DNA of 64,000 nucleotides, from NCBI GenBank assembly GCA_026692865.1, contig JAPLNI010000057.1:248001-312000 (forward strand). The letters run 5' to 3'. This DNA comes from Planctomycetota bacterium (GTDB lineage: Bacteria > Planctomycetota > Planctomycetia > Pirellulales > Pirellulaceae). The notes under the pieces are model-generated. The model was not told the DNA's origin and searched no databases. It saw only the letters and a list, made by a program, of their open reading frames with translations. A program made the position numbers and the translations under genes. Positions 1 through 64,000 of this stretch are shown piece after piece. Each line of letters begins with the position of its first letter. The stretch's first letter is position 1.

Positions 1-1350
1 TACCTCACCGAACGCAAAGCGATTCTTAGCGAAGTAGCGGTAGCTCAGCAAGCGGTTAGAACGTCCGAACTTTCGCTTGCAAGTGCTGAACGACTGGCTG
101 CAAAAGGGACGTTGAAATCGCTCCAAATTGAAGCTGAACAGTTTGCCGTTCAGAACGCAAGAAACACGTTGGATGCTGCTCAAGGAAGACTTCGTGTTCT
201 CGATGAATTGACCAAGGCAAAAATGCTTGTTCAATTCGACAGCAACATTGAAACTGCGAATGCGAAACTTGCATCTGATCAAAGTACGCTGGACGAAGAA
301 CGCGGCAAGCTTGCCGAAATTCAGGAACAGATCCAAGCCTGCACAATCACCGCTCCCGCAGATGGACAAGTCGTTCACTCCAACCGCTTCAGTAGCCGGG
401 GCGGGAGCGCAGAATTTGTTGTCGAGCCAGGCGCGATGGTCCGTGAACAGCAAACGATCGTCCTGCTTCCCGATCCAACAAAAATGCAAGTTCGCGCGAA
501 GGTTAATGAATCGCGTATAACTTTAATTCGTGAACAAATGCCCGTTCGAGTCAAGGTTGGAGCAGTGAGTGATGAACTAATGGGCACGGTTGTGAAGGTC
601 AATAAATACGCCGAGCCCGGAAATTGGATGGGTAGCTCCGTCAAGGAGTATGCAGCCTTCATTCAGATCATCGATCCACCGCCTGTGATCCGAACAGGAA
701 TGACCGCCGAGGTCAGGATTTTCGTCGAGCAGCTCCCGAAAGCCCTGCAAATTCCAGTTTTCGCTGTATATGAAACCGAAGGACATCACCTTGTGCTGAA
801 GCAAGAAGGTCCGAATAAATGGAAAACAATCGAAGTGCAGATCGGAGCAACTAATGAGAAGTTTGTGACGATCAACGAAGGGCTCGCCAAAGGCGACGTA
901 GTAGTGCTCAATCCTCGTTCTCACATGAAGAAAATGGTAATACCAGATTTTCCAGAGATCGAGAACCGCGAAGAACTAGCCAAAGTCGTTGCTGCGGCAA
1001 ATGCTACTCGCGCGAAAGAAGTTGAAGCACTTGGAATAACCAATCCGATCGCAGTGGATAAGAATCCCGCGACGGAAGCTCGTGGACCATCAACTGGCGA
1101 AGGGGCACCTTCTCCAGGAGCAATCGTCACGAGAATCTTTCAGCGACTTGATACCAATGCAGATGGTAAAATCAGTCTTGAGGAAGCCGCTTCAGACGAA
1201 CGAACGGCCAGTAGGTTTAGCGAAACAGATAAGAACGGAGATGGACTCTTGGACCGCGGCGAGATGACCTCAGGCATGGCTGCACGCATGAGTCGCGGTG
1301 CTGGAGCGGCAGGTGGGCCTGGAGGTTCCGGGGGTCCTCGAAGCGAATGA
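1..1350 (+). CDS. HlyD/RND-type efflux membrane-fusion protein with C-terminal EF-hands (5' end outside window)
   Basis: The frame is open from base 1, so the N-terminus lies upstream of the window; 449 codons are visible. A coiled-coil hairpin rich in Ala, Glu and Leu is followed by the second half of a barrel-sandwich (lipoyl-like) domain around ITAPADGQVV, then beta-barrel segments (MQVRAKVNESRI, GMTAEVRIFVEQLP). This is the order of periplasmic adaptors that couple an inner-membrane transporter to an outer-membrane channel. The C-terminus is unusual: two EF-hand loops (DTNADGKISLEE near base 1150 and DKNGDGLLDRGE near base 1228), then a Gly-rich tail. The stop overlaps the ATPase start as ATGA, indicating translational coupling with the MacB-like genes downstream. 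The family call is firm; the transported substrate is unknown. Confidence 0.9.
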   Translation, partial: YLTERKAILSEVAVAQQAVRTSELSLASAERLAAKGTLKSLQIEAEQFAVQNARNTLDAAQGRLRVLDELTKAKMLVQFDSNIETANAKLASDQSTLDEERGKLAEIQEQIQACTITAPADGQVVHSNRFSSRGGSAEFVVEPGAMVREQQTIVLLPDPTKMQVRAKVNESRITLIREQMPVRVKVGAVSDELMGTVVKVNKYAEPGNWMGSSVKEYAAFIQIIDPPPVIRTGMTAEVRIFVEQLPKALQIPVFAVYETEGHHLVLKQEGPNKWKTIEVQIGATNEKFVTINEGLAKGDVVVLNPRSHMKKMVIPDFPEIENREELAKVVAAANATRAKEVEALGITNPIAVDKNPATEARGPSTGEGAPSPGAIVTRIFQRLDTNADGKISLEEAASDERTASRFSETDKNGDGLLDRGEMTSGMAARMSRGAGAAGGPGGSGGPRSE

Positions 1351-2114
1351 TCAAAGTCAATGCCTCAACTACACAACACGCCTGTCGAATACGTGATTTG
1401 AAGAAAGAGTATGTACTCAAAAGCGAGACCGTTCGTGCCTTGAGAGGTGTCACATTTGATGTTCCCGCTGGTGATTACGTTGCGATCATGGGCCCCTCGG
1501 GTTCTGGTAAAAGTACCCTACTTAATATGCTTGGCTGCTTAGATCAACCAAGCTCCGGAGAGCTCTTCTTGGGCGAAGATAACGTTGCTCAAATGACCGA
1601 TGACGAGCTTGCGGATGTTCGCTCGCGAAGAATTGGCTTCGTCTTTCAATCCTACAATTTGATTCAGCAATTGACAGTTGTGGAAAACATCCAGGTCCCA
1701 CTCTTCTATCAGGGTCGATTGGGCCCGAAGGAGCAAGCTCGATGCCTGGAACTTGCCCAAATGGTTGGGCTGAAGGACCGCCTTTCGCACCGACCTACCC
1801 AGCTAAGCGGTGGGCAACAGCAGCGAGTTGCAATTGCTAGGTCATTGGTCAATGATCCCTACTTTATTCTTGCTGACGAACCAACCGGAAACCTCGATTC
1901 GCGCACCACGGAAGAGATTCTTCAGCTGTTTCAGCGATTGAATGATGAAGGTCGGACCATCATCCTAGTCACCCACGAAGATGAAGTTTCGAAACGAGCA
2001 AAGCGTGTTGTTCGATTGAAGGACGGGTTGGTCCAATGGGACCGAACCAACACGGAAGAAGTTCGTGCCCAAGCAGCAAAATACGCAATCGACAACATGC
2101 CAGTGGAAGTCTAA
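1347..2114 (+). CDS. ABC transporter ATP-binding protein, MacB/LolD type
   Basis: A 255-residue ATPase that would power the permease encoded next to it. Walker A is GPSGSGKST (residues 49-57), the Q-loop is FVFQSYNL, the signature is LSGGQQQR, Walker B plus catalytic Glu is FILADEPTG followed by the D-loop NLDS, and the H-loop is LVTHE. The D-loop sequence and overall length match the MacB/LolD/FtsE branch. The ATG overlaps the stop of the membrane-fusion gene by 4 nt, and the permease begins 6 nt after this stop, so the three genes form one transcription unit. MacB-type pumps export peptides, lipids or macrolides, and sequence alone does not say which. All catalytic motifs are intact. Confidence 0.95.
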   Translation: MIKVNASTTQHACRIRDLKKEYVLKSETVRALRGVTFDVPAGDYVAIMGPSGSGKSTLLNMLGCLDQPSSGELFLGEDNVAQMTDDELADVRSRRIGFVFQSYNLIQQLTVVENIQVPLFYQGRLGPKEQARCLELAQMVGLKDRLSHRPTQLSGGQQQRVAIARSLVNDPYFILADEPTGNLDSRTTEEILQLFQRLNDEGRTIILVTHEDEVSKRAKRVVRLKDGLVQWDRTNTEEVRAQAAKYAIDNMPVEV

Positions 2115-2120
2115 TAAACC

Positions 2121-3446
2121 ATGGTCATTTGGCTCCGAACGATTCAATTAGGTATCAAAAGTCTTTGGCTGCACCCGCTGCGGTCGCTACTGACTGTGCT
2201 TGGGATTTTTATCGGAGTCGCAAGCGTAATATGGCTGCTTGCGATCAGTAAAGGGATTGGTGACGAAGCTCGCAAACAGATCGAAAGCCTGGGTGCCGAC
2301 ACGATCATTATCCGAAGCATGAAGCCACCAACGGAGAAGCTATCGCCTTCAGGGGTAACTCCTTATGGTCTGACGCGAGAAGAGTTCGCCATGTTAATCG
2401 AGACAATCCCAACAATTCGTGGCGCGTTGCCGATTCGCGAGATTCGTCGTCAGTTCCAATATGCTGATCGCGTGATCGATGGCCGTTTGGTTGGCTGTAC
2501 GCCTGAGTATGCAGACGTAACGAAACTGAAGGTGCAACGAGGGCACTTCATTACCGATTCCGAAAACTCAAACTACGCCAACTCCTGCGTTCTCGCTGCT
2601 AACGTAGCTGACGATCTCTTCCCGGTGGAAGACCCAATCGGAAAACGCATCTACATGCCTGAAAGCACCGACTACTACAACGTTGTCGGTATCTTGGAGC
2701 CCAAAATGGCTTCTGCTGCAATCGGCGGATCGCTATCTTCACAAGATTTTTCGCGAGACATCTACATTCCTATCAAGACATTGCAGCAACGAATCGGCGA
2801 TACAGTCACGACGCGTCGCGGAGGTTCCTTCGAAGGGGAGATTCTTGAACTAAATCAAATTACTGTACGCGTGGCGCAAGTATCCGATGTCAAGCGTACG
2901 GCAGAGCTTATCGAGCAAGCACTCGCCTCTCATGATCGACTCGAAGACATTGCAGTTGTTGTGCCTTTGGAACTTCTAGAGCAAGCGAGAACTACTCAAG
3001 CGATGTTCATGATCTTTATGGGTATGATTGCCGCGATCTCGCTATTAGTCGGCGGCATCGGAATCATGAACATTATGCTTGCGACCGTAACCGAGAGGAC
3101 TCGCGAGATTGGGATCCGCCGTGCTTTAGGTGCGAAGCGAGCCGATATTGTCCGTCAATTTTTAGTAGAAACGAGCGTTCTTAGTATCGTTGGTGGCGTT
3201 ACTGGAATTCTCTTCGGGCTGCTGTGTGGGCCCATCATCAACTTAGCCAGATATGCTGCTGAGTGGTATTCGCCAGAAACTATGCGTCAGCTCCCTGAAG
3301 TCATTCAAACGGTCCAGCCGCAGATTCTTCCCGAGTCGATTCCAATCGCGTTTTACATTTCGCTGGCAGTCGGAATCTTGTTCGGCATTTATCCAGCAAT
3401 GCGAGCAGCCAAGATGAATCCGATCGAAGCTCTAAGACACGAATAG
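2121..3446 (+). CDS. ABC transporter permease, MacB/FtsX family
   Basis: A 441-residue inner-membrane permease. An N-terminal transmembrane helix (LLTVLGIFIGVASVIWLLAI, near residues 23-42) is followed by a large periplasmic MacB_PCD-type domain of about 230 residues. The C-terminal FtsX domain has three more membrane segments: MFMIFMGMIAAISLLVGGIG, SVLSIVGGVTGILFGLL and PIAFYISLAVGILFGIYPA. The conserved cytoplasmic stretch TVTERTREIGIRRALGAKR and the ending AAKMNPIEALRHE are typical of MacB-type permeases. It starts 6 nt after the ATPase and completes the pump with it and the EF-hand adaptor. Here the ATPase and permease are separate genes, whereas Escherichia coli MacB fuses them. Confidence 0.93.
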   Translation: MVIWLRTIQLGIKSLWLHPLRSLLTVLGIFIGVASVIWLLAISKGIGDEARKQIESLGADTIIIRSMKPPTEKLSPSGVTPYGLTREEFAMLIETIPTIRGALPIREIRRQFQYADRVIDGRLVGCTPEYADVTKLKVQRGHFITDSENSNYANSCVLAANVADDLFPVEDPIGKRIYMPESTDYYNVVGILEPKMASAAIGGSLSSQDFSRDIYIPIKTLQQRIGDTVTTRRGGSFEGEILELNQITVRVAQVSDVKRTAELIEQALASHDRLEDIAVVVPLELLEQARTTQAMFMIFMGMIAAISLLVGGIGIMNIMLATVTERTREIGIRRALGAKRADIVRQFLVETSVLSIVGGVTGILFGLLCGPIINLARYAAEWYSPETMRQLPEVIQTVQPQILPESIPIAFYISLAVGILFGIYPAMRAAKMNPIEALRHE

Positions 3447-3493
3447 TGTTTGAATTCGTTCTGAATCTGGTGCTTGTTTAGCTCACACGTAGC

Positions 3494-3512
3494 AGCGTCT
3501 CTTCGAGACGCT
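3494..3512. repeat. Stem-loop between convergent genes
   Basis: A perfect 8-bp inverted repeat (AGCGTCTC / GAGACGCT) around a TTC loop sits between the stop of the permease and the stop of the MaoC gene. There is no T-run on either side, so a classic intrinsic terminator is not supported. It may be a bidirectional, T-tract-less terminator or a copy of a dispersed intergenic palindrome. Confidence 0.45.
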
Positions 3513-3535
3513 AGTCCACTCGGTTACTAAAACAA

Positions 3536-4108
3536 CTACAAGCTCAAGGAACCCACAACTGTTTCTTTCGCGATATTCGCATGAGGCTCGGGAACAACCT
3601 GTGATACAGCCGCCTCTACTATCGTAAGATTCTTCGAAGAAAGGGTGACTCGTCGCTTTACGATTGTGCAAAGCATTCCATCTTGAACGACTTCACCGCG
3701 TTGATTAACGAGCTTTCGATACCATTGGACTTGTCCATAACGACGTCCGTGGTCGGCGACGCTCGCGACTTCGGTAACAGCATGAATTTCATCACCAACA
3801 TAAATTGGTGTGCGGAATCTCCATCCGCTGATATCAACCAGAGCGACAGTGTCGACCTTGGGGGCTTCCGTACTTAAACCCGCGAGCAACGACAATCCGA
3901 GCATCCCGTGAGCGATGATGCCTCGAAAAGGGGTCTCCAAGGCGTACTCCTCATCCACATGCACAGGAGTAAAATCGCCAGTGAGATCGGCGAACTCCTT
4001 GATTTCCCCAAGGGAAACAATCCGCCGATCACTTACCCAGCGATCACCTACTTTAAGATCTTCAAAAGCTAAAATCACTAGACCGCATTTCGATTTTGAC
4101 GCCCCCAT
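3536..4108 (-). CDS. MaoC-like (R)-specific hydratase/dehydratase
   Basis: A hot-dog-fold protein of 190 residues with the hydratase-2 signature LTGDFTPVHVDEEYA. Asp45 and His50 are the expected catalytic pair; the family consensus GDxNPxH has Thr in place of Asn here. The segment RGIIAHGMLGLSLLAGL completes the motif. Enzymes of this family hydrate enoyl-CoA or dehydrate 3-hydroxyacyl-CoA, in beta-oxidation, polyhydroxyalkanoate supply or side pathways. A longer frame begins at a GTG at 4129, but ATG 4108 is preceded by GGGGAA at good spacing, so it was chosen. The gene lies 238 nt downstream of prs on the same strand and could be its own unit. The specific substrate is not visible. Confidence 0.85.
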   Translation of the reverse strand: MGASKSKCGLVILAFEDLKVGDRWVSDRRIVSLGEIKEFADLTGDFTPVHVDEEYALETPFRGIIAHGMLGLSLLAGLSTEAPKVDTVALVDISGWRFRTPIYVGDEIHAVTEVASVADHGRRYGQVQWYRKLVNQRGEVVQDGMLCTIVKRRVTLSSKNLTIVEAAVSQVVPEPHANIAKETVVGSLSL

Positions 4109-4346
4109 TAGTTCCCCGCCAGTTTCCACTTCTCGCCATCGGTAAAGCTTGACGATGGCAAGCTAACAAAATCCACCTTGGGTCGCCGAAATATACCCCG
4201 CGTGGTTTTTCCACTACAAAGATAATCTGAATTTCGCCGATATTATGAATTTTGCTTGATAAGTGTAACGCCGTGTGTTGGTTAGAACAAGTTTAGCGCC
4301 TTGGGAGCTTACTATTTGTTTGTCACAACGTTGAGACAGTTGAAGA

Positions 4347-5312
4347 TCAGCTTTCGCGGGCCATTTGATCGCCAAACATCTGGCTGATGGATTTGTTGCT
4401 GTGAATCCGTCTAATAGCTTCAGCAAGTAGAGGAGCGATAGATATGATTTCGATCCGATCGAATTGCTTCTCAGGAGGCAGCGGGATCGTGTTGGTAATG
4501 ACGATACTGTCGACAGGAGCTTCTTTGAGTTTCTGGATCGCTTGGCCGCATAAAACTCCGTGAGTACAAGCCAAATGTATTTCCTTGGCACCCGCTTCAT
4601 GAACAAGCTTTGCCGCTCCCACAATGGACCCAGCCGTGCTGATCATGTCATCGAACATCAGGCAGATCTTTCCTTCGACTGGTCCACCGATGATGTTCTT
4701 TTGCTCGGTTTCAACAGCATTCGCGCGACGCTTATCAACGATCGCAAGCTTACCACCGAGTCGCTTAGAATGGCCAATCGCCCGCTTGATGCTCCCTTCG
4801 TCGGGGCTCACCACAACAATGTCATCATGAGCGAAATTTTTGCTCTTGAAGTGATTCGTAAGCACTGGAGCTGCATAGAGATGGTCGACAGGAACATCAA
4901 AGAATCCCTGAATCTGCGGCGCATGTAGATCCATCGCCAGCACACGATCAGCGCCCGCTCGAGTAATCAAGTTCGCGACCAACTTGGCCGTGATTGGAAC
5001 TCGTCCCTCGTCCTTTCGGTCCTGTCGCGCATAACCGTAGTACGGTAGCACCGCCGTGACCCGAGCCGCACTTGCGCGTTTGCACGAATCGATCATGATC
5101 AACAACTCCATGATGTTGTCGTTGACCGGCGGGCACGTTGGTTGGATCAGATAAACGTCGCGACCTCGCACGTCGTCTTCGATCTTGCAATAGTTTTCGC
5201 CGTCAGGAAACTTCCCAAGCGAAAGCGACCCAAGCTCCAGATGTAGAAAGTCACAAATATCTTGAGCCAACTTAGGGTTAGCTCGTCCGGAGAAAATTTT
5301 CAGCTCTCGCAT
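4347..5312 (-). CDS. prs: Ribose-phosphate pyrophosphokinase (PRPP synthetase)
   Basis: A 321-residue enzyme that transfers pyrophosphate from ATP to ribose 5-phosphate, giving PRPP for nucleotide, His and Trp synthesis. It follows the class I family closely from the start (ELKIFSGRANPKLAQDI). The flexible-loop and metal-site regions include YGYARQDRK and DLHAPQIQGFFDVPVDHLY. The PRPP-binding loop is LMFDDMISTAGS (near residues 216-227), with Ala-Gly in place of the commoner Gly-Gly. Length is close to the usual 315 residues. Its start overlaps the end of glmU by 13 nt, so the two are very likely cotranscribed and translationally coupled. The glmU(gcaD)-prs order is also well known in Firmicutes. 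Confidence 0.96.
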   Translation of the reverse strand: MRELKIFSGRANPKLAQDICDFLHLELGSLSLGKFPDGENYCKIEDDVRGRDVYLIQPTCPPVNDNIMELLIMIDSCKRASAARVTAVLPYYGYARQDRKDEGRVPITAKLVANLITRAGADRVLAMDLHAPQIQGFFDVPVDHLYAAPVLTNHFKSKNFAHDDIVVVSPDEGSIKRAIGHSKRLGGKLAIVDKRRANAVETEQKNIIGGPVEGKICLMFDDMISTAGSIVGAAKLVHEAGAKEIHLACTHGVLCGQAIQKLKEAPVDSIVITNTIPLPPEKQFDRIEIISIAPLLAEAIRRIHSNKSISQMFGDQMARES

Positions 5313-6076
5313 TGGTATCCCAGTTCCAACATCTTCGATTCCACCGCGCCCAACTCGTCGACCGTGTTGATACTGAGAGCTTCACACGGCTTCAGCACTG
5401 GCTTGGCAATCACTAGCTTACCAGCTTCTAGGATTTTTTGTGGGCAGTCGGTCAAGTAGTACTCGGACTGAGCATTTTCGTTTGTTAATTGATCCAGCGA
5501 CAACAACAATTCATCGCGACCAAACAGATAGGTGCTCATGTTCACCTCTCGAATTTGTTGTTCTTGCGAAGTCGCATCCTTTTGTTCGACAATTTTCTGG
5601 AACGCCCCCGAACTGTCCCGTACAATTCTGCCCAGTCCTTGGGGATTGTCCTTGAGAAGCGTTCCCAACATACAACTGGGGCCCAACGAACGGAAAATTT
5701 CGAGCAATTCACGGATTGAAGAACTTTGGATAAGAGGCGAATCCCCTGCCACGACCATCACCGGACCGGTAGATTTTTCAATTTCTGATCGGCACATTTG
5801 CACCGCATGCCCTGTCCCCAACTGTTGAGCTTGGAGAGCGAACCGAACTCCCGAGCGACCTTTCAGTTCGGCTTCGACCAGTTCACTTCGATAGCCGACA
5901 ACGATGACTTGATTGTGAATCCCTGCTGCTTCAAGTGCATCTAGAACCCAGTGGATCATGGGGCGGCCTAGAACGGGGAAAAGGACTTTAGGTAAATCGC
6001 TTTTCATCCGGGTTCCCTTGCCTGCAGCAAGGACAATTGCCGTGACTCCAGAGGGAGTCCAATCATTTTTCATCAT
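5300..6076 (-). CDS. glmU: GlmU-like N-acetylglucosamine-1-phosphate uridyltransferase, lacking the acetyltransferase domain
   Basis: A 258-residue nucleotidyltransferase matching the N-terminal half of GlmU: the nucleotide loop LAAGKGTRMKSDLPKVL (residues 14-30), QLGTGHAV, AGDSPLI (usually GDVPLI) and SEYYLTD near the C-terminus. It would make UDP-GlcNAc from UTP and GlcNAc-1-phosphate for peptidoglycan or LPS. Standard GlmU is about 450 residues and carries a left-handed beta-helix acetyltransferase domain; that half is absent, and prs begins where it would. An AAGGAAG Shine-Dalgarno lies 5 nt before the ATG at 6076 (a second ATG follows at 6073). Because sugar specificity cannot be proven from the motifs, another hexose-1-phosphate uridyltransferase remains possible. 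Confidence 0.85.
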   Translation of the reverse strand: MMKNDWTPSGVTAIVLAAGKGTRMKSDLPKVLFPVLGRPMIHWVLDALEAAGIHNQVIVVGYRSELVEAELKGRSGVRFALQAQQLGTGHAVQMCRSEIEKSTGPVMVVAGDSPLIQSSSIRELLEIFRSLGPSCMLGTLLKDNPQGLGRIVRDSSGAFQKIVEQKDATSQEQQIREVNMSTYLFGRDELLLSLDQLTNENAQSEYYLTDCPQKILEAGKLVIAKPVLKPCEALSINTVDELGAVESKMLELGYQCES

Positions 6077-6103
6077 GAACGCTTCCTTGACTTTTTAATT
6101 AGT

Positions 6104-6886
6104 TTACCTGTCCTTGAGCGATTTAACGGCTTCGCGCGCTCTCGCAAGAAAATCCATTTTCGACTCGCCAGGCTTTAATGATATCGGTGCACCAATGGAG
6201 ATAGAGCTCAGCAATGGGACCGGAAAAACTTCCCCACGCGGCAAGATTCGATTCAGATTTTCCATGTAAACCGGAACTAATTCAAGATCGGGCCGTTTCT
6301 TCGTGAGGTAGTATAACCCGCTTTTGAATTCGGACATTTCGCCATCCAAAGATCTCCCACCCTCCGGAAAAACAATCAAGGAGTGGAGGTCACCGATTTC
6401 CCGAAGCATTAATTCGACCGGGCTCTGGTGAACTTTAATTTCCTTTCGATCGATCAGCAAAGCATTAAAGGACTTGGCCAAAAACCGCTTGAATGGTGAG
6501 CCGCCCCAATAATCCAACGCGGCAACGGGCCTAGTCAATGCTCTTATCTCTCGAGGCAAAGCGGACCAAAGCACAACAGCGTCGAGGTGGCTTGTGTGGT
6601 TTGCGAAGTAAATCCGCTGGCAAAGATCCGGCTGACAGTCGATCCATCGCACGGTGTAGCCACTGATAATTCGGGCGATCCCAGCAAGCATCGACCCTGT
6701 GAAGCGGCAAAGAAATGTCGGAGCAGTCGAACCCGTCGGCGTTGGTCCAGCCTGCGCTGCACCAGTCGACGCTGCACCAGTCGACGCTGCACCAGTGGAC
6801 TTTGGGCCGCTGGCAGCGAGTGGTTGGCCTTTCGGATTTACAACAAGTGTCAAAGTATCACCCGCAAGAAGCGAAGTCGCGAACAA
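6104..6886 (-). CDS. 1-acyl-sn-glycerol-3-phosphate acyltransferase family protein (PlsC-like)
   Basis: A lysophospholipid acyltransferase with the catalytic NHTSHLD motif (HX4D) and the substrate-binding FPEGGRSLDG motif; it would acylate lysophosphatidate or a related lipid at the inner membrane. The longest frame starts at TTG 6886 and gives 260 residues. Its first 65 residues include an (Ala-Ser-Thr-Gly)-type tandem repeat unlike the family. An ATG at 6691 (residue 66) would give a 195-residue protein starting MLAGIARIISGY, closer to a normal PlsC start. Neither start has a strong Shine-Dalgarno. The gene is 27 nt upstream of glmU on the same strand and probably in the same operon. The family is clear; start and exact substrate are not. 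Confidence 0.85.
   Translation of the reverse strand: MFATSLLAGDTLTLVVNPKGQPLAASGPKSTGAASTGAASTGAAQAGPTPTGSTAPTFLCRFTGSMLAGIARIISGYTVRWIDCQPDLCQRIYFANHTSHLDAVVLWSALPREIRALTRPVAALDYWGGSPFKRFLAKSFNALLIDRKEIKVHQSPVELMLREIGDLHSLIVFPEGGRSLDGEMSEFKSGLYYLTKKRPDLELVPVYMENLNRILPRGEVFPVPLLSSISIGAPISLKPGESKMDFLARAREAVKSLKDR
6756..6800. repeat. 15-bp tandem repeat inside the plsC-like frame
   Basis: Three adjacent copies of GCTGCACCAGTCGAC (6756-6770, 6771-6785, 6786-6800, the last with one mismatch). On the minus strand they encode Ala/Ser/Thr/Gly repeats near the start of the acyltransferase frame. A multiple-of-three unit keeps the frame open if copy number changes. Confidence 0.85.
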
Positions 6887-7097
6887 ATCAGGAAAAACTG
6901 CCGTCCCGATTACATCTTAGCCGAAAACGAGCGTTTCACATTACTCTTTTCGACCTCCTATTATCATCGCGTTCAAATTATGCTTGGCAAGTCGGTCCTG
7001 TTCGATGAGGTCACTCGACACTAAAATCGTGTTCCGATCGTAATGGCGTTTTCTTGAGAAGACGACTGAACCTCCCGAATCACCTTTTAAAGTTGAC

Positions 7098-8180
7098 TTG
7101 ATAACCTTGCAAGCTTCCATTGTTTTATTGCCCGGAGACGGGATCGGTCCCGAAGTCACAGGCCAAGCCGAACGGGTTTTGAAGCTCGTAGCCGAAAAAT
7201 TTGGCCACACTTTCAATTTCAGCAGTCACCAAATCGGTGGGATCGCAATCGATAATGGTGGTGACCCTCTTCCGCAATCCACGATCGATGCCTGTCGAGC
7301 GAGCGATGCAATCTTGCTCGGTGCAGTCGGCGGTCCAAAATGGGATGATCCCAAGGCAAAAACTCGCCCAGAAGCGGGGCTGCTGAAAATCCGAAAAGAG
7401 CTAGGGCTTTTTGCAAATCTGCGTCCAATTATAACTTTTCCGGAACTGGTTGACGCGTCGCCTTTGCGTCGTGAAATCGTCGAGGGGACTGATATTCTCT
7501 TCTTTCGAGAGCTAACCGGTGGCCTATACTTTGGACCATCCGGAACCGAACAGGTTGCTCCTGGCATCGAACGTTCGTTCAGTACTGCGGTCTACTCAAC
7601 TGATGAAATCGAACGAATCGTGCGCATGGCCGCACTTGCCGCAAGGAGCCGTCGAAAGAAGCTTACGATGGTAGACAAAGCCAACGTGCTGGAAGTCAGC
7701 CGTTTATGGCGAAGAGTTTCGGCAGCACTCATTGAAAAAGAGTTTTCAGACCTGACTTATGAAGTTGTCTTAGTCGACTCGATGGCGATGCATCTACTAT
7801 CGCGACCGACGACCTTTGACGTTGTGGTGACTAGCAACATGTTTGGCGACATTCTCACCGATGAGGCATCGATGTTGCCTGGTTCCCTGGGAATGCTCCC
7901 AAGCGCATCCTTGGGTAGCAGCGGTCCGGGGCTCTATGAACCGATTCATGGATCTGCACCTGATATTGCCGGTAAAGGTATTGCGAACCCGCTGGCGACC
8001 ATCCTTGCCGCAGCAATGTTGCTTCGCCATTCGCTTGGACTTGAGAAGGAAGCCGATGTCATCGAAGCAGCCGTGCGAAAAGTACTCGCCGCAGGCCATC
8101 GAACCGCTGACCTGGTTCGAAAGGGACAGCCATCGGTTGGAACCATTGCAATCACCGACTACGTGTTAGCCGCGATTTAG
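7098..8180 (+). CDS. leuB: 3-isopropylmalate dehydrogenase
   Basis: A 360-residue decarboxylating dehydrogenase that oxidises 3-isopropylmalate with NAD+ in leucine synthesis. Family landmarks are [11 protein letters not shown] at the start, GAVGGPKWD, the substrate-binding arginines in [29 protein letters not shown], the catalytic-site lysine in [15 protein letters not shown], the metal-binding [12 protein letters not shown] with [17 protein letters not shown], and [21 protein letters not shown] near the NAD site. No ATG is in frame after the upstream stop, so TTG 7098 is the likely start, with no clear Shine-Dalgarno. leuA, leuC and leuD are not nearby, so the gene is dispersed from the rest of the pathway. 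Confidence 0.96.
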
Positions 8181-8305
8181 CAGTTTCAAACCATGACTCA
8201 AACATGAGGGTAGATCCATGCAATACTCACGGATGTCTGCCCTCTTTCATGGCCCGGCCTAAATGTGACCTACGCAAACAAGCTCTTTTGACTTTAGGTG
8301 AAACC

Positions 8306-9634
8306 ATGAGCCAATGCTGTTTTTGCAACTTGCTCTGCGAGCACCCGGAAGGAGTTTCGCACTCAAAAATTGACGATTCGACACCTGCAGAAAAAGCCGT
8401 TCCAGTTGCGGCTATCGATTGCCACATTCGCAATGAATCGCTAAAGCAGATTGCCTTGCGGCTTTCTCACCAGGATGCGCGTCAACCAAGAATTGATGGC
8501 AGCCCTGTTTCAATAGACCGAGCAATAGCGGCTGCAAAAAAGCTTCTTATTGCAAAGCAGGAAGCAGCGCTGCTTGTCACAGGCGACATTCGGACTGTCG
8601 AAACATCACGTGCCATACTTGCGTTCGCACTCGAAAACAATGTGATCCTGGACCCGTTCGGAAGCGATCCAGCGTTCGCTCAAATCCTTGCGACTCAACG
8701 CGGCGGCATGCTGTCGGCTTCGTTATCCGAAGTTCGATTTCGAAGCGACTGTATCGTTGTCGTTGGAAACGATGATTTAATTCAATCCATGCCACGGCTT
8801 CCTCATCTGCTTGCTCGTTCAAAACAGCAAGATTTACACAAGACGACCACTCGAGTCGTACTCATGGGTCGATGGTCAGCCGAGTCAATTAACTTATTCC
8901 GATCGCTTGATTGTGAAGTTCAAGCAATACAGATGGATCCATGCGATTTTCCAAAAGCAATTCGTGATTGGTCAAAGTTGTCATCCGAGGAGCGAATCCA
9001 GTCGGCTAGCTTGCCCTCTCGATGGCTACGCGCGGCAGAATACTTGACCATCGTTTGGGCCCCGAGCAATCTCCGCTTCGTTGAAAGCGATCTTTGGATT
9101 GAACGAGTACAAGGTTGGATCACAGAACAAAATGCCAGTCGACGCGTCGTCGGGCTTTCTTTGGCAGGAGCCTACCAAACGTTTCAGCAAGTTGCGACTT
9201 GGACAACTGGATTTCCTGGCCGAATGCGACTGAAATGTGCTCCTGATGGAGAGCTAGCCGTCGATTACCAACCGCATCGATTTCGTGCAGAAGCAATCGC
9301 TTCGCTCTCACCACGCCCCGTCGTGATGCAAGTCGATGACACGGCTATGAAGACGAAAAACAGTATCTCGATCGACGCAGACATCTTGATCGCACCATCC
9401 TGGTTACCGCTTTCGGAGAATGCGAATGTGCGAGAACAAAAAGTTGCACCGAAGATATTTCTACCGTGCCTACTGCCAGGATTCGAAGCAGCTTCTCAGT
9501 TCTTTCGCGCTGACTCTGTTTATTCTGTAAAGGTCGGGCCAACTGAGCCTGCGGTCGGTTCTTCTGTCGGTTCTGCGGTCGGTTCTTCTGTCGCCGATCT
9601 ACTTCAAGCTATCTCACCTGGGGCAACATTATGA
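8306..9634 (+). CDS. fhcB: Formylmethanofuran dehydrogenase subunit B-like protein (Fhc complex)
   Basis: About 442 residues, related to archaeal FwdB/FmdB and bacterial FhcB of the formyltransferase/hydrolase complex in tetrahydromethanopterin-linked formaldehyde oxidation. Cysteines at 4, 7, 11 and 39 recall the N-terminal FeS-type cluster of FwdB (CxxCxxxC). In methylotrophs FhcB has lost the molybdopterin-dependent redox activity and acts within the hydrolase complex; whether that holds here is inferred. The longer frame starts at 8204, but ATG 8306 has AGGTGA 4 nt upstream and places the cysteine motif at the very N-terminus, as expected. The C-terminus has a VGSS/VGSA repeat. The stop overlaps the fhcA start as ATGA. 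Assignment rests mainly on the adjacent, clearer fhcA. Confidence 0.82.
   Translation: MSQCCFCNLLCEHPEGVSHSKIDDSTPAEKAVPVAAIDCHIRNESLKQIALRLSHQDARQPRIDGSPVSIDRAIAAAKKLLIAKQEAALLVTGDIRTVETSRAILAFALENNVILDPFGSDPAFAQILATQRGGMLSASLSEVRFRSDCIVVVGNDDLIQSMPRLPHLLARSKQQDLHKTTTRVVLMGRWSAESINLFRSLDCEVQAIQMDPCDFPKAIRDWSKLSSEERIQSASLPSRWLRAAEYLTIVWAPSNLRFVESDLWIERVQGWITEQNASRRVVGLSLAGAYQTFQQVATWTTGFPGRMRLKCAPDGELAVDYQPHRFRAEAIASLSPRPVVMQVDDTAMKTKNSISIDADILIAPSWLPLSENANVREQKVAPKIFLPCLLPGFEAASQFFRADSVYSVKVGPTEPAVGSSVGSAVGSSVADLLQAISPGATL
9551..9598. repeat. 12-bp tandem repeat at the 3' end of fhcB
   Basis: Alternating units GCGGTCGGTTCT and TCTGTCGGTTCT (9551-9562, 9563-9574, 9575-9586) plus a decayed fourth unit to 9598 encode Val-Gly-Ser-Ser / Val-Gly-Ser-Ala repeats. 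The higher-order unit is 24 bp. All units keep the reading frame. Confidence 0.85.
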
Positions 9635-11277
9635 CCATCATCAAACTCTCAGGTGGGTTAGTGTGCGATCCTTCACAAAGTTCAACTTCCAACTCGATTG
9701 GGGATTTATACCTTACCGAACAGGGTGTCATCGCAACGCCAGATAAAAATGCTCGTATCGACTCGGAGTACAAGCTTGACAATCACGTCGTCATGGCCGG
9801 AGGGATCGATCTTCACACGCACATTGGTGGCGGTAAAGTCAACCTGGCACGTTTACTGCTTCCAGATCTTTATCAGCGTCCAGGAATGTCCGCAGCACAG
9901 ATCGATCGGACTGTCGAAAAGAGTCGCAGCACTATCTTGCGAGATGCAGGTAGGCCGTTAAGCTCGCCTGTTCCGGGGACTTGGGAAACGGGTCGAAGAT
10001 ATTTGGAGATGGGATACACCGCTTGCTTTGAGCCAGCGATTCTTCCTGCCAACGCCCGGCAATCTCACTTGGAAATGGAAGACACACCCTATTTGGACAC
10101 GGGTGGTTATTTGATGCTGGGAAACGACGAGCTTCTTTTGCAATGGATCCATGATGGCGTGCCACAATCGCAGATAACTGACTACGTGGGATGGATGCTA
10201 AAAGCGCATCGGTGCATTGCGGTGAAAGTCGTTAACGCGGGCGGAATCAGTGCCTTCAAATTCAATCAGCGAAAGCTAGACGTAGATTCAAAGCACTCTC
10301 ACTACAAAATCACTCCGCGAGCGATCTTAAGTACGCTATCTCAAGCTGTAGAAGATCTTGGCTTAGCACATCCGCTACACGTCCACTGCAGCAATCTCGG
10401 CGTTCCGGGAAACATCGAATCCACTTTGGCAACCATCGATGCCGTTGAAGGGCGTCGAGTTCACATCACTCACGCGCAGTTTCACTGCTACGGAAAATCT
10501 GGACCTCATGGGTTCTCATCCGAAGCGGCTACGCTTGCATCGCGAGTAAACGAAACGTCAAATCTGACAATTGATGTTGGACAGGTTCTCTTTGGGCAAA
10601 CGGTAACCATTTCTGGCGACACGATGCATCAATTCGAGAACCGAAGTTTTGCGACTCCCAGAAAGATGATTTTCCAAGACCTTGAGTGCCAAGCGGGGTG
10701 CGGCGTGTTGCCATTTCGGTATCGCCAAACCCAGTATGTCCACGGGCTTCAGTGGGCGATTGGGCTCGAGCTCTTTCTGCTCGTAGAGAATCCATGGCAA
10801 GTTTACCTCACGACAGACCACCCCAACGGAGCTCCGTTTTGTTCGTATCCGCATCTGATTCGTTTATTAATGGACTATGACTTCCGGATGTCCGTGTTCG
10901 AACAATTGCATCCCGATATTCGGGCGACGAGCACGCTACCTAAGCTGAAACGCGAGTACACCCTGGCTGAGATTGTGATCATGACACGGTCTGGTCCGGC
11001 TAAAGCGTTAGGACTGGATCGGATGGGGCACCTTCAACCCGGTGCGAGCGGGGACGTCGTCGTCTACCGTCAAGATTCAAACCCAACAACGTTGTTTTCG
11101 CGGCCTGAAATGGTCTTTCGAAATGGCGTTTTGATGTACCGCTCCGGCGAATTCCTTACGATTCCATCGAAAATCTCACACGTCGCCACGCCAAGATTTG
11201 ACTCAAGTATAGCCAAACACCTTGAAAAGTCATGGGGGCATTACTATTTACAATCCATGGCCAGTAGCGTTCTATAG
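9631..11277 (+). CDS. fhcA: Formylmethanofuran dehydrogenase subunit A (amidohydrolase subunit of the Fhc complex)
   Basis: A 548-residue amidohydrolase-superfamily protein matching FwdA/FhcA. The metal-site landmarks are all present: His62 and His64 in GGIDLHTHIGGGK, Lys199 in AVKVVNAGG (the position expected to be carboxylated), the histidines of LHVHCSN (250, 252) and VHITHAQFH (278, 281), and Asp396 in LTTDHPNGAPF. In the bacterial complex this subunit hydrolyses the formyl-methanofuran analogue to formate as the last step of H4MPT-linked C1 oxidation. It overlaps fhcB by 4 nt, giving a coupled fhcB-fhcA pair. fhcC and fhcD do not follow; the next gene is a DUF1549 protein. Confidence 0.93.
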   Translation: MTIIKLSGGLVCDPSQSSTSNSIGDLYLTEQGVIATPDKNARIDSEYKLDNHVVMAGGIDLHTHIGGGKVNLARLLLPDLYQRPGMSAAQIDRTVEKSRSTILRDAGRPLSSPVPGTWETGRRYLEMGYTACFEPAILPANARQSHLEMEDTPYLDTGGYLMLGNDELLLQWIHDGVPQSQITDYVGWMLKAHRCIAVKVVNAGGISAFKFNQRKLDVDSKHSHYKITPRAILSTLSQAVEDLGLAHPLHVHCSNLGVPGNIESTLATIDAVEGRRVHITHAQFHCYGKSGPHGFSSEAATLASRVNETSNLTIDVGQVLFGQTVTISGDTMHQFENRSFATPRKMIFQDLECQAGCGVLPFRYRQTQYVHGLQWAIGLELFLLVENPWQVYLTTDHPNGAPFCSYPHLIRLLMDYDFRMSVFEQLHPDIRATSTLPKLKREYTLAEIVIMTRSGPAKALGLDRMGHLQPGASGDVVVYRQDSNPTTLFSRPEMVFRNGVLMYRSGEFLTIPSKISHVATPRFDSSIAKHLEKSWGHYYLQSMASSVL

Positions 11278-11285
11278 GCCTTCTG

Positions 11286-11311
11286 ACCGATTTTTTCCGA
11301 GGTAAATCGGT
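11286..11311 (+). terminator. Possible terminator hairpin after fhcA
   Basis: ACCGATTT (11286-11293) pairs perfectly with AAATCGGT (11304-11311) around a 10-nt loop, 8 nt past the fhcA stop. No T-tract follows, so it is a weak candidate; it would separate the C1 genes from the DUF1549 gene. Confidence 0.35.
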
Positions 11312-11496
11312 ACTATGGATGAATTCTGGAGCTGAAATCGGCGTAATATGGGGCTTCATTCAGCTAGAATTTAGGTGCTGTAGAAACGATTTTGTTGAAA
11401 TAAGAGTACATCGACAAGGTCGGCTTCGCTCTCAAGGTGTCCTCGTCAGGGGGACTTCCAAGCCAAGATCGTGTCACGGAAGTGATAGGTAAATCA

Positions 11497-13230
11497 ATGT
11501 CGTCATCACCACTAAAAACCATGCTTCGAATTTGTTCGCCTCGGTTTATTGTGACTATGGTTGCGGGCTTTGCTCTCATGGTCTTGGGGGCTGTTACATC
11601 GCCAATCGTTTCTGCCGCAACCTCGGGTTCGCCTCAAAAAGGAGGTTCACCTTCAGTTCCTCCTCAGGTCGAGAAGATCAACACTTCGATAGCCGCCACC
11701 TGGAAGGACTACTCGCTGAAGCCATCGCCGATGGAAGATGATCTCAAATGGTGCCGACGTGTCTTCTTGAACATTCTCGGTCGAATTCCGAGCTTCGAAG
11801 AGATCCAAGAGTTCGCAAAAGACAAATCCCCCAACCGCAAGCAACTCTTGGTCGACCGACTTCTGAATGACGATCGCTACACAGAAGAGTACGCTGCAAA
11901 TTGGTCAACTATCTGGGCAAACGTATTGATTGGTCGTAACGGTGGGATGGAAGATCGTTCGTTGACGAACCGCGAAGGGATGCTGAAGTACCTTCGAGAC
12001 TGTTTCGCAAGGAACCGACCTTACAACGACATGGTTTATGAATTGGTAACTGCAACGGGCTCTTCGAAGCCCGGCACCGAAAACTTTAACGGTGCAACCA
12101 ATTTCTTGGCTATGAAGGTCAATGAAGAAGAAGGCGTGCAAGCCACCTCGGCTGTTTCTCGAACATTCCTCGGACTACAAGTGCAATGCACACAATGCCA
12201 CAACCATCCGTTCAACGAATGGAAGCAGCAAAAATTCTGGGAGTTTAACGCCTTCTTCCGACAAACTAAATCATTACGTCGATTCATTTCAGGAACTCGA
12301 GATGTTGCTCATATCGAATTGGTTGATGAAGACTTCTCGGGTGAAAGCCGTCGACCGGACAAAGCGGATTTGTTTTACCAAATGCGAAATGGTGTAACGA
12401 AGGTAGCTTACCCAGTATTCGTAGACGGAACCGCAATTGATAAGAGTGGTTACGTACAACAAATCAATCGACGTCAAGAGCTTGGTAAGCTCATGATGCA
12501 AAGCCCTTATATGGACAAGATGATTGTCAATCGAATGTGGGCTCACTTCATGACCTACGGTTTCACTCGGCCAATCGATGATCTCGGACCACACAACCCA
12601 TCCTCTAACCCAGAGTTGCTCGAAGAGCTTGGTAAAGAATTTAGGAATTCATCGTATGACCTGAAGCAATTAATGACATGGATAGTACTGTCTGATCCAT
12701 ATCAACGATCTTCCCGCATCACAGCAGATAACGTAACCGACGACCCTACTGTGGGTGAGCCGCCTCGATTCACGCATTTCTACGCCAAGCAAATGAGAGC
12801 TGAGGAGCTGTATCAGTCGCTCGTCGTGGCAACTCAAGCGGATAGAAAAGGTTCGTTGGAAGAACAAGAGCAACGCCGAAGTAACTGGCTTCGTCAATTC
12901 GTTGTAGCCTTCGGTACTGACGAAGGAGACGAGACATCGACGTTCAACGGTTCGATTCCTCAATCGCTGATGATGTTCAACGGCGACTTGATGAAGGAAG
13001 CGACAAGCTTGGAGGCGGGATCTTGGTTGCAAAGAATAAGCACGACTGCGGCACCTGCCGCAGAAAAAGTGCAGTATCTATTCGCAGCGGGGCTTGCTCG
13101 AAAAGCGAAACCTGAAGAACTCAACACAGCCAAATCTCTTTTGGACGCCCGCAAGAATGATACGGCAGCAATGCTTCAAGATCTTTGGTGGGCAATTCTC
13201 AATAGCAACGAATTTATTATCAATCACTAG
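11497..13230 (+). CDS. DUF1549 and DUF1553 domain protein (planctomycete cytochrome-like)
   Basis: About 577 residues. A signal peptide/anchor (FIVTMVAGFALMVLGAVTSP) is followed by a DUF1549 domain (WCRRVFLNILGRIPSFEEI, LLVDRLLNDDRYTEEYA) containing a haem-type CTQCH motif at Cys231, Cys234 and His235 followed by NHPFNEWKQ. A C-terminal DUF1553 domain follows (VNRMWAHFMTYGFTRPIDDL, FNGDLMKEAT). The family is abundant in Planctomycetes, lies outside the cytoplasm and has no proven function; covalent haem binding is plausible but unproven. A longer frame begins at GTG 11437; ATG 11497 is preceded by ATAGGTAA and starts just before the signal segment, so it was chosen. It is followed after 32 nt by its usual DUF1501 partner. 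Confidence 0.92.
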   Translation: MSSSPLKTMLRICSPRFIVTMVAGFALMVLGAVTSPIVSAATSGSPQKGGSPSVPPQVEKINTSIAATWKDYSLKPSPMEDDLKWCRRVFLNILGRIPSFEEIQEFAKDKSPNRKQLLVDRLLNDDRYTEEYAANWSTIWANVLIGRNGGMEDRSLTNREGMLKYLRDCFARNRPYNDMVYELVTATGSSKPGTENFNGATNFLAMKVNEEEGVQATSAVSRTFLGLQVQCTQCHNHPFNEWKQQKFWEFNAFFRQTKSLRRFISGTRDVAHIELVDEDFSGESRRPDKADLFYQMRNGVTKVAYPVFVDGTAIDKSGYVQQINRRQELGKLMMQSPYMDKMIVNRMWAHFMTYGFTRPIDDLGPHNPSSNPELLEELGKEFRNSSYDLKQLMTWIVLSDPYQRSSRITADNVTDDPTVGEPPRFTHFYAKQMRAEELYQSLVVATQADRKGSLEEQEQRRSNWLRQFVVAFGTDEGDETSTFNGSIPQSLMMFNGDLMKEATSLEAGSWLQRISTTAAPAAEKVQYLFAAGLARKAKPEELNTAKSLLDARKNDTAAMLQDLWWAILNSNEFIINH

Positions 13231-13262
13231 CAGGCAACCTCTCAATAATCTAGGAACTCACT

Positions 13263-14540
13263 ATGTGGAATCGTTTTGCAACACCTTCGGGAATGGATCG
13301 TCGACACTTCATGTCGCATATGGCGGGTGCGTCGGCTTTGATGGGTTCATCCCTTGCGATGGGCAACTCGCTACGCCTGCATGCTGATGAGATGAAGAAG
13401 AACAATAAGAGTGCGATCTTGCTGTGGATGGGGGGCGGACCGGCTACGATCGACCTCTGGGATTTGAAACCTGGTACATCGAATGGCGGACCATTCAAGC
13501 CCATCGCTACCAGTGGTTCGGCTCAGATTTGCGAACACTTGCCGTTGATGGCCAAGCAGATGCACAACATGGCGATCGTTCGATCGATGAGCACACGTGA
13601 GGCTGACCATAATCGTGGTCGATACTATATGCACACGGGATTCGTTCCTGATCCGAACATTGAACACCCCAGCTATGGTTCAGTTATCGCGCACGAGCTG
13701 ATGGGGCAACGAGAAGGACTTACAATTCCTCCGTTTGTTTCAGTCGGTGGTGCAAGCGAAGGTCCTGGTTTCTTGGGCATGGCATGGGCTCCATTCGCGG
13801 TTTCCAACAATGGTCGCGTCCGTGATTTGGGAAGCCCTGATAGCTTGGATCAACAACGGCTTATGCAACGAATGGCTGCTTTGAACATGATCGAAACAGG
13901 CTTTAACAATCAAAAGCGTGGCTCGGCTGGCGAAGATCATAGAAAGATCCTTGGAAAAACTTTGGATGTGATGACCAGCAAGCAGATGGAGGCATTCAAG
14001 GTCGACAAAGAGCCTGCGGAAGTTCGCGAACGATACGGTCGTGGTTTCGGTGAAGGCTGCTTGCTCGCTCGACGATTGGTCGAAGCAGGTGTCCCGTTTG
14101 TGGAAGTCGACTTGGGTGGCTGGGACATGCACATGAACATTCATACGACTTTGTCGACTACCAAATTGCCTGAGTTGGACAAAGCGATGAGTGCCCTCAT
14201 GGAGGATCTTGCTCAACGAGGATTGTTAGAGAACACGGCCGTGATTTGGATGGGTGAGTTCGGACGAACTCCGAGAATTAACGGCGATGCAGGACGCGAT
14301 CACTGGGCTCGCGCTTGGAGCACAGTGGTTGGCGGAGCTGGTATCAAGGGTGGAATCGCCGTGGGTGCGACCAATGAAGACGGAACCGAGATTGCATCGG
14401 AGCCTTACTCGTCCGAGGATTTGATGGCCTCGGTTTGTAAGGCACTTGGCATATCTTTGGAGACAACTTTCCAGTCGCGAAGTGGTCGTCCGATGAAAAT
14501 TGCAAACGGCGGGAAGATCATTACCGAGCTCTTTGCTTAG
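13263..14540 (+). CDS. DUF1501 domain protein (alkaline phosphatase-like fold), Tat-type signal
   Basis: A 425-residue exported protein. The N-terminus MDRRHFMSHMAGASALMG resembles a twin-arginine signal. DUF1501 landmarks are LLWMGGGPATIDLWDLKPG, VEVDLGGWDMHMNIH and GEFGRTPRINGDAGRDHW, the last being a probable metal-binding region by analogy with the sulfatase/alkaline phosphatase superfamily. It lies 32 nt after the DUF1549/DUF1553 gene; this pairing recurs across planctomycete genomes and suggests one extracytoplasmic system. The reaction is unknown. The ECF sigma gene follows after about 120 nt on the same strand. Confidence 0.93.
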   Translation: MWNRFATPSGMDRRHFMSHMAGASALMGSSLAMGNSLRLHADEMKKNNKSAILLWMGGGPATIDLWDLKPGTSNGGPFKPIATSGSAQICEHLPLMAKQMHNMAIVRSMSTREADHNRGRYYMHTGFVPDPNIEHPSYGSVIAHELMGQREGLTIPPFVSVGGASEGPGFLGMAWAPFAVSNNGRVRDLGSPDSLDQQRLMQRMAALNMIETGFNNQKRGSAGEDHRKILGKTLDVMTSKQMEAFKVDKEPAEVRERYGRGFGEGCLLARRLVEAGVPFVEVDLGGWDMHMNIHTTLSTTKLPELDKAMSALMEDLAQRGLLENTAVIWMGEFGRTPRINGDAGRDHWARAWSTVVGGAGIKGGIAVGATNEDGTEIASEPYSSEDLMASVCKALGISLETTFQSRSGRPMKIANGGKIITELFA

Positions 14541-14664
14541 TGAGAGTTACCTAAAGGCAAGCATGTGACTACGATAGAGGAGTGTTTCAACCAGAGTGTT
14601 TGCTCTGATATACGTTGCAACGACTCTCAACATTCGATGGACCATAGCAGCGGGCACTTTAGTT

Positions 14665-15204
14665 ATGAAAGTTGACAGTTTGGACGCGTCGTCCCGCACA
14701 GATTACCCTGACTGGCCTGAAGCAGCCGAGTTTATCGAGAAACACCAGACAGGTGTCTGGCGGTTTTTACGAGCGATCGGCTGCGATGGCTCGCTCGCTG
14801 ACGATTTGACTCAGGAGACTTTCCTATCGGTTCTTCGTCGACCGATTGAAATCGTCAATGACGCAGCAAGCGCGAGTTATTTGCGTCGTGTGGCTTACCA
14901 CTTGCTGATCACAAGCAAGCGTCGAAGTGCTCGAACGGTGGTGACAAGTTCGATGGAAGTGTTTGAAAAGGACTGGATGCGATGGGCTGGCGAAGATTCA
15001 GGGGAGACAGCTATTGATGCGTTGACTGATTGTTTCGATCGGTTGACTGAACGGGCACAACTTGCACTGCGAATGCGTTTCTCGGAGCAAGCAACACGAG
15101 AGGAAATCGCAAGCGAACTTGGGATTACCGAACACGGTGCAAAGAATTTAATGCAACGGGCAAAAGGGCTTCTCCGCGAATGCGTCGAGGCAAAAATCAA
15201 ATGA
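14665..15204 (+). CDS. RNA polymerase sigma factor, ECF (sigma-70 family)
   Basis: A small sigma factor of about 179 residues. Region 2 is seen as FLRAIGCDGSLADDLTQETF with YLRRVAYHLLITSKRR, and region 4 as a helix-turn-helix (ATREEIASELGITEHGAK) followed by NLMQRAKGLLREC. There is no region 3 between them, as expected for ECF factors. The open frame extends back to GTG 14596, but ATG 14665 starts just ahead of region 2 and was chosen; neither has a clear Shine-Dalgarno. The stop overlaps the start of the next gene as ATGA, an arrangement typical of a sigma factor with its regulator. Target promoters were not identified. Confidence 0.92.
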   Translation: MKVDSLDASSRTDYPDWPEAAEFIEKHQTGVWRFLRAIGCDGSLADDLTQETFLSVLRRPIEIVNDAASASYLRRVAYHLLITSKRRSARTVVTSSMEVFEKDWMRWAGEDSGETAIDALTDCFDRLTERAQLALRMRFSEQATREEIASELGITEHGAKNLMQRAKGLLRECVEAKIK

Positions 15205-17402
15205 ATAAAGCAAACTCAGAACAGATATTGGAATCCTTTCTAAGCGAATACTTAGATGATTCGACTCCCCAAAAAATCAACGTCGTTGAATTGCAGACAC
15301 GTACAATCGATCCCCAAACAGTGATTCGATTCGACGCAGCATCCAAGGCAGCAGACAAAGGCTGGGCTGGCTCAACAGGTCGCCAATCAGTCATCGCAGC
15401 ACATCACCCTCGACGAGTGAAACTACGTACACCTTCGCTTTGGACGAAGTCGCTCTATCTCCTGTCTGGAGTTGCCGCCGGCGCCCTCCTAGCCTTCGGC
15501 TCTTGGAGCTTCCTAAAAGAAGAAAAGGGGTCAGGTCTGATTAATTCGCAGTCGACGCTCGCGAACTCGGAATTGGACCTTACAGATAAGCAACCCAAAA
15601 CGACCGATAACGAAATAATCGCCGAAACTTCTCCTGCGATAGGAAACCCGGAACTCCTATCGATGGACTCGGTCCCATTTCCTACGAACACTTCGAAAGG
15701 TTCGAGCAAGACCGATCGATCAAATGTTGCTGAAATATCGAGAAGGCCATCCATTTCGGGTACCTCCGTTGTTTTAAACTCGGACCAGCTAGTCTCTCTT
15801 GTAGACGATCAAATGGAGTATATGTGGAAACTCCGAGGAGTGAATCCAACTTCAGCGATCGCCGATGAACAATGGCTTCAACGAGCCTCGCTCACGGTTC
15901 TCGGAAAACTAGTTTCTTCCGAAGACCAAGCGAAGTTTCTATCAGACAAGTCCACAACGCGACGTGAAAACTGGCTGGATCGAGCGACTCAAAGCGATGA
16001 ATTTTTTCAACATTGGTCAAACAAATTTGCAAACGCGATTCTCCCAAAGTCAGAATCCACCGAGTCGTCCGATTCCCTTGCGGATCGTACAAGATTTAAA
16101 GCATGGCTTCAAAATCGTTTACAAGCGTCGGTTCCACTGAACGAGATTGTTTACGATGTTCTGGTTGCACAAGGTAGTCTGTTAGCGAATGCTTCGGACC
16201 ACTCCCCTCAAGCCTACTGGTGGGCTCAGGTTGCAGCCAACGAGGATCATTCTCGGGCAACCAATGCAATCACAAGCAATCTTTTAGGACAACGTGGCAG
16301 TTGTATACGATGTCACGATTCAAACGCAGGAAGCAGGCAATCGCTTTCGAACTCGCCCAGCAGCAACGATCCATTAAATCAACCGTCAGTATCGCGGGAT
16401 GACTATTGGAATCTTGCTTCGGTTGTAAGCGGCATTAGCGTCTCGGGAAAAAAAGGTGCCGGCAGCAATAAATCAAACGATGCGCAATCGGTCGCAGCTA
16501 ATCAAGAGCAGAAATCGACCAGTCGAACAGTAGGTTATGCTGAAGATTGGCATACTCTTTTCTACGAACGGCTTGATCGGTCATTGATGGCCGCTAAGAC
16601 GAAGCTTCCCAACGGCGTAGAATTGACGGCTCCTTCTGAGAAGCGACCAACTTCGAAAGATGCAATAAGAAAAAACATTGAGCAACTTGCAAGCTGGATC
16701 ACTAGCACTCCGACGTTCGATCAACGTCAGGTCAACTGGGTTTGGGAATCCATGCTCGGACAGCCTCTGCAAAATAGGTACTTAATAGTCGACTCAGAGG
16801 GCTTAGTTGAAAAGCACGAGCTCTTAGAAGCACTCGGCACTCAACTTCGTGGTTCACAGTTTAACTTGGCAAAGCTTGTCAAAGCAATCGCTCTTACGAA
16901 TGCTTTCCAACTAGAGTCGCAATCGTGCGATCCAATATTGTACATCACCAGTACGCCGCAGGAGCTCGCTGACTACCAACAACGACAGCATCTATTTGCG
17001 TCGTTTCCCGCGACGATGGACCCTTCGTTTAGATCGCTCAAGAATGTTGCCACTTGGTTCCGCAAATCGCATTCGTCCGTTTTGGGACAGCCTTCCTTTG
17101 ACGCAACTAAACTTCCCAAATTGAAAGATGGCGGAAAGCCCGAAAGTGCTGCTCCAGAAGTAACACCGGCACAGACCCAGTTTATCGTAAGGTCACGCGT
17201 GTTGCCGAAAGGATTGATCACGGAGGTCGAACAGTGGCTCAAGAGTTCGATGCCTTGGGAGGAATTGGTCGATCATGCGTTTTATCTGGCGGATGATGCC
17301 CCAGCAACAAAACTTGAGCAAATGTCAGCACGCGAATTGCTCAATAGTACTCGTGATCGCCGACAAGCGATCCAGCGTATACTTGCTTCTCAATTACCTT
17401 AG
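15201..17402 (+). CDS. Membrane-anchored DUF1549/DUF1553-like protein, putative anti-sigma regulator
   Basis: About 733 residues. A cytoplasmic-looking N-terminus of some 80 residues (NSEQILESFLSEYLDD) precedes one transmembrane helix (near 84-105, YLLSGVAAGALLAFGSWSFL), a Ser/Thr-rich linker, a divergent DUF1549 domain with CIRCH at Cys368/Cys371/His372, and a DUF1553-like C-terminus (NWVWESMLGQPL). ATG 15201 overlaps the sigma stop by 4 nt and has GAGG 9 nt upstream; an in-frame ATG at 15180 is less likely. The single-helix topology and the coupling to an ECF gene are those of anti-sigma factors, but no zinc-type HxxxCxxC anti-sigma motif is present. A sensor whose outer domain is cytochrome-like is inference; it could also be merely a target of the sigma factor. 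Confidence 0.8.
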   Translation: MNKANSEQILESFLSEYLDDSTPQKINVVELQTRTIDPQTVIRFDAASKAADKGWAGSTGRQSVIAAHHPRRVKLRTPSLWTKSLYLLSGVAAGALLAFGSWSFLKEEKGSGLINSQSTLANSELDLTDKQPKTTDNEIIAETSPAIGNPELLSMDSVPFPTNTSKGSSKTDRSNVAEISRRPSISGTSVVLNSDQLVSLVDDQMEYMWKLRGVNPTSAIADEQWLQRASLTVLGKLVSSEDQAKFLSDKSTTRRENWLDRATQSDEFFQHWSNKFANAILPKSESTESSDSLADRTRFKAWLQNRLQASVPLNEIVYDVLVAQGSLLANASDHSPQAYWWAQVAANEDHSRATNAITSNLLGQRGSCIRCHDSNAGSRQSLSNSPSSNDPLNQPSVSRDDYWNLASVVSGISVSGKKGAGSNKSNDAQSVAANQEQKSTSRTVGYAEDWHTLFYERLDRSLMAAKTKLPNGVELTAPSEKRPTSKDAIRKNIEQLASWITSTPTFDQRQVNWVWESMLGQPLQNRYLIVDSEGLVEKHELLEALGTQLRGSQFNLAKLVKAIALTNAFQLESQSCDPILYITSTPQELADYQQRQHLFASFPATMDPSFRSLKNVATWFRKSHSSVLGQPSFDATKLPKLKDGGKPESAAPEVTPAQTQFIVRSRVLPKGLITEVEQWLKSSMPWEELVDHAFYLADDAPATKLEQMSARELLNSTRDRRQAIQRILASQLP

Positions 17403-17554
17403 AATACGCAGACCGAATCCAGGTTTGTGATAAGGGCGGCTAATTGCAAAGAATTCCCTTTGCAGCGTTCACCTGAGTCATGTTTTCTCGATTTGCGTTT
17501 TTGGTCGTGTGATCTCATTGTTGTCTCGTGCTTTTTCCGTGAAGTCGTTCTTTG

Positions 17555-19060
17555 ATGCCTCCTTGTATTAGCTCTGACGACACGAACATTAACAACGATT
17601 CTTCTTCGACCGTGAACCAGAGTTCAAAAGCATGCCACTGGGCTGTTGTCGGTGGCGGAGTGATGGGATTGGTTGCGGCCCTCAGGCTTGCTGAGAAAGG
17701 CGAGCGAGTCACAGTCATCGAAAGCTCGTCGTCGCTCGGTGGACTTACATCTTCCTGGGAGCTTGGAGCTCGCGATCCCTTTTATGAAAAAGAATCCGCG
17801 ATCACCGAATTGGTGGAATGGGACAAGTTTTACCATGTCGTCTTGTTGAGCGACTCGCGAATTCGAAGCATCCTCAGCCTGCTCGGTTTGGATGACCAAA
17901 TTCAATGGGTGCAAACGAAAACAGGTTTCTACTCAGAAGGAAAACTTTACCCGCTCTCAAGCTCGATTGACTTCCTAAAGTTCCCACCACTCAACCTGTA
18001 TCAAAAGTTTCGATTGGGAAGCACTATCTTCCTCGGATCAAAGATCCGCAACTGGCGATCTATGGAAGGTATGCTGGTAGGTGAGTGGCTTCAGCGGTGG
18101 AGCGGAAAGTCAACCTATCAAAAGATATGGAAGCCGCTGTTAAAGGCGAAGCTTGGTCTGGCTTACGAGCGGACGGCCGCCTCTTTCATCTGGGCCTACA
18201 TCGATCGCATGTATAAGGCTCGCCGAAGCGGGATGAAACGCGAACTTTTTGGATACGTTCCTGGCGGCTACAAGCGAATCATTGATGGTCTCGAGAAGCA
18301 CTTGAAGAGCGCAGGCGTAACGATTATTGAAAATGCTCCGGTGCAGCAGGTTGCCCCCAAAGCCCCCTCCAATGGATCTCCATCTTCTAGTGCGAAGGCC
18401 TCGGACAATAACTCCTTAATTGAGATCGCTTTTGGGACGGATAGCGATTTGAAGCAACAGTCGTTTGATCGTGTCATCATGACTTCGCCATACCGAGTCA
18501 TCGAAGCAGCTTGTCCTTGGCTATCCTCTTCCGAGCGTCAAAAACTTTCGTCGACTGAATATCTCGGAGTCGTTTGTACTTCGCTTCTCATGGATAAGCC
18601 GCTTACAGGCTACTACGTTACGAACATTATCGATGAATGGGTCCCTTTAACCGGTATCATCGAAATGGGATCTATCCTTCCGCCGGAAAAGCTCGGTGGG
18701 AACTACTTGGTTTATCTTCCTCAGTACATGTTATCAAACGACTCACGCCTTCATGAACCAGAGGAAGTGGTACACGAGCGATGCCTTGCGACGCTCGAAA
18801 GGATGTATCCAGAGAAATCGATTCGCCAAAGCGTGAAGTCGATACAGACAGCTCGGGCGAGCTTTGTTATGGCGTTGCCTACATTAAATTTTTCGGAGAG
18901 CCGGCCACCTGTTCTGCTTAGTCAAACCGGCGTATATCTTTTGAATTCCGCTCGAATCGTAAAAGGAACATTGAACGTCAATGAGACGCTCGAACTTTTG
19001 GAAGAAGAGTTCAACGGCGTGATTTGGCCAAACCATCTTACGCGACTAAATCAATCTTGA
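17555..19060 (+). CDS. NAD(P)/FAD-dependent oxidoreductase (amine oxidase-like superfamily)
   Basis: About 501 residues. After roughly 25 N-terminal residues comes a Rossmann dinucleotide-binding motif, AVVGGGVMGLVAALRLAEKG, with the acidic end of the second strand (VTVIESSSSLGGLTSS). This is the pattern of the flavin amine oxidase, protoporphyrinogen oxidase and phytoene desaturase superfamily. A C-terminal stretch (TGVYLLNSARIVKGTLNVNET) fits the second FAD contact. Substrate cannot be read from the sequence; related planctomycete proteins are annotated only generically. The ATP-grasp gene follows 5 nt after the stop, so the two probably act together. TTG 17552 directly precedes the chosen ATG. 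Confidence 0.85.
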   Translation: MPPCISSDDTNINNDSSSTVNQSSKACHWAVVGGGVMGLVAALRLAEKGERVTVIESSSSLGGLTSSWELGARDPFYEKESAITELVEWDKFYHVVLLSDSRIRSILSLLGLDDQIQWVQTKTGFYSEGKLYPLSSSIDFLKFPPLNLYQKFRLGSTIFLGSKIRNWRSMEGMLVGEWLQRWSGKSTYQKIWKPLLKAKLGLAYERTAASFIWAYIDRMYKARRSGMKRELFGYVPGGYKRIIDGLEKHLKSAGVTIIENAPVQQVAPKAPSNGSPSSSAKASDNNSLIEIAFGTDSDLKQQSFDRVIMTSPYRVIEAACPWLSSSERQKLSSTEYLGVVCTSLLMDKPLTGYYVTNIIDEWVPLTGIIEMGSILPPEKLGGNYLVYLPQYMLSNDSRLHEPEEVVHERCLATLERMYPEKSIRQSVKSIQTARASFVMALPTLNFSESRPPVLLSQTGVYLLNSARIVKGTLNVNETLELLEEEFNGVIWPNHLTRLNQS

Positions 19061-19065
19061 GCGTT

Positions 19066-20223
19066 ATGACTTCATTCGACTTAAAGCCAACCGTGTATGT
19101 GGTAGGTGCGAGCGGTCGATCGGCAGCAGAAAGCGTTCGGCAAGCGGGCTTTCGGGCGATCGTTGTGGATCTCTATGCAGACCGTGACTCAGGCGAAGCA
19201 TGCGATGTTCTGCAAATCGAAAAATATCCAGACTCCATCGTCTCGCAATTGAACAACGTTGATTCCGGGATCGTTCTTCTAGCTGGGGGCATGGAGAATC
19301 GACTCGATTTGGTCGTGGCTCTAGGCCAATATCATCGCGTGTTAGGTCCCAATGTAGAACAAATAAAACGCTTTCGCGACCATGAATACCTGATGTGGTC
19401 AATCAATCAGTCGACGCGTTCGGGAGTTCTAAGATTCCCCGAAACAGTTCGCTCCCAACGCGACGTGAATCCTGAATATGAATGGCTTTGCAAGTCATAC
19501 TTTGGTTGTGGTGGTTTTCATATTGAGCGACTATCAAATGATCGATCTGCAACCTTAATTAAAGACGACTACTATTTCCAACGAGAAGTTGCTGGTCGAG
19601 CGGTTGGAACCGTTTTCTTGTGCGAACGATCCAAGGTCCAATTGATTGGTGCCACTGCTGCGATAACTAGTGCGATGCATGAATCACTACTTGGCTCGCA
19701 ACCAGCCCTTCCGCCCATGGCATATCGAGGAAGTTATGGAACGATTGAGCTAACGAGTTTGGTACAAGATGCCATGTGTCACTGGGTTCATTTGCTCACG
19801 CTGGATCTTGATTTCACCGGGATCATTCAAGCCGATTGGATTGTTGATGGCAACGCTGCTTGGCTACTAGAAGTTAATCCACGTTGGACAGCCAGCATGG
19901 AGATTATCGAATGGGCGCTTGATTGCAATCTGTTTTCGATCCAAGCGAGTCTCGACGACGAATTGAAACCAATGCTTGCGGAACCCGTAGCAATACCCAA
20001 TCGAACAGCTTTAAAGAAAATACTCTTCAAAGCGATTCAGTACGCGAGTTCCCCATTCGTTGTTTCCTGCGAGAAAAGCAATGAAATGCTCGACAGCAAG
20101 TTCGATCGATTTGAAACGAAAACCTCTTCTGGTTCAAATCGCGATGGATGGTGCGATATCCCAACTGCCGGAACAGCGATTGCGATAGGTCAACCAATTG
20201 CCAGCTACTTCAAATGGGAGTAA
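19066..20223 (+). CDS. ATP-grasp domain protein
   Basis: About 385 residues. An N-terminal Rossmann-like pre-ATP-grasp region (VYVVGASGRSAAESVRQAGF) is followed by the ATP-grasp core with KSYFGCGGFHIERL and the metal-binding end GIIQADWIVDGNAAWLLEVN followed by PRW. Such enzymes ligate a carboxylate to an amine or thiol using ATP. A predicted ATP-grasp protein (OrfY) accompanies tetrahydromethanopterin genes in methylotrophs; given fhcBA 8 kb upstream, a role in that cofactor's chemistry is possible but speculative. A longer frame begins at TTG 19024 inside the upstream gene; ATG 19066, 5 nt after that gene's stop, was preferred. Confidence 0.83.
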   Translation: MTSFDLKPTVYVVGASGRSAAESVRQAGFRAIVVDLYADRDSGEACDVLQIEKYPDSIVSQLNNVDSGIVLLAGGMENRLDLVVALGQYHRVLGPNVEQIKRFRDHEYLMWSINQSTRSGVLRFPETVRSQRDVNPEYEWLCKSYFGCGGFHIERLSNDRSATLIKDDYYFQREVAGRAVGTVFLCERSKVQLIGATAAITSAMHESLLGSQPALPPMAYRGSYGTIELTSLVQDAMCHWVHLLTLDLDFTGIIQADWIVDGNAAWLLEVNPRWTASMEIIEWALDCNLFSIQASLDDELKPMLAEPVAIPNRTALKKILFKAIQYASSPFVVSCEKSNEMLDSKFDRFETKTSSGSNRDGWCDIPTAGTAIAIGQPIASYFKWE

Positions 20224-20247
20224 CTGGGTTGAGACATCAATCTTGAG

Positions 20248-21576
20248 TTACAGCTCGAGTGGTCCGTCGGTACAGAAGTCGGGATTGCCAAATGATTTCT
20301 CGGGGAATCCCATTCCCTGGCAGAAGTTCAGCAGTAATCGGTTGTGAGGAACTTTGTCAAATTCTAAAGCACGACCGGTTTCGAATCCTAAACCGCCTCC
20401 AACGAGCACGAATGGTATGTTATCTCGCGTATGAGAGTTACCCTTACCAAGTTCGTTGGTCCAAACGACCGTCGTGTTGTCGAGCATGGAACCGCTTCCG
20501 TCTGGTTCAGCCGTCTCCGATAATCTCTTAACTAAGTAAGCGACTTGTTCGCAGTACCAGGTGTTGATCTTGATCAGGCTTTCATAAGCCGACTCGTTAC
20601 TGTCCGGTTCATGCGACAGTTCGTGATGCCCTTCGTCAATACCGAGCCAACGCATCTTGGGTTGCCCAACGCTGTTGGTGATCTGGAAGGTCGCAATTCT
20701 TGCAAAGTCTGCTGCAAAGCTATTGATCATCAAATCCATTTGCATTCGAGTCAGCTCAGGCATGTTGTCGTTCTGCTCTTCTACATTGGGTGTTAATTGT
20801 GGGACTGCGTGCGTGGCTTTGTCCTGAGTCAGCTGCTGCGACAGTTCCATTTTGAGTTCTTTTTCTACTTCTCGAACCATTGCAACGTGCTCTTGAAGAA
20901 GCCGGCGATCTTCCGCGCTGATCATCGATTCGACTTTTCGGAAGTCACTAGTCAGGTCATCCAAAACGCTTGCAAGCATTGCGCGGTTTTTCGTCTGGCC
21001 GTACAGCTTGTCGAACATCGCGTATGGATTATCTATTGGCGAGACAGGCTGATTTGGACCGGCGTAAGACATACGCGTCCAAGTATCTGCTCGCTCGGGA
21101 ACCATGACGCCGAACTCAAGCGAGCCAAAGCGCGTTTGAGTTTCAGGAGATGCTTGAAGCCGATTCTTCAAATGTTGATCAACCGAAATGCCTTGCGACC
21201 AGCCAGCAGGTGTGTCTGATCCGCCTTGAACGTCACCAGGGAACAGCTCGATTCCCGTTAGCAGACACCCGATTCCACGCATGTGCCCATCGCCATCTCC
21301 TTTGATTCGATTACAGATTCCATGCAAAGTCAGCACCTCGTCCTTGAAGGGCTCAAGCGGCTTGAGGATTCGTTTGAAGTCCATCTCTTCCGCTTTTGTA
21401 TCGGGCCAAAAGTGATCAGGGATAACACCGTTAGGACTGAAGATGAAAACAAGCCGTTTCTTTGGAGCATTCGCCGAAGCCCAACCAAGACTCGGTAGGT
21501 TCAACATCAAGTTCGCGGCCGCAACACTAACTCCGGATCGTGTAAGAAAGTCACGTCTTGATAGGAAAGGTTTCAT
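20248..21576 (-). CDS. DUF1552 domain protein, Tat-type signal
   Basis: A 442-residue protein with a twin-arginine-like start ([20 protein letters not shown]) and the DUF1552 landmarks [36 protein letters not shown] and [22 protein letters not shown]1552 proteins are exported, of unknown activity, and habitually paired with DUF1592-type cytochrome proteins; that partner lies directly upstream on the same strand with 120 nt between them. The overall fold is probably related to DUF1501. It converges on the ATP-grasp gene with only 24 nt between the stops. The leader resembles other planctomycete exported proteins and the length is normal. Confidence 0.92.
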
Positions 21577-21696
21577 CGTATTAATCCTTGGTTGATGATT
21601 GAGTTATTGAAGTTGAGGAAGGGGTGAGGTTATTGGTAGGACGTTGACTTTTGATTTTGCATGCTTGATGCCTTGGAGAGACACCGCTACTTGAAT

Positions 21697-24051
21697 TTAT
21701 CTTAAAAGTTTTGAGCATGTACCAAGTACAGCTATTTCAACGATTAGCTCGCGAATGTTAAAGCCGCTTTTAGTGAACTTGGCTGTCAACTCATCAAGTA
21801 CATTTGGACCATAAGCGGTGATTGGTTGCTTTATAAAGTATTGAAATGCACGGTTAACAAACGCGCGGTGCGAATCGCTGCTGCTGGCGAGATAATTAGC
21901 AAGGTCTGAAGCACCTGACAGTTCTACTTCGTCACCAGAACGCGTTGTGTAATGACCTACTGACAAGATAGTCTTATCTTTCTCTTTATCACGATATCGG
22001 CCTACCGCATCATAATTTTCAAGAGTAAAACCCAAACCGTTGATCTTGATGTGACACGCTTGGCAATTTTCCGAGCTTGTTTGCAATTCAACCCGTTCAC
22101 GCGTGGTTAGCTCCGGATGCAGATCTGGCGACAGTGGTGAAAAGGCCTCGTTCGGCGGACGTAGCGTTCTGCCTAGCATGTATCGGATTAGAAAAACACC
22201 TCGATGGATTGGTGAAGTTGTGTTGTGATAAGCAAGTCCGCTCATCAGATACGGATGTGTCAACAAACCGAATCTCGCTGTATCTTCGTTGGCACCCAAG
22301 CGTAGCTGAAGTCGATCGCCTTCGACTGGCTTCCAAGCGTCACCATAAAATTCTGCCAAGCGATCGTTTGTGTAGACCGACTTCGATAAGAAAAGCTGTC
22401 GATAGTCACTTGCTTCGCTCCAGACAACATCGTCCAGAAATGCTTCTAGCGAAGATCGTAAGTCGGCAACAACGGCGGAATCAAAACCTGGATAATTTTT
22501 CGCATCCTTGGATATATCTGCAAAGTGTCCTACGTTAAGCCACTCATGCATCATCTGACGAACTTTGGCTTGTGTTCGATAATCTTTTACCATGCGGTTG
22601 GCGGCATCGCGAATTTGCTTTTCAGTTGTTAAATTCCCCTTTTTGATCTGGGACAGAATTCCGTCTTCGCTTGGCAACGAATCGTGAAGGATCAATGACA
22701 ATCGATTTGCCGCTTGTTGCGAAACCGAAGCACCTACATCCAATGAAGGATACAGGAAATACGGCGACTTGAGAGCCATCAAGAAGGTTCGCTTCATCGC
22801 TTCGACATCATCTTCTGCGGCATCAACGTTATTATCAATGTAGGTCGATTTTTGCTTCTCATCTAAGGAACCACGAAAAGCGACTTCGATTACCTCGGCT
22901 AAGAACTTTCGGAGTTTGCTTCTTCCCTCATCAGAGTCATCTTTGTGTTGACGTTCGTATCGCGGCCATAGCTCAGCAGCAGCAACTTGTGCGAATTCAA
23001 GAGCGGCTGCTGTGGTTGCATCATCCCACTGACGACTTACCGAGATGCCACGTTCAAACCCATAGCTTCGATCATCCGGAGGCATAGTCGTCTGGATTGA
23101 AAACGTAGATCTCGCGACATTCGGAACGAGATTCGATGTTGGGATGATCTCTTCAACGCCGCCCGGCTTTATCCACGAGACCGATATCTTCGCGGGCGGG
23201 TTTTCTGTCTTACGATCTTTTTGTATGAAGTCGATCTTGAACGGATAGATTCGACCTGCGGTGAGCACAATCGGTTGACGGAATTCGGTCCTATCACCCG
23301 ATTGAACATGGTTATCGATAAACTGCCGGTCGAGCTTGCCAAAGTCCATCTTGAAGGAGCAAGAGCTTCGGACGATAAATTCGTAGCGGCCTGTTACGTC
23401 AGCTTTGATACCACCTTCCCAATAAATATAGAAAGCGTCTGCCTTAATGCCTTCGCCGGGACTTTCGGTGCCAAAGTCAAAATCGATGACTGCGTCTGTC
23501 CTTTGAATTTTCTTGTTCTCGTTCTTCCAACGTGCTCCGTCAAAGTAGATCGCCTTGACGCCTCGATCAGCGGTTACTTCAGGCTGACCGTTGAAACGAG
23601 CGTAAAGATCAGCAATGCTTTGCCGAAGTTGTGTTCCTGTTAACCGCGAGAAGCTGACGTTGGAGGGTCGGTTGCGAATCTGGGCCGCTTCGCTGTAGAA
23701 ACGGTAGTGAATGAACTCGGAAACAGCTTCTGAATCCTCTCCAACGCACGCGTCTGGGTCATCCTCGGGCATTGTTTCTGTGATCACTTTGGTCAACTCG
23801 CCAATAGTCGAATCACCGACAAGTGGTGTTGCGTGCTTTCCGGGCACTCCTTCGCCGTTTGCGCCGTGGCAAGATGCACATTTTTCGCGGTAGATCGCTT
23901 CGCCTCGAGTTAGCAGTTCATCTTGTGACCTTTTGCTATCGGCAGGTTTGGCCTTCTCAACGTCGGCACACCAAGCAACGGAGCAGCAACCGATCGAAGC
24001 CAACAGTCCAACGATGCAAAATTTTGATGCGATTACGATTAATTGAGTCAT
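21697..24051 (-). CDS. Cytochrome c / PA14 / DUF1595-DUF1592-DUF1588-DUF1585 protein
   Basis: About 784 residues, exported through an N-terminal signal segment ending near AWCADVEK. Domains in order: a cytochrome c domain with CASCH (Cys58, Cys61, His62) and GANGEGVPGKHATPLVGDS; a DUF1587-like segment (FSRLTGTQLRQSIADLYARF); a PA14-like carbohydrate-binding-type domain (YIYWEGGIKADVTGRYEFIV); DUF1595; DUF1592 (SPYFLYPSLDVG); DUF1588 (YLMSGLAYHNTTSPIHRGVF) with a second haem-type motif CQACH; and DUF1585 (FNIRELIVEIAVLGTCSKLL). The combination suggests an extracytoplasmic electron-transfer or oxidative enzyme acting on glycans, but no function is proven. The open frame extends to TTG 24072; ATG 24051 was chosen. 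Downstream lies its usual DUF1552 partner. Confidence 0.92.
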   Translation of the reverse strand: MTQLIVIASKFCIVGLLASIGCCSVAWCADVEKAKPADSKRSQDELLTRGEAIYREKCASCHGANGEGVPGKHATPLVGDSTIGELTKVITETMPEDDPDACVGEDSEAVSEFIHYRFYSEAAQIRNRPSNVSFSRLTGTQLRQSIADLYARFNGQPEVTADRGVKAIYFDGARWKNENKKIQRTDAVIDFDFGTESPGEGIKADAFYIYWEGGIKADVTGRYEFIVRSSCSFKMDFGKLDRQFIDNHVQSGDRTEFRQPIVLTAGRIYPFKIDFIQKDRKTENPPAKISVSWIKPGGVEEIIPTSNLVPNVARSTFSIQTTMPPDDRSYGFERGISVSRQWDDATTAAALEFAQVAAAELWPRYERQHKDDSDEGRSKLRKFLAEVIEVAFRGSLDEKQKSTYIDNNVDAAEDDVEAMKRTFLMALKSPYFLYPSLDVGASVSQQAANRLSLILHDSLPSEDGILSQIKKGNLTTEKQIRDAANRMVKDYRTQAKVRQMMHEWLNVGHFADISKDAKNYPGFDSAVVADLRSSLEAFLDDVVWSEASDYRQLFLSKSVYTNDRLAEFYGDAWKPVEGDRLQLRLGANEDTARFGLLTHPYLMSGLAYHNTTSPIHRGVFLIRYMLGRTLRPPNEAFSPLSPDLHPELTTRERVELQTSSENCQACHIKINGLGFTLENYDAVGRYRDKEKDKTILSVGHYTTRSGDEVELSGASDLANYLASSSDSHRAFVNRAFQYFIKQPITAYGPNVLDELTAKFTKSGFNIRELIVEIAVLGTCSKLLR

Positions 24052-24321
24052 AGATAAATTGACATTGCCCAAGGTGATGGTGTGTCAAATTCGAACGCTC
24101 GGAGGTGGGAATTCAGGAAGACGTCGAGGATCGAGCCTTGCCGAACTTATTTAGGGAAGTCGGATTATTATAGCTGACTGACAACATAAAAGGGAATCCG
24201 AATTCGCCAGTCAGTTTTATAAGTCCGGCTCGGTATTTAGTTCCCTTGGGAGGTTTGCTCGGCATAGTAAAGCTTCGCCTTGAAAGAAAGCCCTATCAAA
24301 CCCCGCGCGATCCACGATTTA

Positions 24322-24921
24322 TTACAACTTTTGCCGACCGGAGAGAGCGTCTGCGAGAATTTCCTTATTCGTGTACTCAAGAACACTACCGCTGGTAACT
24401 CCTCGCGCCAACCGCGTCAGCTCCACTGGGTATTCGGCGAGCAAATTGGAGATGTAGAGAGCGGTCCCATCGCCCTCGACATTTGGATTTGTCGCCATGA
24501 TCACTTCCGAAAAGTTCCCCATTCGGACCCGTTCAATCAGTGCGTCGATAGTCAGTTGATCAGGCCCAATTCCATCCAAAGGAGCGATTCTACCGAGCAG
24601 AACATGGTAGTATCCGTGATAGACTCCCGCCTGCTCCAGTGCCATCAAGTCGCGAGGTTGTTCGACAATTGCTAGGCGCGTTGCGTCGCGGCGTGAATCG
24701 CTGCAGATTGTACAAAGGTCCGCTTCGGCCAAGTTATAGCAAACCTTGCAATATCGAACGCTTTCACGAACCCGGCGAATCGAATCCGCAAGCTCAAACG
24801 CCTCGGTCTCATGAACGCGAAGCAGATGATAAGCCAAGCGTTCAGCCGACTTGCGACCGATACCCGGAAGCTTGTTCAGCTGGTCAACAAGGTTAGTAAC
24901 CGCAGAAGCGACTTCAGGCAT
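24322..24921 (-). CDS. recR: Recombination protein RecR
   Basis: A 199-residue RecFOR-pathway protein that helps load RecA on gapped DNA. It has a helix-hairpin-helix segment (LNKLPGIGRKSAERLAYHLL), a four-cysteine zinc finger (CKVCYNLAEADLCTIC) and a Toprim domain (LAIVEQPRDLMALEQAG; EVIMATNPNVEGDGTALYI). Length matches the family. It lies 58 nt downstream of ybaB, the widely conserved gene order. Its leader is a C/T/A-rich stretch without a Shine-Dalgarno. Confidence 0.97.
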   Translation of the reverse strand: MPEVASAVTNLVDQLNKLPGIGRKSAERLAYHLLRVHETEAFELADSIRRVRESVRYCKVCYNLAEADLCTICSDSRRDATRLAIVEQPRDLMALEQAGVYHGYYHVLLGRIAPLDGIGPDQLTIDALIERVRMGNFSEVIMATNPNVEGDGTALYISNLLAEYPVELTRLARGVTSGSVLEYTNKEILADALSGRQKL

Positions 24922-24979
24922 AGGGATGAAGTTTGAAGTGCGAAGTTATGAGGTGCAAACATTTCCGTGACGTGCGACG

Positions 24980-25327
24980 CTATTCTGCCAACTGAGCGAT
25001 AACGTTGTCGATTCCGGGAATTCCTAAGTCTTTGACCGCGTCACGAACGGCGTGAACGTGGAGTTCTTTCGCCTTGAGAATCGCAGCGTTAGTCGCTGTC
25101 GCGATTGTTAATTCGATACGCGACTTGTCTTGCGTTGCAATAAGTGATGGGTCAATTTGGATGTCAAGAATGGTCCCAGACCCACTCATTTCCACGATGA
25201 CATCACCTGCATCCGAACGTCCCTCGACTCTTTGATTCGAGAGGTTCTCTTTAAGCTTCTGAATTTTGGGAACCATCGAACTTGCGTTACGAAGCAGTTT
25301 CGAAAAGTTGGTCAGGTTTTCAAACAT
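24980..25327 (-). CDS. YbaB/EbfC family nucleoid-associated protein
   Basis: A 115-residue protein of the YbaB/EbfC family, small dimeric DNA-binding proteins usually encoded just upstream of recR, as here. The conserved middle reads VIVEMSGSGTILDIQIDPSL, followed by a helical C-terminus (ATNAAILKAKELHVHAVRDA). Length is typical. No Shine-Dalgarno precedes the ATG; the 40 nt upstream are made of short tandem repeats, listed separately. The gene probably shares a transcript with recR. Confidence 0.93.
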   Translation of the reverse strand: MFENLTNFSKLLRNASSMVPKIQKLKENLSNQRVEGRSDAGDVIVEMSGSGTILDIQIDPSLIATQDKSRIELTIATATNAAILKAKELHVHAVRDAVKDLGIPGIDNVIAQLAE

Positions 25328-25333
25328 GGGAAT

Positions 25334-25370
25334 AGTTGGCAGTTGGCAGTTGTCAGGGGCTAGGGGCTAG
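25334..25370. repeat. Short tandem repeats in the ybaB leader
   Basis: AGTTGGCAGTTGGCAGTT (25334-25351, a 7-bp unit) and AGGGGCTAGGGGCTAG (25355-25370, an 8-bp unit) sit back to back 7 nt upstream of the ybaB start, occupying the place of a ribosome binding site. Confidence 0.8.
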
Positions 25371-25401
25371 TTAGGCCTGTGTATTTGCTTTGGGGGATCG
25401 C

Positions 25402-26031
25402 TTAGTTTCTAACATTCCATCGGGAGGCGCGCAGGTGCCAGGTCGTTGCTGCGGTTATGTTATCAGAAGTCGGTCGGAGGAGAACGATCCGAGCTGACAG
25501 TCTTGGGGAATACAGCTCGAGAATCCATTTATTGTCTGATTCGACAGCAGTCAGATAGTGTCCAGCCGTCCATTGAGTGACATGACCGCGGTCCCCGGAG
25601 ATCGGACCCTCGTAGTCCAAGTAATCGATTCTGTGTTCGGCAAGCCGTCGGACCGGGAATCGCTCGCCGGGAATCGGGAGCTGAAACAGCTCGAAAGTGG
25701 CCAAGCGTCCGTTTTTTTCGAGCATCAAATCGAAGTGACTAGCTCGGTTTTCTGCCTGGATTCCCTGCTTTTCTGAACCGTCGACGCTAGTCCCGGGTGA
25801 CAGCGCGTAACTAGCTGCTAGCTTTATTTCTGAGACGTAGGCGCTAGCCTTGGGTGACAGCGCGTAACCCGTGGCTAGCGCCATCGGCTCAGCATTACCC
25901 AATCCGACAATCGGCTTTTTGGGAGGCATTGCATGCCACAGGATCACAAATCGGGCGGCATTGCGTAGCGAGTGGGGAACGACCTCGCCAGTTTGCTGCG
26001 ATTCAGGGGAACTTAAACCGTCATAATCCAT
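25402..26031 (-). CDS. LigD 3'-phosphoesterase-like domain protein with a repeat insertion
   Basis: About 209 residues. The core reads ARFVILWHAMPPK, then after an insertion SHFDLMLEKNGRLATFELFQ and LDYEGPISGDRGHVTQW. This resembles the 3'-phosphoesterase (DNA ligase D N-terminal) family, where a histidine segment is followed by H-[WFY]-D-[LF]-x-L-E. Between the two halves lie about 60 extra residues (GYALSPKAS ... SYALSPGTS) encoded by a palindromic DNA repeat read in frame. The longest frame starts at GTG 26043; ATG 26031 has GGAG 8 nt upstream. No Ku or ligase gene is near. The family call rests on a short core, so the activity (trimming of 3' DNA ends in the family) is uncertain. Confidence 0.7.
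   Translation of the reverse strand: MDYDGLSSPESQQTGEVVPHSLRNAARFVILWHAMPPKKPIVGLGNAEPMALATGYALSPKASAYVSEIKLAASYALSPGTSVDGSEKQGIQAENRASHFDLMLEKNGRLATFELFQLPIPGERFPVRRLAEHRIDYLDYEGPISGDRGHVTQWTAGHYLTAVESDNKWILELYSPRLSARIVLLRPTSDNITAATTWHLRASRWNVRN
25783..25882. repeat. Duplicated palindromic (REP-like) element inside a coding sequence
   Basis: Two related copies, 25783-25822 and 25840-25882, are offset by exactly 57 bp. They share GGGTGACAGCGCGTAAC. Copy 2 has perfect 10-bp ends, GGCGCTAGCC (25840-25849) and GGCTAGCGCC (25873-25882), plus an inner GGGT/ACCC pairing; copy 1 has decayed ends. On the minus strand both copies are read in the same frame within the phosphoesterase-like gene. Confidence 0.85.
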
Positions 26032-26094
26032 CCAACACTCCACGTTTATGTCTTTTAATACCGTCTATGTTGCTCGCACGTACGATGCGTTCGA

Positions 26095-26122
26095 TTGCAA
26101 CGCGATTTGCCGTAATTATACT
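26095..26122 (+). promoter_or_regulatory. Candidate sigma-70-type promoter upstream of the first giant gene
   Basis: TTGCAA (26095-26100) and TATACT (26117-26122) are separated by 16 nt in the 272-bp divergent spacer between the phosphoesterase-like gene and the giant gene. It would give a leader of about 175 nt. Supported by consensus match only. Confidence 0.3.
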
Positions 26123-26303
26123 CGAATGAGTCGGTGTTAATTTGAATAGTAAGCGTGATGCATGGGAAAACAGGCCGCCGCAAGGGGACTCTGGTGTACA
26201 AATGCGACATGTTTTTGGTGGATTAGACGAGTCATAAGTTCAGACGCAAGTGTTAGTTAGACAGCTTCTGCAACGCCTTTAATTTCGATTTCGAGGAACG
26301 GTA

Positions 26304-29300
26304 ATGGTTATTCGTGGCTTCCGCGACGATTCGGTTTCAAATCACTCGAGTAGCGAGTCTGGCACTTCAGCCGACTTGGGACATGGAAAGAATTCGAGTC
26401 GATCTTCCAAGAAACAGAGTGCGATAGAAAAGTCCTCGCTTCAAAAGCAGTTTCGTCAGACTCTGATTGAATCGCTTGAAGTTCGAAATCTAATGGCGGG
26501 GCCTCAGTTGATCGGCATTCAGCCGAACAACAGCGACCTTATCGAAGAAGGAGTCGTTCGGGATGTTGCTCCGCGCGAGCTAACCTTCCGATTCGATCAA
26601 TCGCAGGTAATCAACCCGCAAACAACCGGTGGCATTCGGTTGACGCGTTCAGGCGGCGACGGATCATTCGGGTTGAACTCGGCATCGACTGACTTTGGCT
26701 CAGCAGGCAAGGTCGATATTCAGTTGACCATGAGGTCATCCGGGCAGACGTTGACGGTCAATACGACGAAGGCAGACCGAGGTGCTCAAGGTCCGCTACT
26801 GTCGCTTGCCGGTAATGTCTTAACCATTACTTTGAATTCAAACGCAACCACACCAACCACTGCTGGGCAGTTGGTAAACGCGATCAATTCTAACAGTACG
26901 ACGAATGGATTGCTGACAGCTGTAATCAATGGTGGTTTTGCGAACGCCAAGCTTGGCACATTGACACCATCCGGTTTCGGGCCAATCCGAATCGACCAGA
27001 CTAATGACCAGATCGTCACGCCAGCGTCAAGTATCGTTAGTAACGCACCAAATCAAAACGAAGTCAAGTTTCAGTTCGCTGAAACCCTTGTTGATGATGC
27101 ATACCGAATTGAGGTATTTGGATTCGATAATACACAAGCTGGTATTGTCGGGTTACGTAATAGCCTCAACGAGTTGTTTGTGCCGAAGAATTCCGGAACA
27201 AATCGAGACACCTTTAACTTCCGATTAGATTTGGGTTCAAAAGTTCTCGGTGTTGTGCCACAGCCAATTGTTCGAGATACGTCGGACAGGCTTACTCAGC
27301 GACGAGATGAAATCGTTGTTTATTTTGACAATGACAAGCTGCTTGTGGAGAACGATCTGGTTACCGGACTGCCAACCAATCGGTCGGCGGAAAACGTAGA
27401 TTTCTACCAACTGATTTATACCTCCGACACGATCAAAAACACTGCGGGCGATGATTTCGTTTTCAAGCCGGTCACTGCAACTTACAACGCAAGTGCTAAC
27501 ACCGTAACGTTAAAGTTTGCGCAAGACATCAACAATCTTCGTCCGGCTAATTCACCAAACGCGGCTTATCGTTTGCGAGTTGGAACCCGAGAGTCCCTGC
27601 CGATTGCGCCAGTCCGAACTACCATCGGCGCTGAACTTGGCGACACGTTTACAACAGCAACTAGCGTTGGTGTAATTGGATCCCAAGCAACTCCTTTATC
27701 GAGCTTCGTGTTTACATCGGAGATCAAAACCAGCGTTCTCGGTTTAGACAATCTCGGTGCAAGCGACGATTCCGGTCACCGTGATTTGGGCGCTGGCAAT
27801 TTTGAGAATCATATCAATAGCGCGTTCGGTCCAGATAGCAATCCTGGAATAACGAAGATCAACTATAACTTCAGGTCCGACTACGGTTCTATCGGAGCTG
27901 CCACGCAACAAAACTCGATATCAATCAATCAGCGGCAAAGGGTTCGAGAAGCACTTCAAATCTGGTCACGCTACCTAGGTGTTCAATTTGTTGAAACCGA
28001 AAGCGCAGGATTTACGTTTGCAACAGGCAATCGCAACGTCTTGAACACGTTTGTTCCTGGTACTCAAATTCAGCAAGAGGCAACTAGGAACTTTGGGGCC
28101 AGGATCGATCCAACCTTCCAAAGCGGTCTATTGGTATTGGACGCTAGCCGAGCATGGAACGAAAATTATGGAGAAGACTACTATCGCCACGTCATGACGG
28201 GCATCGGAATGATGTTGGGTCTTACCCATGCGGGCGATCTTCCGGCGTCGACACTTCTTGCGCTCAACAACACATTCCTTAATTTGAATGGCGGGACTTC
28301 CAATCTCGAATCAATTTTTCCTGGAACACAGGATATTCTTCACGGTCAGTTTATTCACCAAGCAGATAACAGCGACATCGATCTTTACCGATTCGTCGTT
28401 GATTTCGGTGCCAACGATGATGGCCGGGTGGGTAAATTAGAAGCTGAAACTTTTGCAGAACGTGGTGCTCAATCCAGTTCGCTAGACACTTACCTGCGCC
28501 TTTACAAAGAGCAACAAGCGACCGCAATCGCTAACTTCGGTGCAACAAATGGATTAGGAATCCAGTTTACCGCGGTTGCTCCAGGCCGACTTGGGAACAA
28601 CGTTCAAATCGCAGTTTCACGATCCGCAATTTCCGTAACCGCCCCTGGTTATACAAACAACACGATAATTCGTGTAAGTCCAAATCTTATACAGGTTGAA
28701 TTGAATTCGACTCCAGGATCAGAGACGACGATCGCTCAACTATTGGCTGCGCTGCAAAGCAATCCAAACGTAACGGCGTTGGTGTCGTTTTCGTTAACAC
28801 CGGGTTCACCAGCTACTGCAGGCAGCACAGTAATCGGTGCTACGGAAATCACCTACTCACCGATTACCCTGCAGGGTGGCGGTATGACGCTGCTCGCTCA
28901 AAACGATAACTATTTCAGCGAAGACTCTTTGCTTCGTCTTTCACTTGGTTCCGGCGTTTATTACCTTGGCGTTAGCGCGTCCGGAAATGACCAGTATGAT
29001 CCGACCATCCCTGGTAGTGGAAAGGGCGGAAGATCTGAGGGAGCGTACGATTTGCGTGTTACCTTCCGAGCTCAAACCGACTCGACAGACACTATCACCG
29101 ACACAAACACCAGGTTTATTGGAGATGAATCGCAATCGCTTGACGGCGATACCGACGGTATTACGGGCGGTGTCTATAATTTCTGGTTCGAAACTCGTCC
29201 AGAAAACCGAATCGTTTCGGTGAATGCTGGTGGTTCGACAAGCCTGGAAGGACAGGTCATATCGATAACAGGTGCCAATGGCGCTACCCGTCGGCTCGAG

Positions 29301-32300
29301 TTCAGTGTGGATAGCACTGTTGGCGTTGGCAATACACGGATTAATTACACCGCTGCGTCAACACCTGCTCAGATGACAGCAAGCCTGATAAGTGCAATCA
29401 ATTCTCTAACCACGCAAACAGGCATTGCCGCAACATTAAATGTAGGATCGACCACGGCATTTACTCTCGTAGGCGAGAGAACTTTTAGTGTACCCGCTGC
29501 AGTTACCATCCTGGACATTGCCGGTAAGACAATTTTCGTTGACAAGTTGGCCGGTCCGAATGCGGATGGATCTCTTACAAATCCGTTTAACAACATCCAA
29601 GGTTCCGCTGTTGCTAACGCATTTGGATCTGCTCTTCCAGGCGATATTGTAAGAATCGTTGGAAACGGCGGTAATGATCGCGACCTATCAACGACAGGAG
29701 ATAACTTCGCTTACGAATTTGGTATCGGGCTTATCGGTAACGCGCCGCTCTCCGATGGCGCTGCTCTGGAAGTACCCAAGGGCGTTATTGCAATGATTGA
29801 TGCTGGAGCGATATTCAAATCGCGACGATCACGAATCGCCGTTGGTAGCTCTAACGCTGGTATTGACCGAAGTGGTTCGAACCTTCAAGTTCTAGGAACT
29901 CCAGTCCTTGTCCAAAATAATGCCGTCGTTAAGAACGCGGCAGGGCAGAATGTTCCTGGTAGCGTATTCTTTACGTCTTGGTTAGACGAAACCCTTGGGC
30001 GAGATACCTACGGGCCATCGACAACACCGGCGAGCGGTGATTGGGGTGGAATCATCCTTCAACGTGACGTCGATCGCGCTGCAGCTCGATTTGATAAAGA
30101 AGAAGAAGGGATTTTCCTAAACTACATCAACTTTGCCGACATTCGATTTGGTGGAGGCGGTGGCGTGGTTATCGATTCGGTTCAACAAGCAGTGAACCCG
30201 ATACAAATTGTCGATGGTAGACCGACAATCAGCTTCAATACAATCACCAATAGCGCAGACGCTGCCCTCAGCGCCTCGCCGAACAGTTTTGATGAGACGC
30301 TGTTTACAGACAAACAGTATCAAGCTCGAGGAGCATTCACGCCAGATTACGACCGAGTGGGCCCGAGTATCCATGACAATCGCTTGGTGAATAACTCCAT
30401 CAACGGGTTGTTCGTAAAGATCACGACGCTGCCAGCCGACGCGCCACGAAGTCTGACCGTTGCAGGGCGGTTCGACGATATTGATGTCACGCACGTGCTC
30501 AGCGAAAATCTGCTGATTCAGGGAACTCCCGGCGGAAGTATTCAAGACGTTTCACGCCCGTCGGTTCAGTTCACAACAGTTTCAGCCGCCCAAGGTGGAT
30601 CTCTGGCAAGTGGTATCTATAACTACATCGTTACCTTTGTGGACATTTACGGAAACGAGAGCGTTCCATCACAAGCGACACCGAACTTTGCTTTGAATGG
30701 TGCGAACAACGCCATTTCCATTCAGGGGATCTCGCCAGCTCTCGGTGCTTACACATCGGTCCGTCTCTATCGAAGTAGCACCGGCGGAGTGGGGCCATAC
30801 AATTTGGTTGCGAGGCTTGCACAAGGTCAAACAACGGTACTAGATAGAGGACAAAACCCAGCAGGCACCGATGGTACGTTGCAAACGCTTGGTCTTACGT
30901 CAGTCATTCGGTCGAGACTTGATGCGTCCTTGGTAATTGATCCAGGTATCACGCTGAAGGTCGAGGGTTCTCGAATTGAGCTTGGACACGGAACACAGCT
31001 ACTCGCAGAAGGTACCGAAGACCTACCGATTACCATCACTAGCAAGCTCGATGATTCTGCTGGAGCAGGTGGAACATTTGACACCAACAACGATCGTAGA
31101 CTTTCCTTGCCGACTGCGGGTAACTGGGGTGGGATTTTTGTTGCGCCAGGTGCCAGCATTTCGCTTGATCATACAACGATCGCCTTTGCAGGCGGTGTCA
31201 CTCGTATTGATGGTACATTCCGATCGTTTAATGCTTTGGAGATCCAACAAGCTGACGCGCGGATTGCAAATTCAACTTTCAGAAATAACGCTACCGGCGT
31301 GGGAGGCCAAGGCCCTGAAGCGAGATTCGGAAGACTTGCCAACGAGCCAGCAACAATTCTTGTACGCGGTTCCAGCCCTGTTTTCCTCAATAACTTCTTT
31401 GATTCAAACACAAGCACCTTGACGAACGATCTGAACCCACTTCGAATGGCGGCGATCAGTATCGACGTCAACTCGATGAACAATGATCTTCAAGGTGATA
31501 CGGGGCGTATGACCGGTTCGATCGACCGGGTAACAACACTTGACAACAACCGAGGACCTCTTTTCCGCGGTAATAGCTTTAACAACAATGATCTAAACGG
31601 TCTCAAGATTCGTGCCGATGATCGCAGCCGAAACACGGCGACGACCATTTTGGATATCGATAATGGCCAGCTTCCATCCGATGCATTGACCGTAGAATCC
31701 GTTTGGGATGACACCGACATCGTACACGTCTTGTACGATGGAATATTCGTCGAGAACCTACAACATGAAGGTGGGTTGCGACTCCAAAGTTCGTCGACCG
31801 AATCTCTTGTCGTAAAGATGATTGGTGCTGGTTCAAACTTTGATCCACTTCGCGGAACAGGACTCACCGCACGTGGAACCAAGTCTAGTATCGACGATCG
31901 AGTAGGCGGAACAATTCACATTGTTGGTCAGCCTGGATTCCCGGTAGTGTTAACCAGTCTTCGCGACGATAGTGTCGGCGCAGGATTGAGGCCAGATGGT
32001 ACTCCGCAAACAGATACAAATAACAACGGCATTGCTACGATCGCTCGACCTGGCGATTGGCGAGGCGTTATGCTGGACCAAAACAGCCATGATCGAAACG
32101 TCGCGTTTACCCTCGAGACCGAGCCAACCAATATTGTTGCACCTGGAACTAACGGTTCGACTCAGAACCCACAAGTTTTGGGCAGCCTTGCTGCAGATGC
32201 ATCCGCCTCCGATGAAAACCTACGACTCGGATTCGTAATCAAGGGGATACTCAATCAACCAGAAGATGTTGATGTGTACAGTTTTTCGGGCGTAGCTGGA

Positions 32301-35300
32301 ACCGAAGTTTGGTTCGACATCGATCACACGACGTTCACCCTTGATACGGTAGTTGAGTTGTTGGATGCAAATGGAACGCTTATCGCGCGAAGTAACAATA
32401 GCACCGATGAAGGTGCGGGATTGCCAGGAATCTTCACGAATCCGTTGCTTATCGCAAGTGATCGTGTTCAATCGCTCGCCAAGCAACTTGTAGGCAATGT
32501 GCGACGTAATGCAGACGGATCTTTAAAGGAAGACGGTACTACTAATCCGCGTGATGCGGGATTCAGAGTCGTCTTACCTGGTCCAACGAATACTCGAACG
32601 GGTTATTTTTTCCGTGTGCGAAGTAACTCAACCAACATCGATAATTTCTCGGCAGGGATCACCGCTGGAACGTATGAGATCCAAGTCCGACTTCGTGAGG
32701 CACAAGAAGTTGCTGGCTCGATCATCACCGGTGCAGATATTAGGTTTGCAACGAACGGTATTCACCTTCGCGGCTTGCCAGCTAGCTCTCCTTTGCTAGG
32801 TGAAGCAAGTGAAAGCGAGTCACAAGCTGCTACGGCTGCTATTGCGACGACCAGAACTACAGCAACGGTTCCGACATTAGTTTCTACCAACAACAATCCT
32901 TGGAGCTATCAAACCAGCGGAAGCTTCCTCAACCCCCAGTTTTACTCGACAGCCGCACGACCGGACTACATCGGTAACATCGCGGCTTCCGATCGAGGCG
33001 TATTAAGCGTCGCCGGAAACTTGGCCACTGCAACCGATACCGACTTCTTCCGATTCAGTCTGACAGACCAAGATCTAGTGAACCCGATTACTGGTGCGAC
33101 CAAGAATCTTGTCTTCGATATTGATTACGCGGATGGTTTGAATCGCGCAGATACCAATCTCTCGGTATATCGACTCGTCGATACCACCCCAGGAAACGAA
33201 TCATGGCAGTTAATATACTTCGGTGAAGGCAGCAATATTGCCGACGACCAACGTCTACCGCTCTCGAGTACTGCAACGACCGAGTTGACATCAGGTTCGC
33301 TAGGAATCAACGATCCCTTTATCAACGCAGCCGCATTGGGAACCGGGGAATACTTAGTTGCTGTCACCGCATCAAACCGTATCCCGACTGAGATTAGCCC
33401 TAACAATCAAGGTTCTGTTCTCTTCGTTTCCGAGGTGGATACGACAAGATCGAACTTCTATCTTGCAGACCTCTTACCGATACTTCCATCTCAAACACCG
33501 ACGCTTACCTTCAATTACACGAGTATTCCCGCAGCGGCAAATTACTTCGTCTTTATCAACGGTGTGCCTTATGATCAAGCAGGACAACCGGCGGTCGGGA
33601 CTAACAATCCGATCGCGGGTTCCGGTATCTTTACCCTCGACTTGACTCCATTTGCCGGTACGTTCGTTTCGATCAGATTTGCGGCGATTACACCTCCGAC
33701 GACTGGCGCTCTGCCGACCATTACTAACGTTTTAGTAAGTTATGCAGATACTGTTGCGATACGAACTCCGTTCTCTCGATTGTCCACACCTCAACTGGAC
33801 ACATTGGGTACCGGTTCATTGAATATCCCGGGACCTATTGGCGCCCAGCAAATCGTTAATTTTGACCTCAGTAATTATTCGGCTGGTGATCTGCCAGCGG
33901 CTTATTTTGAATATGCGCTGATAGCCAACGATTACACCGTTACTGTGCAATCTTCAGGTGCTCCCGTTCCTGCAACCTTCCTAACTGGTGCGTTGCGAAC
34001 TAACGGAACACGTAATCAAGCGAAGGTAGATCTCCGTCAACATGCAGGCCAATCAAACGTTCGACTTATCTTTACATCCAACGTTGCCGTATCCACAGCG
34101 ACTGTCGACAATCTAATCGTGGGATTTGCAGAACGAGGTGAAACCGTTACCGCCGCAGCAAAGTCACAAGCCAATTATGATTCCAGAAACGGATTATCAT
34201 CGATACCGCTGTTTGTTGCTCCACCGATTTTAAATACCACACCACAAGCGGGTCGTTACCAATTGGAAATTCGTAGCGTCACTGCCCCGACGCTTGCTGA
34301 CACCAACGACCGGGATGGCAATGGTCTTGCAATCACTGTACCGACAATTGTGACGGCACAACCGTCGCGATGGACCGTCGCTGGCGATTCGAGCACCCCT
34401 AGAATAAATGGAGATACTTTCGCAATCTCCGATGGGGTATCGAGCCTGACTTTTGAATTCACGTCAGACGGAATCGTTCAGCCTGGAAACGTCGCGATCG
34501 TTGTTCAAACCAACCCGGTCGGCTCCGCTACGGTGACTAGCACAGCAAGCGCAATTGCGCAGACGATCCGAGATGCGATTAATAGTCCTTCAGTTCAGTC
34601 GCGATTCACCGTGAGAGCGGCAGGCGTAGACGGAACGGCTACGGGACCGCTGCAAGGCAACTCGCTGAATCTGTTCAACGCGAACTCGGTTAGTGGATAC
34701 TTCAAAAAGGCTACTGATCCGGCATTTACCGGCGCATTGTTGCGGGAATTCGCGGGAAATGGTGATGCGAATATCGCGAGAGACCAAGGGCAAATCATCA
34801 TCGCAGGTAACTTTATTCGAGAGTCCCGCGATTACGGTATTTGGTCCGAAGCAGGGCTCGCCGACTATGATCCTCGCGATCTAATCGATGTTTATTCAAT
34901 AACCGGTGATTTGATTGACAATGGGTCGGTTCGAAATCCTGACGCGATCATCCAGGCAAGACCTCGACTAGTTGGAAGTTCACCAGGACCCGCTCGAAAT
35001 CTTCCGACATTGAATGCTGACTTGATCGGTGGATTCACAACAGGAGTTGTTATTACCAACAACGTGCTTGATAGAGGCGGCCTTGGCGGTATTAGTGTTG
35101 CCGGCGAAACGCCAATTTGGATGATCACACCGTTTACGATTCCGGTGACCGACAGTAGCCTTTCAGTAAACACCGTCGGCAGTCACTTTGGAAGCTTTGT
35201 TAATGATGGCGACCAGTTTATCTTTGATTCCGACCGAACTCGCGTAGGCTTCGAGTTCGATGATATGGCCGGTGCCGGAACCGGCGCACCAAACTTTGGA

Positions 35301-38300
35301 AGCGGTGCTGTTGGAGGAAATGGAGTGCGAGCTAGCAACGTTCCTGTGTACTACCGAGAAGATACCGGATCGCCCTATCTACGTGACATTACAGACGCAT
35401 GGGGTTATTCGGCTCTCGAAACGGTTCACGCTCTTCGAGACGCAGTCCTTGGAAGTATTCTTGTTACAAACGGAACAACACAGAATGTGAAGGCGACGGT
35501 TGCCATGTCGCTGTTACCGCCTGTTCCTGAATTTTTTGGGACTTTACCGACAGGCGCGTTAGTCGAAAGAAGTTATCTCACCGATAATCCAGGTCTCAAT
35601 TGGGCGAATCGTCCGGCGCTTTTTGTTGAAGGGCTCTCAAACGTTTACTATCAAGGTCAACGCGGTTCGAATCCTTGGATTATTCAACGAGTCGACAAAG
35701 CAGATAGCCCGCAACCTTTCGCAAGAATTATCAACAATACTGTAATCGGCAACGATGGCCGCGCAAGCTTTAACCCGGACACAAATAATGGGATTAATAC
35801 GACTGTTAACGAGCCGAATGACACGCTAGTGAATGCAGTAAGAACCGAGCAAGGTTCAACGCACAACCCACAAAGCTTCAATATGACAGCCCGAATCGGT
35901 GATAACGCATCGGTTGCTGACGGCACGCGAGATGTCGATTTCTATCAGTTCTACATGAACACCGGTGACCGGGTTCGCATCAACATTGATACAGCTGGAG
36001 CGACTGCAGTTGACACAATTCTTCAATTGTTCAATGCCAGTGGCCAGCGAGTCAACCTAGGAGGTGGGAACACTGTCTCAAACAACGTTGCGGCTCCCGG
36101 CGAAACGGTTGGGATTGATCCTTACATTGATTACACCGCAACAACTCCCGGCGTTTACTACGCCGCGGTAAGTGCAGCTGGTAACGCCTCATTCAACCCA
36201 CAACTTCCTTCGTCTGGTTCTGCAGGTTCATCAACAGGTACGTATCAGATTTCTCTAACTGTTGCACACCCACAAGAGTTTACGATCACCGCTCAGAACG
36301 CGAATAACTACCAACAAGGTGACACCTTTACGATTTTCCAAGTTGCGGATCTCGCAACTGGCGGAACATCGCGGACGTTTGAATTTACATTCAATCCAAT
36401 CTATACGGGTACAAACATTCCAGTATTTATTGACGACACCTACAGACCGGCAGATGTTGCAAGATCCATTGCGAAGGCAATCAATAACTCTGGGCTTACG
36501 AATACCCAGTCATTGCCTAACGGATCGTTTGCAAATGCAAATCCGATTGGCGCTGTGTCCGCAACTGCCCTCGGCGGAATTGACGGTGTTCAGCCTGGCC
36601 TAAGATTGTTCCCTGCTCGTTTAGATGGATTCTATGTTGGCCTCACTGTCACTCAAAACGGTGTAACTACTCCATCACCGGGCTTGAGTGTTAAACACTC
36701 TGCTCAAGGCATTGGTCACGATCCCCGTGGTAGCGTCGTTGGAGGTACTGGCGGCGAAGTCTTTGGAACTGGGGTAACGTTTGCCGAAGGTGATGGAACA
36801 ACCGAAAAGTTTGTCGTTGTTCGCAACGCAGCAGCAATCGACAGTAATGGTGGAAACATTCGCGTCGATCCAGATATCGATTCGAACAATAATCTTGATC
36901 AGCTACTCCCTGAAAGCGGCATTCTTGTAAGCCGTGGAGCCTCACCAACGATTTTGAATAACGTTTTCTACAACGTTCAATCCCCGATTGTGCGTGAAGA
37001 AACCCGCTCGCTTCCGCCCAGCGCGACAAACTATTTTTCAGCTCAGCCGATTGCGTTCGGAGCCGTAAGTCCTACCGCGGTCGACCGAAACACGAAGCCT
37101 GCGGAAATCATTGTTGGTGGAAACGTCTACCAATATCTTGAGACAGCTGTCGCGGCCAATCGCCAAACTTTTGGAATCCAAGGGATTGCTCCAGGAGCAA
37201 CGAACGTCCCCAATACACAAGCTGACTTCAACTTTGTAGCAGCAAATACCGATCAGCTACTTGTGAATCCACAAGCAGGAAGGTACCTACCTGCTGCTGG
37301 CTCTCGAGTCATCGATAGTTCAATAGATTCCCTCGTTGAACGTTCCCGTTTCGCAGCGGTCAAGGCAGGGGCAGGGCTTGCTCCATCACCAGTTCTCGCT
37401 CCGAACCGTGACGCACTCGGGCAGCTTCGTGTTGACGATCCGAATGTATCCCCACCTCAAGGTTTGGGCGGCAACGTCTTCAAGGACCGTGGTGCGTTGG
37501 ATCGCGCTGATACAGTTGGGCCTACCGCTAGACTGCTTAATCCAATCGACAATGATTCCAATTTGTTAGACAAAGATCCGACGGCTTCGGTTGTACAGCT
37601 AGAAAGCGGCATTTATCCGGAATTCCGAATTCAGCTTTCGGATTCGTTCAGCACATCCGATCCGTTCCCTGGAATTGGTATCGATGACGATACGGTTGTC
37701 GGTCCAAACCAACCACCGGTTCGGCTGCCTGGTGCTAACGTAACGATTAGCGACAACGGTCGAACACTTCGAGAGGGAATCGATTACACGTTTGCTTACA
37801 ACGCAACGACAAAAGAAATCATTCTTACGCCTCTTGCAGGTGTTTGGCAAAACAATCGCGTCTTCGAAATCACTCTTAACAACCGAGATCGCTTTGTTGT
37901 AAGCCCAACTTCGGGCGAGCAAGTTGCAGACGGAGATCAATTCACAATCACCGACAGCAACGGTGGCGTTGTCACATTCGAATACGATAGCGGTTACCGA
38001 CTTCAGTTGCCTCAAGGACTCACTCTGAATATTCCTTCGGTAGGAGCAGGACCTGGTGGTATTTCCGATGGGTCTGTTTTCAGTCTGCGATTGCCTGCTC
38101 AAGGCGCGGTACCGTCCCGGTCTATCTTCTTCGAGATGGACAGCGATGGCGTTCTGTCAACAACTAACCCGGTAGCACCTTCACTCGATCGATTGATTCG
38201 TGTCCCATTCCTCACAACCGACAACGCCAAGACTCTTTCCGATAAGATCCTTGCAGTACTCGTAGCTGAATCTGCAAGCATTGGAATCACAGCGAAGCAA

Positions 38301-41300
38301 GTTGGTACTGAGCTTGTAAACATCTTTATCGGTGCAGCAACTTCGACTCGACTCACTTCCTTGGGAACGAATTTCTCGCAACCCTCTTCGACACTTGCGA
38401 TCGTCGTACCAAGTGCCGGCGCTCAAGTCGGAGGAGTTGTTGATGGCGATTTGCTTGAAATTTTTGATGGTGTATCACTAGTCCGCTTCGAATTTGACAC
38501 AAATTCTGTGGTTTCGGCTGGTAACACAGCAATTGACTTGAGTGCGGCCTTCTCGCAAAACGATGTTGCGATTGCAATAAGTAATGCAATCGCTGCGTCA
38601 GGGCTAACCTTGGGCACAACAATCGACTTGGTGAACGATCCTGGGGTTGTCTTCCTAGGACTTCCATCGACAGGTAGCGTCGCGTTTCCGCCTTCGCTGG
38701 CGGTTGGTCCTGTTCCATCACGACCTTCAGCTCTATCCGCCTCGGGCATTGCTAGGAACCTGACTGCGCTTGACACCGTATCGATCACCAACGGCAACGT
38801 GACGAAGCAGTTCGTCTTTGTTCAAACGTTGACTGTGCCTGCCGATCCATTGCAACCAGATCGAATTGAAATCTTGCTTGCCCCAGGAGCAACACAAGAT
38901 GAGATTGGCGATTTGCTAGCCAATGCAATCAGGACAGCTCCTGGACTTAATTTGCAACCAGTTCACCTAGGAAGCGGAAACATTGCTGTTGGTGGTACTA
39001 CATCTACAGTGATCACTCGAACCGGATCGAACATCGGAATCTTCGGTCTGCCTGGTGTAACGTCGGCAACAACGCTAACGGTGAATGGTTCGTTACGATT
39101 AAGTGTTCCGGCAGCAGGTGGTCAGGGTATCGCAGATAACTCAACATTCTCAATAACCAACAATTTGGTGACTCGGGTGTTCGAGTTCGACCGCAACTCA
39201 AGCGGGCCATCGGCTGCTGGCAACGTTGTGATTAACTACTCAGTCGCGGACTCCAGCAGTGCGATCGCCGGACTGATTTCGGCAGCGATCAACACATCCG
39301 GATTGTTACTAACTACACGAGTTATACCTGTTGGAAGTCGTGTAGAACTGGGTGTATTGCCTGACGGGGCGGTACAAGTGCAGTCGAGCGGTCTATTAGT
39401 TGATCGAGGTGGCCCGATCGACGGAGAGTTCTTTACCGTAAGTAACGGAACTCAAACCATAACCTATGAGTTTGATAATATCTCGTTGAATAACGGAACA
39501 ACTCTAGGGCGCATACCAATCGCTTACAGCGACGCTTCTAGTCAAGCACAAGTTGCATCTGCGATTGTAAGTACCTTGAATTCGTCGAACCTTGGAACAA
39601 CGGCGTCCTCATTGGATAACAACGGTGCCGCAACTAACGTGGTTCGCACGAACGATACAGCAAGGTTCGTTTACAATTTCACGGCAGCTCCTAGCCTAGC
39701 TCGTGCTGGTGTATCGGGAGGTGCTCAAGCAGTTAGATTCGTTCGAGACCCAAGCTTCAATGAATCGAACATGCGTGCTGCGATCGTCAATGCGATCAAT
39801 AACACTGCGAATACGACTCTATCGGCCAACGTTAGATCAGGTGGAACGCTGTTCGTATCCAATGCAACCGCGGTTAGCACTGATATCAGCAGCTATTTCC
39901 TCCGTGGAATTCAGGACTTGGCAGACAACAATCTGCAACCGACTCGTCAAAACGATGAAACCCAGTTCACCATTTTGATGCCGGGTACCATGTTGGATTT
40001 TGCAAACGCACCAGATCCATTCACAAATGCTCCTGGTCGATACCCAACGGTCTTCAATAGCGATGGAGCACGACACGTTGTCATCGGTAACGGTGAAGTT
40101 CAACAAGTAGGATGGGATGTAGGCAATTTACTAACCGGGACGTTTACCCTCTCTCACGGCGGACAGTCGACCGTCGCGCTCCCTGCGAACGCTTCGGCAC
40201 AAACGGTCCAAACTGCCCTTGAAAATCTGACGACCATTGGAACTGGAAATGTGCGAGTCGAGCTGCTACCTCAATTAAGCGGCAGTGCAAACGTTCGGTA
40301 CCAACTGACCTTCATCGGAACAAGGACGGCACTTGACGTCCCACAAACCACTATCACCACAACCGGACCAATCGATTTGATTCCGGTGAGCCAAGAAATC
40401 ATTCGCGGCGTGAGCGGTGTCCGATTGGGAACGCTTATTACGAGCGAGTTTGATGCGACAATCACATCGGCCGGTAACGGCGATCTTGGTGACGACGGAG
40501 TCACGTTCGCTTCTCCGGCAATTCCAATCTCAGGTGCTAGCCCGATCTTTAATCGCAACATTACCACGAACGTAACTGTCACTGCGTCCGGCCCGGGCTT
40601 CCTAAGTGCTTGGTTCGACTTCAATGGCGATGGTGATTGGGACGATCCAAATGAACAGATCGACTTTAACAACTCGCTAGCGCAACTTGGATTGGGAGCA
40701 CCAATTCAGAACTTCCTCGAGTTTACGTCAGATAAGCTCACTCAAACCATCGCAATCACGGTGCCCCCGACGGCCCCGGTTCCAACGGTTCCTGTAAACG
40801 CTTTTGCTAGATTCCGTTTTAGTAGTGCGCCCGTCTTGCTACCAACGGGACTTGCAGGTGACGGTGAAGTCGAAGACTATTCGATTACCGTCGTAGGTGG
40901 AAACCCACCTTCTGCTTCGAATACTAACTACATTATCGCCGAAGATAACGTATTGAATGTCGGTGTATCCAATGGACTCCTTACTCGAGTGACCGATCCA
41001 GATGACGTACTTCCTAATCCAAGTCGAGTTGGATTCACGGTTCGACAAGTGGTTGGCCCTAGCCACGCCGCTGCGTTTGTACTGAACGCTGATGGATCGT
41101 TCACTTACACTCCTGTACCGGATTACTTCGGCGATGACTCGTTCACTTATCAAGTATTTGACGGGGTCTTAGGTAGCTTGACCTTCGGAACGGTAACGTT
41201 AACGGTCGCTGCTGTTAACGATCCACCAGTGGTTCCAGATAAGTCGACCACGATATTCAAGAATCAGCCTTTCACAATTTCCGCAAGTAATCTGAATGCA

Positions 41301-43412
41301 GGCAACACTCCTGGTCCAGCGAATGAGTCGAACCAAACGATGACGCTCGGCGTTAATTCGCCGTCCGTCGCTGGTGGGACGATTACATTTGATCCGACGA
41401 CAAACACCTACGAATACTTACCTCCGGTGAATTTCGTGGGCGTTGATTCGTTCACCTATCAAGTGACAGACAATGGCGATCCATCACGAGCAACGGTTGG
41501 TCGGTTCTTCATCAATGTATCGGATCGAAACACACCTCCTGTTGCTCGTCCAGATGTATGGACTCCGAATGCATTGGAAGACACGACAAGTTCACTACCG
41601 TTTAGTTTCTTCACCAGCAACGATGCAGCTTCAGACGGACTTGATCCTAACGAGGCGGGCCAAACCGTAGCATTGACTGGACTCGGTCCAAACAATGCGA
41701 CTAGCATCACTAGCGCTGCCGGTGGAACCGTCACAATCCAAAACGGAAACGTCGTCTATACGCCTAAGCTTAACTTTAACGGCATTGACACCTTTACCTA
41801 TACAATCACGGATACAGGAATACCACCGGCAACAGCCGTTGGAATCGTCACCGTGACGGTAACGGACGTTAACGATGCTCCACAGCAGTTAATTCCGCTC
41901 GGAACAGTTACCGTTGCCGAAGATACTGTGGTTACGCCAATCGTGTTAAGTAACTTCTTCACCGATCCAGATTTTGGAAACGGTGACGTACTAACCTACT
42001 CGATCGTTAGCAACAGCAACGCAAGCTTGGTGACTCCGTCGGTTTCAGGTACAGGCCAATTGCTTCTGCCGCTTTTAGCAGACCAAAACGGGACTGCGAT
42101 CATTGTGGTTCGAGCGACAGACAGAGATGGTCTTAGTGTCACTAACACACTAACACTTGTGGTTACTCCGGTAGCGGATCCAGCCAAGTCGACGTCGCCG
42201 ATTCCCGGACAGAACGTCAACGAAGATGCTTCTCCTATCAATATCACTTTGGCTCCTACCCATTTCGTCAATCCGGATAATTTAGGTTCGCCTGCTTCGG
42301 GACTAACATACATTGCTAGTTCCTCAAATCCGAGTCTCGTCCAAACGAGCGTTGTCAATGGCGTATTGCAATTGACTCTGCAACCCAATGCCTTCGGTAC
42401 GGCAACCATTACGGTGTCGGCTAACAACGGAAATGGACCTGTGACTCAAACGTTCGCAGTGAATGTGGCAGCGGTGAATGATGCTCCAACAACAGTAGCC
42501 GATACGTATAGCGTCCCAGCTAACTTTGTCTTGCGAGCTACCGATGCAACTGGTTCGGTAACCGTTACCACAGGTGACAACGGAGTTCTTGCGAACGATT
42601 CGGATGTCGAGGGGAATACGTTTACAGCAAGCGTAGTTCGTCAACCGACGCGAGGCGTTTTGACATTCAATCCGAATGGAACTTTCACTTACGCTCCTAA
42701 CTTCGGCGCTGTGGTTGGTCAGTCTGATAGCTTTACCTACATTGCTCGTGATTCGTTCAATGCACCGAGCAGTGAAACGACAGTGACATTGAACTTCACC
42801 GCGTTGATTCGATCGCCGCATCAGAATCCTGACACACGATGGCAATTCGCCGTTGGTGCGGGAATCTCATCGCCGGATGTTAACGCAGACGGATTTGTCT
42901 CGCCGATCGATGCCTTGTTGATCATCAACTATTTGAATGATCGCAATGCGGAACAACGGGTCCCATTTGTCACCTACAATCCGCCTCCGTTCCGAGACGT
43001 CAACGGGGACATGTTGATAACTCCGACCGACATTATTCAGGTCATCAACTTCCTCAATGCAAGAACACAAGGAGGTAATGCCGAGGGTGAAGGTTTGGTA
43101 GATTCGTCCTCCGGATCGATCCTAGCCGCCGCACCTATCGTTTCCATCATGTCGACTTGGTCGACCTCTACGGCAACAGTCGGCAATAGCTTGGTGCCAA
43201 TGAAAGATGTTCCAGAAGTCGTTCTACCGATCGCAAGCAGCGTTCAAACGAACTCTAGCACATCGGCAGTTGATCTTGCGATGTCGGACATCTTGAGCGT
43301 TGATTCCGACGACTCAAACGATGATTACGATTTTTTAGCGGACACACTTTCGAACAACCAATCAGCGTTTGACGAAGCGATTTCAGATCTTTTTAACACG
43401 ACAGCTTCCTGA
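26304..43412 (+). CDS. Giant secreted-type protein 1 (5702 aa): LEPR-XLL-like start, degenerate metalloprotease, PPC, beta-helix, GEVED, cadherin-like array, dockerin
   Basis: One uninterrupted frame; ATG preceded by GAGG. Approximate layout: LEPR-XLL-like sorting motif LIESLEVRNLMAG (55-67); metalloprotease-like domain (490-665) whose zinc motif has decayed to TGIGMMLGLTH (632-642); PPC domain (683-923) split by an inserted module; beta-helix (1075-1900); further PPC domains (1946-2133, 2219-2356, 3169-3323); second beta-helix (2826-2940); a run of modules with VxDGxxFxIxDG...FEFD...AIxxAIN, resembling flagellin hook IN motifs (3863-4460); GEVED domain ending GDGEVEDYSI (4713-4866); tandem cadherin/Ig-like repeats with VNDAP/VNDPP joints (4866-5500); type I dockerin with DVNADGFVSPIDALL and DVNGDMLITPTDII (5523-5590); acidic tail. 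Likely a cell-surface or matrix protein; the role is unknown. Paralogue of the next gene. Confidence 0.9.
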   Translation: MVIRGFRDDSVSNHSSSESGTSADLGHGKNSSRSSKKQSAIEKSSLQKQFRQTLIESLEVRNLMAGPQLIGIQPNNSDLIEEGVVRDVAPRELTFRFDQSQVINPQTTGGIRLTRSGGDGSFGLNSASTDFGSAGKVDIQLTMRSSGQTLTVNTTKADRGAQGPLLSLAGNVLTITLNSNATTPTTAGQLVNAINSNSTTNGLLTAVINGGFANAKLGTLTPSGFGPIRIDQTNDQIVTPASSIVSNAPNQNEVKFQFAETLVDDAYRIEVFGFDNTQAGIVGLRNSLNELFVPKNSGTNRDTFNFRLDLGSKVLGVVPQPIVRDTSDRLTQRRDEIVVYFDNDKLLVENDLVTGLPTNRSAENVDFYQLIYTSDTIKNTAGDDFVFKPVTATYNASANTVTLKFAQDINNLRPANSPNAAYRLRVGTRESLPIAPVRTTIGAELGDTFTTATSVGVIGSQATPLSSFVFTSEIKTSVLGLDNLGASDDSGHRDLGAGNFENHINSAFGPDSNPGITKINYNFRSDYGSIGAATQQNSISINQRQRVREALQIWSRYLGVQFVETESAGFTFATGNRNVLNTFVPGTQIQQEATRNFGARIDPTFQSGLLVLDASRAWNENYGEDYYRHVMTGIGMMLGLTHAGDLPASTLLALNNTFLNLNGGTSNLESIFPGTQDILHGQFIHQADNSDIDLYRFVVDFGANDDGRVGKLEAETFAERGAQSSSLDTYLRLYKEQQATAIANFGATNGLGIQFTAVAPGRLGNNVQIAVSRSAISVTAPGYTNNTIIRVSPNLIQVELNSTPGSETTIAQLLAALQSNPNVTALVSFSLTPGSPATAGSTVIGATEITYSPITLQGGGMTLLAQNDNYFSEDSLLRLSLGSGVYYLGVSASGNDQYDPTIPGSGKGGRSEGAYDLRVTFRAQTDSTDTITDTNTRFIGDESQSLDGDTDGITGGVYNFWFETRPENRIVSVNAGGSTSLEGQVISITGANGATRRLEFSVDSTVGVGNTRINYTAASTPAQMTASLISAINSLTTQTGIAATLNVGSTTAFTLVGERTFSVPAAVTILDIAGKTIFVDKLAGPNADGSLTNPFNNIQGSAVANAFGSALPGDIVRIVGNGGNDRDLSTTGDNFAYEFGIGLIGNAPLSDGAALEVPKGVIAMIDAGAIFKSRRSRIAVGSSNAGIDRSGSNLQVLGTPVLVQNNAVVKNAAGQNVPGSVFFTSWLDETLGRDTYGPSTTPASGDWGGIILQRDVDRAAARFDKEEEGIFLNYINFADIRFGGGGGVVIDSVQQAVNPIQIVDGRPTISFNTITNSADAALSASPNSFDETLFTDKQYQARGAFTPDYDRVGPSIHDNRLVNNSINGLFVKITTLPADAPRSLTVAGRFDDIDVTHVLSENLLIQGTPGGSIQDVSRPSVQFTTVSAAQGGSLASGIYNYIVTFVDIYGNESVPSQATPNFALNGANNAISIQGISPALGAYTSVRLYRSSTGGVGPYNLVARLAQGQTTVLDRGQNPAGTDGTLQTLGLTSVIRSRLDASLVIDPGITLKVEGSRIELGHGTQLLAEGTEDLPITITSKLDDSAGAGGTFDTNNDRRLSLPTAGNWGGIFVAPGASISLDHTTIAFAGGVTRIDGTFRSFNALEIQQADARIANSTFRNNATGVGGQGPEARFGRLANEPATILVRGSSPVFLNNFFDSNTSTLTNDLNPLRMAAISIDVNSMNNDLQGDTGRMTGSIDRVTTLDNNRGPLFRGNSFNNNDLNGLKIRADDRSRNTATTILDIDNGQLPSDALTVESVWDDTDIVHVLYDGIFVENLQHEGGLRLQSSSTESLVVKMIGAGSNFDPLRGTGLTARGTKSSIDDRVGGTIHIVGQPGFPVVLTSLRDDSVGAGLRPDGTPQTDTNNNGIATIARPGDWRGVMLDQNSHDRNVAFTLETEPTNIVAPGTNGSTQNPQVLGSLAADASASDENLRLGFVIKGILNQPEDVDVYSFSGVAGTEVWFDIDHTTFTLDTVVELLDANGTLIARSNNSTDEGAGLPGIFTNPLLIASDRVQSLAKQLVGNVRRNADGSLKEDGTTNPRDAGFRVVLPGPTNTRTGYFFRVRSNSTNIDNFSAGITAGTYEIQVRLREAQEVAGSIITGADIRFATNGIHLRGLPASSPLLGEASESESQAATAAIATTRTTATVPTLVSTNNNPWSYQTSGSFLNPQFYSTAARPDYIGNIAASDRGVLSVAGNLATATDTDFFRFSLTDQDLVNPITGATKNLVFDIDYADGLNRADTNLSVYRLVDTTPGNESWQLIYFGEGSNIADDQRLPLSSTATTELTSGSLGINDPFINAAALGTGEYLVAVTASNRIPTEISPNNQGSVLFVSEVDTTRSNFYLADLLPILPSQTPTLTFNYTSIPAAANYFVFINGVPYDQAGQPAVGTNNPIAGSGIFTLDLTPFAGTFVSIRFAAITPPTTGALPTITNVLVSYADTVAIRTPFSRLSTPQLDTLGTGSLNIPGPIGAQQIVNFDLSNYSAGDLPAAYFEYALIANDYTVTVQSSGAPVPATFLTGALRTNGTRNQAKVDLRQHAGQSNVRLIFTSNVAVSTATVDNLIVGFAERGETVTAAAKSQANYDSRNGLSSIPLFVAPPILNTTPQAGRYQLEIRSVTAPTLADTNDRDGNGLAITVPTIVTAQPSRWTVAGDSSTPRINGDTFAISDGVSSLTFEFTSDGIVQPGNVAIVVQTNPVGSATVTSTASAIAQTIRDAINSPSVQSRFTVRAAGVDGTATGPLQGNSLNLFNANSVSGYFKKATDPAFTGALLREFAGNGDANIARDQGQIIIAGNFIRESRDYGIWSEAGLADYDPRDLIDVYSITGDLIDNGSVRNPDAIIQARPRLVGSSPGPARNLPTLNADLIGGFTTGVVITNNVLDRGGLGGISVAGETPIWMITPFTIPVTDSSLSVNTVGSHFGSFVNDGDQFIFDSDRTRVGFEFDDMAGAGTGAPNFGSGAVGGNGVRASNVPVYYREDTGSPYLRDITDAWGYSALETVHALRDAVLGSILVTNGTTQNVKATVAMSLLPPVPEFFGTLPTGALVERSYLTDNPGLNWANRPALFVEGLSNVYYQGQRGSNPWIIQRVDKADSPQPFARIINNTVIGNDGRASFNPDTNNGINTTVNEPNDTLVNAVRTEQGSTHNPQSFNMTARIGDNASVADGTRDVDFYQFYMNTGDRVRINIDTAGATAVDTILQLFNASGQRVNLGGGNTVSNNVAAPGETVGIDPYIDYTATTPGVYYAAVSAAGNASFNPQLPSSGSAGSSTGTYQISLTVAHPQEFTITAQNANNYQQGDTFTIFQVADLATGGTSRTFEFTFNPIYTGTNIPVFIDDTYRPADVARSIAKAINNSGLTNTQSLPNGSFANANPIGAVSATALGGIDGVQPGLRLFPARLDGFYVGLTVTQNGVTTPSPGLSVKHSAQGIGHDPRGSVVGGTGGEVFGTGVTFAEGDGTTEKFVVVRNAAAIDSNGGNIRVDPDIDSNNNLDQLLPESGILVSRGASPTILNNVFYNVQSPIVREETRSLPPSATNYFSAQPIAFGAVSPTAVDRNTKPAEIIVGGNVYQYLETAVAANRQTFGIQGIAPGATNVPNTQADFNFVAANTDQLLVNPQAGRYLPAAGSRVIDSSIDSLVERSRFAAVKAGAGLAPSPVLAPNRDALGQLRVDDPNVSPPQGLGGNVFKDRGALDRADTVGPTARLLNPIDNDSNLLDKDPTASVVQLESGIYPEFRIQLSDSFSTSDPFPGIGIDDDTVVGPNQPPVRLPGANVTISDNGRTLREGIDYTFAYNATTKEIILTPLAGVWQNNRVFEITLNNRDRFVVSPTSGEQVADGDQFTITDSNGGVVTFEYDSGYRLQLPQGLTLNIPSVGAGPGGISDGSVFSLRLPAQGAVPSRSIFFEMDSDGVLSTTNPVAPSLDRLIRVPFLTTDNAKTLSDKILAVLVAESASIGITAKQVGTELVNIFIGAATSTRLTSLGTNFSQPSSTLAIVVPSAGAQVGGVVDGDLLEIFDGVSLVRFEFDTNSVVSAGNTAIDLSAAFSQNDVAIAISNAIAASGLTLGTTIDLVNDPGVVFLGLPSTGSVAFPPSLAVGPVPSRPSALSASGIARNLTALDTVSITNGNVTKQFVFVQTLTVPADPLQPDRIEILLAPGATQDEIGDLLANAIRTAPGLNLQPVHLGSGNIAVGGTTSTVITRTGSNIGIFGLPGVTSATTLTVNGSLRLSVPAAGGQGIADNSTFSITNNLVTRVFEFDRNSSGPSAAGNVVINYSVADSSSAIAGLISAAINTSGLLLTTRVIPVGSRVELGVLPDGAVQVQSSGLLVDRGGPIDGEFFTVSNGTQTITYEFDNISLNNGTTLGRIPIAYSDASSQAQVASAIVSTLNSSNLGTTASSLDNNGAATNVVRTNDTARFVYNFTAAPSLARAGVSGGAQAVRFVRDPSFNESNMRAAIVNAINNTANTTLSANVRSGGTLFVSNATAVSTDISSYFLRGIQDLADNNLQPTRQNDETQFTILMPGTMLDFANAPDPFTNAPGRYPTVFNSDGARHVVIGNGEVQQVGWDVGNLLTGTFTLSHGGQSTVALPANASAQTVQTALENLTTIGTGNVRVELLPQLSGSANVRYQLTFIGTRTALDVPQTTITTTGPIDLIPVSQEIIRGVSGVRLGTLITSEFDATITSAGNGDLGDDGVTFASPAIPISGASPIFNRNITTNVTVTASGPGFLSAWFDFNGDGDWDDPNEQIDFNNSLAQLGLGAPIQNFLEFTSDKLTQTIAITVPPTAPVPTVPVNAFARFRFSSAPVLLPTGLAGDGEVEDYSITVVGGNPPSASNTNYIIAEDNVLNVGVSNGLLTRVTDPDDVLPNPSRVGFTVRQVVGPSHAAAFVLNADGSFTYTPVPDYFGDDSFTYQVFDGVLGSLTFGTVTLTVAAVNDPPVVPDKSTTIFKNQPFTISASNLNAGNTPGPANESNQTMTLGVNSPSVAGGTITFDPTTNTYEYLPPVNFVGVDSFTYQVTDNGDPSRATVGRFFINVSDRNTPPVARPDVWTPNALEDTTSSLPFSFFTSNDAASDGLDPNEAGQTVALTGLGPNNATSITSAAGGTVTIQNGNVVYTPKLNFNGIDTFTYTITDTGIPPATAVGIVTVTVTDVNDAPQQLIPLGTVTVAEDTVVTPIVLSNFFTDPDFGNGDVLTYSIVSNSNASLVTPSVSGTGQLLLPLLADQNGTAIIVVRATDRDGLSVTNTLTLVVTPVADPAKSTSPIPGQNVNEDASPINITLAPTHFVNPDNLGSPASGLTYIASSSNPSLVQTSVVNGVLQLTLQPNAFGTATITVSANNGNGPVTQTFAVNVAAVNDAPTTVADTYSVPANFVLRATDATGSVTVTTGDNGVLANDSDVEGNTFTASVVRQPTRGVLTFNPNGTFTYAPNFGAVVGQSDSFTYIARDSFNAPSSETTVTLNFTALIRSPHQNPDTRWQFAVGAGISSPDVNADGFVSPIDALLIINYLNDRNAEQRVPFVTYNPPPFRDVNGDMLITPTDIIQVINFLNARTQGGNAEGEGLVDSSSGSILAAAPIVSIMSTWSTSTATVGNSLVPMKDVPEVVLPIASSVQTNSSTSAVDLAMSDILSVDSDDSNDDYDFLADTLSNNQSAFDEAISDLFNTTAS

Positions 43413-43478
43413 AGCGAAGGAAAGCTTGATACTTCTCTGATGGGAACTTAATGTCCGAGAGCAATTTGCAGAACCAAT

Positions 43479-43510
43479 ACTTGTCGACACTGGAGAGGTC
43501 GACAAGTTTT
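43479..43510 (+). terminator. Intrinsic terminator between the two giant genes
   Basis: ACTTGTCGAC (43479-43488) pairs perfectly with GTCGACAAGT (43498-43507) around a 9-nt loop and is followed by TTTTGGCTTTT. It lies 67 nt past the stop of giant gene 1, so the second giant gene probably has its own promoter in the remaining spacer. Confidence 0.75.
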
Positions 43511-43697
43511 GGCTTTTCCAGAAGAACGATTGATTAGTCAACGAATTCAAATCCTAAACATAATTTTGTCTGATGTTATTCAGACCTTCATTCGCTATGG
43601 TTCCTCGCGAATCTTGGCAAAAATGACCAGTAGAATCATAACTTCCTTCCAACTACAATTTCAGGCATATTGAAGTTCATCAATAGTTCGCTTGTTT

Positions 43698-46600
43698 ATG
43701 GCTAAGGGCCTTCTCGCTATGGTACGCAATTCTCTCAGTTCTCTCGGCAATGTGTTAAGCAAGAGTAAGAGTCAGCTTCGGCAAGCGTTTCGCAAAATGC
43801 TCGTCGAAGGACTCGAACGACGCGAACTCATGGCTGGAGATAGCGGCCCACGATTGCTATCGTTGGCAACTAATAACGGTATCACACTTGATCCAAATGC
43901 AACCGGTGTCTTGGCTAACCAACTCAGTGTGTCACCGTCGGAACTGATCTTTCGCTTTGATGGAACACAAGCAATTGATTTTAGTTCATTGTCCGGGATC
44001 ACAATTCAGCGCGAAGGGAATGCTGATAGTAGTTTTGCTACTAGCCCCTTCATTCAAGTCAATCCAACATCGTTTAGCTTCGGTGAAACGCAACAAATTG
44101 TCATCGCACAATTCGAAGATCCCCTTCCAAACGATCTCTATCGCATTCAGATCTCTGGAGCGGGGAGCTTGCAGCCTGTTCGCAACACACTCGGTATTCC
44201 GCTAATGCTATCGTCGGGAGCGCAGACGACCTATCTGATGAACGTGGGGGGCGGTATTGCGAATTCAGTAGTTACCGATCTACCCGTCTCACCTAGTAAC
44301 GTAATGCGAGCTAGCGGCGTTTTCGCACAAGGGACCTCTGCCGACTACGTACAGCAATGGATAGATAGACTTTCGGGTCGCACCAGTTCCACGACTACAG
44401 CTCCCTTGTCGCAATCCAGATCTGCTTTAAGCAGTCCGATAAACTTGCCCGGTGAACGCTGGACAACCCCCACAGGCGGGAGTAGCCCCAACGAAGGAGA
44501 TCCGGCAACCGTTAGCTGGAGTATCGTTCCGGATGGAACACCTTATGACACAGGTATTCTTGGCTCAGGCAACAGCAACGTGGTTGCGTTCCTGGATGGA
44601 ATCTACGGCGGTGGTACGGGGCCCCTTAGCAATCGGCCTTGGTTCGCAATTGTCAAAAGTGCTTATGATCGCTGGTCGGAATTAAGCGGAATCACATTTG
44701 TTTATGAGCCTCAGGATGATGGAGGTCCGATCAATGGCGCTAGTCGCGGCGTAAGTGGTGTTCGTGGTGACGTTCGAATTGGCGGTCGTAATATCGATGG
44801 CAACTCGAACATTCTCGCTGTTAATTATTACCCCAATGCGGGTGGAGCAAGCGGTCTCGATGGTGACATGATCATCGACACGGCTGACAACTTCTACAAT
44901 AACACAACTAGTAACAGCCTCGGGCTGTTCAACGTGCTTATGCACGAAGCTGGCCACGGTATCGGTTTAGGTCACGTGATTCCGTCCAATCAGACAAAAC
45001 TGATGGAACCCTTCGTATCAAGAGCGTACCGTGGCCCTCAACACGACGATATTCTGGCAGCGCAGACCCTATACGGAGATGCTCAAGAAGTACTTGGAGA
45101 TCCACCCCATGATTTGGGTGTCATTGCCAATGGTCGCACAACCTTAAATTCGATTGTTTCAATTGATCGAAATGGCGATATCGATAACTATAACTTTTCA
45201 ACGTTATCTTCCGGACGCCTCACGATTCGCGTAACACCTGTTGGCCAGCAGTACATCGTCGGGCCTCAGGGCGGGGCGACTGGTCCGGTGGACACATTAA
45301 TCAATAAAAATCTTTCATTTGACCTTTTGACTGGTGCGGGGACGTTGCTGGCAAGTGTAAACGCCAATGGCGTCGGACAGATGGAGGAGTTGCTGCGGTT
45401 CGACATTCCCGGCAATGGGAATTATCGCATAAGGGTTTCAGGTGCCGGAGTTGAAACTCAGCTTTATACGTTAGAGCTAGTTGCCTCCCGTTTCATCAAC
45501 AATGGTGTTGGAGTTCAAGCACCACGATTACTATCTATCGCGCCTAACTCAGGACAGCTCCTTGATCCAAACGCGAAGAACGTTTCGTCCGCAAACGTAC
45601 TAAATGAGTCACCAAGAGAACTTGTTTTCCGGTTCAGTGGCTCACAACAATTGGACCCTGCTTCATTGCGAGGGATACGCATTACGCGATCTGGGGGAGA
45701 CAACGATTTTACGAATGGTAACGAGATTGTCCTCACTCCATCCTTTTTAGGTTTCGGTGAGAACAACAGTATTGTTGTCGCTCGATTCGGTGAGGCGTTG
45801 CCTGATGATCGTTATCGAATAGAGATTCTCGGCGTTGATGCACACGGACTACCGGCATTGCAAAGCATCGATGATCAAGTCCTGATTCCTCGATTCGCCG
45901 GCACAGACCGCGACACTTATTTTCTCAATCTCGAGCTTGGCACAAAAATTATTGCCGTCGTTCCGCAGCCAGTTACACGGCTAGCAGACGGAACCCTTTC
46001 GCAAGCACGAGATCAGATTGAAGTATTCTTCAATGACGACGATTTGACGAAGGCGATTGCTGAGCAGACTAATTTCTATCAGTTGATTCTTACGAATGAT
46101 TCAATAACGCCTAACGACGATACGGTCTTTACGCCAAGTTCGGTTTTTTACGATCCAACCACGGACAAAGCAGTACTCACTTTTTCAAACAACCTTGACA
46201 CCCTGGCCGGTGGAAGCGGTACCTTCCGACTTCGAATTGGATCGAACAGAACCGTTGCGACGCAATTGGCACCACAAGTACCAATCGTTTCTTCGTTCGC
46301 AGTAGATGCAGGCGACACACTTGCTTCAGCGTCGACCATTATCGGGACACTGAGCGGACCTTCATCGCGATTGATCAACTCCACCGCTACAGTCACTGCA
46401 ACGAATCAGTTAAACCTTCAATTCCCTGGGAGCAATTTTGAACCAGGGCATCGTGACATCCAGGACGAGACCCATCTCGGAGGTGGCCCGGATGCGAGCC
46501 CAAATATAACTAAGGTTTTGTACAACTTCTCGGATGGACGGTCCTACGGGTTCGGATCGAACGGACAGCCCCTTTTCTCATCGATTACACCAGATCAAAG

Positions 46601-49600
46601 GCAACGAGTTCGCGAGATTTTCGAGTTCTATTCCGCTCAAGCCGGAATCGATGTATTGGAAACGGCAGCCGAAGGATTGACTATCGTTGTCGGCGATATG
46701 TTCCCATTAAACAATCCGCCACCACCATTCACCCCAGCGGGGATTGCTGGTGGAAACTTGGCAATCATGAACGGGGCTTTGTCTTGGAATAATGGTCTTG
46801 GTGAAAGCTTCTTCGATGTGGCGCTTCACGAAATCGGTCACTTGTTGGGATTGGTGCATACATATGACCTGCCCTCAGGAACGGTAATGGGTTCGACTGG
46901 GCAACTCGATAGCGGAAATCCTATCGAGTTCTTCTTTCCGGGCGATCATGATGTGACGCACTTACAACACATCCATCGTCCCGATAATCGTGACGTAGAT
47001 ATCCATAAGTTTGATTTGCAACCAGGGCAACGCGGGACATTGGTTGTTGAAACTATCGCAGAACGACTAAGCGACGCAAGCGACCTCGATACTTATTTGA
47101 CGCTCTTTAAGCGCGACGCGACTGGCTTGCATGTTATCGCAATCAATGACAACTATTTCAGCAATGACTCATTAATTCGCGCAGAGCTTATCGGTGAAGT
47201 TGGAGTCGAATATTTCATCGCGGTAACTTCCCGTGGTAATGAGAATTACGATCCACAAGTCACTGGTAGCGGGAGCGGCGGAACCAGCGAAGGTCGATAC
47301 CAACTTAGAATCGATTATCGTCCAAGCGAAGCAAGTCAAATTGTCGACACAAGCGGAACTCCGTTTGATGGTGACGGGGATGGCATCGCGGGCGGAGAGT
47401 TCAATTTTTGGTTTAGGACGGCAACTCCAATTGATGCCCTAGCACCGCCAACGACAACTCCAAAAACAATTTTCGTGGACAAGGATAATCCGTTCTCAAG
47501 TGGGAACGGTGCTCTTAGCAATCCCTACCAGAATATTCCGAGTGCGCTTGCTGCCGCTCTACCTGGGGACATCATTCGCTTGATTGGTTCTTCAGGTAAC
47601 GATCGGAATCTAGCGACGACAAACGACAACCTAGCTTATGAGATTGGCGACGGAGGCCCAGGTAAAGGGACTCTCAGCGATGGTGCAGGATTACTTGTAC
47701 CAAAGGGAGTCACTCTAATGATCGATGCGGGGGCGATTGTTAAAGTTGGATCCACACAGATCCTAGTTGGTAGCGACGATGCTTCCTCCGATCGTAGTGG
47801 CGCTGCCATTCAGGTATTGGGCACACCTACGAGAAACGTGATGTTCACTTCCTACTTTGATGAATCGCTGGGCATCGACACAAATCTCCTGAACACTACT
47901 CCACTTGCGGGAAATTGGGGTGGAATTGAGATTCGAAATGATATCGACCGTGAGCAAGGTAGACGCGAGCCCGAGCTTGCAGGGGTATTCTTGAACTATA
48001 TCGGTCAAGCGGACATTCGTTACGGCGGTGGGTCTGTTGGTCAAGGCCTGCAAAGCCGAAGGATCAATCCGATACATCTCGCGTCAGCTCGACCGACTCT
48101 GTTGAATAACAAAATTACCGATAGTGCGGATGCAGGAATCTCGGCTGATCCTAACAGCTTCGAGGAAACTCTGTTCACGGAACCGCGATACCAGTTCACA
48201 GGGCTATTCGTTCCTGATTACAGTCGCATAGGACCGGATATCCAAGGCCAACGCATCACGAATAGTTCGACCAACGGTCTGTTTATTCGAATAGATACAC
48301 TAGCTGGTCAAACCCTCAAGAAGTTGACTGTAGCGGCGCGTCTAAATGATACAGATATCACCCACGTGTTGGGTGAGAATCTCATTGTCGAAGGAACTCC
48401 AGGCGGATCATTTAAGGAGACTGTCGGGCCAGACTTCACATTCGTGACGTTAGTTCCAGTTGCTGGTGGCGCCTTAAGCAGTGGCCAAGCATACAACTAT
48501 CAAATGACTTTCGTTGACCGATACGGAAACGAAGGTATTCCAGGATCGATTCCGCTCACGGTTACCCCAACAGCTTTAAACCAGTCCGTCTTGATTAGCA
48601 ACTTGTCAGCTGCCACAGGTGAATTTGTGGGACGCCGTTTGTATCGTAAGCTTGCAACGTCAGCGACATGGGATCTAATCGCAGAACTTGATCGGGACAA
48701 CTCAACCTACACAGATATTGGGAACACCAAGCTTCTCGGTTCGGGAATTATTCTAAGTACCGCGACTTCACTCCAGCGTGGTCGACGTGACGCAAGTCTC
48801 GTCGTCGACCCGGGCGTTGTCATTAAGTCACTTGGTTCTCGAATTGAAGTAGAGATGGGTGCCAATCTCATCGCAGAAGGCACTTCATCCAAGCCGGTGA
48901 TTTTTACTAGCCGACGCGACGACCGCTACGGTGCTGGTGCCAGTTTTGATACCAACAATGACCAAGCACAAAGCGTTGCGGTTGCTGGTGATTGGTCTGG
49001 GATCATCGCAAATCATCTCTCGTCAATTAACATCGACTCGGCGTTGATTACGTTCGGTGGTGGGGCGTCCAGTATCGCAGGTGGATTCGCTACGTTTAAT
49101 GCGGTTGAAATAGTACAAGCTAGTGCTCGGATTGCAAATTCAGTGCTCGAAAATAACGCACAGGGGAATGCGACTGCAGGCTCATCAAATCGCGATTTCC
49201 ATGGCCCGACCGACGCGAGCGTCATCCGAGTCGTAGCCAGCCAGCCTGTGATTTTCAACAACACGATTCGCAACAATAGTAACTCGGCTGCTATCAGTAT
49301 CGATGCAAACTCGATGAAAGCGGTTTCGGTTCGCGATTACGGTCGGTCGACTGGATTAAATGCTCGCACGTTTGACAACGTTGGGAACTTAGGTCCGTTT
49401 GTTTATAGCAACGAGCTCGGTGGTAACGCTCTCAATGGTATGATCATCAGAGGTGCAACACTCACGACAGAAGCGGTCTGGGACGATACAGACATTGTGC
49501 ATATTGTCGGTAGTGAAATTGTTGTTCCAGACTTCCATACCTATGGTGGCCTTCGCCTTCAGAGCAAGGTTGATGAGAGCCTTGTTGTAAAATTCTCAAG

Positions 49601-52600
49601 CGACACGGCTGGAATTACGGCGAGCGGTCGCCCGTTGGATATTGCATCTCGCATTGGCGGGTCTTTGCACATCGTCGGGGCGCCCGGATTCCCGGTGATC
49701 TTGACATCCATCTCGGATGACTCTGCGGGTGCAGGATTTGATTGGACAGGTCGTGCCATGCTAGACACGAATAACGATGGAGTTTCTACGGGAAGTCCTA
49801 ATGACTGGCGTAGTATTCGATTGAATCCGTACAGCAACGATCGAAACGTAGAAACGTTTATCGAACTGGAAGCGGACCCGATCGGGGATAAGAATCGAAA
49901 TGACTTGCCTGGCTCAGCACAAGACCTGGGTACGCTCGCGTCGAATCTAAACGGTGGTGATGAGAATGTTCGTCTCGGATTTACCGTTACTGGCTCGATT
50001 GCCGTGAAATCCGATCTCGATGTTTATAGCTTTACTGCAACTGCTGGTACTACCGTTTGGTTTGATATCGATCGGTCCGGATTGGCTCTAGATTCGGTTG
50101 TTGAACTGATCAATCAGTCTGGGCAAATCATTGCCCAGAGCAGTAATTCATTTGAAGAATCTGTAGCGGGTTCGGTTTTCACTAATCCTGGATTAATCGG
50201 TATTGGTCGAGCGTTTCCGATGAACCAAAGTTCATTTGTAGCCCCCACATCGGATTTCCAAGCGACGAATCCGCTGGATGCGGGACTACGAATTCAGTTG
50301 CCAGGCGTTAACGGCACTACGAATAAGTACTTCATTCGTGTTCGAAGCACGAATTTATCGCCGACTGATGCTGCAAGTAAACTTCAGGATCTCAGCCAAG
50401 TCTCACAAGGTCTTACCGTTGGTCCTTATAAGCTACAGCTTCGAATACAACAGGAAGATGAGGTAGCGGGCTCTACAATTCGATTTGCTGATATTCGATA
50501 TGCCAACACCGGTATTGAAGTATTAGGCTTGCCGGGGCACTCGCCCCTTGTAAGCGAGAACGGAGAATTATCGACAACTTCGACTGATCCAGCTACCGCG
50601 CAAGACTTAGGCAATATCGCGAATAGTGATCGTTCGGCGATTTCGATTAGCGGCACCATAAACAACGCGACGGATGTAGATTTTTATCGATTCCGAATTA
50701 GCCGTGATTCAATACAATCACCGGGTAGTTTGCCTTTAGGTACCGTTTTTGACGTTGATTACGCAGACGGTCTTGGACGCCCGGATACAACGTTATGGGT
50801 GTACCGTGTTACTCCCGCTGGTAACCAGCTTGTGTTGATTGGTACTGATTCCAATATTGCCGATGACCGCGCTGCTCCAGGTACCGCATCCAGCGCTAGC
50901 GATTTGACTCGAGGATCGTTTGGCCCTCGAGATCCGTTTATTGGCGCGCAAGAATTGCCTGATGGTGAATACATTGTGGCGATCACACCGGCAAGTCGCG
51001 TAGAACAGCAATTCCAGCAGTTCTCTCTAGCAAACCCAGTGAACCCACTATTTAGAATTGAACCAATATCGAGTGTTCAACGAATCTCCGAGGATCATTT
51101 CGAGACGGCGAACTTCCCAGTACTGGAGCCCGGCGTTACGCTGACAAAACAAGTAGCATTCAGTGGAACAGCGAACGCTGTCCCATTGAATCTTTCGGAT
51201 GTAACTCTCTTTGTTTCACAAACCGATGAGCGTACAGCAGCCGGTAATCGCTCGCGTCTTTTGTACTCGAACGCAGTCACCGGTGCGAGAGAAGCAGAGC
51301 TTGGACAAGGCCTCAACTACCCGCTCGTAAATGACATTGCAGTCAGTCCATCAGGAACTGTCGTCGGTGCAGAAGTACCATCTGCGGCTGCAGTTACCGC
51401 GACTCCCAATGACGCAAATATTGGTTTTAACACTTCATTGCGACATGATGGAAGTGCCCAAACGCGAGTGAATTCTGGCATACAGACATATGAAGCGTAC
51501 CCAAACGCAACGGGGGCTGGATTTCAGGTCACGCAAGCTCGTAATGGAACGGGAAACAATGCGACGCCGGGAGTTGGAACCATCTTCACCGCTCTAAGTT
51601 TCGTCGATACGGTCGCACCAGCGGCAAGCTCTTTGGTACTGTTTGCAATTGGACAGCGTGGAAATCGTCTACCGTTTGACAGCAGTGTCATGGGAGGCAA
51701 CCCCCTAGCAATTGTCGGTCTAACTCCTGGCGATGAAACAACGGCTTACAAAAATATCCTGTATCGATTAAATCCAGATACGCTCACAGCAACATCTCCT
51801 CCAGGTGTCGCGGATCGAGCTGGAGATCGACGAGCTCGCGGCACCGGAACTGAAGTCCGCGAATATGGTGTCTTCGCAGAGATTGCTACTTACACATGGG
51901 ATGTCAACAACAACGGTCGCGGCGACGATATCGTCGTTACTCGACAAGCCAACGGCGATATCGTTGGATTATCTGAAGTTGATGGAGTTCTCTACGGTGT
52001 TACAGAATTTGGTGAGCTATGGAGCATGCCGATGGGCAGCTTCAACAATGGCTTCCGAACTGGAGCAACACTTGTTTCGACAACACTTCCACCTGGTTTG
52101 ACGGGCCTGTCGACTGGTCCACGCAACGTTGAAGGGGGTATTTATGCCGATATGCTTTTTGGAATCACTGCCACTGGTGAGATTCATGCATTTGATGTTA
52201 CCGGGGCGCCACAAGCTGTTTTCCCAGGCGCCGCATCGAGCGTGATCGCACCGGGAGCCGATGGACTAGGCACGGTAAACGGAATCGATTTCGCTGCGTT
52301 GGACGTTAATTTGTGGCACACTTCCAATACTCGTGGTGCAGATGCTGGACACGGTCGACCAATCAACTTTGATGCGACTCGACGAATCAATCAAGCTGGT
52401 AACAACAGCCTGTACTTTGGTTATGAACCAACCGGTGGTAATGCAATTGCTGGAGATTGGACACGAATCTACAACACTGCAAGCACTGTTGGTACGTATG
52501 ACTTTGCTGGTGGTGCTGCGGGAGCGATTGAAAGTAACTCGATCGACCTGAGAGCCTATTCGGTTGACGACAAACCGATGTTGTATTTTACGTATCGCGC

Positions 52601-55600
52601 TGAAACGGAAAATTCCAACGGTCCTAATACCGATAATGCGCCTATGTTGGATGCATTTCGCGTTTATGGCGTTCGTCCGGATGGTACTTCCGTTTTGTTA
52701 GCCACCAACAATGCCGCCGACGATCGTAACTACATCAATTCAAACAACGAATTCGATCCAGATAATGCTTTGAATAGCGACGTTTATGGCGGAGTCTACA
52801 AGCCGCAAACTCTTTTTGATGCCAACGAAGCAGGAGATACTGGCGGATGGAGACAGGCTCGTATCCCGTTGGCAGCATTAGCCGGTTTGAATGACGTCAA
52901 GTTAAGGTTTGAATTTAGTACGGGAGGCTCCTTTAGATCAGCAGATCCGCTACGTGGCGGTTTGGAGTTAACGATCGTCTCGGGCGACCAGATCGATGAT
53001 GGCGAATCATTTACGATGACTGGACCTGGACCAATTGGACTTCCTGTTACGAATACCTTCGAATTTGATCTCGGATTGGTTCTCAATTTGCCAAGCGGTG
53101 CAAGTATCGTGGCAGGAGATCAGCTCACGGTAGAAGGAAGTGTATTCACATTCGTCACCGGTATACCAGTTGGACGGCAGATTAGATTTACCGCGGCGGA
53201 CACGCCAACTCAAATTGCGGCAAGCGTTTCGGCCGCGCTAACTTCGAATGGATTCATAGTAGCGACTAATAGTACTTCGCCGAGCATTATTAATGTCACC
53301 GGCGGTGTCACACCTGCGGGACTCCATTCTGTAACAGGCCTTGATCCGGCAATAATCATCGCTACACCTGGCGTAGCGGGAACAAACATCGCGGTTCCAA
53401 TAGACCAAAGCATGACGGCTGCGACAGTCCGAGACAGAATTAAGAGCGGTCTGGCTGCAAGTTTTAATGTCGTCGGTCAAGAGTTGAATACAAGCGTTTG
53501 GCGATCCTACAACAATACGCTTCAAATTCACAACTACACGGTTGACGCAGCCGGTCCGTTAAGCCTGGCTACAGCACGTACCGGGGATGCCTTCGGAGCA
53601 AAAGACCCGATCGGAGCAGCGGACCCGACTCGTTTTGCACAAGCCTCCTTGAGATCTACGAATAATGATAATCAAGGTATCTTCGTTGACGACATTATCA
53701 TTGGACTTGCCGAGCGAGGCGAGATGGTCGTAAACGCGACGGTTGCGGATCTTGTATACGGCGCAGACGCAGTTTTGATCGACGGCGGTTACCCCAATCC
53801 TGCTCCTATCCCATCAGGAACCTATCAACTCGAGATTCGAACCGCAGCCGACTACTTGCTTGCAGCAAGAGGTAACAATCCAGTAACGTCTATATTTCGC
53901 AACTATGATTCGAATGACCGCCTTGCAAAGCAAGTAGCACTCGTAGTAAGCGGATCGGCGACGTTTGTGGATGGCGAAGCCTTCACGCTCTCTGATGGTG
54001 CGAACTTGGTAACTTTTGAATTCAACGTTATCACTTCTGCAGCAGATCGTGCCGCAACAGTTACGCCGGGACGTATTCCCATAACAATCTCTCCGGCTGC
54101 AACGACTGGTGAAATCGTTAGTGCAATCCGTAGCGCGATCAATAGTTCAACAGTTCAACAGGTGCTTCGTATCACTGCTAGTGCGACCGGTGATGTTCCA
54201 GACGGTGCAGGTGGTTTCTTGTTGCCAGACAAGTCACAAGTGCTTCAACTGCATGGCTTGGTCGCAACCGATCGACTGGGTAGTCTTGTATCTCCATTGC
54301 CCGGAATATCGTTCACACAGTTTGGACTGGAATCGGCATTGGGCGAAGATCTTGGCGATTCAAATCGCAGAAGAGATCAAGGGCAGATAGTGATTTCATC
54401 AAATACGGGTCGAAACAGCCAAACCTACGGGATCCTGGTGGATAATGCAGCACGCGACCAAAGCACTCTAGCGCAGTTTCTCGGTGATCGTCCCTACCCA
54501 GGTAGCGTACGAAATCTCGTAACCACAAACACCTCGAATTTAGCTCCTGGTGCCACAGTATCCAATAACATCATTGCTTCAAACGTGCAGGGAGGAATTC
54601 GGATCAGTGGGGACAATACAGCTGGAGATTCACTAGCGGCAAGCAATATCGCTCGTGTTTATAACAATACGATTTACGGTCTTCGCGCTAATGATCGAGG
54701 GATTCTGGTCGAACAAGGCGCGAGTGCGACGATCCTCAATAACATCTTAGCGAACCTGAATACTGGTGTAGCATTAGTTGGTGCAGGTGGTACTACGGTA
54801 CTTGGTGCCAACATCTATCAATCTAATGTTCAGAACGTTACCGGTACCGGAACTGGTACGTTCCCTATTAACCTACTGCCTACAGATCCTTTGTTTGCAG
54901 ATGTTACAAACGATAGGTTCTACCTCGCGTTTAGGTCTCAAGCGATTGATAGTAGCTTAAGCTCGCTAGCGGAAATTGGCCTTCTATCACAAGTAAAGAA
55001 TTCGGTAGGACTACCTTTAAGTCCGCTAATTGCTCCCGACCGAGACATCACAGGTGTATTCCGTGTCGACGATCCACTCGTAAACACACCAACTGGCCAA
55101 GGCCAAAATGTGAATATCGATCGTGGTGCTGTTGAGCGTGCTGATACTGCCCGCATGAGAGCGATTCTTGCGAACCCGCTCGATAATGATTCAGCCAATA
55201 TCGACCAAGATTCAAACGAAACTTACGTCCGGTTACTTCGAGGCAGTCTGGACTATTTCTCCATCTTACTATCAGACAATCAAGGAACGGGTCCCGATTC
55301 GAGAACGGTTGTATCTGAATCCGTGATTGTCACTGAGAATGGTCGATATCTCGTAGAAGGAATTGACTATGTGTTTGGATACAACGCTGGAAGCAACACG
55401 ATTCGGCTAACTCCCGTGGCTGGTATATGGCGACAGGATAGTGTTTATGAGATTTCGTTAATTAATAAACCAACGTATCGAATAGATACAAACGACGGCA
55501 CTAACCTCGTTGATGGTTCCACTTTAGTTGTAACCGTTGCGAACGGAACCACGCGTACACTCGAGTATGACTCTGGATTTGTTCTGGACGTGCAGTCTCA

Positions 55601-58600
55601 AGTAACGCCGTTTATTATAGACGGTCAGACCATTACTTATCAAAGAGCTGATGGAACGACGACCACGTTCGAATTCGATTTGGCTGGAACTCCTTTCAAT
55701 CCAGCCAATACCCGAATCTCGGTTGTTGCTTCTGACACAAATCTCACTATCGCTGATAAAGTGGCCGCCGCGTTGGCCACAATTGTTACCGGAGGTAGTT
55801 TCCCGGTAATGCATCTTGGGCAAGGCCGTGTTCATGTGGGTGGGGTCTTTGGTGACCAAATACAGGTCTCTGGATCAGCACTTGTCCTCACTGGTCAACC
55901 AGGCGTTGCCCGATCCATAAGGATACAAACTCCAGTAACTGGAGGACTTGGGATTACTGACGGACAGTTGTTTTCTATTCGTCTGGCAAGCGGTGTTCCC
56001 GTAACCTTTGAATTCGATAGCAACAACGTGTCCACCATTGGTAATCAAGCAATCCGTTTTTTCCCAACAGATACACCAAATCAGCTCGCCGCAAGAATTG
56101 TATCGGCGATTAACGCATCTACTCTTGGATTAGTAACTACCGTGGAGCCGAATGGCGTTGTTGTATTAAATGAGCCAAGCGGCACAATTCTGAATCTGCT
56201 GACATCTAATCTAAGTCAAACGGGAGTTGCTGGTGGAGCGATTGAATTGCCCTTTGTACCTTCCGCAACTTTCACAACTGAGCGAGCTTCGATTCAGCTA
56301 ATTCAAGCACTTAACCAACTTGGTCAGGGTGTCAAAGCGTACTCGATTGGACGCGGTGGCTTGCTAGTCGAAGGCGCTGTCAGTTTGGCAGGATTCAATG
56401 CGACCTTACTTCCAGTCATTCGAGATATCGCCGGTAATTCAGTCGATGCAAATCGATCCAACTCGCTGACTCAGTTCACGATTGCAATGCCTGACGTTCG
56501 ATTTGATTTCGGTGACGTCCCTGGAGCAACCGCGCAAACGCTTTTAAGTAATAACGGAGCAAGAAATGCGCAGCTTCCGGCAGATGCGATTCAGCTCTAC
56601 TTAGGAGCGACCGTTGACACCGAGGCGGATGGTCAACCCAACCCTAACGCCACGGGTGATGATATTGCTAGTACCCCTTCGGATGAAGATGGAGTAAGGA
56701 TCGTAAATGGTCTGTTCCAAAATGGATTCTTCAACAAACAGGTCCCTCAGACGTCATTGATCGTTACCTCATCTGGGGCCGGGTTCGTTGACGCGTGGAT
56801 CGATTGGAATCGAGATGGCGATTTTACTGATGCTGGAGAACAAGTCATATCCAGTCAGATTGTTTCTGGCCCCGGTGAAACGACTCTAACAGTGACTACT
56901 CCTGCCTCGTCGAGCGTTGGCAGTTCATTCTTGCGAGTAAGACTGAGTGCGCTTGGAAATCTCCTCTCGGGTGGCGTAGGAATCGGCGGCGAAACAGAAG
57001 ATTACCGAATCGATATCATCGATAATGTTCCGGTTGTCGCCAACGATGACAACTATTCGACAATAGAAGATACTATGCTAGTTGTGCCATCGTTTGGTAA
57101 TCCTAGACTTCTTGCAAACGACGTCGATGCGTCAGGAACAACATTGGCAATTGTTGATAGTGATTTGATCCTTCCGGGTATCCAACCACTAGTTTCACCG
57201 TTGAACGGCACATTGACATTGAGTGCTGATGGTAGTTTCCAGTATGCCCCAAATGCAAACTTCACCGGCATAGATACGTTCGTATATTTTGCGAGTGAAC
57301 CAGTTCTTGCTGGTGTTATTTCCAGTTTAAGGCCAGCAACCGTGACCATCACCGTCACCGGTGCAAACGATCAGCCTGTATTTGTTGCTCCGAGCACGAT
57401 CAAGGTTATTGAAGATCAGGGCAGCACGACTGACGGGCTTGGTAACCAAGTCCAAGTTCCAGTTTCGATTCCTAGTTTCTTAAGTGGGGTTGGCCCTGGT
57501 CCCGTCACGGCCTTGGATGAAGCTTCACAAACGCTGACCTTTAATGTCAATGTACTTCAACCAAATTTGTATCTGTCACTTCCAACAATAGTTCGAAGCA
57601 CTACGGATCCATCCCTCGCAACCTTGACGTTTACACTCAATCCAAACGTAAACAATCTATTTGTTGGCGGAAACAACAATCTGATTGTGGTTTCTATATC
57701 CGATAATGGAAACCCGGTAGCAACTTCATCGCCGCAGACAATTTCAATCGATATCACGCCTGTTAATGACGCTCCGGTGGCAAACGGAAATACCTTTAGC
57801 ACCTACGAAGAATCTGCGATCACGATAACCGGGGCCTCGTTGATTCTGCTGGACTTGGTAGGTCCGAATTCCGCATTGGATGAGTTGTCAACACAGACTC
57901 TGAATATTACAAGCGTCCAATCCACAACCAGTGGCAACGGTACGGTTGTTCCGTCCCTTCCAAACTCGTTTATCTACACTCCAGCAGCAAACTTCGTTGG
58001 TTCAGATACCTTTACTTATACGATTTCCGATGGCGTTTCTGGAAATCCGCCCGTTACTGGAACTGCGACCATCAATGTGCTTGCAGTCAACGACGCTCCA
58101 TCGTTCACCATACCGGTTACGACAATCAATGTGCAGGAAGACCAAGGTAGTACAATCGACGCAAATGAGGTGCAAACTCAAGTGCCGATTTCGATCCCTG
58201 GATTTGCAACGAACGTCGCGCCTGGACCTGCTGGTGCTGTCGATGAACAGGGGCAGATACTGGACTTTGTCGTTGTTGCATTGGAACCGAGCTTCTATTT
58301 AGTTCCACCAGCAATCGTACGTAGTTCAACGAATCCTAGTTTGGCGACACTTACTTTCACGCTTAACCCACACCTCAATCGCAATACGCCTATCGGATCT
58401 AACAACAGAATTACGGTTACATTGGTAGATCGAGGACCAAACGACCCTGCTATTCCGCCGCCAAATCCGAATGCAAGACCAGCTGATATCAATAGCAGTT
58501 CGACACAGACGTTTTCGATCAACATCAACCCGGTGAATGATCCTCCGGTACCATCAACTCTTCCTGGACCGTTTATGGCCACTGAGGATTCGCCGTTAAC

Positions 58601-61067
58601 GATAACACGTACGCAGCTGCTGCAGCCTGTCGGCGGAAGTCCAGCGCTCCCAGGACCAGTGCAAGCGACAGATGAATCAGGGCAGTCATTCTCGATTACT
58701 CGAATCGATGGGATTTCTGCGCGAGGCGGTACTCTCAGTGCAACTCTAGACGGAACTGGTTCGATTGCGTCCATGCTTTATCGACCGTCAAACAATTACG
58801 TCGGTCCTGATTTCTTTACCTACACGCTAACCGATAACGGTGGTGGAACAACAAACACCACCATCGTTACTGTTCCCATAACCGTCACCCCGGTCAATGA
58901 CGCTCCGCTATTCTTGTCTAGCGGAAACGTTACGGTTTTGGAAGATTCGACCGCCTACTCGGCGCTTTGGGCTACAGGACTCGCAACTGGCCCTTCCACC
59001 GCGATTGACGAATTGAGCGGTAACGTGGCTTTAGGAATCCCGGCTCAAACAATGCTGCCGTTTACGGTGACCAGCACATCGCCCGAGCTATTCTTAGTGG
59101 CACCAGCCATCAACGAAACTGGTGTATTGACATTCCAACTGCGCCCTAATGCAAACGGAAACTCTATCGTTTCGGTGAGAGCAAATGATTCCGGGTCGGG
59201 TGTTTCTCCGAACATTAATCAATCCAATGCAACATTGTTCACGATCACCGTAACTCCAATTAATGATGCGCCGATCTTTACTCCAGGTGGAAACATTTCG
59301 GTAGTGGAAGATGCAGGTACCGTTTCGCAAGCGTGGGCTTCAGGAATTCTTCCTGCAGCAGGACTCAGATTGTCGCCCCAGCAATCTTTGGACGAAGCCA
59401 CTCAAACAGTCTCGTTTGTTGTAAGCAACAATAACGCAGGATTATTCGATGTAGCACCAGCTATTGATCGATTTGGTGTGTTGACTTTCACGACGAAGTT
59501 AAACGCAAATGGCTCGGCTGTCGTCACTGCTTTCGCTCGAGATAGTGGGTCCGGGGTGCCAGATAATGTGAGTGACTCGGCTCCAGTCAATTTTACAATC
59601 ACATTGACTCCGGATAATGACGCGCCGATTGGTGTTGACGATCGTCATTCGACCAATGAAGACACACAACTAATCATTACCACTAGCCAGAGTGTGATGG
59701 GTAACGATTCGGATCCAGACGGCGATCTGTTCGCTGTGGTTCCTGGTCAAACGACAAGCTTCAACGGTGCGTCGGTGACGATGATCGCTGACGGGACTTT
59801 TGTTTACGATCCACGTAACTCGGCCAACCTACAAGCACTTGCAAATGGTCAGGCAATCGAAGACATATTTACATATCGCTTACGTGACGCAAATAATGCA
59901 GTCAGCTTGCCCGTTACAGTAACGGTAACTGTAGCCGGTCGAAATGACGCTCCGCGGACGATGGACGACACGTTACCAATAACGTTCAATCAAGATACTA
60001 TTTTGGATATCTTGGCGAATGACGTTGACGTAGATTCAATCATCAACCGTCAAAGCCTTGTCATTGGGTTAGTACCATCAAATGGTCGCGTAACGGTTCT
60101 CAATGACGGACGTGTTTCTTACGTTCCAAATACCGGTTATCGTGGTGGTGATTCATTCACCTATCAAGTGCGTGACGACTTGGGTGCTCTTTCGCGAGAA
60201 ACTACTGTCCAGTTGTTTATGAATTCCCCACCTGTCGCGAATCCTGATTCGAGGAGCACGGTCGTGGGATCGGCGATAACCATCGACGTGGTCGCCAATG
60301 ATCGTGATCCGGATGTTGGTGATACTATTGTTCGCCAGTCAGTCGCAATCGTTAGCCAGCCCACTAGCGGAACGGCAATTGTTTTGTCCAACGGCGACAT
60401 TCAGTTCACACCTAACGCTGGATTCACTGGACTTGCAACATTCACATATACCGTGGCAGACAATAACGGATTAAGGAGTAACGTTGGGAACGTCAGTATT
60501 GACGTTGTTGGATCGCTCTACCAAAACCCAAGGAATCGCTTTGACGTAAATAACGACGGATTCGTATCGCCGATCGATGCGTTGATCGTAATCAATTATC
60601 TTAATACGCGACCAGTACCACCGTTATCAACAACATTGCCGCCAAACTACTTGGATGTCGATGGTAGCGGATTTGTCTCGGCCGTCGACATCCTTCAAGT
60701 CATCAACTTCCTTAATGATCGAGTTGTTGGTAGATCCGCAGAAGGTGAAGCCGGAAATGCTTCTCCGGTGCGATCACTTGCGACACCAAGCATCAGTCTT
60801 CCCCTCTCAGGTACTATTGATGTCGAAGTGTTGGACCAAAAATCGGTTCAAGCATACGTTCAAGGACAACTTGTGAGTTCGTCGACTGTTGATAAATCTC
60901 GGAAGGCTTTGTTGGCAGGCTCGGGAATGCTTGGAGATTTCGGTTTCGATGATGATTCTATTGTTGCTTCAGTAGCCAATGAGCTATCTGCGAATCGATT
61001 ACAAGGCAGTAACGAAGACAACGTAGGGTCGTTACTGGAAGGTGTACTTGACGAACTTGGGATATAA
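43698..61067 (+). CDS. Giant secreted-type protein 2 (about 5789 aa): two intact matrixin-like proteases, PPC, beta-helix, GEVED, cadherin-like array, dockerin
   Basis: Layout from ATG 43698 (the frame opens at TTG 43692; ATG 43719 is also possible; none has a clear Shine-Dalgarno): LEPR-XLL-like LVEGLERRELMAG (35-47); first matrixin-like domain with HEAGHGIGLGH (416-426) and a possible Met-turn TKLMEP; PPC (about 470-600); second protease domain with HEIGHLLGLVH (1044-1054) and GTVMG; PPC (1090-1210); beta-helix (1255-2010); two PPC domains; a propeller-like segment with GDIVGLSEVDGVLYGVTE (2490-2870); hook-IN-like modules; second beta-helix (3560-3755); GEVED ending GGETEDYRIDI (4270-4445); long cadherin/Ig-like array (4445-5605); dockerin with DVNNDGFVSPIDALI and DVDGSGFVSAVDIL (5611-5682). 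It parallels giant protein 1 but adds a protease domain. Zn-dependent proteolysis is inferred from motifs. Confidence 0.9.
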   Translation: MAKGLLAMVRNSLSSLGNVLSKSKSQLRQAFRKMLVEGLERRELMAGDSGPRLLSLATNNGITLDPNATGVLANQLSVSPSELIFRFDGTQAIDFSSLSGITIQREGNADSSFATSPFIQVNPTSFSFGETQQIVIAQFEDPLPNDLYRIQISGAGSLQPVRNTLGIPLMLSSGAQTTYLMNVGGGIANSVVTDLPVSPSNVMRASGVFAQGTSADYVQQWIDRLSGRTSSTTTAPLSQSRSALSSPINLPGERWTTPTGGSSPNEGDPATVSWSIVPDGTPYDTGILGSGNSNVVAFLDGIYGGGTGPLSNRPWFAIVKSAYDRWSELSGITFVYEPQDDGGPINGASRGVSGVRGDVRIGGRNIDGNSNILAVNYYPNAGGASGLDGDMIIDTADNFYNNTTSNSLGLFNVLMHEAGHGIGLGHVIPSNQTKLMEPFVSRAYRGPQHDDILAAQTLYGDAQEVLGDPPHDLGVIANGRTTLNSIVSIDRNGDIDNYNFSTLSSGRLTIRVTPVGQQYIVGPQGGATGPVDTLINKNLSFDLLTGAGTLLASVNANGVGQMEELLRFDIPGNGNYRIRVSGAGVETQLYTLELVASRFINNGVGVQAPRLLSIAPNSGQLLDPNAKNVSSANVLNESPRELVFRFSGSQQLDPASLRGIRITRSGGDNDFTNGNEIVLTPSFLGFGENNSIVVARFGEALPDDRYRIEILGVDAHGLPALQSIDDQVLIPRFAGTDRDTYFLNLELGTKIIAVVPQPVTRLADGTLSQARDQIEVFFNDDDLTKAIAEQTNFYQLILTNDSITPNDDTVFTPSSVFYDPTTDKAVLTFSNNLDTLAGGSGTFRLRIGSNRTVATQLAPQVPIVSSFAVDAGDTLASASTIIGTLSGPSSRLINSTATVTATNQLNLQFPGSNFEPGHRDIQDETHLGGGPDASPNITKVLYNFSDGRSYGFGSNGQPLFSSITPDQRQRVREIFEFYSAQAGIDVLETAAEGLTIVVGDMFPLNNPPPPFTPAGIAGGNLAIMNGALSWNNGLGESFFDVALHEIGHLLGLVHTYDLPSGTVMGSTGQLDSGNPIEFFFPGDHDVTHLQHIHRPDNRDVDIHKFDLQPGQRGTLVVETIAERLSDASDLDTYLTLFKRDATGLHVIAINDNYFSNDSLIRAELIGEVGVEYFIAVTSRGNENYDPQVTGSGSGGTSEGRYQLRIDYRPSEASQIVDTSGTPFDGDGDGIAGGEFNFWFRTATPIDALAPPTTTPKTIFVDKDNPFSSGNGALSNPYQNIPSALAAALPGDIIRLIGSSGNDRNLATTNDNLAYEIGDGGPGKGTLSDGAGLLVPKGVTLMIDAGAIVKVGSTQILVGSDDASSDRSGAAIQVLGTPTRNVMFTSYFDESLGIDTNLLNTTPLAGNWGGIEIRNDIDREQGRREPELAGVFLNYIGQADIRYGGGSVGQGLQSRRINPIHLASARPTLLNNKITDSADAGISADPNSFEETLFTEPRYQFTGLFVPDYSRIGPDIQGQRITNSSTNGLFIRIDTLAGQTLKKLTVAARLNDTDITHVLGENLIVEGTPGGSFKETVGPDFTFVTLVPVAGGALSSGQAYNYQMTFVDRYGNEGIPGSIPLTVTPTALNQSVLISNLSAATGEFVGRRLYRKLATSATWDLIAELDRDNSTYTDIGNTKLLGSGIILSTATSLQRGRRDASLVVDPGVVIKSLGSRIEVEMGANLIAEGTSSKPVIFTSRRDDRYGAGASFDTNNDQAQSVAVAGDWSGIIANHLSSINIDSALITFGGGASSIAGGFATFNAVEIVQASARIANSVLENNAQGNATAGSSNRDFHGPTDASVIRVVASQPVIFNNTIRNNSNSAAISIDANSMKAVSVRDYGRSTGLNARTFDNVGNLGPFVYSNELGGNALNGMIIRGATLTTEAVWDDTDIVHIVGSEIVVPDFHTYGGLRLQSKVDESLVVKFSSDTAGITASGRPLDIASRIGGSLHIVGAPGFPVILTSISDDSAGAGFDWTGRAMLDTNNDGVSTGSPNDWRSIRLNPYSNDRNVETFIELEADPIGDKNRNDLPGSAQDLGTLASNLNGGDENVRLGFTVTGSIAVKSDLDVYSFTATAGTTVWFDIDRSGLALDSVVELINQSGQIIAQSSNSFEESVAGSVFTNPGLIGIGRAFPMNQSSFVAPTSDFQATNPLDAGLRIQLPGVNGTTNKYFIRVRSTNLSPTDAASKLQDLSQVSQGLTVGPYKLQLRIQQEDEVAGSTIRFADIRYANTGIEVLGLPGHSPLVSENGELSTTSTDPATAQDLGNIANSDRSAISISGTINNATDVDFYRFRISRDSIQSPGSLPLGTVFDVDYADGLGRPDTTLWVYRVTPAGNQLVLIGTDSNIADDRAAPGTASSASDLTRGSFGPRDPFIGAQELPDGEYIVAITPASRVEQQFQQFSLANPVNPLFRIEPISSVQRISEDHFETANFPVLEPGVTLTKQVAFSGTANAVPLNLSDVTLFVSQTDERTAAGNRSRLLYSNAVTGAREAELGQGLNYPLVNDIAVSPSGTVVGAEVPSAAAVTATPNDANIGFNTSLRHDGSAQTRVNSGIQTYEAYPNATGAGFQVTQARNGTGNNATPGVGTIFTALSFVDTVAPAASSLVLFAIGQRGNRLPFDSSVMGGNPLAIVGLTPGDETTAYKNILYRLNPDTLTATSPPGVADRAGDRRARGTGTEVREYGVFAEIATYTWDVNNNGRGDDIVVTRQANGDIVGLSEVDGVLYGVTEFGELWSMPMGSFNNGFRTGATLVSTTLPPGLTGLSTGPRNVEGGIYADMLFGITATGEIHAFDVTGAPQAVFPGAASSVIAPGADGLGTVNGIDFAALDVNLWHTSNTRGADAGHGRPINFDATRRINQAGNNSLYFGYEPTGGNAIAGDWTRIYNTASTVGTYDFAGGAAGAIESNSIDLRAYSVDDKPMLYFTYRAETENSNGPNTDNAPMLDAFRVYGVRPDGTSVLLATNNAADDRNYINSNNEFDPDNALNSDVYGGVYKPQTLFDANEAGDTGGWRQARIPLAALAGLNDVKLRFEFSTGGSFRSADPLRGGLELTIVSGDQIDDGESFTMTGPGPIGLPVTNTFEFDLGLVLNLPSGASIVAGDQLTVEGSVFTFVTGIPVGRQIRFTAADTPTQIAASVSAALTSNGFIVATNSTSPSIINVTGGVTPAGLHSVTGLDPAIIIATPGVAGTNIAVPIDQSMTAATVRDRIKSGLAASFNVVGQELNTSVWRSYNNTLQIHNYTVDAAGPLSLATARTGDAFGAKDPIGAADPTRFAQASLRSTNNDNQGIFVDDIIIGLAERGEMVVNATVADLVYGADAVLIDGGYPNPAPIPSGTYQLEIRTAADYLLAARGNNPVTSIFRNYDSNDRLAKQVALVVSGSATFVDGEAFTLSDGANLVTFEFNVITSAADRAATVTPGRIPITISPAATTGEIVSAIRSAINSSTVQQVLRITASATGDVPDGAGGFLLPDKSQVLQLHGLVATDRLGSLVSPLPGISFTQFGLESALGEDLGDSNRRRDQGQIVISSNTGRNSQTYGILVDNAARDQSTLAQFLGDRPYPGSVRNLVTTNTSNLAPGATVSNNIIASNVQGGIRISGDNTAGDSLAASNIARVYNNTIYGLRANDRGILVEQGASATILNNILANLNTGVALVGAGGTTVLGANIYQSNVQNVTGTGTGTFPINLLPTDPLFADVTNDRFYLAFRSQAIDSSLSSLAEIGLLSQVKNSVGLPLSPLIAPDRDITGVFRVDDPLVNTPTGQGQNVNIDRGAVERADTARMRAILANPLDNDSANIDQDSNETYVRLLRGSLDYFSILLSDNQGTGPDSRTVVSESVIVTENGRYLVEGIDYVFGYNAGSNTIRLTPVAGIWRQDSVYEISLINKPTYRIDTNDGTNLVDGSTLVVTVANGTTRTLEYDSGFVLDVQSQVTPFIIDGQTITYQRADGTTTTFEFDLAGTPFNPANTRISVVASDTNLTIADKVAAALATIVTGGSFPVMHLGQGRVHVGGVFGDQIQVSGSALVLTGQPGVARSIRIQTPVTGGLGITDGQLFSIRLASGVPVTFEFDSNNVSTIGNQAIRFFPTDTPNQLAARIVSAINASTLGLVTTVEPNGVVVLNEPSGTILNLLTSNLSQTGVAGGAIELPFVPSATFTTERASIQLIQALNQLGQGVKAYSIGRGGLLVEGAVSLAGFNATLLPVIRDIAGNSVDANRSNSLTQFTIAMPDVRFDFGDVPGATAQTLLSNNGARNAQLPADAIQLYLGATVDTEADGQPNPNATGDDIASTPSDEDGVRIVNGLFQNGFFNKQVPQTSLIVTSSGAGFVDAWIDWNRDGDFTDAGEQVISSQIVSGPGETTLTVTTPASSSVGSSFLRVRLSALGNLLSGGVGIGGETEDYRIDIIDNVPVVANDDNYSTIEDTMLVVPSFGNPRLLANDVDASGTTLAIVDSDLILPGIQPLVSPLNGTLTLSADGSFQYAPNANFTGIDTFVYFASEPVLAGVISSLRPATVTITVTGANDQPVFVAPSTIKVIEDQGSTTDGLGNQVQVPVSIPSFLSGVGPGPVTALDEASQTLTFNVNVLQPNLYLSLPTIVRSTTDPSLATLTFTLNPNVNNLFVGGNNNLIVVSISDNGNPVATSSPQTISIDITPVNDAPVANGNTFSTYEESAITITGASLILLDLVGPNSALDELSTQTLNITSVQSTTSGNGTVVPSLPNSFIYTPAANFVGSDTFTYTISDGVSGNPPVTGTATINVLAVNDAPSFTIPVTTINVQEDQGSTIDANEVQTQVPISIPGFATNVAPGPAGAVDEQGQILDFVVVALEPSFYLVPPAIVRSSTNPSLATLTFTLNPHLNRNTPIGSNNRITVTLVDRGPNDPAIPPPNPNARPADINSSSTQTFSININPVNDPPVPSTLPGPFMATEDSPLTITRTQLLQPVGGSPALPGPVQATDESGQSFSITRIDGISARGGTLSATLDGTGSIASMLYRPSNNYVGPDFFTYTLTDNGGGTTNTTIVTVPITVTPVNDAPLFLSSGNVTVLEDSTAYSALWATGLATGPSTAIDELSGNVALGIPAQTMLPFTVTSTSPELFLVAPAINETGVLTFQLRPNANGNSIVSVRANDSGSGVSPNINQSNATLFTITVTPINDAPIFTPGGNISVVEDAGTVSQAWASGILPAAGLRLSPQQSLDEATQTVSFVVSNNNAGLFDVAPAIDRFGVLTFTTKLNANGSAVVTAFARDSGSGVPDNVSDSAPVNFTITLTPDNDAPIGVDDRHSTNEDTQLIITTSQSVMGNDSDPDGDLFAVVPGQTTSFNGASVTMIADGTFVYDPRNSANLQALANGQAIEDIFTYRLRDANNAVSLPVTVTVTVAGRNDAPRTMDDTLPITFNQDTILDILANDVDVDSIINRQSLVIGLVPSNGRVTVLNDGRVSYVPNTGYRGGDSFTYQVRDDLGALSRETTVQLFMNSPPVANPDSRSTVVGSAITIDVVANDRDPDVGDTIVRQSVAIVSQPTSGTAIVLSNGDIQFTPNAGFTGLATFTYTVADNNGLRSNVGNVSIDVVGSLYQNPRNRFDVNNDGFVSPIDALIVINYLNTRPVPPLSTTLPPNYLDVDGSGFVSAVDILQVINFLNDRVVGRSAEGEAGNASPVRSLATPSISLPLSGTIDVEVLDQKSVQAYVQGQLVSSSTVDKSRKALLAGSGMLGDFGFDDDSIVASVANELSANRLQGSNEDNVGSLLEGVLDELGI

Positions 61068-61193
61068 CCAAATTGTGTATCCCGGATAAGGAGCGGCAGT
61101 TCTCGCGAATGCATGAGATCCGCCGTTGTGGTCCATAATAGATCTATCGGCGAATCGTTGCCGAAAGGCTTGGGCTGTCGCTTGACTTCGATG

Positions 61194-62039
61194 CTAGATC
61201 GAGCTGAACACTTCCAGAGGTCGCTTCGAATTGCTACAGATTCTTGCGATCATCGCGCGATGGTAGAGTTGGTCGAGGGCATCTCTTCCGACTGCCCCGA
61301 GATCTACGGTCCACTCGTTGACATAGAGATCGACATGTTGCATGAGGATCGTGTTGTTGAATTCCTGGGCGTACTTTCGCATCGTCGGGAGTGTTTCTGG
61401 TTTGTTCGCAAGAGCGAAACGAATTGAGTCTTGAATGACAGACTGAACATCATCTATTAAATTTGGTTCAAGGCTTCGCGATGCGATGATGCCTCCGAGC
61501 GGCAGCGGGCAGTGGGTTTCTTGCTCCCAACGCGTTCCGAGGTCTTCGACCAATGCGAGCCCTTCTTGTCGCCAAGTAAATCTGCCTTCGTGAATACACA
61601 CGCCAAAGTCAGCACTCTTAGCACGAAGTCGTGGCATGATTTCAGAAAACACGGTGTGATCAACGCGTGTTGTATTCGGATAGAACATTTCAAACAGCAA
61701 CGCGGCCGTTGTGTGCATGCCAGGGCAAAGTGTTAATTGATCTCGAGTGAACGGCCGCTGTGAATCTTCTGCCGCAAGAAGCAACGGTCCAACGCCAAAA
61801 CCAAGAGCTGAGCCGCTAGGTAGAACAACGTATTGATCGCCTAATAGTAAGGCCGCGTGAAAACTCGCCTTTGCGACATCAAAGCTTGATTCGAACAAGC
61901 GTTCATTCAGAGTTTGGATATCCAGCAATTCAATCTGAAAATTAATCCCCCGAAGATCAACTTTTCCATGCATTAATGCATGAAATGCAAAAGTGTCGTT
62001 AGGGCAAGTCGATATTCCGAGACGCACGCTTCGACTCAT
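61194..62039 (-). CDS. mqnD: 1,4-dihydroxy-6-naphthoate synthase (futalosine pathway)
   Basis: A 281-residue MqnA/MqnD-family protein with the MqnD start LGISTCPNDTFAFHALMHGK and the substrate-pocket stretch FDVAKASFHAALLLGDQYVV. MqnD converts cyclic dehypoxanthinyl futalosine to 1,4-dihydroxy-6-naphthoate in the alternative menaquinone route. The ATG overlaps the mqnB stop by 4 nt (TGA/ATG), so the two are coupled. The fold is that of a periplasmic-binding protein, but there is no signal peptide, fitting a cytoplasmic enzyme. mqnA and mqnC are not in the window. Confidence 0.92.
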   Translation of the reverse strand: MSRSVRLGISTCPNDTFAFHALMHGKVDLRGINFQIELLDIQTLNERLFESSFDVAKASFHAALLLGDQYVVLPSGSALGFGVGPLLLAAEDSQRPFTRDQLTLCPGMHTTAALLFEMFYPNTTRVDHTVFSEIMPRLRAKSADFGVCIHEGRFTWRQEGLALVEDLGTRWEQETHCPLPLGGIIASRSLEPNLIDDVQSVIQDSIRFALANKPETLPTMRKYAQEFNNTILMQHVDLYVNEWTVDLGAVGRDALDQLYHRAMIARICSNSKRPLEVFSSI

Positions 62040-62818
62040 GAACTCACCTGTTCGCTGGCCAAGAGACTGTTCACTAAAACTACAACGGACTCCATCGCTT
62101 CACGCACACACCAATTTTTGTGGTTGCGGTCTCCCGCCTGATTGGAAATACCTCGTACTATACTCAAGGGGACGCCCGCCAATTGACATGCCGCGGCGAC
62201 CGCGAACCCTTCCATTTCTTCAGCAACAGCATCGGGATACTTGGTTAGTTTTAATTTTGTATCTTCATCATCGCCGGATGCAGAGGCAACCGACAACAAG
62301 TTCAATCTTTCAAGAGAATGACCCGATGACTGAAGCGAGTCCAAAGTGATCTGATCGGAGACTGGTACGGCCAAGTCGTTGGTGGCCGCATTCGCTTCAT
62401 CACCATTCCAGTGCATCCAACCTAATTCCGACGATGTCTGATAGTTGCTGCCCGTACCCGCACCAATTCCATAACAACACACTTCCGAGAAGCAGTATGC
62501 TTGACCAACTTTTAGTGTGTTTCCTAAGCGACCTGCGATTCCCATCAGGATCACATGGTCAGGTTGCAAGGCCGCAAGCAACTGAGCCGTTCTCGCTCCA
62601 GCAACTGCAAGTCCGAAGCCACACAATGCGATTGAGATTTGGCTCTTACTACTCACGACAGAGTCCGAGAGTCTTATTCGATTCTCATCGTGATGCGCTG
62701 GCTCTAATGATTCAAGCGGCGCGTCTTGTACGTTTGATTCTCTCCAAGTCCTAAGAACTTCGGGATCGATCATCGACAATTCATACTGAGTTGGGACAAG
62801 TAACAAGGTTCGCTTCAT
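62036..62818 (-). CDS. mqnB: Futalosine hydrolase (MqnB)
   Basis: About 260 residues, nucleoside phosphorylase/hydrolase (PNP-like) fold. Landmarks are LCGFGLAVAGARTAQLLAAL, the glycine-rich VILMGIAGRLG, and the substrate-binding EEMEGFAVAAACQLAGVPL followed by VRGISNQAGDR. It would cleave hypoxanthine from futalosine; MTA/SAH nucleosidases share the fold, but the adjacent mqnD favours MqnB. The open frame reaches TTG 62839; ATG 62818 was chosen. It is the first gene of the mqnB-mqnD pair. Confidence 0.88.
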   Translation of the reverse strand: MKRTLLLVPTQYELSMIDPEVLRTWRESNVQDAPLESLEPAHHDENRIRLSDSVVSSKSQISIALCGFGLAVAGARTAQLLAALQPDHVILMGIAGRLGNTLKVGQAYCFSEVCCYGIGAGTGSNYQTSSELGWMHWNGDEANAATNDLAVPVSDQITLDSLQSSGHSLERLNLLSVASASGDDEDTKLKLTKYPDAVAEEMEGFAVAAACQLAGVPLSIVRGISNQAGDRNHKNWCVREAMESVVVLVNSLLASEQVSS

Positions 62819-62839
62819 TGAAGTTCGTAACGTTTCCAA

Positions 62840-63591
62840 ATTGGCTGTGTCGTGTAACAGGACTCGCGCGAATTTAAGAAGAAAACAAACCGCTTATCGC
62901 TGATCGGCAATATTCGCGAGGTTTAATGGAAGCGTTTGATTCCTTGTTATTCTAGCGATTGCGCAGGAAGCGATAGTTGATCATTAAGCGGCACGCGATT
63001 GTATGGATCGGTCAACTAAGTTCGGCCGGCGCCTCAGGCTGGGCTGCAAATAAGTCTACATTGACATGACATGTTGCTCTGTTTCCTTTACGAATGTGAT
63101 TCACCCGTGACGCGAAACTGGGCCTCGTTCCGACGTTTCGCAATAGGTTTGGTCTGCTTCAACGCCGAGCCCCCACGCGGTCAAGGGCCTCGGGTCCAAA
63201 GACCGCAAAGCTTTGGTGGGCTAAATCGGGAGGTAGCCAGCCAAACCTATTGCGACGTGGTAAAGCAAGCCCACCCGTCGCCCGCGCGATTGGGGGGCGG
63301 CGTTTTAGCGCACCAAACCTTTGCGACGTGACGGGACGAGCCCGATCCGTCGCTTTTGAACGCGTAGTAAGTTGAAGACTCGCTATAACCTTAGATTGCA
63401 CGAACGAAACTCATGTTAGGTATAAAGCAATGCAATGGAATTCTGGGTGCAACCCCGAATTTTTAGCAGCGCAGCCTCAGGCTCAATATGATTAACCTAT
63501 TGAAAGAGGTTAAATTCATTGTGCAAAAAGCGTGGGTGATCGATTGCGTATAGACGATACTCGCGAAGGCTAGTTGAGGTTCTGCACGCCT
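62840..63591. other. 752-bp spacer with a repeat-bearing GC-rich core, no supported gene
   Basis: The short frames here look like shadows: they overlap one another on opposite strands and resemble no known family. The core 63131-63329 looks richer in G and C than its flanks and holds three related copies of a roughly 22-bp sequence, listed separately. A TTGACA at 63061-63066 lacks a good -10 partner. The outer parts (62840-63060 and 63400-63591) show nothing I can name; they must include the mqnB promoter and the 3' region of the BON gene. Confidence 0.5.
63131..63329. repeat. Three-copy imperfect repeat, one copy inverted
   Basis: On the plus strand GTTTCGCAATAGGTTTGGT (63134-63152) is related to the reverse complements of AGCCAAACCTATTGCGACGT (63239-63258) and ACCAAACCTTTGCGACGT (63312-63329). 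The shared core is CGCAAtAGGTTTGG. The first copy is inverted relative to the other two, so 63131-63258 could form a long imperfect stem. Confidence 0.6.
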
Positions 63592-64000
63592 TTATCGCTC
63601 TTCCGCCGCTCTCAAAGCCGGGACAGATTCGGCTGCTGAGTTTCTCGTTGGAGACGCTGCGAATTGGATTCTGTTTTCGACGCGATCGATCCCAGCTTCG
63701 ATACTGACAAGTCGTTCGACATAACGTGCTTCAGCTTCCGTTGCAGTCGACCCTGACAAAATCGCAGTTCTTCCTGCAATTTCTACCGATACTCCACGAT
63801 ACTTCTCTGCCAACGGTAAACGTTGTAATCGAGATTGAATCTGATTGTTACGCGCCTCAATGGTCGTCGTGGGAGGGGCGTCCATTACTGGTTTGAAGGT
63901 TGCTTTGATGGGCTGTTTCGCGGTTGTTTGTGAGCCGCCGCCACCAAATTGACTTCGTGTGTTCCGACTGCCTCCGAATCCACCACCAAGACCGCCTCCA
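63592..64000 (-). CDS. BON-domain protein with a Gly-rich N-terminal region (5' end outside window)
   Basis: The minus-strand frame stays open to the window edge, so this is the C-terminal part of a longer gene; 136 codons are visible. The portion nearest the edge is Gly-rich (LGGGFGGSRNTRSQFGGGGS). It leads to a single BON domain: IQSRLQRLPLAEKYRGVSVE, then ILSGSTATEAEARYVERLVS and GIDRVENRIQ. BON domains bind membranes or ligands and occur in periplasmic proteins. An internal ATG at 63885 would give 97 residues, but nothing supports a start there, and the open frame upstream argues against it. Function beyond the domain is unknown. Confidence 0.75.
   Translation of the reverse strand, partial: GGGLGGGFGGSRNTRSQFGGGGSQTTAKQPIKATFKPVMDAPPTTTIEARNNQIQSRLQRLPLAEKYRGVSVEIAGRTAILSGSTATEAEARYVERLVSIEAGIDRVENRIQFAASPTRNSAAESVPALRAAEER

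Follow-up and report, generated by a model that had tools for sequence, protein, structure and literature searches.

Background

The sections of PMC11266112 and PMC5053510 drawn on here describe metallopeptidases that have lost catalysis and taken on roles in complexes, in some cases next to an active sibling. The first of these, a review of pseudopeptidases, treats mostly animal proteins in those sections, among them the pseudo-ADAMs of family M12 (ADAM11, ADAM22, ADAM23 and others). These are extracellular proteins with a degenerate HExxHxxGxxH motif, for example QTLGQNLGMMW, and some of them act in complex assembly (PMC11266112). Csd1 and Csd2 of Helicobacter pylori, encoded by consecutively numbered genes, are an active and a degenerate, metal-free metallopeptidase that form a heterodimer (PMC5053510). 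Alpha/beta MPP and the bacterial two-gene M16 peptidases likewise comprise a dead and an active subunit, encoded in bacteria by a two-gene operon (PMC11266112). Giant genes and huge proteins are already known in general from Planctomycetes (PMC5177795, PMC11573180). The portions of these two papers used here do not mention protease or pseudoprotease domains in the giant proteins, and the words "protease" and "peptidase" do not occur in the main text of PMC5177795.

A 64,000-nucleotide stretch of DNA from a planctomycete of the family Pirellulaceae (the window) encodes two adjacent giant proteins, designated P1 and P2. Like the pseudo-ADAMs, P1 appears to be a metzincin with a degenerate HExxHxxGxxH. 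The pseudo-ADAMs of PMC11266112, however, are animal membrane proteins of another metzincin family, whereas P1 is a bacterial protein of 5700 residues; the Met-turn methionine, typically kept in them, is missing from P1, although TLM is present in many P1-type relatives. Csd1 and Csd2 are small proteins of the M23B LytM fold whose interaction was demonstrated (PMC5053510), whereas P1 and P2 are known from sequence and their pairing is not universal. In the M16 pairs, as covered in PMC11266112, the dead half is needed for catalysis, whereas active members of the P1/P2 family occur in genomes without the dead gene. P1 and P2 share their size, their cadherin-like/Big_9 and dockerin content and their phylum with the planctomycetal giant proteins of PMC5177795 and PMC11573180. 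No literature on the P1 lineage was found among the matches listed from open-licence PMC papers.

Results

P1 and P2 are tandem giant paralogues

The following features were assigned to the two genes.

26304..43412, + strand: P1, giant secreted-type protein of 5702 aa carrying a dead (pseudo) metzincin domain; open frame, collinear with relatives from 10 other genomes, among which one has a broken frame
28494..28898, + strand: P1 module of an unnamed family, residues 731-865, nested in a PPC-type region directly after the pseudoprotease; also in relatives
29526..33383, + strand: long stretch of P1 in common with P2, 43% identical by pairwise comparison, termed a beta-helix in the preliminary description
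40602..40889, + strand: P1 GEVED domain (Pfam)
40902..42692, + strand: P1 cadherin-like/Big_9 array, span between best-scoring matches (Pfam)
42876..43058, + strand: P1 dockerin type I domain (Pfam)
43413..43691, no strand: intergenic gap of 279 bp between P1 and P2, which lie on the same strand
43692..61067, + strand: P2, giant secreted-type protein of 5791 aa with putatively active protease domains; open frame
56787..57011, + strand: P2 GEVED domain (Pfam)
60540..60716, + strand: P2 dockerin type I domain (Pfam)

The preliminary description of this DNA, made from its letters and open reading frames, had proposed two tandem giant paralogues of 17.1 and 17.4 kb, the first with an uninterrupted frame of 5702 codons. 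Both proposals were borne out by open frames of 5702 and 5791 aa, both open from end to end, and by domain-wide homology. The start of P2 was placed at a TTG at 43692; an alternative ATG at 43698 may be the real start. The same domain order had also been proposed for both proteins, and it holds for the C-terminal succession of GEVED domain, cadherin-like/Big_9 array and type I dockerin. Of the PPC matches only one, in P1, lay above the Pfam cut-off, and the beta-helix stretch (P1 residues 1075-2360 against P2 residues 1258-2437/2441) had no Pfam match at the thresholds applied. An N-terminal LExR-type motif resembling the planctomycete extracellular motif is present in both proteins, with a weak Pfam match to that motif in P2 alone (E 0.0045). 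An NCBIfam search of the N-terminal half of P1 assigned no family.

The nested module lies at the same place, right after the dead domain, in all nine other P1-type proteins with a complete domain part, and modules of its type recur elsewhere in these giant proteins. Its identity with a Pfam Flagellin_IN match was considered and rejected, the two not being the same element.

The genes flanking the pair (RecR-like, menaquinone-biosynthesis-like and phosphorylase-like) point to no functional link. A divergent LigD 3'-phosphoesterase-like gene lies upstream of P1 (window 25402-26043, - strand). Relatives of it were seen in 6 of 80 named loci; in the four listed, the relative is at about 7.6-8.4 kb and the P1-type domain at 10 kb, and its linkage with the P1-type gene may be conserved.

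The active site is erased in P1 and two sites are intact in P2

28197..28229, + strand: erased active site TGIGMMLGLTH of P1, replacing HExxHxxGxxH and starting at residue 632
44646..45077, + strand: N-terminal matrixin domain of P2 (Pfam matrixin, E 1.7e-19), with HEAGHGIGLGH at 44943-44975
46404..47081, + strand: second metzincin domain of P2, the counterpart of the dead one in P1, with HEIGHLLGLVH at 46827-46859, starting at residue 1046

TGIGMMLGLTH and HEIGHLLGLVH were found where they had first been reported, at 28197 and 46827, and the loss of the catalytic glutamate and of two of the three zinc-binding histidines was confirmed: His1 is replaced by Thr, Glu by Gly and His2 by Met, while His3 is kept. 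The residues GHRD, QRQRVRE, LGL-H and DLP are in register between P1 and P2, in agreement with the claim that flanking residues and GL-H are kept. The Met-turn methionine is also lost from P1, where TLLA aligns with TVMG of P2; both the zinc site and the Met-turn methionine of an active metzincin are therefore absent from P1. P2 has an intact set of motifs, HEIGHLLGLVH...TVMG and HEAGHGIGLGH...KLMEP. The N-terminal site had been overlooked: the HEIGH site is the second of two HExxHxxGxxH sites in P2, and P1 holds a counterpart of the second only. Here "active" denotes an HExxH that is intact by sequence, proteolysis being a prediction only.

No HExxH was found in P1 or in 10 other P1-type proteins read at length; for one of these 10, from the frame-broken G146, the domain part was read apart (AAIGMVLGLEH). 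An N-terminal matrixin domain was present in 5 of 11 downstream proteins compared, indicating that it has been gained or lost independently of the second site.

Alignment of the P1 and P2 domains, which the preliminary description had proposed as a check, showed homology over the domain length (352 columns, 35% identity). Homology thus extends throughout the region, beyond the short motif, and the alignment together with the predicted fold match described below rules out a chance motif without homology.

The P1 domain is predicted to keep a matrixin-type fold

27807..28370, + strand: predicted pseudo-metzincin fold of P1 (residues 502-689), from the match of AlphaFold2 model residues 62-249 to MMPs, karilysin and serralysin

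A Pfam sequence search of P1 gave no protease match, and among 28 P1-type rows only one had a weak matrixin match. In the active-type alignment A3, all 25 rows matched Peptidase_M10 (matrixin) at E<=0.01, and comparison of A3 with PDB sequences gave MMPs as the best matches; the second domain of P2 scored 23.4 bits against Peptidase_M10, just below the 24-bit cut-off. An AlphaFold2 model of the P1 domain, built with 61 relatives in the input, had a mean pLDDT of 77, with most of the core at 85-98. Foldseek matched this model best to snapalysin (E 2.3e-6), then to karilysin, serralysin and MMPs, with 133 matches at E<=0.001, and VIA-align against MMP-3 gave a best Z of 15.2 (model residues 62-248, 154 aligned, 3.0 A). 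The P1 domain is therefore predicted to keep the matrixin-type (metzincin) fold. Modelling of both domains had been suggested earlier; the P2 model was poor (pLDDT 62), its best Foldseek matches again being MMPs, at E 1.4e-3.

The dead P1-type copies form an old clade

A homologue was found in 160 of 199 genomes of the window's family. Trees were built without the motif columns and rooted at the midpoint. In a tree of 80 rows from a quick search, 48 dead rows, including every upstream copy, formed one clade (SH-aLRT 99). A FastTree tree of 232 rows held 167 dead and 63 active rows and 2 with HE but the second His lost. The P1-type clade in this tree comprised 111 rows, none active, with support 98; the window copy is counted twice among the 111, and merging the rows at 99% identity leaves 107, at 95% identity 98. 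Its single origin is read with the dead clade on one side of a branch and the rows from other families on the other.

Two further dead clades were present. One, of 25 rows, is of third-paralogue type, has several replaced motifs and includes a copy from the window genome itself; the other, of 21 rows, shows an RG-I/V-G motif in 18 and TLVM/NLIM motifs in 3. The third giant paralogue of the window genome, which had been overlooked, is dead (RGIGNLLGLGT; G000:C30:94616-95614, L002) in an open frame of 5294 aa. On the 232-row tree the states dead, HE-only and active changed into one another at least 13 times, indicating that catalysis was lost repeatedly in the family.

Among named genomes, 79 of the best 80 of 196 confirmed loci were P1-type, none of the 79 with HExxH; they came from Pirellula, Rhodopirellula, Rubripirellula, Stieleria, Roseiconus, Roseimaritima, Ca. 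Laterigemmans and unnamed MAGs. In a table of 40 genomes, the window included, 37 P1-type copies were read and 3 were unread; all 36 copies with a domain were dead, and the 37th, from G150, is domain-less. The three P1-type sets (36, 79 and 111) overlap and were found mostly with P1-type queries, so that they are not a measure of how frequent dead copies are. Whole P1-type proteins from nine other genomes were collinear with P1 nearly end to end, at about 32-55% identity in long stretches, and lacked HExxH. In other families of the order all 16 delivered loci scored as active-type and 11 of the 16 keep HExxH. A plasmid collection gave no match for the P1 domain.

A recent, strain-specific loss or a sequencing error in the window genome could in principle give the same picture. 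An orthologue of P1 with an intact HExxH was looked for and none was found (36/36, 79/79 and 111/111 without it); the identical dead motif occurs in a genome of the same genus, and the other P1-type copies read have dead motifs. As far as the data go this explanation is refuted, and we regard it as extremely improbable.

Constraint acts on the dead domain

28101..28109, + strand: R600-I-D602, kept in the P1-type clade where active copies are shorter or different; placement aligner-dependent

We compared the columns in which P1 is not gapped. Those with at least 85% conservation across the active copies and a different predominant residue in the P1 clade were only 632, 633, 636 and 642 (catalytic His/Glu) and 644 (Tyr). 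The reverse pattern was seen in 18 columns, for example W554, Q561, R600, D602 and R628: the P1 clade keeps a residue there, whereas active copies have a gap or something else. At 3 of these 18 columns P1 itself does not carry the residue typical of its clade. Within the P1 clade, R600 is conserved at 96% and D602 at 99%; active copies have a gap at the first position and Gly (74%) at the second, and P2 is gapped here. The dead copies have a distinct motif consensus, A/T-G/S-I/V-G-x-x-L-G-L-E-x, in which positions 8-9 are G and L in all 111 rows. Mean column entropy over 290 shared columns was 1.43 bits in the dead clade against 1.83 in the active set; since the active set covers more families and kinship within the samples is uneven, the figures indicate only that the dead domain is no more variable than the active one.

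A dN/dS check had also been proposed, across orthologous pairs, and was carried out for one same-genus pair (L129). It gave 0.017 for P1 residues 480-715, 0.027 for residues 1-1610, 0.025-0.035 for the other measured parts of P1, all above the pseudoprotease domain, and 0.015 and 0.031 for two pieces of the P2 protease domain; the values are rough, dS being near saturation (1.2-1.9, and infinite for the helix alone). The claim of a dead protease kept under selection is upheld by these rough values, by the 111 of 111 dead rows and by the finding of no HExxH orthologue. With the predicted fold match, the lineage has the marks of a pseudopeptidase, G150 being the exception.

This constraint could be purely structural. 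The domain may be a folded relic, a spacer kept because a misfolded segment would harm a secreted protein of 5700 residues, and several observations are consistent with this: residues of fold type (LGL, G, PG..D) have survived the loss of the catalytic ones, catalysis was lost repeatedly (at least 13 state changes), the active site is likewise gone from the third paralogue and from one more clade, and G150 manages without the domain. The residues conserved in the dead clade alone, however, exceed the apparent need of fold upkeep, and just 1 of 37 P1-type copies read has lost the domain. We consider a relic of this kind somewhat unlikely.

Natural variants

In G150 (L377, G150:C3:50000-54500) the P1-type gene is kept and the dead domain is cleanly deleted with its flanks joined: the profile matches at 2-37 and then at 257-345 with no gap, 38-256 being missing. 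This natural deletion indicates that at least one lineage can do without the domain. In G146 (L215, G146:C8:88400-108300) the P1-type frame is split into 1838 and 3971 aa that overlap in two frames, the domain being dead; the break is either a real frameshift or an assembly error.

Two proteins from another family of the class (G414 and G467; L374, L375) have a module nested at the P1-type site and keep HExxH. They are a possible active outgroup of the dead lineage; as the nested module recurs elsewhere, the common site could reflect parallel insertion.

A downstream-type protein of G038 (L373) has its second site erased (KTFGFAMKLGY) and its N-terminal matrixin site intact (HEAGHGLGLAH), indicating that loss struck the other domain in this case. 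The same-genus copy of P2 (L007, G001:C465) has one in-frame TGA within the match, which may be an assembly error or a real break.

The dead gene is not always paired with an active one

In the 10 other genomes fetched at length, a partner gene lay 20-361 bp downstream on the same strand in every case, starts being chosen by script; several of the downstream proteins are incomplete at the 3' end of the DNA fetched. The first 15 pairs, drawn from the best-scoring matches and including that of the window's own genome, were all dead upstream and active downstream. A universal pairing of this kind, suggested by these early pairs, was rejected on a wider sample: in the 39 genomes of the table with a partner (none was found in one), the next gene downstream was active in 18 and dead in 21, the dead ones mostly from another dead clade. 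Adjacent dead and active genes throughout the family, as expected of a Csd1/Csd2 or M16 type of system, were therefore not observed.

At least one active homologue was present in 35 of the 40 genomes with a P1-type gene; in the other five (G012, G075, G150, G038 and G174) an active relative was not found, minor matches being read in part across the table. Genomes with the partner on another contig or with matches partly read were left out of the table (among them G001, G041, G043, G049, G068, G081, G082, G103, G124, G192 and G194), and the P1-type copies read in such genomes were also dead. Copies were also read in seven genomes without a P1-type gene. Five of these hold an active one (G005, G080, G128, G134 and G148), and in G022 and G097 the copy read was not intact.

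These counts bear on the suggestion that the dead protease is a scaffold, decoy or regulator of its active neighbour. P1 as a dedicated regulator would pair with the adjacent active protease as heterodimer partner, inhibitor, chaperone or substrate adaptor. The close, co-directional spacing in 10 of 10 genomes and the first 15 pairs argue for such a role, as do the precedents of Csd1/Csd2 (PMC5053510) and the two-gene M16 operons (PMC11266112), within the sections of those papers used here. Against it, 21 of 39 genomes have a dead copy as the next gene, 5 of 40 have no active relative found, and 5 of the 7 genomes without a P1-type gene still hold an active copy. The dead and conserved part of the suggestion stands; regulation of the neighbour is not supported as worded, and we judge it unlikely, since it fits the nearest relatives and not the family at large.

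Discussion

We favour, with moderate confidence, the reading that the P1 domain is a pseudo-metzincin of ancient origin that now serves as a non-catalytic module for binding or assembly, its function being inferred. That only catalytic residues are erased while the fold is kept, that new positions are conserved and that the domain persists without an active neighbour favours reuse; its persistence beside a dead next gene (21 of 39) or where no active copy was found (5 of 40) suggests that it has an independent role. Among the observations that stand against reuse are the loss of the domain in G150 and the broken frame in G146.

On the reading of reuse, matrixin-type metzincin catalysis would have been lost once, before the sampled P1-type copies diverged, and the catalysis-free domain would then have been turned into a binding or assembly module. 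The region of the metal-free cleft may bind a protein or peptide partner, which could be a giant sibling protein, a polymer of the matrix or some other protein at the surface. Anchoring of P1 in a cell-surface layer would fall to the cadherin-like array and the dockerin, and in genomes that have an active sibling, this sibling would process or remodel that layer.

A wider proposition can be put forward only tentatively, as one that is rather doubtful. The three long-lived dead clades and the scattered losses might mean that the matrixin-type fold has repeatedly been turned into a non-catalytic recognition module in giant surface proteins, usually with at least one catalytic sibling per genome, forming a dead-metzincin adhesion or assembly system for which we found no described bacterial counterpart.

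The reuse of dead metallopeptidases is known, and the bacterial P1 pseudo-metzincin lineage is a new case of it. It provides a bacterial metzincin pseudoprotease lineage kept in many genomes of a family, together with an active sibling, other dead lineages, a natural deletion and outgroups with HExxH. The P1 lineage thus makes it possible to test which functions a dead protease fold takes on, and offers a handle on the function of the giant genes of planctomycetes.
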